Assembly: GCA_030693295.1 (NCBI GenBank) | Contig: JAUYAT010000029.1 | Coordinates: forward strand, 1-49,125 | DNA from: a bacterium | GTDB taxonomy: Bacteria; Patescibacteriota; Patescibacteriia; Patescibacteriales; VMTK01 | Direction of reading: 5' to 3' | Length of the DNA stretch: 49,125 bases | Shown here: one piece after another, positions 1 to 49,125 of the stretch | Position numbering within the stretch: the first letter of the stretch is position 1 | Layout: each line of letters starts with the position of its first letter | Translations under genes and position numbers: made by a program | The notes under the pieces: generated by a model | What the model was told of the DNA's origin: nothing | Seen by the model: only the letters and a program-made list of their open reading frames with translations | Database searches by the model: none

Positions 1-329
1 ATGCCTTGGCTCGGCTTATAAACAATGGAAAAATCTTTTATTTCATCGTAATCGTAAAACTTTCTGCCGACTATTATTCCCTCGTCGGTAACGTTTATTT
101 TAATTAAATCCGGCTCGCGGCCGTCATGCAAAATTATTACAAAAGCCGCCATAATAATAATGACCGCGAATAAAAAATTCTTGGTGAAAAACGCGAACAG
201 CAACAGCGCCAAGGCGATAACAATAGCCATAACATACCACGATTTTGTCCTTTTATGTTTTTCGTATTCAGGGACCTGCCAGCTTGCTATTTCATTGCCG
301 TAATTGATTATTTGCGAATTTTCCGTCAT
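1..329 (-). CDS. Small membrane protein, truncated by window edge (hypothetical)
   Basis: Reverse-strand reading from ATG at 329 gives MTENSQIINYGNEIASWQVPEYEKHKRTKSWYVMAIVIALALLLFAFFTKNFLFAVIIIMAAFVIILHDGREPDLIKINVTDEG...; two hydrophobic stretches; no stop before position 1. Confidence 0.75.
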   Translation of the reverse strand, partial: MTENSQIINYGNEIASWQVPEYEKHKRTKSWYVMAIVIALALLLFAFFTKNFLFAVIIIMAAFVIILHDGREPDLIKINVTDEGIIVGRKFYDYDEIKDFSIVYKPSQG

Positions 330-337
330 ATTTTTAA

Positions 338-366
338 TTGACAATGTTAAATTTTTCTTATATATT
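338..366 (+). promoter_or_regulatory. Sigma70-like promoter for tRNA-Ser(GCT): TTGACA-N17-TATATT
   Basis: TTGACA 338-343, TATATT 361-366, tRNA starts about 40 nt downstream. Confidence 0.6.
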
Positions 367-408
367 TATTATAGCATAAAAACGCAAAAATACAAAAACA
401 AAAAGAAT

Positions 409-495
409 GGAGAGGTGCCTGAGCGGCTGAAAGGGGCACCCTGCTAAGGTGTTGTATCTTAACGGGTACCGAGGGTTCGAATCCCTCCCTCTCCG
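409..495 (+). tRNA. tRNA-Ser, anticodon GCT
   Basis: GGAGAGG...CCTCTCC acceptor stem, long variable arm, CCTGCTAAGG anticodon arm, GAGGGTTCGAATCCCTC T-arm. Confidence 0.95.
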
Positions 496-542
496 CTAAT
501 TTTCAAAAATTGAAGATTGAAGTATTTTTTGGGGTGAGGGTT

Positions 543-601
543 CGCCCTGTCATTCGACAGGGCGCCATATCGGATGATATGGCGAATCCCTCCCTCTCCG
601 C
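543..601 (+). repeat. Double hairpin plus duplicated 3' end of tRNA-Ser(GCT)
   Basis: CGCCCTGTC-ATTC-GACAGGGCG and CGCCATATC-GGAT-GATATGGCG, followed by CGAATCCCTCCCTCTCCGC (583-601), identical to tRNA 3' end 478-496. Confidence 0.85.
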
Positions 602-622
602 CAGTGAATTAAAAATAACAAA

Positions 623-709
623 GGAAGCGTGGCAGAGCGGTTGAATGTACCGGTATTGAAAACCGGAGTACCTGAAAGGGTACCAGAGGTTCGAATCCTC
701 TCGCTTCCG
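623..709 (+). tRNA. tRNA-Ser, anticodon TGA
   Basis: GGAAGCG...CGCTTCC acceptor stem, CCGGTATTGAAAACCGG anticodon arm, long variable arm, AGAGGTTCGAATCCTCT T-arm. Confidence 0.95.
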
Positions 710-852
710 CAAGCATAAAATGGTGCGGGGTAAAAAAACCGTTGAGCCTTTACGGGTTCCCCGGGTTCGCCCCGCATTCGCGGGGCGCCCGGCGCATGCC
801 GGGCGAATCCTCTCGCTTCCGCAAGCATAAAATGGTGCGGGGTAAAAAAACC
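692..852 (+). repeat. 49-bp perfect direct repeat (tRNA-Ser(TGA) 3' end plus flank) bracketing a double hairpin
   Basis: CGAATCCTCTCGCTTCCGCAAGCATAAAATGGTGCGGGGTAAAAAAACC at 692-740 and 804-852; between them CGCCCCGC-ATTC-GCGGGGCG and CGCCCGGC-GCAT-GCCGGGCG. Confidence 0.9.
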
Positions 853-1619
853 TATCCCTTCGCCGCTACCAAGCCCCAGACCTTGCCGGCGCCGTTTTGT
901 TTTAAAACTTTGGCGCACTCATTTAAGGTCGCGCCGGTCGTAACTATATCATCAATCAAAACAACATCGCGGCCGTTTAAATTTTCTCCTCTCCAGCCGA
1001 AACAGCCGATAATATTGCTTTTTCTCTCGACTTCGCTTAATTTAATCTGAGGCGTTTTATATTTTATCCTGATTAATTTATCAGCGCTTAATTCCAAATT
1101 AAAATAGCCGCTTACTTCCCGGGCTATCAGCTCGGCCTGATTAAAGCCGCGCCAGCGCCGGCGCTTGTTATGCAAAGGCACCGGTATAATTAAATTCTTG
1201 TCCGCCAACGGGTGGCAGCCTCCGGCTAAAACAACTTCGGCAAAACCGCTCTCATTTTTTAAATTTTGCAAAAATAATATTAAAAATTTTCCCAAATCCT
1301 CGGCAACATCACGGACAAAATTATATTTTAAATTTTTTATCAGCTTGGCGATAAGCCGATTGTCGTAATCGCCGGCGATTAAAACTCCGTCTAAGCTGTA
1401 AAGCGGGCGGCAGTCCGGACAAAATCGGCCGAATTTATTTTCCTTCTTGCAATGCAGACAATATTGTTCTTGCTTAAATTTAATTTTCCCAAAGCACTTG
1501 TGGCAAAGCCACTCGCCTTCACTGCCGCAACCCGCGCACTCAATGGGAAAAAGAATATCCAAAACAAAATCACGCAAGCGGGTTGCGTGATTCACTAATA
1601 AACTAATATTTATTCTCAT
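852..1619 (-). CDS. comF: ComF family phosphoribosyltransferase-like protein
   Basis: CAGCG...CHKCF zinc-finger-like N-terminus; PRTase motif VVLIDDIVTTGATLNECAKVL. Confidence 0.9.
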   Translation of the reverse strand: MRINISLLVNHATRLRDFVLDILFPIECAGCGSEGEWLCHKCFGKIKFKQEQYCLHCKKENKFGRFCPDCRPLYSLDGVLIAGDYDNRLIAKLIKNLKYNFVRDVAEDLGKFLILFLQNLKNESGFAEVVLAGGCHPLADKNLIIPVPLHNKRRRWRGFNQAELIAREVSGYFNLELSADKLIRIKYKTPQIKLSEVERKSNIIGCFGWRGENLNGRDVVLIDDIVTTGATLNECAKVLKQNGAGKVWGLVAAKG

Positions 1620-1698
1620 GCCTTTAAATAACTAAATAAAAAAATAATTTTTATATTTTTTATATTTATTTTTGGTATTTGATATTTGATTTTTGATT

Positions 1699-2334
1699 TT
1701 ATTTCCCCTGCCACTCCGCGCTATCCACCTTCCATTCCCCTTTTTCTTTAACAAACTTAATAACAATATCCTGATAAAACGCGGCGGCTTCGGTATCGCC
1801 TGTCATTTCTCTCCTCTGCGTTTTAACCGATATTTCCGCCAGGCCGGCCGGCTCGTCAAATTCCTTAACTTCCTGGTAAAGCGCTTTAGTGGTAATGCCG
1901 GAATAAACAACGGTTTCGGCTTTTTTGGCCTTTTCCCGAGCAACAAAATCATCCGCCCAAGCCCGCATTTTCGCGCTCATAAATATCTTTAAGTCGCTGA
2001 TATTGCCGTAATTGGCTTGGTTGGAAAAACTGCCAAACCTTTCCGCGAAAGCGGCAGCCATCCGCATCAGGGCGGTTTCGTCAATTTTATCTTCCTTGAT
2101 TTTGCTTTTTATCACCGCTTTCCCGCCGGCCGCCTCGCCCGCGCCGGGAAGCTGGGCGTCAGATGCCGCTTGTTCTTTTATCTTATCTATTACAGGTCCG
2201 CCGTGACGAAAAAATAAGATATAAATAATAGCGATAATGGCGATTAGCAAAATCAAAGCGAAAATAATAATTAAAATTTTTATTATTTTTCTTTTTTTAT
2301 CGCCGCTATCGTTTGTATTGTTTTCGTTTTCCAT
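1699..2334 (-). CDS. Single-TM hypothetical protein; likely start is MENENNTN
   Basis: TM segment IIKILIIIFALILLIAIIAIIYILFF; the longer ORF start (to 2379) is inside the MITE-like repeat. Confidence 0.7.
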   Translation of the reverse strand: MENENNTNDSGDKKRKIIKILIIIFALILLIAIIAIIYILFFRHGGPVIDKIKEQAASDAQLPGAGEAAGGKAVIKSKIKEDKIDETALMRMAAAFAERFGSFSNQANYGNISDLKIFMSAKMRAWADDFVAREKAKKAETVVYSGITTKALYQEVKEFDEPAGLAEISVKTQRREMTGDTEAAAFYQDIVIKFVKEKGEWKVDSAEWQGK

Positions 2335-2344
2335 ATATTTAGAC

Positions 2345-2464
2345 TGTTGAATAATTAAATTTACCCCCTCCATTGTCATTCCCGCGAAAGCGGGAATCCA
2401 GATTTTACTCGCTTAACCCCTGGATTCCCGCTTTCGCGGGAATGACAGAAGTGAATTATTCAAC
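2345..2464. mobile_element. MITE-like element: TIR GTTGAATAATT with two GTCATTCCCGCGAAAGCGGGAATCCAG-type hairpins
   Basis: GTTGAATAATT at 2345 and AATTATTCAAC ending 2464 flank opposed hairpins at 2375-2446. Confidence 0.7.
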
Positions 2465-2495
2465 GTTCTCATATTAAAAATTAAAAATTCTAAAC

Positions 2496-4430
2496 CTATA
2501 TCCTCATATCATTAACGTCATCCGCTCCCGACATCTCTTCTTCTCCGCCGCCTTCCATTTGCGCGGCAAACTCCTTTTTAGCTTCTTCAATTTCCAAAAG
2601 CTGCCTTGGGTCGGAGGTGATAAGCTGGTCCTCGGTGTACGATGCCACTATTTTTATGGCGGCGTGCCTGTTGCCGGCGAAAAAAATGCCCTCGCCGACG
2701 CCGCATTCCAACAGTAAATATTTTTCGCCTTCGGTTAAGACGAAAGTTTTTTGCACTAAATTAATGGATGCCGGCGACTGTTTCAGTAATAATTGCAAAG
2801 CGGAATTGGTTACAATGGCCTGCCCGTAGGGAGAAGTTAAAAAATCGTTGACATCTTGAGTGATGGTGGTCACTCCCAGATAATATTTGCGGCAGCGCTT
2901 GACAAGGGCGTAAATAAACTTGGCGCTGTCTTCATGCTGCATCAGCCACCACGCCTCGTCAATAACCAAAATTCTTTTTTTCATTTCGCTTCTGACGACA
3001 TTCCAGATGTAAGTAACAATCGTATAAATGGCAATCGGCCTTAATTCGTCTTCAAGGTCGCGCACGGAAAAAGATACCAGCTGATTGTCCAACTTGACGT
3101 TTGTCGGGCTGTTGAAAAGCCCGGCGAATGTGCCTTGGGTGTATTTTCGCAGGCGCAAAGCCAAATCCGCTCCGCCCTCCATGCCCTCCAAGATGTCTTG
3201 AAAATCCTGCATAACCGGAACTTCAACTTTGGACAAATCGCAATCCGGAGTAATGTCTTTTTTGGCGTAGGTTTCCAAAAGCGCCCTGTCAACGACCGAG
3301 TCTTCCTCATGTGTTAATTTGCCCAGCATTAAATTAACCAATCCCTTTATGGTTATTACCGCGCTTCTGATTATGTCCTCCGGTTTTGTTTCGCCGCCGA
3401 TGGAGCGCGGCAAGTCAAAGGGGTTAATCTTGCTTTCGCTGGCTAAGGATACGTTGATATAAGTGCCTCCCACCGCTTCCGACAAATGCTTGTATTCGTA
3501 TTCAGGGTCAATGATAATCACATCCGTGCCCAGCATCAAGCTGCGCAAAACTTCAAGCTTGATGGCGTAGCTTTTGCCGGCGCCGGAGGTGGCGAAGACA
3601 ACGCTGTTGGCGTTCTGCAGCGAAAAGCGGTCAAATAAAATTAAGCTGTTATTGTGCCTGTTAATGCCGTAAAGAATGCCGTTATCGCTGGTCAATTCGC
3701 TTGAAATAAAAGGGAAAGACGAGGCGATTGGAGACGAATTCATGTTAAAAGTAATGTATAATTCATCATTGCATAAAGGCAAAGTTGAATTAAAGCCCTG
3801 TTCCGCCTGGTAGAAAACTCTTTTTGAATAAACCAAGCGCGAGCCGAAAATATTCTCAACTTCGTCGGTTAACCTGTCCAGTTCTTCTTTTTTGTCGGCG
3901 TAAACCGTCACATACAAGGCGAATTGAAAAAATTTTTCCGTCCCTTGCGTTAAGGCGTCGCGCAAAGATTCAATGTCGCGCAAAGCCGTCTCCCGCAAAG
4001 GATCGCGGGCCGCTCCCTTTTCCGCGTCGGATATAATTTGGGCTTCCAGCGCCCCGACTCTTTTCCTAAGCTGTTTTAATATTATCGCGCTTTGCACCGG
4101 ATAAAAAAACATAGCCACGTCAAAAGTTGAATTCAAATTAATAACCGGGGCGAACCAGCCGACGCTGATATAGCGCGGATAATTTACCGCGAAAATAGTC
4201 CTGACGAATTTTCCGCCCAGCATTAAAAAATTGGGGTTAATCTGCATGCTTGCCGGCGCGATTAAATCCTTGATTGAAATAATGCCGCGGCGATACGCCT
4301 TTTCTTCCTCAACCAGCTCTTTGGTTAATGCCGGAATTTGTTCCTCTTCTTTGCCCGCTTGTTTTTCAGCCGCTTTTTTGGCTTTCTCTTCCCGCTGTTC
4401 TTGTTTTTGTATTCGTTTTATCTTAAACAT
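2496..4430 (-). CDS. virB4: VirB4-like type IV secretion ATPase
   Basis: Walker A FATSGAGKSYAIK, Walker B RILVIDEAWWLMQ, VirB4/TraC-type layout. Confidence 0.9.
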   Translation of the reverse strand: MFKIKRIQKQEQREEKAKKAAEKQAGKEEEQIPALTKELVEEEKAYRRGIISIKDLIAPASMQINPNFLMLGGKFVRTIFAVNYPRYISVGWFAPVINLNSTFDVAMFFYPVQSAIILKQLRKRVGALEAQIISDAEKGAARDPLRETALRDIESLRDALTQGTEKFFQFALYVTVYADKKEELDRLTDEVENIFGSRLVYSKRVFYQAEQGFNSTLPLCNDELYITFNMNSSPIASSFPFISSELTSDNGILYGINRHNNSLILFDRFSLQNANSVVFATSGAGKSYAIKLEVLRSLMLGTDVIIIDPEYEYKHLSEAVGGTYINVSLASESKINPFDLPRSIGGETKPEDIIRSAVITIKGLVNLMLGKLTHEEDSVVDRALLETYAKKDITPDCDLSKVEVPVMQDFQDILEGMEGGADLALRLRKYTQGTFAGLFNSPTNVKLDNQLVSFSVRDLEDELRPIAIYTIVTYIWNVVRSEMKKRILVIDEAWWLMQHEDSAKFIYALVKRCRKYYLGVTTITQDVNDFLTSPYGQAIVTNSALQLLLKQSPASINLVQKTFVLTEGEKYLLLECGVGEGIFFAGNRHAAIKIVASYTEDQLITSDPRQLLEIEEAKKEFAAQMEGGGEEEMSGADDVNDMRI

Positions 4431-4435
4431 ATTTT

Positions 4436-5113
4436 TTATTCCGCTACTCGCAACTGCCTCACATCAACCAATTTCTGATTAGCCGATGTGCTTGGATTAT
4501 AAGTATTATAAAATAATTCAATTAAACTCTGGGTGTCTAATTGGACGGCATTAACTCCGATTGAAGCCAATCCGGAAATAACATTATCAACCCGGCGCGT
4601 TAGTTCAAGCTTGCGCCTTCTGAATTTCTCTTCCTTCATTTTTATCAATTGAGCCGGCTTAAAAGCGTCAAGCAGCCGCAAGAAAAAATTCTTTTGCTTA
4701 TCCGATAAAGGATTATACGTAACCGTGACGTAAAAGCGCTTGTTCATAATTTTTCCCAATGAGATAAGCTCGTTTATATATTGTATATATTCGGCGGTTT
4801 GCATTTTAAGCAATTCATTAGTCTGTTCTTTCTCTTTTTGCTTTAAATTGCTCATATAATCTTCTATGTTTAACTCTCGCGATTGGATAACAATCTGCAA
4901 AGGAAAATCAATATTATTCAAAAAGCTTACATAAGCGGAAACAATGGCGTTTTGCTCATCTTCGCTTTTTAAGGCGAAATTAATGCTTGAAACCATAATA
5001 ACCGCCCTTAAAGTGCCGTCGCGCATAATCAAAGTATCCTCTTTAACCTCGCCAATATCCAAATATTGCTGGGTTGAACTGTTTATTTTATTTCTCGCTA
5101 ATTTATTGGGCAT
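4436..5113 (-). CDS. TraC/VirB4 N-terminal-domain-like protein
   Basis: STQQYLDIGEVKEDTLIMRDGTLRAVIMVSSINFALKSEDEQ...; adjacent to VirB4 ATPase. Confidence 0.75.
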   Translation of the reverse strand: MPNKLARNKINSSTQQYLDIGEVKEDTLIMRDGTLRAVIMVSSINFALKSEDEQNAIVSAYVSFLNNIDFPLQIVIQSRELNIEDYMSNLKQKEKEQTNELLKMQTAEYIQYINELISLGKIMNKRFYVTVTYNPLSDKQKNFFLRLLDAFKPAQLIKMKEEKFRRRKLELTRRVDNVISGLASIGVNAVQLDTQSLIELFYNTYNPSTSANQKLVDVRQLRVAE

Positions 5114-5147
5114 AAAAAATAAAATTCTAAATTCTAAATTCTAAATT

Positions 5148-5597
5148 CTAATTATCTTTTCCCTCTCCCTTATATACTCCTTTCGTGTCAACCGTCAAAG
5201 CCAGCTCGGCAAGCCGAGAAGCCGTATAATGCTTAATCGGTATTATTGATGTTTCCGCCGTCTTTGTTCCCGCTTGCTCGGAAAATTCTTCTTCTATATA
5301 ATCATAGGTTTCCGCTATGGCGTTATTCCAAATTCTTAGCCTGGTTCTTCTGAAAGTTTGGATTAAATTCAAGACAAAAAAATGGAACGGGCGCCCGTTA
5401 ATTTTCAAAAAGGCGAGAATGCCCGAAAAGCCGAAAATTAAAACCCCCGCGGTCACGAACGCGGAAAAATCAAATATCTTATAGCATACAGCTATTAACA
5501 AGCTGCCGGCCAGCAAAATAAGAAATTGCCTGACAGTTATCGGCCCTATAATTTTGTCTTCAACATCAATAAATTGTGGAACTGTAAATTGCAGCAT
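5148..5597 (-). CDS. PrgI family protein
   Basis: MLQFTVPQFIDVEDKIIGPITVRQFLILLAGSLLIAV; PrgI-like N-terminus with two TM segments; T4SS context. Confidence 0.85.
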   Translation of the reverse strand: MLQFTVPQFIDVEDKIIGPITVRQFLILLAGSLLIAVCYKIFDFSAFVTAGVLIFGFSGILAFLKINGRPFHFFVLNLIQTFRRTRLRIWNNAIAETYDYIEEEFSEQAGTKTAETSIIPIKHYTASRLAELALTVDTKGVYKGEGKDN

Positions 5598-5616
5598 ACG
5601 AGTATAAATTTTTAAA

Positions 5617-7083
5617 TTAAAATCGCAATTCGCGGTTCAGATCCGTCACCGCTTCAAACTCTTGATTATTCAAACAATCCCGCCCGGCCGCTTGCCGCTC
5701 ATCTATTATAGCATTAATCGGCTTATTCTCGCTAATGCCGGCCTGCCCCATTTGCAAATACAATCTATTGATAGGATTGCTTCTCCATGCTTTAATGCCT
5801 TCCAGTCTTTTAACAAAGCTGTCTTCTTCCAACAAATTTATTTTTTCTTTAATTTTTTCAATAATATTCGCCGGATTCTTGGCTAAGCGGCGAAAGCTCG
5901 CCAAATCCATATATTGCAACTCATCAACCGGCCCGAAAACTTTCGGCATAAATTTAACATCTTCCATTTTAACCTTGCCTTCCGGTTTGACTTTATATTT
6001 TATTACATCCGGCCGCTTAATTATAACTTGTTCCGCGGGAGCGGCGTAATCGCTTACGGGCAGCGGCTTGACTCTGATGTTTTGTGTTAAAAGCGGCTCC
6101 GTTTGCAGCGCAACCGGCTGGGCTTGCGGCTCTGCCTCTCGCGAAAGGCGGGGCGGCGAAAGCGCGGGAGGAGGAGGAGCTAACTCATGCCCGGTATCTA
6201 ACTTATTCATCTTAAAAAAATCTTTCTTTTTTAACTCGCTGGCTAAATCATATTCCGCGCCGCGAACTCCGCTAACGCCCAGGGCTTGGGATAATGTTTG
6301 TTTTGCGGCAAAATCTTGGCTTGCCCCGTTAGAAAGCCCATTTCTAAAAAGAGCGGGGTTTAAAGCTCCGCCATTTCTAACGGGGCAGGCGCTTTTCATA
6401 ACAGCGCCAGCGATTAATAAAACATGATCAACCGAATCATTGTCAAAACCCAAACCGCCTGAATCAAGCGGCTTGGTTAAAGTTTGCTTGATTGAAATTT
6501 TATCCCTGATGCCGCGAAGATAGGTCTTTAAAATTTGCTTGAAACGTTCAACCAATATCGCGCTGCCAAAATTAATTTTAGTTTTTTTAATAATTTCATC
6601 CAGTTTACCTTCAATATTATCGGCTAAAGCATGGCCTTGGGCGCAGCCATCGGTTTTTTTTGCCAGCTCCCTGATTTCTTCCTCGTCTTCCGGATGAAAA
6701 TAAAAATCAGCTGATTGGGCCGGAACCGGCTTCGCCGCATTTTCTTTTCTGGCCGCCTGCGCGATAAGATCGTCTATCTGTTCATTTTCGTCCTCATCCG
6801 CTTTTTTTATGCCTAAATAATCAGCCGCGTTAAAAAAAACTTTTTTCCTTAGCTCTCTCTCTATCTGCTTGGCTTTTACGCCGCTTATTCCCAGCTCGTT
6901 CATTAAATATTCAGCCGCGTTATTAGCATCAATCTCTTTAACCATTATTTTCATAACAGTCGCGGCCAAATTCGCTTCGTATCGCTTTTCCAGCTCTTCA
7001 ATGGCAAACATAACCGCCGGCGCCGACACTTTGTCGCGCAGGTCCTTTGGCAGATTATTGAATTTTTGGATATATTCTAACAT
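5617..7083 (-). CDS. Hypothetical T4SS-locus protein
   Basis: 488-aa uninterrupted ORF in the T4SS gene run; contains an in-frame palindromic insertion (6323-6386). Confidence 0.8.
   Translation of the reverse strand: MLEYIQKFNNLPKDLRDKVSAPAVMFAIEELEKRYEANLAATVMKIMVKEIDANNAAEYLMNELGISGVKAKQIERELRKKVFFNAADYLGIKKADEDENEQIDDLIAQAARKENAAKPVPAQSADFYFHPEDEEEIRELAKKTDGCAQGHALADNIEGKLDEIIKKTKINFGSAILVERFKQILKTYLRGIRDKISIKQTLTKPLDSGGLGFDNDSVDHVLLIAGAVMKSACPVRNGGALNPALFRNGLSNGASQDFAAKQTLSQALGVSGVRGAEYDLASELKKKDFFKMNKLDTGHELAPPPPALSPPRLSREAEPQAQPVALQTEPLLTQNIRVKPLPVSDYAAPAEQVIIKRPDVIKYKVKPEGKVKMEDVKFMPKVFGPVDELQYMDLASFRRLAKNPANIIEKIKEKINLLEEDSFVKRLEGIKAWRSNPINRLYLQMGQAGISENKPINAIIDERQAAGRDCLNNQEFEAVTDLNRELRF
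6323..6386. repeat. Palindromic element inside CDS: 13-bp arms GCCCCGTTAGAAA / TTTCTAACGGGGC
   Basis: Perfect arms at 6323-6335 and 6374-6386; translates in frame as CPVRNGGALNPALFRNGLSNGA. Confidence 0.85.
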
Positions 7084-7123
7084 GAAAAATAGTTAAACTT
7101 AGTAATTGTACGTTTGCTCCATT

Positions 7124-7268
7124 TTGTCATTCCCAACTTGATTGGGAATCCAGGAGTAAACCACACGAACTAAAATTTGAGTTTTAATGTGATAACAGAA
7201 AAAATATTGGTTTGTTTATCATGTTTTTGCGTATCTCTCCTGGATTCCCGCTTTCGCGGGAATGACAA
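7124..7268. mobile_element. MITE-like paired hairpin repeat (long variant)
   Basis: GTCATTCCCAACTTGATTGGGAATCCAGGAG ... CTCCTGGATTCCCGCTTTCGCGGGAATGAC. Confidence 0.7.
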
Positions 7269-7602
7269 AAGCTGTTAAATCTTTTTTAATCTGCTTTCGC
7301 AAGCCCTCCGCATTGGCAAATTTTTTCACATCTCTTATTTTTCTGATTATCTTTATTTTAACATCCTTGTGATAAATATCAAAATCAAAATCTTTTATGT
7401 ACAGCTCCAAAGAAACATCTTCATTAAAAGTCTTTTTCGGCCCGAAATGCAATAACCCTTTATATGTTTTACTATTTATTTCAACATCAACTGAATAAAC
7501 TCCGTGTTCAATGTTTAAATCCTTTTTATCCAAATTAGCCGTGGGAAAACCCAGCCGCCTTCCTCTTCCCTCGCCGGTTATGACTTTTGCCGTAAATCGC
7601 AT
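7219..7602 (-). CDS. ribF: Stand-alone riboflavin kinase domain (RibF C-terminal type)
   Basis: MRFTAKVITGEGRGRRLGFPTANL...GVYSVDVEI...; C-terminus VIPAKAGIQERYAKT is encoded by the repeat. Confidence 0.85.
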   Translation of the reverse strand: MRFTAKVITGEGRGRRLGFPTANLDKKDLNIEHGVYSVDVEINSKTYKGLLHFGPKKTFNEDVSLELYIKDFDFDIYHKDVKIKIIRKIRDVKKFANAEGLRKQIKKDLTAFVIPAKAGIQERYAKT

Positions 7603-7615
7603 AAAACTATCTCTC

Positions 7616-7690
7616 TGTCATTCCCGCGAAAGCGGGAATCCAGGAGTTAAGCGAATAAAATCTGGATTCCCGCTTTCGCGGGAATGACAA
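7616..7690. mobile_element. MITE-like paired hairpin repeat (short variant)
   Basis: GTCATTCCCGCGAAAGCGGGAATCCAGGAGTTAAGCGAATAAAATCTGGATTCCCGCTTTCGCGGGAATGAC; inner part matches the 2375-2446 copy in the opposite orientation. Confidence 0.8.
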
Positions 7691-7701
7691 AAGTAATGTT
7701 T

Positions 7702-8172
7702 TTAATCGTTTCGTAATTTAAAGTAATTACAAATTTCCAACAGCGCCATTCCCGCCTCATAGCCCTTATTGCTTTTATCGTTTCGCGCCCGCGCCTGCGC
7801 CTGCTTCATATTATAAGCTGTAATCACGCCGAAAGCAATGGGAACATTATAATCAAGCATCACGCGCATTATTCCGTCCGTTGTTGCTTTGGCTATATAA
7901 TCAAAATGCGCCGTTTCGCCTTTAATCACGGCGCCGATCGCTATTATGCCGTTATATTTTTTTGTTTTTACCAACTTTTGGCAAAGCAAAGGAATTTCAA
8001 ACGAGCCGGGCGCCTGAAAAATTTTAATATCGCCGTCCCTGACTCCCGCCTCTTTTAACGCTTTAACGGCTCCTCGCGCCAGAGCGCCGGTGATGTCGCT
8101 GTTAAATCTCGCCTGCGCAATGGCAATTTTTAATCCTTCGCCGTTTAGTTTGTTGAATGTGTTGGTTTTCAT
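7702..8172 (-). CDS. ribH: 6,7-dimethyl-8-ribityllumazine synthase
   Basis: KIAIAQARFNSDIT...FQAPGSFEIPLLCQKL...GAVIKGETAHFDYIA...PIAFGVIT; likely start MKTNTFNKL. Confidence 0.95.
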   Translation of the reverse strand: MKTNTFNKLNGEGLKIAIAQARFNSDITGALARGAVKALKEAGVRDGDIKIFQAPGSFEIPLLCQKLVKTKKYNGIIAIGAVIKGETAHFDYIAKATTDGIMRVMLDYNVPIAFGVITAYNMKQAQARARNDKSNKGYEAGMALLEICNYFKLRND

Positions 8173-8251
8173 AAACATAAGCGGACGCAACGCGACTGAA
8201 AGGAGCGGTGCGTACGCGGAGATTGCGCGCGCCGCAAACGCGTTCGCGCCG

Positions 8252-8878
8252 CTATCGCGTCACGACCGCTAAGCTCTCCAAATATCGCGCTATCATATCA
8301 ACTTCAATATTTACCTTGTCTCCGGCTTTTAATACCGACAAATTAGTTATTTCCAAAGTATGAGTAATTAAACAGACTTTGAGCCAATCTTTGCCGTTTC
8401 CGGCGATGGTCAAGCTTACTCCGTTAATAGACGCCGAGCCCTTATAAGCCAAATATTTTATTATTTTTTTAGGAACATTTATTATTAAATCCGTGTATTC
8501 GCCTTCTTTGATAACTTTTTTTACAACTCCGACTCCGTCAACATGCCCCATCACGAAATGCCCGTCAAGCCGCTCGCCGATTTTCAATGATTTTTCCAAA
8601 TTAATTAAATCGCCGGCCCGCGCATCCGCGAATTTCGTTAATCTTAAAGTTTCCGGCATCAGCTCAACCGTAAAACTGTCTTTGGTTTTCTTGACAACAG
8701 TCAAGCATACTCCGTCGCAGGAAATACTGGCTCCTGTTTTTATGTCTTTTAAAAAATTTTTTACTTCTATAATAAAATAAACTTTTTTATTCTTGCCCGC
8801 CGTAGCCCCGCCCGACGGGGCGAAGGAGGGTTTAATCTTTTGGATTTTCCCGGTTGTTTCTATTATGCCTGTGAACAT
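8252..8878 (-). CDS. ribE: Riboflavin synthase, alpha subunit type
   Basis: MFTGIIETTGKI...; lumazine-binding repeats SISCDGVCLTVV, HFVMGHVDGVG, SASINGVSLTIA. Confidence 0.95.
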   Translation of the reverse strand: MFTGIIETTGKIQKIKPSFAPSGGATAGKNKKVYFIIEVKNFLKDIKTGASISCDGVCLTVVKKTKDSFTVELMPETLRLTKFADARAGDLINLEKSLKIGERLDGHFVMGHVDGVGVVKKVIKEGEYTDLIINVPKKIIKYLAYKGSASINGVSLTIAGNGKDWLKVCLITHTLEITNLSVLKAGDKVNIEVDMIARYLESLAVVTR

Positions 8879-8894
8879 AGCTTTCTGTTATCTA

Positions 8895-9502
8895 TTATTT
8901 CAAAATAAATTCTGCGTCATTAATTATAATTTTATTGTTATTACTCCAACTTAATTCCACATCTTCAAAAAAATCAACATCAGCTTGAAAAATCCGCTGA
9001 AAATCATTTTGAACATCAAAAACTAAAAGCTCTAATTGATCTTGATCTTCTTTTAAAATTACTTTAAGTTAGGATAAAATCTTGCCTCTTCCGTGTTGCC
9101 GCATAATTGCCTGCCTTGCCAATACCAATTTTTGCCCCATTGCCCGGACTGCGTATTCTTTCGCGTTTGGCCGTCAATAATTAACTTCACGTCATCGCTG
9201 TCTAAAAATCTTTTTTCGCATTTTACTGACGCATCAATAAGATTTAACGGCAAATCTATTAAAGCAAGAGTAATCCAAGGACGGCGGTTGCCATCTTGAG
9301 CTTGCTCTTCCATATATTGCGGCTTGTCTTTGGCCGGAACTTCCCGCAATTTTATTCCATCAATTTCCAATCGCAAATCCTCTCCGCCGAATAATCCTAA
9401 TATTGCGCCTGATCTGCAGCTTGCTGAAATGGAAATAGAGTAAAGGCCTGAATGCTTAATGTTAAATTTATAATCAAACGGCTTAGTTATTTTTTTGTAC
9501 AT
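8895..9502 (-). pseudogene. Hypothetical beta-rich protein split by an apparent -1 frameshift
   Basis: ORF 9059-9502 ends ...ARFYPNLK*; the -1 frame continues open as LKVILKEDQDQLELLVFDVQNDFQRIFQADVDFFEDVELSWSNNNKIIINDAEFILK* to 8895. Confidence 0.6.
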
Positions 9503-9613
9503 AGAATTTTATTTATAACGCTTAATGAGATGAAAGACGCGCTTATCGTAGTATTAATCTACTACAATTGTGGTATAAACATACAACAATGTTAATCGCT
9601 AAACCGCTTCCTC

Positions 9614-10852
9614 CTAAATTTCCCATGGATAGGAATATATAATTTTATCCTTTATTTGATCACTTTTATTGTTTTTTCTTTTCCCCTCTAAAAATACAAG
9701 GTTTCTGTTTTTAATTTTATATTCCTTAACAAAATAATCCATGGCGGCGGATTTAAAAGAGCCTGCGTTTATCTTTGCTTCTATCGGCCAAATGGTTTTA
9801 TTTTTGTTAACAATAAAATCAATTTCCTGCTTGGCCGAAGTTCTCCAGAAATGAATATTATCTGCGCCGTATTTTTTCAATAAATCGCTGAAAACAGCGG
9901 TTTCAAATATATTGCCGGCTATCGCGCGGGGAAAATTTTTAAATGTAAGCAGATTCGCCAAACCATGGTCAATAAAATAGATTTTAGGAGTTTTAAACAG
10001 TTCCGATCTTAAATTGCGATAAAACGGCTTTACTAATTTAATGATATAAGTATTTTCCAAAAGAAAAAGATACTCTTCAACGGTTTGCCTGGCCAAGCCC
10101 GCCGTGCCGGATAGTTCCAAAATATTTATTAAATTACCAGTTTGAGCCGCTAAAATTTCTATCAGTTTGTTAAATTTGGAAATATCCTTAATCCGCGCCA
10201 AATCCCTGATATCTTTCTTAATATAAGCGCTGATAATTTGGTTGAGATAAACTTCCTTTTTAAAAATATCGTTTTCAAGGACAATCTGCGGGTAAGCCCC
10301 GAATATAACATATTCTTTATACAACTTTTTCAACTCCTCGTTAACGGCTTCGGGCAGATTGCCGGCGCTTATATCGTATTTTTTATTTTTAAAAATTAAA
10401 AATTCTTCAAAACTCAACGGCCAAATTTCAAAATTAACCGTTCGGCCGACCAGAGAATTCTTAAATTTTCTCTTTATCTCAAAACTGGATGAGCCGCTTG
10501 CGATAAGTTTGATTTTGCCGCCGTAATTATCATGGAAGAGTTTTAAAAATTTGCTCGGATCGTCTAAATATTGAATTTCATCAAGAAAAACAAATGCTTT
10601 TTTATTTTTGTCGTAACCGGTCGCCGCGAGATAATTAAAAAATTCGTCATGGCCGGCGTTGGCAAGTTCCAGAAAACGCGATATTTCCAAATCAAAATAA
10701 AAAATATTATCATCCTGCCTTTTTTTTAATTCCTCTATCAAATAAAACATGAGCGAAGTTTTGCCGACCTGCCTGGCGCCGTGCAACACCAACACTTCCT
10801 TAGAGTTTATAAATTTGTTTATTTTATCAACTATTTTTCGTTTATAAATCAT
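9614..10852 (-). CDS. AAA+ ATP-binding protein with DUF4143-like C-terminal region
   Basis: Walker A HGARQVGKTSLM, VFLDEIQYL, C-terminal ...FWRTSAKQEIDFIVNKN...IEAK. Confidence 0.9.
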   Translation of the reverse strand: MIYKRKIVDKINKFINSKEVLVLHGARQVGKTSLMFYLIEELKKRQDDNIFYFDLEISRFLELANAGHDEFFNYLAATGYDKNKKAFVFLDEIQYLDDPSKFLKLFHDNYGGKIKLIASGSSSFEIKRKFKNSLVGRTVNFEIWPLSFEEFLIFKNKKYDISAGNLPEAVNEELKKLYKEYVIFGAYPQIVLENDIFKKEVYLNQIISAYIKKDIRDLARIKDISKFNKLIEILAAQTGNLINILELSGTAGLARQTVEEYLFLLENTYIIKLVKPFYRNLRSELFKTPKIYFIDHGLANLLTFKNFPRAIAGNIFETAVFSDLLKKYGADNIHFWRTSAKQEIDFIVNKNKTIWPIEAKINAGSFKSAAMDYFVKEYKIKNRNLVFLEGKRKNNKSDQIKDKIIYSYPWEI

Positions 10853-10921
10853 AAATATAGATATAACTATACTTTACACTATATTCAATTTATTGTAAAG
10901 TGCATTAATCAACAATTAATG

Positions 10922-11923
10922 TTATCTGTATTTCCTCGTCTCCTCCTCAATCGCTTTCCTTTCCAAGCTTCCTTCCGGATATTGATTAGCCATATCGCGC
11001 AATTCCTCAATTTTTTTCTTGTCCTCCGAAGCCTTCTTGTCATCCGTAGCTTTCTTGTCATCCGTAGCTTTAGCGAAGGATGGAGCGAAGGATGAGGCGA
11101 AGGAGGATTCTTTTTCAATTTCTTCTTCAATCGCTTTTTCTTCCAACCCGCCTTTGCCGTACCGCGCCTCTTCTTGTTTTAATTCTTTTATTTTTTCCTC
11201 CGCCGCAGTTGTGGGAGGCCCGCTCACGGTCCGCGCCTTAGTAGCGCTTTCTTGTTTTACAAACTCATGCTCCATATTAGCCGGATTTAAAAGAAAATCA
11301 TATAATTTAAGCAGTTTTAATAAAATATCTTTTCTCTCCCGATCTAATTTTTTGGCTTTTGCATGATTATTAACAAAATTTATTCTATCAATGCTTTTCC
11401 TATTCTGTTTATCGTTAAACGCATTATAAAATTTTAACCAATTGCCAATTGTTATGGTATTTAAATCCTTATACTTTCTTGTAAAAATTTCATTATTTAA
11501 AAGCAATGATTTTAATAATATATCAAACTCTTCTACCGCATCAGAATCTTCTAAGCTTGAATAATTAAAATACAAATCAAGTTCATGGAATATATCAAAT
11601 TTGTCATCTTTAAGTATTTTTAAAATTTTCAATCTGAATATTTCAGCCACATCAGCAATCGGCATATCAATAATACTTATCTTGGTTGGAATAACAGATT
11701 GGCTCTTATCTCGTTCTTTAGTTAAATCCTCCGCTATATTAACAAATAAATCATTGGTATTGGTAATAATTCTTAATTTTTCCTTAAGCAAACCGAATAA
11801 TTCTTGAAGCTCTTTTTCATTCATTTTCAACAACCTTTTTTTCCAAAAAGAAATCTCGCTGTCTTCAAAAGGACTTTCATCTAAAAAAGTATTAATTTGT
11901 TTTATTAATTGCTCCGCGCTCAT
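10922..11923 (-). CDS. Hypothetical coiled-coil-rich protein of the T4SS locus
   Basis: 333-aa ORF directly upstream (in + coordinates) of the VirB6-like gene, same strand; two related C-terminal motifs. Confidence 0.75.
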   Translation of the reverse strand: MSAEQLIKQINTFLDESPFEDSEISFWKKRLLKMNEKELQELFGLLKEKLRIITNTNDLFVNIAEDLTKERDKSQSVIPTKISIIDMPIADVAEIFRLKILKILKDDKFDIFHELDLYFNYSSLEDSDAVEEFDILLKSLLLNNEIFTRKYKDLNTITIGNWLKFYNAFNDKQNRKSIDRINFVNNHAKAKKLDRERKDILLKLLKLYDFLLNPANMEHEFVKQESATKARTVSGPPTTAAEEKIKELKQEEARYGKGGLEEKAIEEEIEKESSFASSFAPSFAKATDDKKATDDKKASEDKKKIEELRDMANQYPEGSLERKAIEEETRKYR

Positions 11924-11927
11924 AAAG

Positions 11928-14774
11928 TTAGCTTATTTTATTGGATAAATCATCTAATTTGCTTGAATTATCTTCGTAGGCTTTTGCATTCTTTTCTAAA
12001 TTAATATTGTTCATATATACTGATTTTTCTAAATCGCCTAAACTGCCTCCGACTTTATTAATAGAATCCAAGCCGTCGCCCATGCTTTCTATCGCGTTAG
12101 CCAAATTTTCCATTGATTCTTGCAATTTACTGTCTACGGCTCCAGCCACAGTCTGCTTAACGTCATCTTTTGTCGGCCGTGTTTCAGTAACATTAGATGT
12201 AAAGGCATGTATATTTGAACCTTTGGATTTTAACAAATTATCTAAACTTTCCTCTGCTTTGCTGTCTAAGGTTATTTTCTTTTCCGGATCTTTTACCGCC
12301 CATCTTGTTTTATTGGTTAAGCCCTCGGTAAAATACTCGTGCATTATCGCGTCATCGCTCATTTTATCATTTTCATAAACTTTTTTAACTTTTTGTCTTG
12401 CTTTTTCCCGATCTGTTTCGCTCATTGAATTACTCCACACCTGCTTTAATTCATTATCAGTAACAGCGCTGCTCATTCGTCCATGCAATAATTCATGCGC
12501 GTGAGTGGCTCTGCGCTCTATTCCGCTCATCTCTTTCTCTTTATTATGCAATACAAGATAATTAACGCTATTAATTTGCTCTTCCACTGATTTAGCTAAA
12601 TTTTCATCTACTTTACTTAATGATTGCCTGATTCTTCCGGCTATTTCTGATTTATCTTTTCCTTCAACATATAAAGCGTCTAAATTATCAAGTCCAATAT
12701 CGCTGAAATTTAAAGCTAACCTGCCTTTATCTATTTTATTTAACCCGGTAATCCCACTGGCAACCTCAGGAGATTTTGACTTGCCGGTAACATTACGAGA
12801 TCTGCCCACTAAACCAAAATCTTCCGACATTCCCGCGGCTTTTTGCGCAGGCGTTAATACGCCTCTGTTGCCAAAAATTCCATCAAAGCCCTCTGGTTGG
12901 CTTGTTGCCCAAGTTTTTAACATACTTCTTTGTTTTGCAGTACCCCTATCCCATAAAGCAGCCATTTTTTTACTGGCCGATCTGTCTGGTCCCCACATTG
13001 CGTTTAAAACTTCAGGGGTAAATTGGGTGTGATGAAGATCTATCGCCTGAGGCGCTTTAATTCTACTGGCCGTATAATCTCTCATGCCCGGGCCTGCGGA
13101 AGCGATTAAATTGCCTGCGGCATCCATAATATCATTTTCTCTAAAATATTCGCTCGCATGTTCCCCCGCATGCGGTCCTGCGGTATAACGCCCGCCTCTT
13201 ACGGTGCCGTAATAATCTCTCATTAAATTATTATCAATATTCCCAACATGCTTATTCCTAAACTCTTGGAATAACTTGCCTATATCAGCATCCCTAAATG
13301 AATCTTCTCCTTCCGCGGTAACAGAATGCCCTCCCATCCTCGCTAAATCTATCATGGCCTGGGTTTTTCTTCGGCTTGCTTCCGCTCCATGGCCCCAATC
13401 TTCACCTCTCTGCATCTTTTCCATCAATGCTCTCTTATAACCCTGCCTTGACGCTTCCTGACCTCTAGTTGCGAAAGATAACGCCTGACCGGCGCGCGTT
13501 CTTCCTTCTCCCGTGTAATTACGCATCACTCTGTCTAAATCTTGCTCTGGCAAATATTTCATATACCTTGTATCTTTTTCTTCGGCAAACTCCCGCTTCA
13601 TTCGTAATTCGCCTTGTTTTTTTATTGCTAACCCGCTAATTATTGGAATTTCCTTGCCTATGTCTAACAACCTATCAGCCGCTCCATACCCAGCTCTTTT
13701 GGCATATTCTTTCGGTAAATAAGCGGCTGTTCTGCCGGTCCATTTCGCCGCGCCAATCCCAGTCGCTTTTATTTTCGCAATCGCATTTCCGGCCATACTC
13801 CCGGCCGCGCCGCCCAACTGCTGGGTTACCATAAGACCGCCGATTAACATGCCGATTGAAATAATAAATTTAATCATATTATCTTCACTGCCAGCCGTGG
13901 TTATTGCGGCGGTTGGGTTTGTAGCGGTGGTGGGTTTAATATCACCCACCAGCCCGGTTGAGCTGGTGGCGGAAACAAATGATAGCCAGATGAAAAAAGC
14001 CAAAATCGGACCAACCACAACCTGCTTAGAAAATTCGCTCCACCATTGAGAAGCATATTTTTGCCCCGCCGGAAAAGCCGACATTAAAAATGCCAAAGGC
14101 GATAAAACAATATAAACCCATAACATAACCATTCTCATAACTAGCACGGCAATCATAACGATAGTTACTATTAAAGCAATAATTACATAAACTAATGCCA
14201 GCATATAGGAACCAAAAATTGTAAGACCAGTGACATTGTTCGCCGCCGGATCAATTTCGAGTATTTTATTAATCCCTAGCATGGTTGTTAAACTGGATTC
14301 GCCCATAGCGGCAAAACCGTTAACAAAAGTTAACATTATCACTTGAGCAAAATCTATGATCAGGCCGCAAATGGTTTTGGAAAAATTAATTAAAACAGCC
14401 ATAATCAACAATTTTGGCAATAGTTTTTTAGCGTTATAATTTTCCCTCCTTAAAATCGTGGCAAAGGCGATTATCAGTAAAATCAAGATAAAAAACATAT
14501 TGCATAAATCCCTGACAATCACCCATCCGTTGGCAACGGCGGCTGATTTTATAAAACCATTATAACCGCAGACCCAAATTAATATGCTAAATAGGGTGGT
14601 CAAAATCAGACCTAAGGCATAAATAATGGCAGAAATTACATGACCTAAAATTTGGGCTATACTGACTCCGATGTCCACCGCATACGCATAATGGCCGAAT
14701 AAAAAACTGCCGGATACTATCAATAATATCAGCCCAAAAGAAAAATATTTTTTAGCGAAAAAATTAATTTTCAT
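11928..14774 (-). CDS. VirB6/TrbL-like polytopic membrane protein with long soluble C-terminus
   Basis: N-terminal signal/TM plus several TM helices (LVYVIIALIVTIVMIAVLVMRMVMLWVYIVLSPLAFLMSAFP), then ~600 aa hydrophilic tail with HELLH motif. Confidence 0.8.
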   Translation of the reverse strand: MKINFFAKKYFSFGLILLIVSGSFLFGHYAYAVDIGVSIAQILGHVISAIIYALGLILTTLFSILIWVCGYNGFIKSAAVANGWVIVRDLCNMFFILILLIIAFATILRRENYNAKKLLPKLLIMAVLINFSKTICGLIIDFAQVIMLTFVNGFAAMGESSLTTMLGINKILEIDPAANNVTGLTIFGSYMLALVYVIIALIVTIVMIAVLVMRMVMLWVYIVLSPLAFLMSAFPAGQKYASQWWSEFSKQVVVGPILAFFIWLSFVSATSSTGLVGDIKPTTATNPTAAITTAGSEDNMIKFIISIGMLIGGLMVTQQLGGAAGSMAGNAIAKIKATGIGAAKWTGRTAAYLPKEYAKRAGYGAADRLLDIGKEIPIISGLAIKKQGELRMKREFAEEKDTRYMKYLPEQDLDRVMRNYTGEGRTRAGQALSFATRGQEASRQGYKRALMEKMQRGEDWGHGAEASRRKTQAMIDLARMGGHSVTAEGEDSFRDADIGKLFQEFRNKHVGNIDNNLMRDYYGTVRGGRYTAGPHAGEHASEYFRENDIMDAAGNLIASAGPGMRDYTASRIKAPQAIDLHHTQFTPEVLNAMWGPDRSASKKMAALWDRGTAKQRSMLKTWATSQPEGFDGIFGNRGVLTPAQKAAGMSEDFGLVGRSRNVTGKSKSPEVASGITGLNKIDKGRLALNFSDIGLDNLDALYVEGKDKSEIAGRIRQSLSKVDENLAKSVEEQINSVNYLVLHNKEKEMSGIERRATHAHELLHGRMSSAVTDNELKQVWSNSMSETDREKARQKVKKVYENDKMSDDAIMHEYFTEGLTNKTRWAVKDPEKKITLDSKAEESLDNLLKSKGSNIHAFTSNVTETRPTKDDVKQTVAGAVDSKLQESMENLANAIESMGDGLDSINKVGGSLGDLEKSVYMNNINLEKNAKAYEDNSSKLDDLSNKIS

Positions 14775-14795
14775 TTATCAATTATTTTTATAAAT

Positions 14796-15383
14796 TTATT
14801 TGCCTATACCCGTAATTGCATCCCATGCCATGCCTAAAGCTTTACCTATATAACTCAGCGGGTTTTGAATTATATCGCACATTAAAAGAAATAGTCCCAA
14901 TACTCCTAAAATTATAATTAAAACAACCAAATCCAATAACACCAGCCCCATCACCTCCACAATCCCAAACGCCGTGCCGGCCGTTTTAGCCGCTTCGCCG
15001 CCGCCGGCTTGGCTGATCTGCTTTGGAATCCACTCGTCTCCCAATTTGCAAAATAACTTTTCCCCGAAAACCATTTTTAAAAACACATGCAAATTTATGT
15101 AAATCAAACTCAAGCCCCAGCTCGGAATAAGCGTAGTCCATGCCCAGCGCAAAGCGCTGTTTGTTCCCTGCTTCGCCGGCTCCGTAATTTTTTCCTTAAT
15201 CTTATCTTTAGCCCTCTGCTTAATATCCATTGCCCGGCGCGCCGCCATCACTCTCTCCCGCAAACTCCGCGGCTGGCCGGCTTCACCTTCTTCTTCTTGC
15301 CCGCCGCCGCCTTCTTCCATTTTTTCCTGCCTAAGCCGGCCTGCCATCGCGATCTGTTCGTCCGGGGATAATGTGTTGGACAT
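14796..15383 (-). CDS. T4SS-locus membrane protein (hypothetical)
   Basis: MSNTLSPDEQIAMAGRLRQEKM...; C-terminal TM segments VMGLVLLDLVVLIIILGVLGLFLLMCDI. Confidence 0.75.
   Translation of the reverse strand: MSNTLSPDEQIAMAGRLRQEKMEEGGGGQEEEGEAGQPRSLRERVMAARRAMDIKQRAKDKIKEKITEPAKQGTNSALRWAWTTLIPSWGLSLIYINLHVFLKMVFGEKLFCKLGDEWIPKQISQAGGGEAAKTAGTAFGIVEVMGLVLLDLVVLIIILGVLGLFLLMCDIIQNPLSYIGKALGMAWDAITGIGK
15343..15383. repeat. 41-bp direct repeat, copy 1 (5' end of the 14796-15383 gene)
   Basis: GCCATCGCGATCTGTTCGTCCGGGGATAATGTGTTGGACAT; copy 2 at 16087-16127 differs at one base. Confidence 0.95.
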
Positions 15384-15407
15384 ATGAATTAAGAATTATG
15401 AATTATG

Positions 15408-15437
15408 CCTGCCCCGCTGCGCGGTGCGCGGCCGGGG
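15408..15437. repeat. 30-nt GC-rich palindromic insert in an AATTATG array
   Basis: CCTGCCCCGCTGCGCGGTGCGCGGCCGGGG flanked by AATTATG on both sides. Confidence 0.7.
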
Positions 15438-15456
15438 AATTATGGTTTTGGAACTT

Positions 15457-16059
15457 CTACTTCGCTTTAAATCCGATTTCTTTTTTATCTTTTCTTTCTT
15501 TCTCATCCCCCTTTATTAGATAATCCAATATCTTAAAAATCTCATAAATTTTTTTATCATACTTTTTCTCTATTTCAGCAATCTTCATAGCTAAGCCCTC
15601 ATACGAAGAAACGAATTTCCTGATGTTTACAAAAATTCTCATAATAGCGATATTTACTTCTATCGCCTTTTCACTTTTTAACACGCTGGACAGCATAGCT
15701 ATGCCTTGCTCGGTAAAAACATAGGGCAATTTTCTTCTGCCTCCCCAACTTGAAGTCACAATTTGTGATTTCAAGTTTTCTGTTTTTCCCTTATTTTCAG
15801 TATTTTCTGTGTTCAAGGTCACAAATTGTGACCTTGAAGATGGTATCACATTTTGTGATACCATATTATTAACCTCAAATTCAGACAGTTGAAACATAAA
15901 ATCCTTAGGAAATCTTTCAATATTTCTTTTCACTGCTTGATTTAATTCTCTAGTTTCAACATCATAAAGCATAGCCAAATCGCGATCCAGCATAACCTTC
16001 TGCCCGCGAATCAGCAAAATCTTGCTTTCTATTTTATCTATTGGAATAACATTACTCAT
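15457..16059 (-). CDS. ORF6N domain-containing protein
   Basis: IESKILLIRGQKVMLDRDLAMLYDVETRELNQAVKRNIERFPKDFMFQLSEFE...SSWGGRRKLPYVFTEQGIAMLSSVL. Confidence 0.92.
   Translation of the reverse strand: MSNVIPIDKIESKILLIRGQKVMLDRDLAMLYDVETRELNQAVKRNIERFPKDFMFQLSEFEVNNMVSQNVIPSSRSQFVTLNTENTENKGKTENLKSQIVTSSWGGRRKLPYVFTEQGIAMLSSVLKSEKAIEVNIAIMRIFVNIRKFVSSYEGLAMKIAEIEKKYDKKIYEIFKILDYLIKGDEKERKDKKEIGFKAK
15747..15863. repeat. Three consecutive palindromes with a TCACA..TGTGA core inside the ORF6N CDS
   Basis: 15747-15777 (15-bp arms, 1 mismatch), 15812-15838 (13-bp perfect arms), 15841-15863 (10-bp perfect arms). Confidence 0.9.
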
Positions 16060-16127
16060 ACAACTTTAGGTTTTAAAATGGCGCCCGCCATCGCGATCTG
16101 TTCGTCCGGGGATAATGTATTGGACAT
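16056..16127 (-). other. Mini-ORF from duplicated gene start (MSNTLSPDEQIAMAGAILKPKVV*) overlapping the ORF6N ATG
   Basis: Stop TGA (16058-16056) overlaps ORF6N ATG (16059-16057) as ATGA. Confidence 0.7.
16087..16127. repeat. 41-bp direct repeat, copy 2
   Basis: 40/41 identity to 15343-15383. Confidence 0.95.
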
Positions 16128-16207
16128 AAAATTCCTAATTCCTAAATTATAATTATCCATTAAAACCAAAAATTAAAAATCAAATACCAAAAACAAATAT
16201 CTTAAAA

Positions 16208-16597
16208 TTAAAATACTTTTCTTTTCCCTCGCATAGTTATGATGCTTGAGGCAAAAATATTCGCTATTTCTTTAGTTTCTTTGAGTAAATATTTACATTC
16301 ATCAACTGATTCTTTTGGAATTAAATTAGCGTCTAACAACACAGATAGCCAAAAACACGTTTCATTTGCTGATTTAAGGCTGATCGTAAAAAAATTCTGA
16401 AAATCTTTTTTTGAACTTGCGCCCCTGGCTTCAAAAAAATTAGCTCCTATTGAAGTGCCGCTTCTTGTCAACTGCTTTTTGATTTCATTAGCAACGGCGT
16501 CATATGGAATTTTTGATAAAAACTTTAATAATCTAACAATGAATTTATAAATCCTTAATTTAAATTCATTGCGCAATTCTTCTTTATTTTGTTGCAT
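16208..16597 (-). CDS. Four-helix-bundle protein (23S rRNA intervening-sequence protein-like)
   Basis: Pattern ...LTRSGTSIGANFFEARGASSKKDFQNFFTISLKSANETCFWLSVL... Confidence 0.85.
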   Translation of the reverse strand: MQQNKEELRNEFKLRIYKFIVRLLKFLSKIPYDAVANEIKKQLTRSGTSIGANFFEARGASSKKDFQNFFTISLKSANETCFWLSVLLDANLIPKESVDECKYLLKETKEIANIFASSIITMRGKRKVF

Positions 16598-16655
16598 AAA
16601 ATTTTTACATTTTTACATTTTTATTTTTGGTATTTAATATTTGGTATTTGGTTTT

Positions 16656-19600
16656 CTACTTTTCTTTCACCACAATCCATCCCCCGAAATCCTTGTAGCC
16701 GCCGGCAGGGCAGGGAGCGCCGTTAACCCCGTTGTTGCACCAGCCCCAGTTGTCTTTGATTTTCGCGCTTGGCTTGACAATACAGCAGGCGCTCGCGGCC
16801 GGGCAGTCATAGCCGCTGTCGGCTCCGCTGTAATTTACAGCGTCGCCGCCGGCCGGCCCGCAGTAAACGGTATTTTCGCCGCCGCTCGGCGCCTGGTTAA
16901 CCGCGCGCTTAGCTTTAAGGTCCCAATAGCTGTACAGATGGTAAAGCGAATGGGGATTGTCCGCGTTTGGCCGGTCCCGCATCTCCACGCCGGTAACAAC
17001 CGTATATTCGTTATCACCCCAGTCAACGCCGTACATCACCAAAGGCAATTGCTGGCTGTCAACATCGCTGTTAAATGTTAAGTTGATAAATTGGTTATTA
17101 TTAAGAATAGTATCAATGCTTTGGCTGTTGACTTTAATATTGCTTATAATCGGCAGGATGCCGCAGAAATCATTGGGATAAGCCGGCCTTGGCCCTATTC
17201 CGGTGCCGTTGCACAAATTAACCGGCACGCTCCAATCCTGTCCGGCAACCGAAACATAATGGCTTCCGTCCCACTGCCAAGCGCCGTAGCTTTGGGCGAA
17301 AAGGCCTTTAATTCTTTCAATCGGATCTTGGGAAAAATCAGTTGCTACGCATACATCGCCTGCCGGGCAATCAAGTTTATTATTGGCATAACTAACGCCG
17401 GCAATACTCAAGCAAACATACCCTGAATTCTGGCATATGCCAAGATTTCCTGGACCACTATATATAATTTTATAAGGATGGCTGGCGCGCGCTCCATCTC
17501 TTTTAACATATAAGGGCTGGACTCCGTCAATACTGCTGCCATCCCATTCATAAGGATTTAAAACCGGATAGGGGGGGGCAATGCTTCCAAAAGGCGGATC
17601 ATCTGTCGCGTAAGTATATTTTAAAGTCGGCACGGCATAATCGCTTCCTTCATAAACTCTACCGGACCAATATTTATTTTGGCCCACAGAAGTAACTGTT
17701 TGAACCGCTTTGGTGCAATAAGCAAAAACATCATCAAATATTTCGCCTGTATTGGGATTATAGAATTTAATTCCGTATTTTGATTCATTTGTCGGCGGCC
17801 AATCATGAGTTCCGCCAAGACAACTATATTCACCATTTTGCAAAGGATTATCATGAAAACCATTAAATTCATACCAACCACTGCAATTAAAGTTTTGGGA
17901 ACTGTCAGGAGGTGGTACTGGGCAATTATTTTTACAATCATACAGACATACGCCTGCTGGAGCGCATTTAGAATATCCGCAACCGGGATCCCCCGTTGAA
18001 CCAGTCACTCTTTGATATCCTGGAGCGCAAGCACCGTTAGGCGAATCGTCGCCGTCGCCGGTACTATCAAAAATTCCAGACATCCATCTGTATTCCAAGA
18101 GTGTTAACGCTTGAGCTTCAGCGCAGTAATAAACCGGAAACTTGCCCAGATACCCGGCGCCTTCTTCAACGCCCTCGCCCTTAACCTTATCAACCGGCCA
18201 CCATAAAACGCAGGCGTCCGAAGAGCCCGGGTAGCGATCGTATTCAAGGCAATAGCCCAGCCAGCCCTTCTGGCGCTTGCCCGAGTCCTCGTAATAATCG
18301 CAGGAGAGCGAATCGCTTTCCGGATAAAGCCGGCAAGTCTGTGGCGTGTGCCAAGACGCTTTGCTGTTTAGCGCCGGCCTGATTTTCACATCGTCAAAAT
18401 AGAAATTGCCTATTGCGCTGTTCTGCGAATGCAAAGTGATTTTAATTCTGGTTGCCGCCGCCAATGTTTGAAAATTCCCCAATTGATATATCCACTCATT
18501 GCCCCCTAATAATGTTATGACATCAACATTGGTCGCGACTGAATTGCCGCTGTTATCGTATTGCTCTATTCTTGCCGCGGCGGAACCAACGGATAAATTA
18601 ATGGTATTAACATAAGCCGTTAAGATATAATCCATATTTCTTTCAACATCAATAAACTCGGAGGTGGCGCTGTATACCGAACCGAGTTTCAGGAAGTTCC
18701 TGCCTTCGGGAGCGTAGCCGATGCCTTCGGTCTGGGCACTGATAGGATTATTAATTACGGTAAAGACATTCTCGTTCCAGTTCCCGCCGAGCCAGGTCCA
18801 GCCGATCGGATATTTGTTTGAGCCGTAGAATTCAAATCCGCCGTTTGGAACCATCGCGACTTCTCCCACCTGCTCCATCGCTCCCAAAGGATAATAGTCG
18901 GCTTTTAGCGAGCTGTTATTATAGCCGACTTTGGCGTAGCCGGACATATTGCCGATATTTTGAACAAGAGTATTGTAAGTTTGATTGACTTGGTTGGTGA
19001 TGACAAAACTGTTGCAGCTGCCGTTATCGTCCACCCCGTTGCACAAGCCGATGTCAAAGCAGACATTGTTGCCTTTTTCGTCTTTAATGTAACTGCGGCA
19101 GGCAAGCCATTTGTCGCAGACCCGGTCCGGAGAAACTTTAAGCAGAATATTGGCGTCGCGCTCTCCGGCAACGCCGGCGTTAGGAACAACTCCATTGCCG
19201 TCATTGACAGTTAAGTCCGCGTCCCAGGACAAGCCGGCCAAAGCCGCGCCGTTCTGGGCGCGCTCGTTGAACAGGACGCATCCTTCTTCAAAATTGACAA
19301 TGCCGTTGCAGGATGAATTATCCAGATCCTGCTTCAGCTGATAGTCAACCGCGGCTTGCTTTAATTCAATTTTACTGCCGTTGTTGGGCGAGCTGTTGCT
19401 CGCGGTAATTTTCGCGGAAACGCTCACCCTCGCGTAAAAGCGCTTGCTTGCCCGCGAACCGGCAACACTGGCAACGGATATCTGGCTAACTGGGCCTGTT
19501 AAATTATTATTGGCGTCTAATTCATAAAAATCATTGTTGGTTATGTTAACTTTTGCCGTATTGGCGCCTTCAACCATTAGAACATACAAGGTATTGGTGT

Positions 19601-22600
19601 CTAATTTTATATCTTGCGTTCCGTTCGCGGCCGCGCTCCAGCCGTCGGCTATGGCGTTAAGATCAACATTCTGGGAAAAATCCCCGTTAAACAGCAAGCT
19701 CACGCTGAAGCGGGAAACCGGCTCAATGTATTCCGAGCATCCGGATTGAACCGCCGGGCAGATGCCGGCCCAATAATTGTTATCCGCGTCAATCGTTGGC
19801 TGGCTTACGGCAACCCTGCCTGTGCCTAAGGTTTTATACGAACTTACCGGACAGCCATAATCATTCTCGTCCGAAATACAGCTTATCCCGCTCCCGCAAT
19901 CATTGTTGTCCAAGCAAACAGCAGTCTCGCTCGCAGGATTAATCGCGCCGTTTCCATTGCTGTCGCAGCGCTTGATTTTCTTTTTATACCAGCCCCACGC
20001 TTCGCTCGCCTGGCCCAATTTCTGCCGCCACTGGCAAACCGCGTCTCCCGGATCCTTAAAGTAAACCGTTCCCTCGTTGCTTGTCCATTCTCCGCAGTAA
20101 ACGGCGTCTGCTTGGCATAAAATTTCGTTGTATTTGTCAGGATTATTTTTTAAATAAATATCATCGTATAAAACGCTATTGCCGTACTGAAATGGCGAGC
20201 CCAGCCGCTGGCATCCTTTGTCGCTCTGGTTGCATTGCTTTGTTTTGTCATAAATAACATAAGCGAAGCTGTCAGCCGGCACGATAACCTGGCTCGGGTC
20301 TCCGGCATTGAAAGTCTGCGAGTTGTAATCGCTTGAATTATGGGTATCTATCATTATCTCGCAGCCAACAACCGACTCTTTGCACAGCTGGCTGAACTGG
20401 CGCAAGTAATGAATATTTTTATCACGGTCGTAATATTGGCCGCAACCGGCGTTATAATAAGGCCCGACGTAAACGCCGGTAATATCGTTATAGCAGGAAT
20501 CCGGCGTGTTCCATGATTCTTTGATTAAATAATATCTGTCAACAATTTCCGTCAATCGTATATCGTCTATGTAAAAAGCGCCGTTGGCTGAAAGCGCCAA
20601 TATTTCGCTGGCGTCAACATTGTGGTTAAGCGCGGCTAAATTGACTTTATAAAATTGCCAGCCGTTGTTTAACGCGGCGTTGCCAAAGTCGGCTGTTTCG
20701 CCTGAACTATTGGCAAATTTAAAATTGATTTGGCTTGCTCCGCTCGGCTTGGCGATAAAACTTAAAACATACGACTTGTCTTTCTTGACTAAATTGCCGA
20801 CTGTTTTAGCGGCGCTGAACGAACCGCCAACCGCGGAAAGCGAATTGCCGCCGGCCGTAAGCGCTTCGTTGCTTAACGACACTGTTGTTCCGCCAACGCC
20901 GGCCCAGCCCTGCAAACTGCCTTCAAAATCATTGGTTGAAATAATTCTTATGTTATTGCCGGTATTGCCTTTGTATTCGCGGCAGCCGTTCTTGGCGCCG
21001 GAACACTTAACGCCTTGGCCCGGAATGGCCATATAAACGCAGGATTGGCTTTCAACGCTCCATTCCCCGTTGTTTTTGCAGAAATAGCAAGCCGACAAAT
21101 CACCGTCCCAATAAAATTGAGCGTTCGTAACATTAACATAACCGCTGCCAACGGCATTGCAGGTTGCCGCGTCCAAATAAGGATCAATGTTTTTCTCGGT
21201 TCTTCTGTACGGATGGCAGTTGTCGGAGCAAGTTATTGTGCGCGTATATAAATGGTAAAAAACCAATCCTGATTTGCCGTAGAATTCCCTGCAGTCCGGA
21301 TTGTAAGCAGGGTCGGTCGGAGGCAGGCTGTAAATTGTTACATCGCATTCGCCGCTGTCGTCTTCGGTTATTGCCGGCTCGCCCAAGTCCTGCTGGAGGT
21401 TGTGCATTCTTAGCTGGAAACCGGTTTCGTCGCTTCCTTCCCATGTATAAAACTCGGCGCAGTCCGCGGCCGGGTCGGACGGCTTAACGCACTGCCTTAA
21501 GTAGCTGTAATATTCAATTCCCTCTCCGCCCTGCCCTGCTTCGTCTAAATTGGTAAACTGGTCGCAGCCGGCCGACGCCGCGTCGCAGGTCTTGGCCGTT
21601 TCCGGTATGAAATAATTGTCGCGCAAAGAGTCAAAAACGGTTTCGCTCTGGATATAAGAGTCGTAGCCGGAGCATTCAGCCGGACAGTAATCCAACGCCA
21701 CGGCTTTAGCCGGAATGCTTATGTTCTCTTTTTCAGAAGTGTATAATTCACAGTTGACATCCGCGGCCTCGCAAGCTCGGGCGAAATTATCGCATTCTGC
21801 CGGAGGAGCGGCTCCGGCGCAGTTTAAATAATCAGGCGCCAGTTTCTGGTAAACCAGCCCCGCGTCCCGATAATCTCCATAAGCCGTTGCCGTTGTATCT
21901 CTTTCCAATTTTACGGCATCCACGGCGCAGGAAGCGGTATTAATATTAAAAATAACTTGATTGCCGGAAGCGCTTGCCGGATAAATATAGGTTGTCGTAT
22001 AATACTGCCAATCCGCGCCGTCGCTTAGGTCTTTCGCCGCTTCGCCGTCTATATTGAAACCATCGCCGAGCGCGCAATCCTTGGCGTAAAAAGACAAAGT
22101 GAACGAGTCATTGGCGATTGAATAATCGGCCGGACCCCCGTCTATGGTTTTACTTAAATTGGCTGACGGGCTTAAAGCGGCCGTACTGCCATAGCCGTTG
22201 CTTACGGCTTCGCCAACGGCTCCCCAATCGCTAAAATTATCAGCCGCGCCGTCGTCAATAGTTCCGCTAAATTCTTCAAAACTGGAATTTTTTAATAAAT
22301 TGGCGCCTACTCCGGCTTTTGTCCTGATAAATTCATCACAACCCTCTTCTTCGCTGTCGCATTCCTCGGCGTTTTTATCTAAATATAATTTATCGCCAAC
22401 CGTAGCGTTAGTGCAATTCCACTCGCCGGCGGCGAAATCATAGTCCATGCAGTACGGCTTGCATCCAATATTGTCAACATTGCAAATGCCGTAATCCAGC
22501 GTGTTTTCCAAATATGAAATCGTCTTGCCTTCCTCGCTTCCGAAAGTCTGGCAGGTATTATAGCGCGGCTCGCAGGCTTTGCCGTTAAACTGCCACTTTC

Positions 22601-24290
22601 TCCTCTCCTCGGAGCAGTAGCCGTAAGCCAAGCAGGAGCCGTCGTCGTTTTCCTTGATGCATGCCTGCTCGTCGGCGCAATAGCCATCATCGCGGGAAAT
22701 TGACAGCTCGCTTGATTCCCCGGCGCCGATAACCCGCTCGGAAATAATTTCAGGCCCCGCTCCTTCGCGCTTGCAGTAGTTAAGCGGGGCTTTAAGCACC
22801 CAGTTCGGGTCAACCAACCCTTGGCACCAGGCCGCGAAATATCCTTCGTAATCATCACTTGAATCAAAACAGGCAACCATGTCGCCTAAATTATAGGTTT
22901 TATCGCCAAAATCCTTAATATACTGGGCCGTTACTTCCCAGCCAACCGGAGTTATCCTAAACTTTCTTAATATTATCATTGAGCGGTACGGATAGCCCTC
23001 GTAATAAGCCGGCTCAAGCCCGTCCGCGGTAAAGCCGAAGATGCCGCCTGAATTCAAATAGCCCTGTTTCATGGCCTCGCCCACCGTAAGCCGATTGATA
23101 ACCGCCTGCCTGAAAGTGTCGGTAATGACGCAGTTGGTCGGGCCGGCTTTTGTCGGGTCCGGACATGCTGTAAGCTCGCTTAAAATATTATAGTCCCCCC
23201 TTACTCCAAATTCCGGCTCAACCAAAGTCCTGAATCTTTCTTTGGCTCCGGCAATGCCCGAGTTTGCCGCCTGGGATTCATAATCATAATCCCATCCTTG
23301 ATGCTCAGGAAAATCCGTCACCAATCCTTTATTAAAAAATCTATCTATTAATTTTCCTATTAGAGTATTAAAGAAAAGATCAATGGCGTCAGCCACAATG
23401 TTGCCGGTAAAAATCTTTTCTTTGGCTGTCGCGTCACCTATCGCTAACCCCATTCTTTGCGCTACGGCCATGCCCGGAGTTTTAGTTTTGCCGCTAATTG
23501 GATCCGTAACATCTTTTATGCCTTGATTAGTTTGCCTTAACAACTTTGCTTCGTTTAGCTTTTTATCAATCTCTTCGCTTAAACCGGTTTGCAAAGTAAG
23601 GGCCTGGCCCAGATCATTTTCCGCCGGATTAAACATATTCTGAAAATTGACCAAAAAATCAGCCTCTTTTAGCGCTTTATCCCAATTTTGTTTCATCTTG
23701 CTAAAAGTGCAAGCGGGCTTATATTTTGTATAGGATGATTTAAGGCCTGAAGTGATAAGCAGCTTAACTTTTAAATCCGGCTCGCAAATATTAAATTTTG
23801 CGCCAAAAGCCCCTTGCCTGCCAAGATCTTCAATAAAAAACCCGGCCGCGTCATCAGCCGTGTTTTTTAAATATTTTCCCCAATCGTCAGTAATAAACAT
23901 CGGCTTCTGTCCTTTGTCCCCGCTTGCCAAATAAGTCGCCGTGTCAAAAGCCAATTGGTTTAAAAAATTAGCCAACATCTTTTTAAAAGCAACAGCTGCG
24001 CTTTTCCATGCCGCATCAATCCCTTTTTCCAATGTAAAATAATCCCAAAAAGTATCTTCTTTAGTTAACTTGGATAATTCTTTTTTCGCTGCTTCATCAG
24101 AAACTTTGATCTCATTTGCCATGTATTTATCAATGCTTTTAGTTTCGGTAACGGTAATATTAGCCCTTAAAATATCTAATGGTAAAAGTAAAAAAAGAAC
24201 TATAACAAAACTAAAAATTAAAAAAATTAAATTTTTTAAAATTTTTCTATTAAATTTTAGTTGCCTTAATTTAACTTGACAATTTTTCAT
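16656..24290 (-). CDS. Giant (2544 aa) exported Cys-rich multi-domain surface protein
   Basis: N-terminal hydrophobic signal/anchor NLIFLIFSFVIVLFLLLPL; recurrent GC[DRS]E[FY] motifs; several galactose-binding/CBM-like segments beginning NxxF. Confidence 0.85.
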   Translation of the reverse strand: MKNCQVKLRQLKFNRKILKNLIFLIFSFVIVLFLLLPLDILRANITVTETKSIDKYMANEIKVSDEAAKKELSKLTKEDTFWDYFTLEKGIDAAWKSAAVAFKKMLANFLNQLAFDTATYLASGDKGQKPMFITDDWGKYLKNTADDAAGFFIEDLGRQGAFGAKFNICEPDLKVKLLITSGLKSSYTKYKPACTFSKMKQNWDKALKEADFLVNFQNMFNPAENDLGQALTLQTGLSEEIDKKLNEAKLLRQTNQGIKDVTDPISGKTKTPGMAVAQRMGLAIGDATAKEKIFTGNIVADAIDLFFNTLIGKLIDRFFNKGLVTDFPEHQGWDYDYESQAANSGIAGAKERFRTLVEPEFGVRGDYNILSELTACPDPTKAGPTNCVITDTFRQAVINRLTVGEAMKQGYLNSGGIFGFTADGLEPAYYEGYPYRSMIILRKFRITPVGWEVTAQYIKDFGDKTYNLGDMVACFDSSDDYEGYFAAWCQGLVDPNWVLKAPLNYCKREGAGPEIISERVIGAGESSELSISRDDGYCADEQACIKENDDGSCLAYGYCSEERRKWQFNGKACEPRYNTCQTFGSEEGKTISYLENTLDYGICNVDNIGCKPYCMDYDFAAGEWNCTNATVGDKLYLDKNAEECDSEEEGCDEFIRTKAGVGANLLKNSSFEEFSGTIDDGAADNFSDWGAVGEAVSNGYGSTAALSPSANLSKTIDGGPADYSIANDSFTLSFYAKDCALGDGFNIDGEAAKDLSDGADWQYYTTTYIYPASASGNQVIFNINTASCAVDAVKLERDTTATAYGDYRDAGLVYQKLAPDYLNCAGAAPPAECDNFARACEAADVNCELYTSEKENISIPAKAVALDYCPAECSGYDSYIQSETVFDSLRDNYFIPETAKTCDAASAGCDQFTNLDEAGQGGEGIEYYSYLRQCVKPSDPAADCAEFYTWEGSDETGFQLRMHNLQQDLGEPAITEDDSGECDVTIYSLPPTDPAYNPDCREFYGKSGLVFYHLYTRTITCSDNCHPYRRTEKNIDPYLDAATCNAVGSGYVNVTNAQFYWDGDLSACYFCKNNGEWSVESQSCVYMAIPGQGVKCSGAKNGCREYKGNTGNNIRIISTNDFEGSLQGWAGVGGTTVSLSNEALTAGGNSLSAVGGSFSAAKTVGNLVKKDKSYVLSFIAKPSGASQINFKFANSSGETADFGNAALNNGWQFYKVNLAALNHNVDASEILALSANGAFYIDDIRLTEIVDRYYLIKESWNTPDSCYNDITGVYVGPYYNAGCGQYYDRDKNIHYLRQFSQLCKESVVGCEIMIDTHNSSDYNSQTFNAGDPSQVIVPADSFAYVIYDKTKQCNQSDKGCQRLGSPFQYGNSVLYDDIYLKNNPDKYNEILCQADAVYCGEWTSNEGTVYFKDPGDAVCQWRQKLGQASEAWGWYKKKIKRCDSNGNGAINPASETAVCLDNNDCGSGISCISDENDYGCPVSSYKTLGTGRVAVSQPTIDADNNYWAGICPAVQSGCSEYIEPVSRFSVSLLFNGDFSQNVDLNAIADGWSAAANGTQDIKLDTNTLYVLMVEGANTAKVNITNNDFYELDANNNLTGPVSQISVASVAGSRASKRFYARVSVSAKITASNSSPNNGSKIELKQAAVDYQLKQDLDNSSCNGIVNFEEGCVLFNERAQNGAALAGLSWDADLTVNDGNGVVPNAGVAGERDANILLKVSPDRVCDKWLACRSYIKDEKGNNVCFDIGLCNGVDDNGSCNSFVITNQVNQTYNTLVQNIGNMSGYAKVGYNNSSLKADYYPLGAMEQVGEVAMVPNGGFEFYGSNKYPIGWTWLGGNWNENVFTVINNPISAQTEGIGYAPEGRNFLKLGSVYSATSEFIDVERNMDYILTAYVNTINLSVGSAAARIEQYDNSGNSVATNVDVITLLGGNEWIYQLGNFQTLAAATRIKITLHSQNSAIGNFYFDDVKIRPALNSKASWHTPQTCRLYPESDSLSCDYYEDSGKRQKGWLGYCLEYDRYPGSSDACVLWWPVDKVKGEGVEEGAGYLGKFPVYYCAEAQALTLLEYRWMSGIFDSTGDGDDSPNGACAPGYQRVTGSTGDPGCGYSKCAPAGVCLYDCKNNCPVPPPDSSQNFNCSGWYEFNGFHDNPLQNGEYSCLGGTHDWPPTNESKYGIKFYNPNTGEIFDDVFAYCTKAVQTVTSVGQNKYWSGRVYEGSDYAVPTLKYTYATDDPPFGSIAPPYPVLNPYEWDGSSIDGVQPLYVKRDGARASHPYKIIYSGPGNLGICQNSGYVCLSIAGVSYANNKLDCPAGDVCVATDFSQDPIERIKGLFAQSYGAWQWDGSHYVSVAGQDWSVPVNLCNGTGIGPRPAYPNDFCGILPIISNIKVNSQSIDTILNNNQFINLTFNSDVDSQQLPLVMYGVDWGDNEYTVVTGVEMRDRPNADNPHSLYHLYSYWDLKAKRAVNQAPSGGENTVYCGPAGGDAVNYSGADSGYDCPAASACCIVKPSAKIKDNWGWCNNGVNGAPCPAGGYKDFGGWIVVKEK

Positions 24291-24303
24291 AATTATGTAT
24301 AAT
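24276..24303 (+). promoter_or_regulatory. Consensus-like promoter TTGACA-N16-TATAAT for the lipoprotein gene
   Basis: TTGACA 24276-24281, TATAAT 24298-24303; overlaps the start of the divergent giant gene. Confidence 0.7.
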
Positions 24304-24354
24304 TATAGGTAAATATGATCATTGCAAAATACTCTATAAGGGGGTAATACTAAA

Positions 24355-25107
24355 ATGAAAAAAATAGAATTTATTATTTGTATGATTATTGTTAGTATTA
24401 GTTGTGCTGGCTGTGCTCCAGGCCTCGTGTCAGGGCTTGCGCAAGACATTGGACTTAACATTATAAAAGAAGGGCTAAAAGCCGCAGGCCGCAATAAACC
24501 CATCTTTAATAAAGAAAAAGAACAAGAACAACCTTCGGACAAGGCGAAAAAAAACTTTGTAAAACCTGACCGAGTGGTAAAAATTGACAAAGAATCAGAG
24601 GTTTATATGTACTACGACTACAAGGAGGGAAAAGTTGATTTACGCGCTTTTATAGGCGAACAGGTTTTAAACTCCGGCTACTCGGAATTAGATTATAAAA
24701 CAAAATCTGATTATCAATTAAAAAAGGAGTTTATCAACACCTTCCCGTGCTATGCCCATCTGCGTGGCACTCCCTCCTACACCCCCCGCCCAGGCGACAC
24801 TTACGAAACCGTCATTGCTGAATTCGGCGATCCCAACGATCGTATTCCTCTTTATTACGAGGAAGGCATAGTGGTTTCGGAGATGCTAATTTACTACGAA
24901 TCTCCGAAAAAATTCCTTGCCGTGGGCATCGCTCGCGGCAAAGTCGTCCGAACGCAGGAGTTCGCCCTAAAGGAGGGGCAAGGGATGAAAGACGCCCTCG
25001 CGTCAGCAGGAATTACTCCTGCCACTATGCCGGAACCAACGCCTGCACCAGCTCCAAGAACGAGCATACCATTAAGATCTATCCCAACAACGGGATTAGT
25101 GCCCTAA
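24355..25107 (+). CDS. Putative lipoprotein
   Basis: MKKIEFIICMIIVSISCAGC signal with lipobox; GGGGG ribosome-binding-like stretch upstream. Confidence 0.75.
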   Translation: MKKIEFIICMIIVSISCAGCAPGLVSGLAQDIGLNIIKEGLKAAGRNKPIFNKEKEQEQPSDKAKKNFVKPDRVVKIDKESEVYMYYDYKEGKVDLRAFIGEQVLNSGYSELDYKTKSDYQLKKEFINTFPCYAHLRGTPSYTPRPGDTYETVIAEFGDPNDRIPLYYEEGIVVSEMLIYYESPKKFLAVGIARGKVVRTQEFALKEGQGMKDALASAGITPATMPEPTPAPAPRTSIPLRSIPTTGLVP

Positions 25108-25115
25108 CCTTCACC

Positions 25116-25214
25116 TTCCGCCCCCGCCCTGCTTCGCCAAGGGGTAGGGTCTCAATGCCTCCTAACTCAGGAGGCGCTCCCAAGCACGGAGTAAAGAGTA
25201 AAAAGGGGGCGGAA
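25116..25214 (+). ncRNA. Candidate structured RNA / 3' UTR: multibranched fold closed by a 10-bp stem
   Basis: TTCCGCCCCC (25116-25125) pairs with GGGGGCGGAA (25205-25214); internal GCCTCC-TAACTCA-GGAGGC hairpin. Confidence 0.5.
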
Positions 25215-25303
25215 CTTTAATCGCTCCGCGGTCCGTCCGCCCTAAAGGCGGTCGTACCGCTTAATCAGGCAGAGGCGACAAAATCGCTTCTTCCGCAAAC
25301 CGA

Positions 25304-25341
25304 GCCTCGCGTTGGAATAAAACCCAACCCGAGGCTTTTTT
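25304..25341 (+). terminator. Rho-independent terminator
   Basis: GCCTCGCGTTGG-loop-CCAACCCGAGGC followed by T-run. Confidence 0.85.
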
Positions 25342-25526
25342 CTTTTTAATTTAAAGAGCTGTGGATTTATCCTGTGGATATTTATTTCCGTTATTCCCAT
25401 TATACCACACCCTTAAAATGCGCGCTATCTTATGTTTATATTATAACATAAAATCAGCGGGCGGGGCAAAGAAATCAGGACTATATTCAATAAGTAAACG
25501 CAACACTTGTATAATAAGGTAATTAA

Positions 25527-25564
25527 AAAAGCCGGTAATTTTCTTATTTACCGGCTTATAGGCA
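25527..25564 (-). terminator. Terminator after hisG
   Basis: Minus strand: AAGCCGGTAAATAAGAAAATTACCGGCTTTTTT. Confidence 0.8.
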
Positions 25565-25585
25565 AACTCCTTGGGATGTCCTCTT

Positions 25586-26479
25586 TTAAGGAATTACTTT
25601 CCGCAGTTTTAATTCCAAAATGTCGCAGGCTCCAAGCCGTTTAAACAGCGGTATCAAACGGCTCAATTCTTTTTGCTGAACAACAGTTTCCAAAGCATAC
25701 CATTGCTCGCTGTCTCCGTTAATCATAAGCTGGGAAACTGTTGGCGCTTTCATGGCTGGCACTTCTTTTAACAACGCTTTTAAATTGCTTTCCGCCACAT
25801 TCATTTTTATTAATGATGCCTCCTGCGCCCTAATGACGCCTTGCAATAAAGAATTAATTTCATCTATCGCCTGCCTTTTATCCGGGTTCTGATAAGAATT
25901 TGGATTAGCAATCAGTTTTGTAGATGATTCAAGCAATACCGCAACAATCTTCTTGTTATTTGCTTTTAGGGTTTCGCCGGTTTCGGTTACGTCAACCAAA
26001 AAATCCGCTATCTTAGGAACCTTTGGTTCTGTCGCGCCATAAGACAACTTAACTGAAACTTGAATTCCTCTTTCTTTAAAGTAACGCTTTGTTAAGTTGG
26101 GATATTCCGTTACTACTCGCGATTCTTTCGGCACCTCTTCGGCTCTGGCAACAGGATTATCAGCCTGGCAAGCTAATACAATTTTAACTTTATTCCAGCT
26201 TTTTTTGGCGAACTTTAAATCGTCTATGATTTTAACATCTTTTTCTCTTTCTCTCTCCATAATCCAGTCTAATCCGGTTACGCCCAAATCAAATGTGCCA
26301 TCAGCCACATATTCAGGTATTTCCTGCGGGCGCAAAATCATTACTTCCGCAATACGAACATCATTAATTCTTACTGTGTAATCGCGAAAACTTTCCCTGA
26401 TAACCGGCAAATTGGCCTGTTTGAACAAACTGAAAGTCCCCTCTTCCAAGCTGCCCTTTGGAATTACTAATTTTAACAT
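25586..26479 (-). CDS. hisG: ATP phosphoribosyltransferase (long form)
   Basis: LKLVIPKGSLEEGT...DLGVTGLDWI...VTEYPNLTKRYF...DFLVDVTETGETLKANN. Confidence 0.93.
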   Translation of the reverse strand: MLKLVIPKGSLEEGTFSLFKQANLPVIRESFRDYTVRINDVRIAEVMILRPQEIPEYVADGTFDLGVTGLDWIMEREREKDVKIIDDLKFAKKSWNKVKIVLACQADNPVARAEEVPKESRVVTEYPNLTKRYFKERGIQVSVKLSYGATEPKVPKIADFLVDVTETGETLKANNKKIVAVLLESSTKLIANPNSYQNPDKRQAIDEINSLLQGVIRAQEASLIKMNVAESNLKALLKEVPAMKAPTVSQLMINGDSEQWYALETVVQQKELSRLIPLFKRLGACDILELKLRKVIP

Positions 26480-26516
26480 TTTATTATTCCTCCCTTTTTA
26501 TTTTTTAAAGACCTAA

Positions 26517-26544
26517 AAAACCCTTCTTGTTTTTAAGAAGGGTT
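26517..26544 (-). terminator. Intrinsic terminator/attenuator between the yerC-like gene and hisG
   Basis: Minus strand: AACCCTTCTTAAAAACAAGAAGGGTTTTTT; hisG SD AGGGAGG and ATG lie downstream. Confidence 0.75.
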
Positions 26545-26578
26545 AAATCTTTAAAATAAATTTTTAAAAATTAAAAAC

Positions 26579-26899
26579 TCAACGCTTCTTAAAAACTAAA
26601 GAAGGGTTGCGGTGATGGTTTAATCTGTTTAACGCCAGCATATAGCCGCCTTTGCCTCTGTTGAGCCATAACGCGACACGACTAACGGTTGTTGTGCTAA
26701 TTTTCAGCTTATCAGCTATCGCGCGATACGGCATTCCCTTTACAAGCAATCGCGCGATTTCCCATCTTTCGCTCATATCTTTAATTTCCTTTATGGTGCA
26801 TAAATCGCGAAAAAAAGCCTCGGTTTCCTTTACCGACTTTAAGCTTAAAATAGCTTTAAATAAATTATTCGTTTTTTTATTAAATCCGGATTTCTCCAT
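26579..26899 (-). CDS. YerC/YecD (TrpR-like) family transcriptional regulator
   Basis: TKEIKDMSERWEIARLLVKGMPYRAIADKLKISTTTVSRVALWLNRGKGGY-like pattern. Confidence 0.9.
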   Translation of the reverse strand: MEKSGFNKKTNNLFKAILSLKSVKETEAFFRDLCTIKEIKDMSERWEIARLLVKGMPYRAIADKLKISTTTVSRVALWLNRGKGGYMLALNRLNHHRNPSLVFKKR

Positions 26900-26978
26900 A
26901 TACTTTGTATTATTGTATTACTATACTAACACATAACAAAATTATGTCAAGTGAGAAATGAAAAAGCCATGCAAAACC

Positions 26979-27006
26979 TTGACACAAGGTTAAACTTTGC
27001 TAATAT
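26979..27006 (+). promoter_or_regulatory. Promoter for ddl: TTGACA-N16-TAATAT
   Basis: TTGACA 26979-26984, TAATAT 27001-27006. Confidence 0.5.
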
Positions 27007-27045
27007 AAAAGCATCAAGATAGTATTTTTCATTAGATTTAATCTT

Positions 27046-28092
27046 ATGCAAAATAAAAAAATAAACATAGCTGTTATTAGCGGCGGGTTGTCAAATGAAA
27101 GAGAAGTATCCATTAAATCGGGGCGTCAAGTTTTTGATAATTTATCCGATATAAAATATAACAAATATTTGATTGAAATTACTCAAAATGGACAATGGCT
27201 GCTTAAAGAAAATAACTTAATGCTTGATTCTAAAAAAGGATCAACTAGGGCATTAACCATAATGCACCCCCGCCAAGGTATTGTTAAAAATGATTTAGAA
27301 CAATTTGATGTGGTGTTTTTGGCTTTGCATGGAAAATTCGGCGAGGATGGAAAAATTCAGTCTATTTTGGATATTTTAAGAATTCCATATACAGGCTCCG
27401 GCGTATTGGCGAGCGCCTTGGGCATGAATAAAACAAAAACATTGGAATTTTTAAAAAACAGCGGCATCAGTTTGCCAAAATTTTTATCACTTGCTAAAAA
27501 TAAAAAAAATGACATAAAAACAATTGATAAATTAATCTTGAAAAAAATCAAATACCCCTGTGTTGTAAAGCCGAATGAATCAGGATCAAGTATCGGCATA
27601 TCTGTTGTTAGCTCGTCTAAAAAACTGGGAAAAGCGCTGCGAGACGCATTCAGAGAAGATGACGCGATTTTGATAGAAGAATTTATCGCAGGAAAAGAAG
27701 TAACATGCGGTGTTTTAGGAAATTCCAAACAAACAAAACTATTGGCATTGCCTCCGGTTGAAATTATTTCTAAAAATGATTTTTTTGATTATGAAGCAAA
27801 ATATTTTTCAGAGCAAACCATGGAAATATGCCCGGCAAAAATTACCGCAAGTTTAACAAAAAAAATTCAAGAGCTGGCTAAAAAAATTCATGATTTATTG
27901 GGGTGTGACGGGCTTACAAGATCCGACTTTATTTTAAAAAACAATAAATTTTATTTTTTAGAAATTAATACCTTGCCTGGTTTAACCGAGCAAAGTTTAT
28001 GCCCGAAAGAAGCAAGGGCAATGGGGATAAGCTTTGGGGAATTTTTAGATAAGCAAGTGGATTTAGCTATGGAAAAGTATGGCAAAAAATAA
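27046..28092 (+). CDS. ddl: D-alanine--D-alanine ligase
   Basis: INIAVISGGLSNEREVSIKSG, PCVVKPNESGSSIGIS, FLEINTLPGLTEQSL. Confidence 0.95.
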   Translation: MQNKKINIAVISGGLSNEREVSIKSGRQVFDNLSDIKYNKYLIEITQNGQWLLKENNLMLDSKKGSTRALTIMHPRQGIVKNDLEQFDVVFLALHGKFGEDGKIQSILDILRIPYTGSGVLASALGMNKTKTLEFLKNSGISLPKFLSLAKNKKNDIKTIDKLILKKIKYPCVVKPNESGSSIGISVVSSSKKLGKALRDAFREDDAILIEEFIAGKEVTCGVLGNSKQTKLLALPPVEIISKNDFFDYEAKYFSEQTMEICPAKITASLTKKIQELAKKIHDLLGCDGLTRSDFILKNNKFYFLEINTLPGLTEQSLCPKEARAMGISFGEFLDKQVDLAMEKYGKK

Positions 28093-28140
28093 AAAATGTT
28101 GCCGCGGCCAATAACTTTTAACCGCGAATGAGATTAGATC

Positions 28141-28168
28141 TTGACAACTTTTTTAAATCTGATATACT
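28141..28168 (+). promoter_or_regulatory. Promoter for trp leader: TTGACA-N16-TATACT
   Basis: TTGACA 28141-28146, TATACT 28163-28168. Confidence 0.7.
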
Positions 28169-28339
28169 GAAAATAACTTTGAAAATTAGAAAATCCATAA
28201 GTCAGATCCCTCCGGTTTTACCTGAGGGGCTGGGTCTGGCTTGCTCCCCCCGGTTTTACCGGGGGAAGAGGATGGCTTCTGCGCCCCTCCCAAGGCGGGC
28301 AGGTAGTGGAAGCTCGGCCGCCCCCGTAACCATGGGCTA

Positions 28340-28549
28340 ACTGATGTCTCCACCCGAGGCGGATAAAATCCGCCCAAGGCGGATAAGAGTCGGTAAAAGT
28401 GATTTTGAATCCGTTTTACTGGCGGATTTTTTTATTATAATCCGCGATTAACAACATATTCAAGATAAAAAAGGTGGCACCGCGGGATAACCTCTCGTCC
28501 TTTGTCCGAATACTTTTGTATTTGGATTAAAGGATGGGAGGTTTTTTTA
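28340..28549 (+). promoter_or_regulatory. T-box leader riboswitch (5' boundary uncertain) upstream of trpE
   Basis: Canonical T-box AAGGTGGCACCGCGGG (28471-28486) followed by terminator AACCTCTCGTCCTTTGTCCGAATAC...GGATTAAAGGATGGGAGGTTTTTTT. Confidence 0.9.
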
Positions 28550-28614
28550 TTTCTTTAAACTTTCCAAGCTCTTTAAAAATAAAGGCTGTAAAATAAATGA
28601 AAGGGGGTGGCGCG

Positions 28615-28665
28615 ATGAAAAAAATCAATAAGAAAATCGCTTATGAAAAAATTTGTTGGTGTTAA
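28615..28665 (+). other. Short ORF MKKINKKIAYEKICWC* (Trp-containing leader-peptide candidate)
   Basis: ATG 28615, TGG at 28657-28659, stop 28663-28665; AAAGGGGGTGG upstream. Confidence 0.45.
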
Positions 28666-28713
28666 TCCGCTTATCGCGTAAAAACAGTAAAACCTAAAAA
28701 GGAGGACACGGAT

Positions 28714-30288
28714 ATGTTTTTGAAAATGACGAGTTACGATGAATTTGCCAATGCGGTGGAAACAGCCGGAAACACGGGAATAACATTAGTTCCGGTCGTT
28801 GCGGAATGTTTGTCGGATTTTATAACCCCGGTAAGCGCTTACCGCGCGCTAAGGGAAAATATTTCACCTTTGTCTTTGTTGGAAAGCGTAGTGCAAGGCA
28901 GGCAAGGGCGTTATTCCATAATCGCAATTGATCCTTTTCTGCGGTTTACGGTTAAAAACGGCATTTCAACCGAGGAATCTTTTGATGAGTTCGCGACTTG
29001 CGCGTTGATGATGTATGATTTTCCCGCGATGTCATTTTATAGCAGGCAAAGAATGACCGCGGCGAAAACTTCAAAAAAGCCCTTAGAGCATCTTAACGCG
29101 TTGCTTCAACGCTACAGTCCGATGAAAGTTCCAGACTTGGATTGTTTTACCGGAGGAGCAATCGGTTATTTCGGCTATGAAGCGGTAAATTTAATTGAAC
29201 CCGCCGCGTCAAAGCATCAAATTGACGACTTGGATTGTCCTGATATTTATCTCTATTTTTTTAACAAAGTCGTCATTTTTGATCATATTGACAAGACAAT
29301 CAAGATCGTCGTTAATGTCATGCCTTCCAACGGCGTTAATTTAATCAACACCCGTAATATGGCTATTAGGGAAATTAAAAAGATTAAAGCGCGTTTAGAC
29401 AAGGGATGCGGCGAAAGCAGAGCATATTGGAGCCGAATTAAGCCGGCTGATACGGAGGCCAATATGTCCAGAGAGGATTTTATTTCCATGGTTAAAAAGG
29501 CCAAAGAATATATCGCATCCGGCGATATTTTCCAGGCGGTGCTGTCTCAAAGATTCTCAAGGGAATTTATGCCGTATGATGTTTTTGATTTTTATCGGCT
29601 TTTGCGCCACACAAATCCATCTCCTTATATGTTTTTATTGGAATTTGAGGAGAAGTTTAGCATAGTGGGCGCTTCGCCGGAAGTTATGGTTAGCATAAGA
29701 AACGGAAAGATGCTAAGCCGGCCGATTGCCGGAACAAGAAAGAGAGGACAAACCGAAAAAGAGGATGAGGAATTGGCGCGCGATTTGTCAACCGATGAAA
29801 AAGAGCTGGCTGAACACAAGATGCTGGTGGATCTGGCCCGTAATGACGTCGGGCGTTTCGCGAAGATTGGCACAGTTAATACGGAGGGAATGTTGCGGGT
29901 TGAATACTACAGCCATGTTATGCACTTGGCGAGCGATGTTACAGGCCTGCTCCGCGATGATGTGATGCCGTTTGAAGCCTGTCTTGGTTCTTTGCCCGCG
30001 GGAACGTTATCGGGGGCGCCGAAAATCAGGGCGATGGAAATTATTAACGAACTTGAACCATCGTGCAGAGGGCCTTATGGCGGAATGGTGGGCTGGATAA
30101 CCGAAAAAAGCCTTGACAGTTGTATTTTTATCAGGAGCGCGCTTGTTAAAAACGGCCGTATTTATTGGCAGACAGGGGCCGGAATAGTGGCGGATTCCAT
30201 CCCGGAATCAGAGTATGAGGAAACAATAATTAAAGCTCGGGCGTTGGAACGAGTTTTAAAACTTATGGAAAAACGGAGGCGAAAATGA
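28714..30288 (+). CDS. trpE: Anthranilate synthase component I
   Basis: TPVSAYRAL...LLESV...GRYSIIAIDP; SRPIAGTRKRG; SLPAGTLSGAPKIRAMEIINELE; SD GGAGG; T-box leader upstream. Confidence 0.95.
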   Translation: MFLKMTSYDEFANAVETAGNTGITLVPVVAECLSDFITPVSAYRALRENISPLSLLESVVQGRQGRYSIIAIDPFLRFTVKNGISTEESFDEFATCALMMYDFPAMSFYSRQRMTAAKTSKKPLEHLNALLQRYSPMKVPDLDCFTGGAIGYFGYEAVNLIEPAASKHQIDDLDCPDIYLYFFNKVVIFDHIDKTIKIVVNVMPSNGVNLINTRNMAIREIKKIKARLDKGCGESRAYWSRIKPADTEANMSREDFISMVKKAKEYIASGDIFQAVLSQRFSREFMPYDVFDFYRLLRHTNPSPYMFLLEFEEKFSIVGASPEVMVSIRNGKMLSRPIAGTRKRGQTEKEDEELARDLSTDEKELAEHKMLVDLARNDVGRFAKIGTVNTEGMLRVEYYSHVMHLASDVTGLLRDDVMPFEACLGSLPAGTLSGAPKIRAMEIINELEPSCRGPYGGMVGWITEKSLDSCIFIRSALVKNGRIYWQTGAGIVADSIPESEYEETIIKARALERVLKLMEKRRRK

Positions 30289-30860
30289 AGAAAAAAGCGC
30301 TGATTATTGATCATTTTGATTCATTCACCTATAATCTTTTGCAGTATATTGGTGAAATGGATGTTGATGTTCAAGTGGCAAGAACCGATACGAAGCTTGC
30401 GGAGCTTGAAAAAATAGAACCGGATTACGCGGTGCTTTCCCCGGGATACGGACATCCCAAAGATGTAAATTGTTTTCAAGAAGCCATTAAGTTATGGCAG
30501 GGAAAAATTCCCATTCTTGGAGTTTGCCTCGGCCACCAGGCTATCGCGCTTTCAAAAGGAGTTGATGTTAAAAGGAATTTTCGCCTGATGCATGGCAAGC
30601 AATCATACATACGCCATAACGGCGGCGAACTTTTTAACGGATTGCCAAATCCTTTCCTCGCGGGACGCTATCATTCTTTGGTTGTTGACAAAAATGATTG
30701 CGAGACGCGTGGGCTTGAAGTTATCGCCTGGACGGAAGAAAATGAAGTTATGGCAATCCGCTGCAAGGATAACCCTTGCGTTATCGGCATACAATTCCAT
30801 CCGGAATCTCTTCTCACGCCGGACGGCAAAAAACTGCTGGCGAATTTTTTACAGCAATAA
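30285..30860 (+). CDS. trpG: Anthranilate synthase component II (glutamine amidotransferase)
   Basis: LIIDHFDSFTYNLLQYIGE, GVCLGHQAIA, IGIQFHPESLLT; overlaps trpE by 4 nt. Confidence 0.93.
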   Translation: MKKKALIIDHFDSFTYNLLQYIGEMDVDVQVARTDTKLAELEKIEPDYAVLSPGYGHPKDVNCFQEAIKLWQGKIPILGVCLGHQAIALSKGVDVKRNFRLMHGKQSYIRHNGGELFNGLPNPFLAGRYHSLVVDKNDCETRGLEVIAWTEENEVMAIRCKDNPCVIGIQFHPESLLTPDGKKLLANFLQQ

Positions 30861-30872
30861 AAAACAACCATA

Positions 30873-30908
30873 AAGCCGGCCTTTAAAATAAAGGCCGGCC
30901 TTTTTTAA
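30873..30908 (+). terminator. Terminator after trpG
   Basis: AAGCCGGCCTTTAAAATAAAGGCCGGCCTTTTTT. Confidence 0.85.
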
Positions 30909-30924
30909 ACTTAATCGCTTTAAA

Positions 30925-32766
30925 TTAAACAAAACACTCTTTGATACTATCCTTGAGCCCGCAAGTCCCCAGCACATGCAATTCGGACATTGCCCGGGTA
31001 AGCGCGACATAGAGCAAATCCTTTTGAACGCGCTTTTTCTCTTCGTAAAAAGGCTGTTTTAAATTTCCGCGGCATGGCAAAAACGCGCTTCTATTAATGC
31101 CGACAACGCAGACAACATCAAATTCAACGCCCTGAGCTTCGCTCATGCTAAAAATACGCAAATTATCCATATTGCCGAATTCCTTTTTAAACTCATCCAG
31201 GTATTCTCTGTCTTTCGCTAAAACGCCGATAATTTTTTCTTTTAAACGCGCTGTCAAGTTTCTAATATAATCCATTTCTTCTTTTTTGCCGCTAACAACT
31301 TTTTCAACCACAGGCGATCCTTCTTTAATTTCCTCCGGAATTTCAATTTCATAACCCAGCTTTTTGATAAAATTCAAAATACTTTTTGTGTTGCGGTAAA
31401 TTTTCTGCAAAACCACTTTTCTTTCGCTGTTGATTTCCTCCCCTATATCCTCCCACTTCCTAATTGTCCCTAAATTAATCTGCTGCGCCATATCGCCTAC
31501 ATATAAAATGGATTTCTCGTTCTGCTTCAGGCAGGATTTTAACAATTGCAATTGGTCCGGCAGATAATTCTGAAATTCGTCAATAACAATCAGGGAATAT
31601 TCCAGAGGAAACCTGCCGATCATTTTTTTATAATTGCCGTTTTTAAAACGTTTATAATATTCCTGCTCAATATCCAGCCGGCCGAAAGCTTGCGCGTAAG
31701 ACTTAAGCAGAATCGCGATATCAAAGCGATCAAGCGATTTTTCTTTTTCCTGCTTGCGCAAAAGCTTTAATTCATCATCGGATAAAAAGGAACGATAAAA
31801 TTTTTCAAGCAAGCCGAATATTTTTCCGGAAAATCGCGGAACCCCCGGCTTTTTTAACGCGCGCAGTTTGTTATATTCGTAATTGTCCCTTTCTTCTTCG
31901 TTCGCGCCATAACGAATAACACAGGAATAATTTTCAATTTTTAAAATCTTCAACGCCCATTCGGCAAAGGTTGTGATTGTTACATCTTTAATTCCGAGTT
32001 CCGGCAGAAGCCGGGAGAAATATTTTTTAGTGCCGGCATCCTGCACAAAAACAATAATGGTATCGCTTTTGTACAAATGCGAGACATCGGGCGATTGCGC
32101 CAAATAAGCCACTCTATGCAGAGCTAAAGTCGTTTTGCCCGAACCGGCCGGTCCGGCAATAACGAAAGGTCCGGCGTGATGAGCTCTGATAACCTGATCC
32201 TGCGCTTTTTCCATCCGCTCAACTATTTCAGGCAAGATAAAATCCGCTTTTCTTGAAGAAAAATATTGCTGATAAACAAGCTCTCGGGGGCTATGCAACG
32301 CTTCGGTCGCCAAAAATATAATATTCCCTTCGGCAATCATAAACTGGTCCTTGCGCAGTAATTTTCCTTTTACATCTTTTCCATCGGGCTTGCGATAAGA
32401 AAAATTTCCCGGCTTTTCAAAACGAATTGACGCGACAGGCGCTACCCATGAATAAATGGATTTCTCGCTAAAAGAAAACTTCGCGAAATAAATAATTTCC
32501 TTTTCTTTCTCGCCCTCATAAACAACATCGCAACGCGCGAAATAGGGCGATGGATAAAGGCCGCTTAATTCTTTTGATCTTTGTCTATAATACTCCAGTA
32601 TGCGCATTTGAATTTGCCTGTCGGCGGAAGAAATGTTTGCCAGATCTTTTTCGCTCTTGTTTGCCGCCTTTTGCAAATTGAAAACCTTCTTCCTTATTTC
32701 TTCCCTGATTTCTTCCGCATGAGCTTTCGCTTTTTTAAAAATAGAATTTTTTGTTGTTTGGTTCAT
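30925..32766 (-). CDS. UvrD/HelD-like superfamily 1 helicase
   Basis: IAGPAGSGKTTLALHRVAYLA; SLIVIDEFQNY; DLLYVALTRAMSELHVLG. Confidence 0.9.
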   Translation of the reverse strand: MNQTTKNSIFKKAKAHAEEIREEIRKKVFNLQKAANKSEKDLANISSADRQIQMRILEYYRQRSKELSGLYPSPYFARCDVVYEGEKEKEIIYFAKFSFSEKSIYSWVAPVASIRFEKPGNFSYRKPDGKDVKGKLLRKDQFMIAEGNIIFLATEALHSPRELVYQQYFSSRKADFILPEIVERMEKAQDQVIRAHHAGPFVIAGPAGSGKTTLALHRVAYLAQSPDVSHLYKSDTIIVFVQDAGTKKYFSRLLPELGIKDVTITTFAEWALKILKIENYSCVIRYGANEEERDNYEYNKLRALKKPGVPRFSGKIFGLLEKFYRSFLSDDELKLLRKQEKEKSLDRFDIAILLKSYAQAFGRLDIEQEYYKRFKNGNYKKMIGRFPLEYSLIVIDEFQNYLPDQLQLLKSCLKQNEKSILYVGDMAQQINLGTIRKWEDIGEEINSERKVVLQKIYRNTKSILNFIKKLGYEIEIPEEIKEGSPVVEKVVSGKKEEMDYIRNLTARLKEKIIGVLAKDREYLDEFKKEFGNMDNLRIFSMSEAQGVEFDVVCVVGINRSAFLPCRGNLKQPFYEEKKRVQKDLLYVALTRAMSELHVLGTCGLKDSIKECFV

Positions 32767-32771
32767 AAAAT

Positions 32772-32802
32772 CAAAAAATCCGCCTTTGGGGCGGATTTTC
32801 AG
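32772..32802 (-). terminator. Terminator-like hairpin immediately 5' of the helicase ATG
   Basis: Minus strand: GAAAATCCGCCCCAAAGGCGGATTTTTTGATTTTATGAAC. Confidence 0.7.
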
Positions 32803-32971
32803 CAGTTTTTATTTTATAGACTAAATATTTATAATGGTATATTTTAATTATATTCATAATGGCTTAATACTGATATTTCCATTATATTATATTTAATTTT
32901 ATTTGTCAATGCCTGATTTTTCCGTTTTTTTATATACAGGGGTAACTGATTTTGCTTCCATGTTTTATGTT

Positions 32972-33802
32972 TTATTTTACTCCCCCGCCGTTGCCGAATA
33001 TCTCCCTTATCACATCGTCAACCTCAACCTCGTCAACTAAAATATCATCAACCTCGGCGTATTTTTTTATTAAATCATCAAGCCGGCCGTCGTAAATAAT
33101 CCTGCCCAAATCAATAATTATTACGCGCTGGCAGAGCTGGCTGATATCTTTCATATAATGGGAGGTTAATATTATCGTTGTCTTTTTTTCTTTGTTATAT
33201 TTTTTTATGAAATCCCTGGTGTTTTTTTGCGCGACAACATCAAGCCCGATGGTCGGCTCGTCCAAAAACAGCACTTTCGGCTTATGAAGCAGGGCCGCGA
33301 TAAGCTCGCATTTCATTCTTTGGCCCAAAGACAATTTGCGCACCTGAATATCCAAAATATCTTTGACATCCAATAATTCGGTCAATTCCGCCAAGTTATA
33401 TTTAAATTCCTTGTCAGGCACCTCATAGATTTCCTTGTTTAAAATAAAACTTTCCATGGCCGGCAAATCCCACCAGAGCTGGTTTTTCTGCCCCATAACC
33501 AAGGCGAACTGCTTTTGGTATTCTTTCTGCCGCTTCCAGGGAATATGGCCTAAAACTCTTGCTTCTCCGCCGGAAGGGTAAAGAATGCCGGACAGCATTT
33601 TCAAGGTGGTGGTTTTGCCGGCGCCGTTAGGGCCCAAAAAGCCGACTAACTCCCCTTCTTCAATGTTAAAATTAATTTCTTTTACCGCTTCAACGTATAA
33701 TTTTTCCCGCCTGAACAAGCCCTTGACAGACGCGAGCAATCCGGGCTGTTTTTTATAATACTCGTAGGTTTTGCTTAAATTTTTTACTTCAATAATTGGC
33801 AT
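32972..33802 (-). CDS. ABC transporter ATP-binding protein (ABC-2 type)
   Basis: [47 protein letters not shown]. Confidence 0.95.
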
Positions 33803-33817
33803 ATTTTTAAAATTATG

Positions 33818-34633
33818 TTAGCTTGACGCGCTGGAATAATGCTTTAAGGCGAACAACCAAAATTTCCTTGAGGAATAAAAAAATATTATCGCCAGCGCGC
33901 ATGAAGAGAAAAATAAATAAAGATTCATGCCGCCTATTAATATTTTCGCCGGCACCGTCGCGATAAAAGCCAAAGGAATGACGGTTGAAAAAATAATTTT
34001 TGCTATTTTATGCGCAAAAATATCTGTCGGATACTGCGACATTCTGGTAACGGCCTGATTAAACAGATTAAGCGATGTTGCTTCAACGAACCAGAAAGAA
34101 AACGATTTTAATATTAATGTGATGCTGTAAACAATAACATACGCGTTAAACATTAAAATGATATAATAAATTAAATTTTTCAATACGACCGCTAACGGGA
34201 TATCTAAATTAACAATCGCGTAAATAAAAACCAACAGCGCCGTCGCCACCCTTACCCAGTCCTCCGGATCTCCGCGCCAGATTGAAACCAAATACTGCGC
34301 GTCCATCGGCTTGATTAAAATTAAATCCATTGTTCCCATTCTTATATTGCGGCTTATGCCGGCTAAATACGCGCATGTCGCCCACATCAATCCTTCTATT
34401 ATCATATAAGACGCGACTACGATTAAGGCTTGCTCGCGCGTCCAGCCCGACAGATTGTCTATAAATCCAAAAATTACATTAATAAAAATTAACGTCAATA
34501 TCATTTGCAAAAAAACGCCAACGCACATCAGCAAAAAATTAAACCTGTAAGCCATCCTCTGCATCAAGGAATTGTACAGGCTTAAGCGCCAAATCTTAAC
34601 GCATTTTTTTAATTTAACCGCCGTAAGCTTCAT
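33818..34633 (-). CDS. ABC-2 family permease
   Basis: Six hydrophobic segments; pattern ...MGTMDLILIKPMDAQYLVS...; operon with ABC ATPase. Confidence 0.85.
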   Translation of the reverse strand: MKLTAVKLKKCVKIWRLSLYNSLMQRMAYRFNFLLMCVGVFLQMILTLIFINVIFGFIDNLSGWTREQALIVVASYMIIEGLMWATCAYLAGISRNIRMGTMDLILIKPMDAQYLVSIWRGDPEDWVRVATALLVFIYAIVNLDIPLAVVLKNLIYYIILMFNAYVIVYSITLILKSFSFWFVEATSLNLFNQAVTRMSQYPTDIFAHKIAKIIFSTVIPLAFIATVPAKILIGGMNLYLFFSSCALAIIFFYSSRKFWLFALKHYSSASS

Positions 34634-35402
34634 AATTTTTCAAGCCCTTTTTATATAAAATCAAGGCAACTAAATAAAGCGCTAAAATCCAAAACAAGCC
34701 GTGCGCCAAAAGCGGCATCAAGCCGTCCAAGCCGATTTTTCCGGTAACAACGGATATCGGCACAAACGCCAGGTATTTAAAAGGCAAAAAGCCGACTATT
34801 TTATATACCAAGGAAGGCAGCATATCCAAGGGGATCAAGCTTCCTGATAAAAAAAGCGTGATATTAAACATAATAAAATTAATTCCCATTATAAAGCCCA
34901 AATAAAAAGTGGAAATGCCTATAATATAATTGATTAAAAAATTTATAACTATTGCCATAAGAATGAACAATATGAATAAAACAGCGGATAAAATATTTAT
35001 TGAAATTCCATGAAAAAACAATAAAATAATCAAAAAAATAAACGAGTATGCCAAGAAATTATAAGTTACGGCTCCAAAATTGGAAAAAAACGACTCAAAT
35101 TGAAAATTTATCGGCTTAACAAGATAATTTATTATATCTCCTTGCCTGATGGAATCACCGATTATTCTCGCGGTATCTTGGGCGTTTATCAAAAGGCTGA
35201 TAAATTTTGTGAATATATAGTAAATAATCAAGCTGCTTAAAGTATAGTTTCCGATTTGATTTCCTTGGCGATAAATTGACAGCCATAAATAAATTATTAC
35301 CGCCAAAGAAAATAATTCGGCAATTAAAAAAGCAAAAGTATTAAACCTGTAAGCCATGCTGGTTTGCAAGCTGTTTTTAAATATTATCCAATATTTTTTC
35401 AT
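34614..35402 (-). CDS. ABC-2 family permease
   Basis: Six hydrophobic segments; IRQGDIINYLVKPINFQF; operon with ABC ATPase. Confidence 0.85.
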   Translation of the reverse strand: MKKYWIIFKNSLQTSMAYRFNTFAFLIAELFSLAVIIYLWLSIYRQGNQIGNYTLSSLIIYYIFTKFISLLINAQDTARIIGDSIRQGDIINYLVKPINFQFESFFSNFGAVTYNFLAYSFIFLIILLFFHGISINILSAVLFILFILMAIVINFLINYIIGISTFYLGFIMGINFIMFNITLFLSGSLIPLDMLPSLVYKIVGFLPFKYLAFVPISVVTGKIGLDGLMPLLAHGLFWILALYLVALILYKKGLKNYEAYGG

Positions 35403-35464
35403 AACTTGAATTCAGGATGGCTTTTAGCCATCCTGATTGTCATTTAAGCTGTTTCGGAAAATAA

Positions 35465-36163
35465 TTATCCGCCTAAAATCTCCTTGTAGCTCTGCATCAG
35501 CTGCTCGTCGCTGATTTTATCCAGCGCTTCTTTTTGCATCCCGTACTGCAGCAACGTTTGGCGCAAAGTCGCCGCGTCCATATTGGAGCCGAAAATCGCT
35601 TTTAATTCCGCCGGCATTTCCGCCGCGCCCGCGCCGGCTTGTCCCGGCTGGCTTAAGTTTTGGTCAACATTCAGCTGGTCCATCAGAGTGTTTAAAGAAT
35701 CGCTGTCGTCGGCTTTGCTTCCCGGGTTAACGACATCCGCGTCGCCTTCCACGATTCCGGAGCTGTCGCAATCTCTGCCAACCGGACAGTTCGGGTCTTT
35801 TTCATTGTCAATTTCCTGCTTGTCCGTAAAGCCGTCGCTGTCGCTGTCTTCCAAGTAAGGCGATGTTTTGTAAAAATAAAGCTCGTCCCAGTCCGAAAGG
35901 CCGTCGTTGTCAGTATCTTTCGCGCGCAAAGACTCTTCGCTGTCATCCTGCTGCAAAGAAGTTTTATCGCCGGTTTGCGCGTTTTCACTGCCGCCGGAAA
36001 ACGGCCCGGATATGCTTTTCTTAAACTGCGCCGCCCACATAAAAATAACCGCGATGGCGAAAACGGCTAAAACAGCCGCGGCGATTTTTTGGTTTCTGCC
36101 CAAAGGAGGTCTTTGATCAAATTGATTTTGGTTGTTATTTTCTAATTGAAAATTTTCTTGCAT
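35465..36163 (-). CDS. Single-TM protein with thrombospondin type 3-like Ca-binding repeats
   Basis: DTDNDGLSDWDELYFYKTSPYLEDSDSDGFTDKQEI. Confidence 0.8.
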   Translation of the reverse strand: MQENFQLENNNQNQFDQRPPLGRNQKIAAAVLAVFAIAVIFMWAAQFKKSISGPFSGGSENAQTGDKTSLQQDDSEESLRAKDTDNDGLSDWDELYFYKTSPYLEDSDSDGFTDKQEIDNEKDPNCPVGRDCDSSGIVEGDADVVNPGSKADDSDSLNTLMDQLNVDQNLSQPGQAGAGAAEMPAELKAIFGSNMDAATLRQTLLQYGMQKEALDKISDEQLMQSYKEILGG

Positions 36164-36212
36164 AAAAATAAAATATTGTAAATTGAAAATTATCTAATAT
36201 TATTATACCATT

Positions 36213-37103
36213 TTACTTAAAATAATCAAATAATTTCGTCCATTCCTCAACTGATAATTCCTGCGCTCTGATTTTCGGATTGAAGCCGGCTTGTTTTATT
36301 TTTTCCTCCGCTTCGTCTTGACTGATGTGATAGCCGGCCGCTAAATTATTTTTCAGCATTTTTCTTTTGGCGCTAAAACCAATTTTTACTAATCTGAAAA
36401 AATCTTTAATCCATTCGGGCGATGCGCGCATCGCCCCTACGCCATTAATTGTCATCTTTATAATCGCCGAATCCACTTCCGGCTTGGGCCAAAAATTATT
36501 CGCCGGCACGATTTCAATAATCTCCGGCTCGGCGTAAAATTGGACCGACACCGCGAGCAAACTCATTTTTGGCGGCTTGGCAACAATCCTTTCCGCCACT
36601 TCTTTTTGCAGCATCAGCGCCATCATTTTCGGTTTATGCTCCATTGATAAAAATTTCCTTAAAAAAATTGACGTGATATTATACGGCAAATTTGCCACAA
36701 CTTTGAAATTGGCAATTGGCAATTGGTAATTGGCAACCTGGAATTTGGAGTTTGGGATTTGATTGGGAATTGGGGTTTGGGATTTGGGATTTAATTGCAA
36801 TATGTCCATATTCACCACTTCCACATTCTTTATCCCCTGCGCCATTAATCTCGCCTCTAAAATTTCCGCCAGCCGCTTGTCTATTTCCACGGCAATGACT
36901 TTCTTAACCCTTTTCGCCAATTCAACGGTTAAAAATCCCAAGCCCGGGCCGATTTCCAAAACAACATCTTCTTTGTTAAGATCCGCCGCGCCGATGATTT
37001 TATTATAAAACTCTTCATTAATTAAAAAATTCTGCCCCTTTGAACGATTGGGCTTGATATGGTAAAGATCGCACAGCTCTTTTGTTTCTTTCAGTATATC
37101 CAT
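36213..37103 (-). CDS. rsmA: 16S rRNA (adenine1518-N6/adenine1519-N6)-dimethyltransferase
   Basis: [39 protein letters not shown]; carries two in-frame repeat insertions. Confidence 0.95.
36417..36436. repeat. 20-nt perfect palindrome GGGCGATGCGCGCATCGCCC inside rsmA
   Basis: Translates in frame as part of [11 protein letters not shown]. Confidence 0.85.
36707..36797. repeat. AT-rich ~7-nt period array inside rsmA
   Basis: aattggcaattggcaattggtaattggcaacctggaatttgg...; encodes [25 protein letters not shown]. Confidence 0.85.
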
Positions 37104-37104
37104 T

Positions 37105-37614
37105 TTATTTCCCATTAAATCCTGCTATAATAACTTTAAACGAATCAACTAACTTCTGAATCCTTGAAGCCGAAGCGCCCGGAATGCCGATTACCCAGGG
37201 ACTGATGTTTGTAGCTCCTCCCGCGATAAACTGCATACCCTCAACAGGATAAGCGCCGCCGCCCTTGTAAACAAAGCCGATTGGCGCGGCGATAAAAGTT
37301 GTTCCTAATTGGCCAATAATATCAATTTCAATATAACCGGCGCAAGCCGTCCCTAAAGCGCCTGTAACCAATGGGCAGGAAATCGCGCAAGTCGTGGGAG
37401 AACTGGCTGGCGTGTCTAAAACGCACGGCCCCCCAACCAACACATGGCTCCCTACCATGGTAATTTTTCCCCCGTCCTGCCATGGCATAGAACCGGCGGC
37501 TTCAACCGCGCTTTGATAATTAAAATAATCAACAATTCCCGGAATAACTAATAGTATTAAGCTGATAATCGCGATTCCGGCTATTAGCCAAATTATTCTT
37601 TTTTTAGCAATCAT
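37105..37614 (-). CDS. Hypothetical single-TM exported protein
   Basis: N-terminal TM IIWLIAGIAIISLILLVIPGIVDYF; 169-aa ORF. Confidence 0.65.
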   Translation of the reverse strand: MIAKKRIIWLIAGIAIISLILLVIPGIVDYFNYQSAVEAAGSMPWQDGGKITMVGSHVLVGGPCVLDTPASSPTTCAISCPLVTGALGTACAGYIEIDIIGQLGTTFIAAPIGFVYKGGGAYPVEGMQFIAGGATNISPWVIGIPGASASRIQKLVDSFKVIIAGFNGK

Positions 37615-37708
37615 AGTTTTAAAAATTTAATAATAAACTCTATTTCCATTATAGCAAATTTTTATTTAATTGACGAGTTTCATAATTCACGATTATTAAA
37701 AAAATTCT

Positions 37709-38503
37709 ATGAATAAATATCTAATAACGATTTTTTCGCTAATTGCTTTTTTATTATCAGCCAGATTTATTTTTGCCGATCAAAGCTTGGCGCAAAGATT
37801 GTCCGGCCGAATTCTCCTGCAAGTTGAATCGCATGGCGAGGCCTGGTATGTTAATCCCGGCGATAATAAAAAATATTATCTTGGCCGGCCGGCCGATGCG
37901 TTGAACATAATGAGAAATTTGGGGCTGGGGGCCACTCACGATTTTATTGTTGGTTACACCGCCTACCCCGATCATGTCTTGGGTAAAATCTTAATTGACG
38001 TTGATGATTACGGCAAGGCCTACTATATTTATCCCAAAGATAAAAAACGATACTATTTGGGTAGCCCTAATGACGCCTTTGCCGTTATGAAGCAATTAGG
38101 CCTGGGCATCACTAACGCAAATTTAAACAAAATTACGGTCGGCTCTTTAACCGCTGAGCCGGCATCCCAGGTCTCTCCAACATTCCAATTCTGCGAATGC
38201 CAAATCAACAGCCCTGATAAAACAATTTCCGGAGCGGCCAGCGCCATTAGATCCGGAAATGTTAAGCAAACTAAATTTTATTTTACAGAGGATATGCAAA
38301 AAGCGGCTGAATACACCATGAATTTTTTAAACGGGGAAAGCCGGCTTGTTTTAGGCAATATTTTATCCGGTTCCAAGCTCTCAAATTCAACGGATGATGA
38401 AAAAATATATACTGCCGAAGTTTATTTTAACAATGAAATCATTAACGTTAATTTTCATATTAAAAAACAAGAAGACGGAACTTGGCTGATGGCTAACCTA
38501 TAA
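37709..38503 (+). CDS. Exported protein with two tandem GxAWYVxPxDxKxYYLGRPxDA-type repeats
   Basis: Repeats at GRILLQVESHGEAWYVNPGDNKKYYLGRPADALNIMRNLGLG and GKILIDVDDYGKAYYIYPKDKKRYYLGSPNDAFAVMKQLGLG; signal peptide. Confidence 0.8.
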   Translation: MNKYLITIFSLIAFLLSARFIFADQSLAQRLSGRILLQVESHGEAWYVNPGDNKKYYLGRPADALNIMRNLGLGATHDFIVGYTAYPDHVLGKILIDVDDYGKAYYIYPKDKKRYYLGSPNDAFAVMKQLGLGITNANLNKITVGSLTAEPASQVSPTFQFCECQINSPDKTISGAASAIRSGNVKQTKFYFTEDMQKAAEYTMNFLNGESRLVLGNILSGSKLSNSTDDEKIYTAEVYFNNEIINVNFHIKKQEDGTWLMANL

Positions 38504-39652
38504 TAAATTTATCAACAGCGATGCCAGCGCCGCCAAGCCGAATGTCCAATTCAAGCCGAAATTCAAGGCAACGGCTATGGCAAAAATCAGCATCAATACT
38601 CTGCCGAATTGAATGGCGATTTCTTTCAGGACCGTGTACTCATCAACATAATGGCCGCGGTCGGCCATGATCTCATAATTCAGGGTGTCAAACGGCGTAT
38701 CTTTAAATATTTTAGTGAACTCATGATAAGCGCCGATGATAAAAATATGAAAAGCGGTTAAAACGAAAATCTTGGCAACCCAGCCCAGCGCGTACAGCGC
38801 CGAGCCCCAATGGAGCATTTTCCTTTTATTGATTATGTCGGTATATTTGCCGGCAAACAGCTGTAAAATAACCGCGATAAAAATTATCAATGACGAGATC
38901 GCGCCGACTTCCAAATAATCGCCTTGTAAAATCTGCCAGATAAAAATAGGCCAAATAATAATACCGATAACATTTTCCGCCCCATTGGCCATATTGGCTA
39001 AAACTAATTTTTTGTTCTCACGGGAAAAATATTTTTTCCAAGTCTCCCAAATTCCCCAGCTATATCTTTCTTCGGTCCGCGGCAAAGCTAAATACGGGAT
39101 GCCGGCCGCTAAATAAATTATAATCGCCATAACGAAAACCGCGTTAAAGCCATATTTTACAATAATATATCCGGCAACCACTGGCATAATTATGCTTAAA
39201 AAAGAATGAGTCGCGTACATTAAGCTCACTTCTTTGCCTCTGTTGCTCTGGTCGGTAAATTTAGCAAAGTCCGTGTGATAAGGCAGCCAAAACATCAACC
39301 GGTCTAAAGTTATCACAATCATAGACAGCGTTAAGAATAAATACGGGTCTTTATCAATAAAGTAGAGGCAGACATAATACAGCCCGTCAAGAAACACGCT
39401 GATTCTCAATGAGCGGCGCAAACCGATTTTATTTAAAAGCTGGGCGCCGGCGGGCAGGAGCAAAGCGTACAGCAGCCAGCCGATTAAAAAATACAAAAAA
39501 ACATATTCAACGCGATGGCCAAGCTTGATAAATAAAAAAATGGGGAGAAAAAGCCCAAGCATGCCGCTGGCGATGAATTGGATCATTCTGCCGGAAAATA
39601 AAGCCACAAATCCCGGAGATAATTTATTGTTGAAATATTTCAGTTTAAACAT
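38498..39652 (-). CDS. MFS-type transporter
   Basis: 384-aa polytopic protein with MFS-like loop patterns. Confidence 0.75.
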   Translation of the reverse strand: MFKLKYFNNKLSPGFVALFSGRMIQFIASGMLGLFLPIFLFIKLGHRVEYVFLYFLIGWLLYALLLPAGAQLLNKIGLRRSLRISVFLDGLYYVCLYFIDKDPYLFLTLSMIVITLDRLMFWLPYHTDFAKFTDQSNRGKEVSLMYATHSFLSIIMPVVAGYIIVKYGFNAVFVMAIIIYLAAGIPYLALPRTEERYSWGIWETWKKYFSRENKKLVLANMANGAENVIGIIIWPIFIWQILQGDYLEVGAISSLIIFIAVILQLFAGKYTDIINKRKMLHWGSALYALGWVAKIFVLTAFHIFIIGAYHEFTKIFKDTPFDTLNYEIMADRGHYVDEYTVLKEIAIQFGRVLMLIFAIAVALNFGLNWTFGLAALASLLINLL

Positions 39653-39654
39653 AT

Positions 39655-40884
39655 TTAACCCCCGATCATCACGGCCAGCGGCTTTAATTTCACAATCGGC
39701 CGCGCCAAATCAATTTGATTTTTTATAACGGTCTCAATATTTTTATACGCCTGCGGCGCTTCGTCAAACTTTCCGCGCCAGCCCTCAAAAATAATCCCTT
39801 TAACCGCCTCGTCGGCTTGCTCGCGGGTTAAAACCCTGCTTGCTTCCCGGCGGCCCAAAACTCTGCCGGCGCCGTGGGCGCAGCTCATAAAACTCTCCGG
39901 ATTACCCAATCCTTCAACAATATAGCTCGGGGTTCCCATACTGCCCGGCACTATGCCCAATTGCCCCTTGAACGCCCGTGTGGCGCCTTTGCGGTGGATG
40001 ATTACGGTTTTGCCGAAATGCTCTTCGCGCGCCGCGTAGTTGTGATGAATGGCCACTAAGACACTTGGTGTCCAAGAAGACACCGAGTGTCCGGAGCGTC
40101 CGGCATGCTCTTTGTTAAAATCAATAAATTCGCAGCCGCTTACGGCCTGAAAAATATCCATAAAGCGCTCCATCATAAGATGGCGGTTGGCTTTGGCGAA
40201 CTCCAGGCAGTAATTCATCGCCTGCCAATATTCCCCGCCCTCGGGGGAATCAAGCTTTAAAAAGGACAAATCCCTGTCAGGCAGGCCGATATTATTCAAT
40301 TCACAATACCGCCTGGCTTTCCTATGATAAACATTGGCCGCTTTTAGGCCGAAGTTGCGGGAGCCGCTATGCAACATCAGCCAGATATTGCCTTGCTCCG
40401 CTATGTTCCATTTTTTATCGCCGGCTTCCCGCAATATTTCAACAAAATGATTGCCGCCGCCCAAGGTGCCGATCTGCTTGCGGGCCGAATTAAGCTCCTG
40501 CCGGATTATGGGAATATCGGGCGCCCGGTCAAAACCTTCCCATTCCTGCGCTTCCTTATGATGGGTAAAGCCGGTTGGGATAATTCTTCTTAATTTATTT
40601 AAAATCTGTTTTAAGTTATATTCATCTATTTCTTGAATAGTGGTTTTTACGGCAGCCATGCCGCAGCCGATGTCAACTCCAACGGCATTGGGCACAATCG
40701 TATCAACCGTGGCCAAAACCCCGCCGATCGGCATGCCATAGCCGATGTGCGCGTCAGGCATAATCGCGATGTGGTGGAATGCTCCGGGCAAATTGGCTAT
40801 GTTCCTGACCTGTTGCATAGTATCCGGCTCAATCTCGTCCAGCCACATCTTTATCGGAATTTTTTCTTCTTTGATAATCTTCAT
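39655..40884 (-). CDS. rtcB: RNA ligase RtcB
   Basis: MPDAHIGYGMPIGGVLAT, GVDIGCGMAAV, GTLGGGNHFVEI, HRKGATRA, GSMGTPSYIVEG, SCAHGAGR. Confidence 0.96.
   Translation of the reverse strand: MKIIKEEKIPIKMWLDEIEPDTMQQVRNIANLPGAFHHIAIMPDAHIGYGMPIGGVLATVDTIVPNAVGVDIGCGMAAVKTTIQEIDEYNLKQILNKLRRIIPTGFTHHKEAQEWEGFDRAPDIPIIRQELNSARKQIGTLGGGNHFVEILREAGDKKWNIAEQGNIWLMLHSGSRNFGLKAANVYHRKARRYCELNNIGLPDRDLSFLKLDSPEGGEYWQAMNYCLEFAKANRHLMMERFMDIFQAVSGCEFIDFNKEHAGRSGHSVSSWTPSVLVAIHHNYAAREEHFGKTVIIHRKGATRAFKGQLGIVPGSMGTPSYIVEGLGNPESFMSCAHGAGRVLGRREASRVLTREQADEAVKGIIFEGWRGKFDEAPQAYKNIETVIKNQIDLARPIVKLKPLAVMIGG
40060..40103. repeat. Hairpin doublet inside rtcB
   Basis: GACACTTGGTGTC-CAAGAA-GACACCGAGTGTC (one mismatch) then CCGGA-GCG-TCCGG; encodes GRSGHSVSSWTPSVL. 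Confidence 0.85.
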
Positions 40885-40885
40885 T

Positions 40886-43798
40886 TTATTTTACCGCGAT
40901 ATTAACCAACTTTCCCTTAACAAAAATCACCTTAACAATCTTTTTGCCCGCGATCCACTTTTTAATTTTCTCGCTCTCCAACGCGGCTTTCTTGGCTTCT
41001 TCTTCGGAAATATCAGCAGGAACTTCAATGGTGTCGCGCAGCTTGCCGTTAACCTGAACGACTAAGTTTATTATTTTATCTTTAACCAATTCGGGATCGT
41101 ATTCCGGCCACTTTTCTTTAAAAACGCTTTCTTTATGGCCTAATTCGCGCCAAAGCTCCTCGGACATAAAAGGGGCGAAGGGCGCAAGCAATTTCACTAA
41201 AACTTCAACAACATCTTTGTTAACCGTATTATTCTTTTTGGTTGCCGCTTGCAAATAATTAACATACTCCATAATTGCCGCGATGGCCGTGTTAAATTTT
41301 AAATTCTCTAAATCCTCCGTCACTTTTTTAATTGTCTTATGGGTATTTTTTAAGCACTTTGGTTTGTTTGTTGTCTTGCGCGCCACTTCATCGGCTAAAT
41401 TCCAGACACGATTAATAAACCTGCGCATTCCATTTATGCCGCTGTCGCGCCAATCGCCGCCCTGCCTCATATCGCCTAAAAACATCAAATACATGCGCAC
41501 CGCGTCAGCGCCGAATTTTTCAATATATTCATCAGGATTAACCACATTGCCTTTTGACTTGCTCATTTTCGCCCCGTCTCTGATTAAAAGCCCGTGGGCG
41601 CGAAAACATTTAAACGGCTCCTCTGCCGGCGCATAGCCCAGCTCGCGCATAACCATATTTACAAAACGGGAATACAGTAAATGCAAAACGCTGTGTTCTT
41701 TGCCCCCGATATACATATTAACCGGCATCCACTTTTTTAAACGTTCTTTATCCAGCGCCTTATCGGTAAATTCAGTGCAAAGATAGCGCATATAATACCA
41801 GCATGAATCAACAAACGGATCAGACACGTCAGTTTCCCGCATAGCCGGACCGCCGCATTTGGGGCAGGTTGTATTGACAAAGTCTTTAACTTTATTCAGG
41901 GGTCCTTTGCCGGATCCGTCGGGCAAAAAGTCATCCATTTCAGGCAAAAGAATCGGCAGATCTTTTTCAGGAACAGGATGCCAGCCATGCCCTGAGCCTG
42001 CCGAATGGGCGCACTTTTCACAATAAACCATTGGTATTGGCGGACCCCAATATCTCTGCCTGCTTACGCACCAATCGCGCAATTTATAAACAACTTCTCG
42101 TCTTCCAAGTCCTTTTTCTTCCAGCCACTTAATCATTTTTTCTTTAGCTTCTTTGGTTTCTAAACCATTCAAAAAACCGGAATTAATATTTATGCCTTCT
42201 TCGCAATAAGCAAAATCGCCATAAACCAATCTCTTCCAAGCTATTTTTTGATTCCAAACATTAATAAATGATTCTACATTTTCTTCTTTTATCCAAATTG
42301 CTTCATGCTGTTCTTTTTCTTTTCGCAAAACATTTGCTTGCTCTTTATTTTTTAATTCAAAAAATAAGTATTTAAAATTTGCCATTACATTTGAATCTTT
42401 ATGCGGCCTATAAAATTCAGCATATATTGAGTCGCCTAATTGTTTAATAAATTTCAAATTTTTATAGCCGGTTTCTTCTTTAACTTCTCGTTTTGCGGCC
42501 TCAACTAAATCCTGGCCGTCTATTCCGCCGGTTGGAAATGATTTCCATTCCGTAGTATTCCAATTTAAACATAAAAAAGTATTATTTTGGGGATTTTTTA
42601 CAATTACTGTCACCACATCTCTTCTCTCTGTTTCTTTACCCTCTTTTGGATTATCTCTTAAAAAGGGGGCGGCAACCTCTTTAATTTGTAGTCCATATTT
42701 CTTAGCAAACTCAAAATCCCTCTCATCGTGCGCCGGAACCGCCATAATCGCGCCGGTGCCATAGCCGGCCAAAACATAATCAGCCACAAAAATCGGTATC
42801 TCTTCATTATTAACAGGATTAACCGCGGACAAGCCCTCAATCTTCACCCCAGTCTTCTCCTTGGCCAAATCCGTTCTCTCTAAATCAGATTTTTTCTTCG
42901 CTTGCTCAGCATAATTCATTACCTCTGCGTAATTCTTAATTCGTAATTCGTAATTCGTAATCAAAGGATGCTCCGGACAAACAACCATATAAGTACAACC
43001 GAATAAAGTATCCGGCCTCGTCGTAAATACCTCCAAAAAGAATTTTGAATTTTGAATTTTGAATTTTGAATTTATTTGTGATTTGTAATTTGAAATTTGG
43101 AATTTCACAATAGCGCCAACACTTTTACCGATCCAATTCCTCTGAATCGTCTTAACTTCTTCGCTCCAATCCATAACATCCAAATTTTTCAGCAACTTTT
43201 CCGCGTAATCGGTAATCCGCCAAAACCATTGCTCCATTTGCTTTTTTTCAGTTTCGCTGTCGCAGCGCTCGCATTTGCTGGCAATAACCTGCTCGTCTGA
43301 CAGCACGGTTTTGCATGAAGGGCACCAATTAACAGATGACTTTTTACGATATGCCAAGCCTTTTTCATGCATCTTTAAAAACAGCCACTGCGTCCATTTA
43401 TAATAATCAGGCTTATAGGTTTCTACGGTTCTGCTCCAGTCGTAACCGTTGCCGATCATGTGAAGCTGGTCATAAAAATGCTTTTCCGTGCGGGCCGACA
43501 CGTCTTTAATATGCTCGCCGATTTTAATCGCGTAATTTTCCGAATGGATGCCAAAACCATCCAGCCCAATCGGCTCAAAAACATCAAACCCGCGAAGCCG
43601 CATAAAACGGCCGTAAGCGTCGCTGTGTACAAAAGCGTACATATTGCCGACATGCAAGCCCTCGGCGGATGGATAAGGAAACATCATCAAGTTGTAAAAC
43701 GGCTTTTTCGCCTTATCTAAATCTGCTTGATAAAGTTTATCCCTCGCCCATATTTCATGCCATTTTTTCTCAATTTTTTTATGGTCGTAATTTTGCAT
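40886..43798 (-). CDS. leuS: Leucyl-tRNA synthetase with a NUDIX-like insertion in the editing region
   Basis: FPYPSAEGLHVGNM, TRPDTLFGCTYMV, GTGAIMAVPAHDERD, SKSKGNVVNPD; Nudix-like GGIDGQDLVEAAKREVKEETGY; likely start MQNYDHKK. Confidence 0.95.
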   Translation of the reverse strand: MQNYDHKKIEKKWHEIWARDKLYQADLDKAKKPFYNLMMFPYPSAEGLHVGNMYAFVHSDAYGRFMRLRGFDVFEPIGLDGFGIHSENYAIKIGEHIKDVSARTEKHFYDQLHMIGNGYDWSRTVETYKPDYYKWTQWLFLKMHEKGLAYRKKSSVNWCPSCKTVLSDEQVIASKCERCDSETEKKQMEQWFWRITDYAEKLLKNLDVMDWSEEVKTIQRNWIGKSVGAIVKFQISNYKSQINSKFKIQNSKFFLEVFTTRPDTLFGCTYMVVCPEHPLITNYELRIKNYAEVMNYAEQAKKKSDLERTDLAKEKTGVKIEGLSAVNPVNNEEIPIFVADYVLAGYGTGAIMAVPAHDERDFEFAKKYGLQIKEVAAPFLRDNPKEGKETERRDVVTVIVKNPQNNTFLCLNWNTTEWKSFPTGGIDGQDLVEAAKREVKEETGYKNLKFIKQLGDSIYAEFYRPHKDSNVMANFKYLFFELKNKEQANVLRKEKEQHEAIWIKEENVESFINVWNQKIAWKRLVYGDFAYCEEGININSGFLNGLETKEAKEKMIKWLEEKGLGRREVVYKLRDWCVSRQRYWGPPIPMVYCEKCAHSAGSGHGWHPVPEKDLPILLPEMDDFLPDGSGKGPLNKVKDFVNTTCPKCGGPAMRETDVSDPFVDSCWYYMRYLCTEFTDKALDKERLKKWMPVNMYIGGKEHSVLHLLYSRFVNMVMRELGYAPAEEPFKCFRAHGLLIRDGAKMSKSKGNVVNPDEYIEKFGADAVRMYLMFLGDMRQGGDWRDSGINGMRRFINRVWNLADEVARKTTNKPKCLKNTHKTIKKVTEDLENLKFNTAIAAIMEYVNYLQAATKKNNTVNKDVVEVLVKLLAPFAPFMSEELWRELGHKESVFKEKWPEYDPELVKDKIINLVVQVNGKLRDTIEVPADISEEEAKKAALESEKIKKWIAGKKIVKVIFVKGKLVNIAVK
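42931..43106. repeat. Two AT-rich ~7-nt period arrays inside leuS
   Basis: aattcttaattcgtaattcgtaattcgtaatc (42931-42962) and aattttgaattttgaattttgaattttgaa... (43041-43106). Confidence 0.85.
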
Positions 43799-43864
43799 AT
43801 AATTATTATTAAATTTCCAATTACTATTACATTTTAGCTTAAAATCGCGCAAAAAGCAAATAAA

Positions 43865-43892
43865 AAGGGGGAACTGAAAAGTTCTCCCCTTG
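43865..43892 (-). terminator. Terminator for small-ORF operon
   Basis: Minus strand: AAGGGGAGAACTTTTCAGTTCCCCCTTTTTA. Confidence 0.7.
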
Positions 43893-43905
43893 TTTGCGCC
43901 GTTAT

Positions 43906-44124
43906 TTAGTCTTCGCCTCTATTCATGGCGTTTCTGTGGTTCAATAAATACTGCTCTTCCAGACTTAACGGATCTTCAAGAATTTCATCCTCTAAATCTG
44001 AAAATATCTTTATTTTTCTTTCCTCTGGTGGAGCAATATCCTGAAGAAGTTTTCCCCCCCTCTCTCCGGTTAGGGGTTCAAACCTCACCTGCTCTTTTCT
44101 TTTTAAATTCGGCTTTCTGGCCAT
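43906..44124 (-). CDS. Small hypothetical protein
   Basis: MARKPNLKRKEQVRFEPL...; strong SD (GAGGTAG) upstream. Confidence 0.6.
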   Translation of the reverse strand: MARKPNLKRKEQVRFEPLTGERGGKLLQDIAPPEERKIKIFSDLEDEILEDPLSLEEQYLLNHRNAMNRGED

Positions 44125-44353
44125 CTTCTACCTCCTCTCCCGTCATTAGGTCAATTCTGGGTAAAGCATCTTTGCTAATCGGCTTAAATTTCAGCGACTC
44201 TTTCGATCTAAACATTCCGGGCCAGTCCCTAACATTTTTATCCCAGCACGCGTTTGGACCAAACCCTGAAAAATTTCCCAATGACAAAGTAGTTAAATTC
44301 GGACGATACTCAATCCCCATTTTTTCAGCTATCCCGCCTTTTTTTGTGCGCAT
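44078..44353 (-). CDS. Small hypothetical protein
   Basis: MRTKKGGIAEKMGIEYRPNLTTLSLGNFSGFGPNACWD...; strong SD (GGAGGAGG) upstream. Confidence 0.6.
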   Translation of the reverse strand: MRTKKGGIAEKMGIEYRPNLTTLSLGNFSGFGPNACWDKNVRDWPGMFRSKESLKFKPISKDALPRIDLMTGEEVEDGQKAEFKKKRAGEV

Positions 44354-44382
44354 GTTTGCCTCCTCCTTTTTCTTAATCTATC

Positions 44383-44565
44383 TCATCTATGTCGGGCAAT
44401 GATAACAAAATTCCCCACTATGATAGAATCAATGACAAACGCCCCGTTAACGCATATCCACTTTGTATTACATGCCTTGCAAAAAACCTTCGCGCCATCT
44501 TTTCTTTCCGTTTGTAGTAATGCTGCTTCACATGCCTTACAGCTATTCTTCCAGTATTTATCCAT
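44383..44565 (-). CDS. Small CxxC zinc-ribbon-like protein
   Basis: CKACEAALL...VFCKACNTKWIC; AGGAGAGG upstream. Confidence 0.65.
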   Translation of the reverse strand: MDKYWKNSCKACEAALLQTERKDGAKVFCKACNTKWICVNGAFVIDSIIVGNFVIIARHR

Positions 44566-44608
44566 ATCCTCTCCTTTTTTCGTTTTTTAAATTTTTTATA
44601 TTGAGAGT

Positions 44609-44837
44609 GTTGAATAATTCTATCCTGTCATTCCCGCCCGCTTCGCCGGAGCTTCAGCGAGGCGAGCGAAAGCGGGAATCCAGGAGTGAGCCGTAAAAAC
44701 ACGAATAATTGATAAAAAGTTTAATATTTTTAATACTTTTATCTATTTTCTTGTTCATGCCGCTATCTCCTGGATTCCCAGTCCCTCCAAAGGCGGGCAG
44801 GCAAGCTGGGAATGACAAAGAGAAAGAACTATTCAAT
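44609..44837. mobile_element. MITE-like element with TIR GTTGAATAATT, carrying secondary palindrome insertions
   Basis: GTTGAATAATT at 44609-44619, AACTATTCAA at 44827-44836; opposed GTCATTCCC / GGGAATGAC hairpins, each interrupted by extra GC-rich sequence. Confidence 0.75.
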
Positions 44838-45315
44838 GCTCTTTTATTTTAAAAATGAGCCAATTTTTTTTGCTTGCTTCGCCCGCGAAGCGAGACGAGT
44901 CTTTAAATCGGACTAAAGCGTACTCGCCTTTCAACTTCTCGCCCCGCAGATTAAATTTTATGCTTCCTTTTTCCAAATCGCCTTCTATATAATCCCACTC
45001 CCCTTTGTCCCAAATCTTAACTTCGCCGGCGCCGTATTCTCCTTCCGGAATTATGCCTGAAAAATCAATATAGCCAACCGGATGATCTTCCACTTGCACG
45101 GCCAATCTCTTTACGCCCGGCTCTTCCGGCACGCCTTTGGGCACGGCCCAAGATTTCAAAACCCCTTCCGTTTCCAATCGTAAATCATAATGCAAACTGC
45201 GCGCGTGATGCTCATGTACGACAAAACGGCGCGATTCGCTCTCGCTTATCTCGCCTTTCGGCTCCGTGGTTTTATTGAATTTTCTTTTCGCTTGATATTC
45301 TTTTAACGCGCTCAT
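44833..45315 (-). CDS. LigD-type 3'-phosphoesterase domain protein
   Basis: RFVVHEHHARSLHYDLRLETEGVLKSWAVPKG...; EGEYGAGEVKIWDKG; NWLIFKIKEH. Confidence 0.93.
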   Translation of the reverse strand: MSALKEYQAKRKFNKTTEPKGEISESESRRFVVHEHHARSLHYDLRLETEGVLKSWAVPKGVPEEPGVKRLAVQVEDHPVGYIDFSGIIPEGEYGAGEVKIWDKGEWDYIEGDLEKGSIKFNLRGEKLKGEYALVRFKDSSRFAGEASKKNWLIFKIKEH

Positions 45316-45318
45316 TAA

Positions 45319-45744
45319 TTAATCTCTTATGATTGTTTGGACTTTACAGCTTTTCGCTTTAAAAAACTTTTTGCAAAAATTCAGCGCCGTTTCAGCGTTA
45401 AAATACTTGCAGCTGAAAATGTCAACAAACGCCCTGTTTTTTTCTTCGTCAAAATGCATAGTGATTGAAGATGTTTCTATGAACTGCATCGCTGAATAGC
45501 CTTCCAGCGGCCCTTCGGCAAACCTTTGAATCAAGGGCTCGCCATGCCTTTTCATCTTGATTGCCTCGCAAAGCTTAACGATAAATTTTTTAATCTCGCG
45601 GGGATTTTTGATTAATTGAATGTCGCACTCGTAAAGATTGATAGTCGCCAGCAATCCCCATGATTGGCGGCTGTCGTACTCGCCCTTGCTTATCTTGCCC
45701 GTTGCCGGACGGTTAGCAGGTGCAAATAAAGCATGTTTTTTCAT
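45319..45744 (-). CDS. speD: SpeD-family pyruvoyl-dependent decarboxylase (AdoMet decarboxylase-like)
   Basis: ETSSITMHFDEEKNRAFVDIFSCKYFNAETAL resembles the SpeD processing/active-site region. Confidence 0.75.
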   Translation of the reverse strand: MKKHALFAPANRPATGKISKGEYDSRQSWGLLATINLYECDIQLIKNPREIKKFIVKLCEAIKMKRHGEPLIQRFAEGPLEGYSAMQFIETSSITMHFDEEKNRAFVDIFSCKYFNAETALNFCKKFFKAKSCKVQTIIRD

Positions 45745-45804
45745 TACTTTACTGCAGCTTACCCGAATAATATTTCGGGTAGGCGTTGTTATTTAATTAT
45801 TTAA

Positions 45805-45990
45805 TTATTTTTCTTTAATTATCTTCTGCAGCTTTTTAACGCTCGCGCCGCTGATTTTCATCTTAACTTTCCTCTTCTTGTCTTTTTTTTGATATTTTTT
45901 TATTACCGCTCTTTCCAAGCTGTTGATATTTTGTTTATTCATAAAAAAATGATATAATAAAATAGTAAAATATAATATCAATAAAGTCAA
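45805..45990 (-). CDS. Small Lys-rich hypothetical protein
   Basis: 61-aa ORF; core MNKQNINSLERAVIKKYQKKDKKRKVKMKISGASVKKLQKIIKEK. Confidence 0.45.
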   Translation of the reverse strand: MTLLILYFTILLYHFFMNKQNINSLERAVIKKYQKKDKKRKVKMKISGASVKKLQKIIKEK

Positions 45991-46035
45991 ATAACCCGGT
46001 ATTGTTAATAATAAAACAAACCTTAAAAAATATCA

Positions 46036-46758
46036 ATGGAAATCAAGGAAATTAAAGCGAAGCCATGGTATAAAAAATGGTGGGGCATATTAACGATTAT
46101 TATCGCCGGCCTTTTTTTAGCCATTATAACGGCTTTTGCTTTTTATATATTCAGCATTATAAAAATAATTCCGGACCAAAAAACAACGGGTATTAACCTA
46201 AATCTTTTAAACGCGCCTTACGATGAACAAGCGCGGAAAACCATTGAAGGCCAAGAAAGCTATTGGATGGGTTCGGCCAAGCCGAAAATCACTATCGTGG
46301 AATTCGCCGACTTTGCCTGCCCGTATTGCCAAAAGTCATTTGGCAAAATCAGGGAAATTGGACTAAAATACGGAAAAGATGTTAAAATAATATTCAGAAA
46401 CTACCCGATGCATAAAAATTCTTTGGAACCGGCCATGGCCGCCCGCTGCGCCGGCGAGCAAGGGCTGTTTTGGCTGATGCACGACAAGCTTTTCCTGAAT
46501 CAAGGCGCGGCGGAAAATCCGGACTTGGCGGAATTCGCCAACCAGATAGGCGCTGACTTGAATAAATTCAACAGCTGCATGACAAACGGCAAATACCTCG
46601 CGCTGATTAAAAAAGACGCCGCCGACGGAGAAGAATTGGGCGTTGCCGGCACCCCGACTTGGTTCATCAACGGCAATAAGATTGAAGGAGATATACCGTA
46701 CGAACTGTTTAATAAAATTATTGAAGATTTAATATTAAAAACCAAAAACCAAAAATAA
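46036..46758 (+). CDS. DsbA-family membrane-anchored thioredoxin-fold oxidoreductase
   Basis: N-terminal TM; TIVEFADFACPYCQKSF; GVAGTPTWFINGNKIEG. Confidence 0.92.
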   Translation: MEIKEIKAKPWYKKWWGILTIIIAGLFLAIITAFAFYIFSIIKIIPDQKTTGINLNLLNAPYDEQARKTIEGQESYWMGSAKPKITIVEFADFACPYCQKSFGKIREIGLKYGKDVKIIFRNYPMHKNSLEPAMAARCAGEQGLFWLMHDKLFLNQGAAENPDLAEFANQIGADLNKFNSCMTNGKYLALIKKDAADGEELGVAGTPTWFINGNKIEGDIPYELFNKIIEDLILKTKNQK

Positions 46759-46844
46759 ATATGTAAAAATGTTAATATTTTATTATTTTATGTTTTACTG
46801 TTTTTGTTTTTAATTTTTGGTATTTGGTATTTGATTTATTATTT

Positions 46845-47396
46845 ATGTTTCAAATAAGAATCCACGGCCGCGGCGGCCAAGGCGTCGTAACCGCGGCGGA
46901 ACTAATCGCTATCGCGGCTTTCAATGACGGCAAGCATTCCCAGGCGTTTCCTTCTTTCGGGGTGGAGCGCACCGGAGCGCCGATTGAAGCTTACGCCAGG
47001 ATAGATAATAAGCCGATTAGGACGCGCGAGCATGTCTACAAGCCGAATGTCCTGATAATACAAGATGCCACCTTGCTTGGCGTTATTGATGTCGCGCATG
47101 GCGCGGATAAAAACACAATAGTGATCGTTAACACCGCGAAGCCGGAAAGCCAAGTTAAAGAACTTGGAATTAATCTGCCTGGAAAAAATATCCATTTAAT
47201 AGACGCGACTAAAATCGCTTTGGAAATTATCGGCAAAAATTTAGCCAACACTGTTATTCTCGGGGCGTTCGCCAAGACTACCAGCTTGGTTAGCTTTAAA
47301 TCGCTGGAAAAAGCGATTAAACAAAAATTCGGCGAAAAAGGAGAGGAAATTGTCAATAAAAATATTAAAGCGATAGAAAAAGCGTATAATTTTTAA
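46845..47396 (+). CDS. porC: Pyruvate/2-oxoacid:ferredoxin oxidoreductase gamma subunit
   Basis: FQIRIHGRGGQGVVTAAELIA...SFGVERTGAPIEAYARI. Confidence 0.92.
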   Translation: MFQIRIHGRGGQGVVTAAELIAIAAFNDGKHSQAFPSFGVERTGAPIEAYARIDNKPIRTREHVYKPNVLIIQDATLLGVIDVAHGADKNTIVIVNTAKPESQVKELGINLPGKNIHLIDATKIALEIIGKNLANTVILGAFAKTTSLVSFKSLEKAIKQKFGEKGEEIVNKNIKAIEKAYNF

Positions 47397-47408
47397 TTGT
47401 AATATACT

Positions 47409-47672
47409 ATGAAAATCAACATAACATCAAAACCATCTTCAACGACAATCAACAAAACCGGTGGCTGGCGGACATACAGGCCGAAAACCGATTTGGATAA
47501 ATGCATCGGCTGTGGCGCTTGCGCGGCTGTCTGCCCGGAAAACGCGGTTACAATGCAAGACATAAATGGCAAGCAAAAGCCATTTACGGATTTTGATTTT
47601 TGCAAAGGATGCGGCATCTGCGCCGAAGAATGCCCGGTGAAGGCAATTGAGATGAAATTGGAAGAAAAATAA
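47409..47672 (+). CDS. porD: Pyruvate:ferredoxin oxidoreductase delta subunit, two 4Fe-4S clusters
   Basis: CIGCGACAAVCPENA and CKGCGICAEECPVKAI. Confidence 0.92.
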   Translation: MKINITSKPSSTTINKTGGWRTYRPKTDLDKCIGCGACAAVCPENAVTMQDINGKQKPFTDFDFCKGCGICAEECPVKAIEMKLEEK

Positions 47673-47687
47673 ATATCTGCAAAATAT

Positions 47688-48878
47688 ATGAAACAAATAT
47701 TAGAGGGTTCTAGAGCAATTGCTCTGACAATCAAAAATATCCGTCCTGCCGTAATATCCGCTTACCCTATCACGCCGCAAACTCATATTGTTGAAGACTT
47801 GGCGAAATTCAAGGCGGACGGCGAAGCTGATTACGAGTATGTGAGAGCTGAATCGGAATTCGCGGCCGCTTCAATCGTGGAAGGCGCCAGCGGCGCCGGC
47901 GTCCGCGTCTATACCGCCACCAGCTCGCAAGGCCTGCTGTTAATGACCGAGGTGGTTTACAATATCGCCGGCATGAGATTGCCGGTTGTTATGACTTGCG
48001 CCAACCGCGGAGTGTCGGCGCCCATCACCATCTGGAACGACCAGCAGGACGTAATGACTGTCCGCGACGCCGGCTGGATATTGCTTTTCGCCGAAAACCA
48101 TCAGGAAGCGGTTGACCAGCATATTATGGCTTACAAAATCGCGGAATTGCTTAATTTGCCGGTAATGGTTAATGTTGACGGCTTTGTTTTAACGCATACT
48201 TACGACTCGGTTATCGTGCCTGACGCGAAACAAATTAAAAAATATCTGCCTGATTATAAGCCGGAAAAGGGAACATATTTGGACCCTGACAATCCGGTTA
48301 CCTTGGGCGCGTTCGCTTCTCCGGCTCACTATATGGAAATCCGCCAGGAACTGCATCAAGATTTAATCGCCAGCGCGGATGTAATTAAAAAAGAATATGA
48401 AAATTACCATAAAATTATTAAAACAGCAGACGGCAAACAAATCAAAAATCAAAAATCAAAAATCAAAAATTTAACATTTAACATTGATAATGGTTTAGTT
48501 GAGTATTATGGCGCTATCAATCCTGACATAATAATAATCGCTATGGGCTCGGTGGTCGGCACGATAAAAGATGTGATTGACAAAAATGAAAATGCAGGAG
48601 TTTTAAAAATAAAATGCTTTAGGCCGTTTCCCGCCGATGAAATTTTAAAAACGATTAAAAACGCGAAATATATCGCTGTTTTAGACAAGTCAATCAGTTT
48701 GGGTGAAATGGGACCGCTGGCATCCGACATTAAAGCCGCGGCGCAGGGCAAAACAAAAGCAAAAATCCAAAGCTTTATCGCCGGCTTGGGCGGACGGGAT
48801 ATTACAGGAGAAATGATTGAAAAAATTATCAAAGAGGTTAAAAGAGGCGATGACAAAGTTAAATTTATAGCGAATTAG
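47688..48878 (+). CDS. porA: Pyruvate:ferredoxin oxidoreductase alpha subunit
   Basis: GSRAIALTIKNIRPAVISAYPITPQTHIVEDLAKF, RAESEFAAASIVEGASGAGVRVYTATSSQGL. Confidence 0.93.
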   Translation: MKQILEGSRAIALTIKNIRPAVISAYPITPQTHIVEDLAKFKADGEADYEYVRAESEFAAASIVEGASGAGVRVYTATSSQGLLLMTEVVYNIAGMRLPVVMTCANRGVSAPITIWNDQQDVMTVRDAGWILLFAENHQEAVDQHIMAYKIAELLNLPVMVNVDGFVLTHTYDSVIVPDAKQIKKYLPDYKPEKGTYLDPDNPVTLGAFASPAHYMEIRQELHQDLIASADVIKKEYENYHKIIKTADGKQIKNQKSKIKNLTFNIDNGLVEYYGAINPDIIIIAMGSVVGTIKDVIDKNENAGVLKIKCFRPFPADEILKTIKNAKYIAVLDKSISLGEMGPLASDIKAAAQGKTKAKIQSFIAGLGGRDITGEMIEKIIKEVKRGDDKVKFIAN

Positions 48879-48917
48879 CGGTCGCGACGCTCGCAGCGGC
48901 GCGAACGCTATAAAATC

Positions 48918-49125
48918 CATGGCAAAAATTTTTTCTAAAATCTTAATAATATTCTTTTTTCTTTCAGTAATTTTTCTGATTGTCTCGCCGGTAAATGCCG
49001 CTTTAGAAGAAGGCAAAAATCCTTTGGACAACCTGCAGGTTACAATACCCGGGCTTAAAGATTTAGCCGCAAAACATCCCGCGGTCTGCAACGAAGAGCA
49101 ATGCTCCATCCCATGGATCGGGGTC
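48918..49125 (+). CDS. Exported pilin-like small protein, truncated at window end
   Basis: MAKIFSKILIIFFFLSVIFLIVSPVNAALEEGKNPLDNLQVTIPGLKDLAAKHPAVCNEEQCSIPWIGV...; signal peptide. Confidence 0.6.

Follow-up and report, generated by a model that had tools for sequence, protein, structure and literature searches.

Results

Palindromes inside and between genes of the window

The window, i.e. the whole stretch of 49,125 nucleotides analyzed here, corresponds to contig 20 in a genome of 1.06 Mb that comprises 62 contigs and is about 90% complete. Genome size and gene content point to Patescibacteria. The window carries palindromes both within genes and between them:

2374..2447, no strand: intergenic F1 dimer, GTCATTCCCGCGAAAGCGGGAATCC, of the abundant REP family F1 (contrast class)
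6319..6390, minus strand: F8 insert in a T4SS-cluster gene (5617-7083), encoding CPVRN...RNGLSNGA
7603..7702, no strand: second F1 dimer, intergenic
8795..8827, minus strand: ribE insert (ribE, 8252-8878), an F6 variant of 33 nt encoding the 11 residues SFAPSGGATAG
11050..11084, minus strand: additional F6 copy in ORF 10922-11923, peptide PSFAKATDD
15747..15863, minus strand: three operator-like palindromes with the core TCACAANNTGTGA in an ORF6N gene (15457-16059; Pfam PF10543)
36417..36440, minus strand: F11 insert at rsmA site 2 (rsmA, 36213-37115), GTAG plus a 20-nt perfect palindrome, 24 nt, VGAMRASP
36702..36797, minus strand: rsmA site 1 insert, AT-rich, non-palindromic and repeat-like; relatives have unrelated inserts there
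40056..40103, minus strand: F10 double palindrome in rtcB (39655-40884), two adjacent GACAC(CGA/TTG)GTGTC-type palindromes, GHSVSSWTPSVL
44872..44898, minus strand: F9 insert in a LigD 3'-phosphoesterase gene (44833-45315), 27 nt encoding the 9 residues SSRFAGEAS

A preliminary description had listed six of these as GC-rich palindromes inserted in frame into unrelated proteins. All six are present and in frame, and their positions hold exactly or very nearly; the ORF6N palindrome is AT-rich, so "GC-rich" does not apply to it. The F6 copy at 11050-11084 and the non-palindromic rsmA insert at 36702-36797 had been overlooked.

Hairpins in the coding DNA of this genome exceed chance. Within 245 kb, we counted 12 perfect stems of at least 10 nt in coding DNA, compared to 2.0 after synonymous-codon shuffling and 3.4 after shuffling of codon order, as well as 28 GC-rich stems of at least 8 nt (9.8 and 9.0, respectively). 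The genome was sampled in stretches amounting to 459 kb (43%), with the remainder covered by search, and relatives comprised one other genome of the same family and many of the same order. Loop placement was read from gaps relative to solved structures for ribE and rsmA.

Inserts are missing from homologs and recur in unrelated genes

In ribE, SFAPSGGATAG constitutes 11 extra residues that are missing in 13 of 13 aligned homologous loci and align to a gap in the solved riboflavin synthase. Its arms are common to the F6 copies, its frame is the same as that of PSFAKATAGK, and four other genes read the family as PSFAKATAG. Analogously, SSRFAGEAS is missing from the LigD phosphoesterase of all ten relatives compared and lies outside the aligned core. 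Two more F9 copies exist genome-wide, one in an Hsp20-like gene and one in a lipoprotein-like gene, both in the identical frame. RtcB exceeds its two closest relatives by 6 residues, and F10 recurs twice in the genome (86% and 82%), once in a glycosyltransferase-like and once in an O-antigen-ligase-like gene, both times in frame; one of these two genes reads it in a different frame from rtcB.

The F8 insert is delimited by 17-nt terminal inverted repeats, GCTTGCCCCGTTAGAAA, at a spacing of 38 nt. Two more in-gene pairs share its frame (DPVRN..VSNGV and HPVRY..LSNGV), and additional copies are intergenic. The surrounding loop is variable in all relatives, among which no clean empty site was found; the T4SS palindrome is thus supported as an in-frame insert indirectly, via its repeat copies.

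Together with rsmA (see below), ribE, LigD and rtcB bear out by homolog alignment the behavior previously likened to Rickettsia palindromic elements (RPEs), with T4SS in indirect agreement and ORF6N departing from it. Overall, the reading as in-frame inserts is largely confirmed: it holds for five of the six palindromes, while ORF6N is reclassified. Moreover, the proposal that several unrelated palindrome families act alike holds: they are dispersed, in frame in unrelated genes, missing from homologs and placed in variable loops.

Two palindrome classes differ in location, and the in-gene class keeps its frame

Families were collected blind to genes as repeated 16-mers in the 459 kb sample. 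Location statistics rest on the blind families F3, F5, F6, F6b and F7, since F9-F11 were found through window genes; F4 (a 15-mer with two mismatches), largely a product of chance, was omitted from the counts. F1 (ATTCCCGCGAAAGCGGGAAT) and F2 (CCCTCCTC) are located between genes in 50 cases, at gene edges in 6 and within ORFs in another 6, mostly at ORF ends. F1 itself has 45 matches in the genome, mostly intergenic. A lone copy at 7242-7266 closes the riboflavin kinase ORF (7219-7602) at its 3' end and encodes the final residues, the Pfam domain PF01687 stopping at residue 110 of 127. We rejected stop codons alone as the cause of the intergenic placement of F1 and F2, as each has open frames.

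In contrast, the five blind families together are found 24 times in genes and 4 times between them (Fisher p about 1e-11 for 24:4 versus 6:50). This in-gene share merely equals the 88% coding share of the sample, and the second class is therefore characterized by a lack of gene avoidance, which sets it apart from REPs.

The reading frame is conserved among the in-gene copies. Across eight families, 28 of the 32 in-gene copies are read in the commonest frame of their own family, compared to 18.6 expected for three frames (p<5e-6); under a two-frame null the bias remains at p=0.002, and the blind families alone give 18/21 (p=1e-4). The peptides of the favored frames are mostly small-residue, hydrophilic and stop-free, while the other frames are frequently open as well.

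Repeated insertion into the same loops of rsmA and uvrA

F11 has one further identical copy genome-wide, in uvrA (C33:2265), where it is read in the same frame as VGAMRASP. Its position in rsmA, site 2, is a loop flanked by VDSAIIK and FFRLVK that differs in length across 75 rsmA genes; site 1 is a second variable loop ahead of VVANLPY. Both lie at or beside gaps relative to the solved RsmA. We compared the inverted repeat of each insert with every same-length control window of the same gene. Among the 75 rsmA genes, inserts of at least 20 residues beat all control windows in 12/32 cases at site 1 and 9/21 at site 2, whereas inserts shorter than 16 residues did so in 1/26 and 1/28, respectively. 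Likewise, 8 of 16 long uvrA inserts beat all controls, as opposed to none of 19 short ones.

The same rsmA and uvrA loops hold unrelated inserts within one genus, and in a congener pair whose rsmA genes are 85% identical, the site 1 insert is shared while site 2 differs. We searched nine rsmA inserts, each against the genome it came from: most had more dispersed matches, and several copies are in frame in other genes. Nine genomes besides this one show inserts of this class. Hosts in the relatives include genes that, by recognition, we take to be IleRS-, Elp3-, MnmA-, QueA-, Lgt- and RAYT-like. In one relative (G004), two RAYT-like transposase genes carry the palindrome of its rsmA insert in frame. 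Another (G028) has six tandem copies of LAPRSLGEGG, a 10-residue palindrome-like peptide, in its uvrA loop. In the closest relative (G001), the uvrA matches end on two contigs beside a palindromic insert, where the hairpin may have interrupted the assembly.

As in the window, rsmA site 1 of many relatives is occupied by AT-rich in-frame repeats of the IPNSKFQ, NTKYEIRN and KLEVRS types, which form a non-palindromic companion class. Because several site 1 inserts are AT-rich repeats without a palindrome, the tolerance of the loop is not palindrome-specific.

The ORF6N palindrome is ancestral and conserved as DNA

The AT-rich ORF6N palindrome codes for the SQxV motif of the family itself and occupies the same position in ORF6N genes from phages and plasmids across several phyla. 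In the window gene, two of the three palindromes are extra copies, and these alone make up a 29-residue expansion. The preliminary description had reasoned that segments ancestral in homologs, and conserved there as protein without the DNA palindrome, would speak against insertion. The ORF6N segment is ancestral, and here the DNA palindrome is kept, while the ribE and LigD inserts are missing from homologs.

The dyad is conserved as DNA beyond the constraint of the protein, as judged from sequence comparison. In 28 genes picked by amino acids only, paired positions covary to 13-15 from the center. At distance 8, 79% are paired versus 26% after shuffling, and all four pair types occur; as the 28 genes are related, shuffle p-values overstate their independence, and more weight attaches to the variety of pair types. 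Further, the palindrome exceeds synonymous shuffles at <=0.01 in 22 of 40 genes, with arms of up to 16 nt, and a few homologs read the same DNA in another frame (ITxCD instead of SQxV). The site also occurs upstream of ORF6N start codons in homologs, with 6 sites in 12.5 kb versus 0.03 expected, the copies lying 64-146 bp before several starts. The window gene has its three internal copies and no recognizable upstream copy.

A new insertion like the others was therefore rejected for ORF6N, because the segment is ancestral and covarying and its DNA is conserved in homologs from phages and plasmids. An RNA hairpin is disfavored because the center consists of one base. The palindrome looks like an intragenic operator, and the copies in and upstream of the gene are most likely binding sites for the ORF6N protein or its repressor, the ORF6N protein itself possibly being the binder. 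A narrow literature search for ORF6N with KilA-N or a palindrome retrieved no relevant paper and no description of the site.

A RAYT gene with palindromes of its own

The genome contains one RAYT gene (NF047646, 88 bits at a cut-off of 80):

10319-10870 of stretch L107 (contig C8): RAYT gene flanked by GGCACAGTCTCCTCGCAAGGGACTGTGCC palindromes

Its flanks, GGCACAGTC..GACTGTGCC, represent a REP family distinct from both F1 and the in-gene families. Of 60 relatives, 35 have RAYT-like matches. Their presence is associated with rsmA inserts (14/29 versus 5/21, p=0.14) and uvrA inserts (13/29 versus 5/17, p=0.36) in the expected direction, though not significantly. No target duplication was established at the in-gene inserts, and a literature search for Patescibacteria and RAYT yielded nothing.

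Discussion

Origin of the in-gene palindromes

These elements are shown to be inserted relative to homologs, to exist as dispersed copies, to be biased in frame and to recur at loop sites. We consider it likely (probability about 0.75) that they are short mobile or once-mobile palindromes of 24-72 nt, REP/RPE-like and belonging to at least eight families, which have inserted into genes here and in related genomes, with the ORF6N palindromes standing apart as probable binding sites. Selection would retain those copies that fall into tolerant loops, leave the frame intact and, in the frame used, yield a bland, stop-free peptide. The favored, though unproven, route of movement would be as single-stranded hairpins mobilized in trans by a RAYT/IS200-type (Y1) transposase. 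The host would presumably gain nothing useful, the inserts reflecting tolerance rather than function.

That fast-evolving genes simply vary in loop length and contain palindromes by coincidence might be suspected from the rsmA and uvrA sites, which are length-variable in all relatives and in part filled with AT-rich tandem repeats devoid of palindromes. Yet near-identical palindromes recur in unrelated genes of one genome, which largely refutes this explanation; palindromicity is, moreover, restricted to long inserts, and the loops of ribE and LigD hardly vary in length among the other relatives. We regard such coincidence as very improbable. Unlikely as well is that the palindromes are functional DNA or RNA signals inside genes, such as operators or mRNA hairpins. 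ORF6N, with its covariation and its copies upstream of start codons, provides a precedent, but the inserts of the other families are missing or different in sister genomes, and hence the host gene has no conserved function that relies on them.

A more serious possibility, albeit one we favor less than transposition, is spread without a transposase, either by joining of taken-up or released fragments at microhomologies or by hairpin gene conversion through template switching. It would accommodate the non-significant association of RAYT with inserts, the distinct REPs of the RAYT gene, and the occurrence of many families with 2-8 copies each instead of one active family. On the other hand, RAYT-like genes are present in 35 of the 60 relatives, and insert families have many matches in other genomes, as expected for a transposed element. 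Within the reading as mobile palindromes, an element class adapted to intragenic life, in which each family has evolved one frame encoding a tolerated linker-like peptide, may be entertained as a rather doubtful extension.

Implications

Previously, palindromes living inside proteins were known from Rickettsia and a few other bacteria. Here, several in-gene families coexist in one compact genome, and the pattern spans an order of related genomes. If the families are indeed adapted to intragenic life, selfish DNA would spread through the coding sequence of compact genomes and create diversity of protein loops. Since insertions took place repeatedly and independently in rsmA and uvrA, these two housekeeping genes allow gain, loss and choice of frame to be measured. 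For annotation, peptides such as AKATAGK, PLTPLLIRRGE and SPRFAGEAG in such proteins should be taken as repeat DNA and not as family motifs. The ORF6N palindrome, in turn, is a candidate DNA target for a widespread phage-type domain.

Comparison with known systems

Intragenic operators occur in autoregulated genes, for example as lac repressor sites. Like them, the ORF6N dyad is a symmetric site located both within a gene and ahead of it, and the gene encodes a putative DNA-binding domain; unlike them, it is very long, overlaps a protein motif and is maintained through paired substitutions in phages and plasmids from several phyla.

REPIN/RAYT systems are matched by the F1 inverted REP pairs, 18-20 nt apart, and by the RAYT gene with flanking palindromes. 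However, these flanking palindromes correspond neither to F1 nor to any in-gene family.

Palindromes lying in frame within genes have been reported for Rickettsia and, in the form of REPs, for other bacteria (PMC3733652). GTAG/CGTC-tagged REPs with intragenic copies, some of them in uvrA and other repair genes, were described by Di Nocera et al. (2013), who assigned RPE-4 and RPE-6 to the CGTC REPs and linked RAYT genes to GTAG REPs (PMC3733652). Similarly, the element shared by rsmA and uvrA begins with GTAG. This tag is terminal in both rsmA/uvrA copies; of the three F9 copies, a single one has CGTC, GTAG lies within the arm in F6, and F10 and F8 have neither. In contrast to the tagged REPs, several families lack a terminal tag, some reside mainly in genes while others of the same genome are intergenic, and a reading-frame bias was measured. 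REPs by definition seldom overlap coding regions (PMC12306157), which agrees with F1 and F2 (6:50) but not with the blind in-gene families (24:4).

With RPEs and the Wolbachia WPEs, the elements have in common that a repeated palindrome is dispersed in frame among genes of unrelated function and missing from homologs, the site being empty in all relatives for ribE and LigD and in the nearest relatives for rtcB. The likeness noted here is one of behavior. The elements described here are shorter (24-72 nt), at least eight families occur together in another lineage, and insertion at one loop is repeated across an order. Multiple families, frame bias, contrasting classes and recurrent loops were not found reported for this order in the literature searched. 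We conclude that the in-gene palindromes represent RPE- and REP-like behavior in a new lineage.
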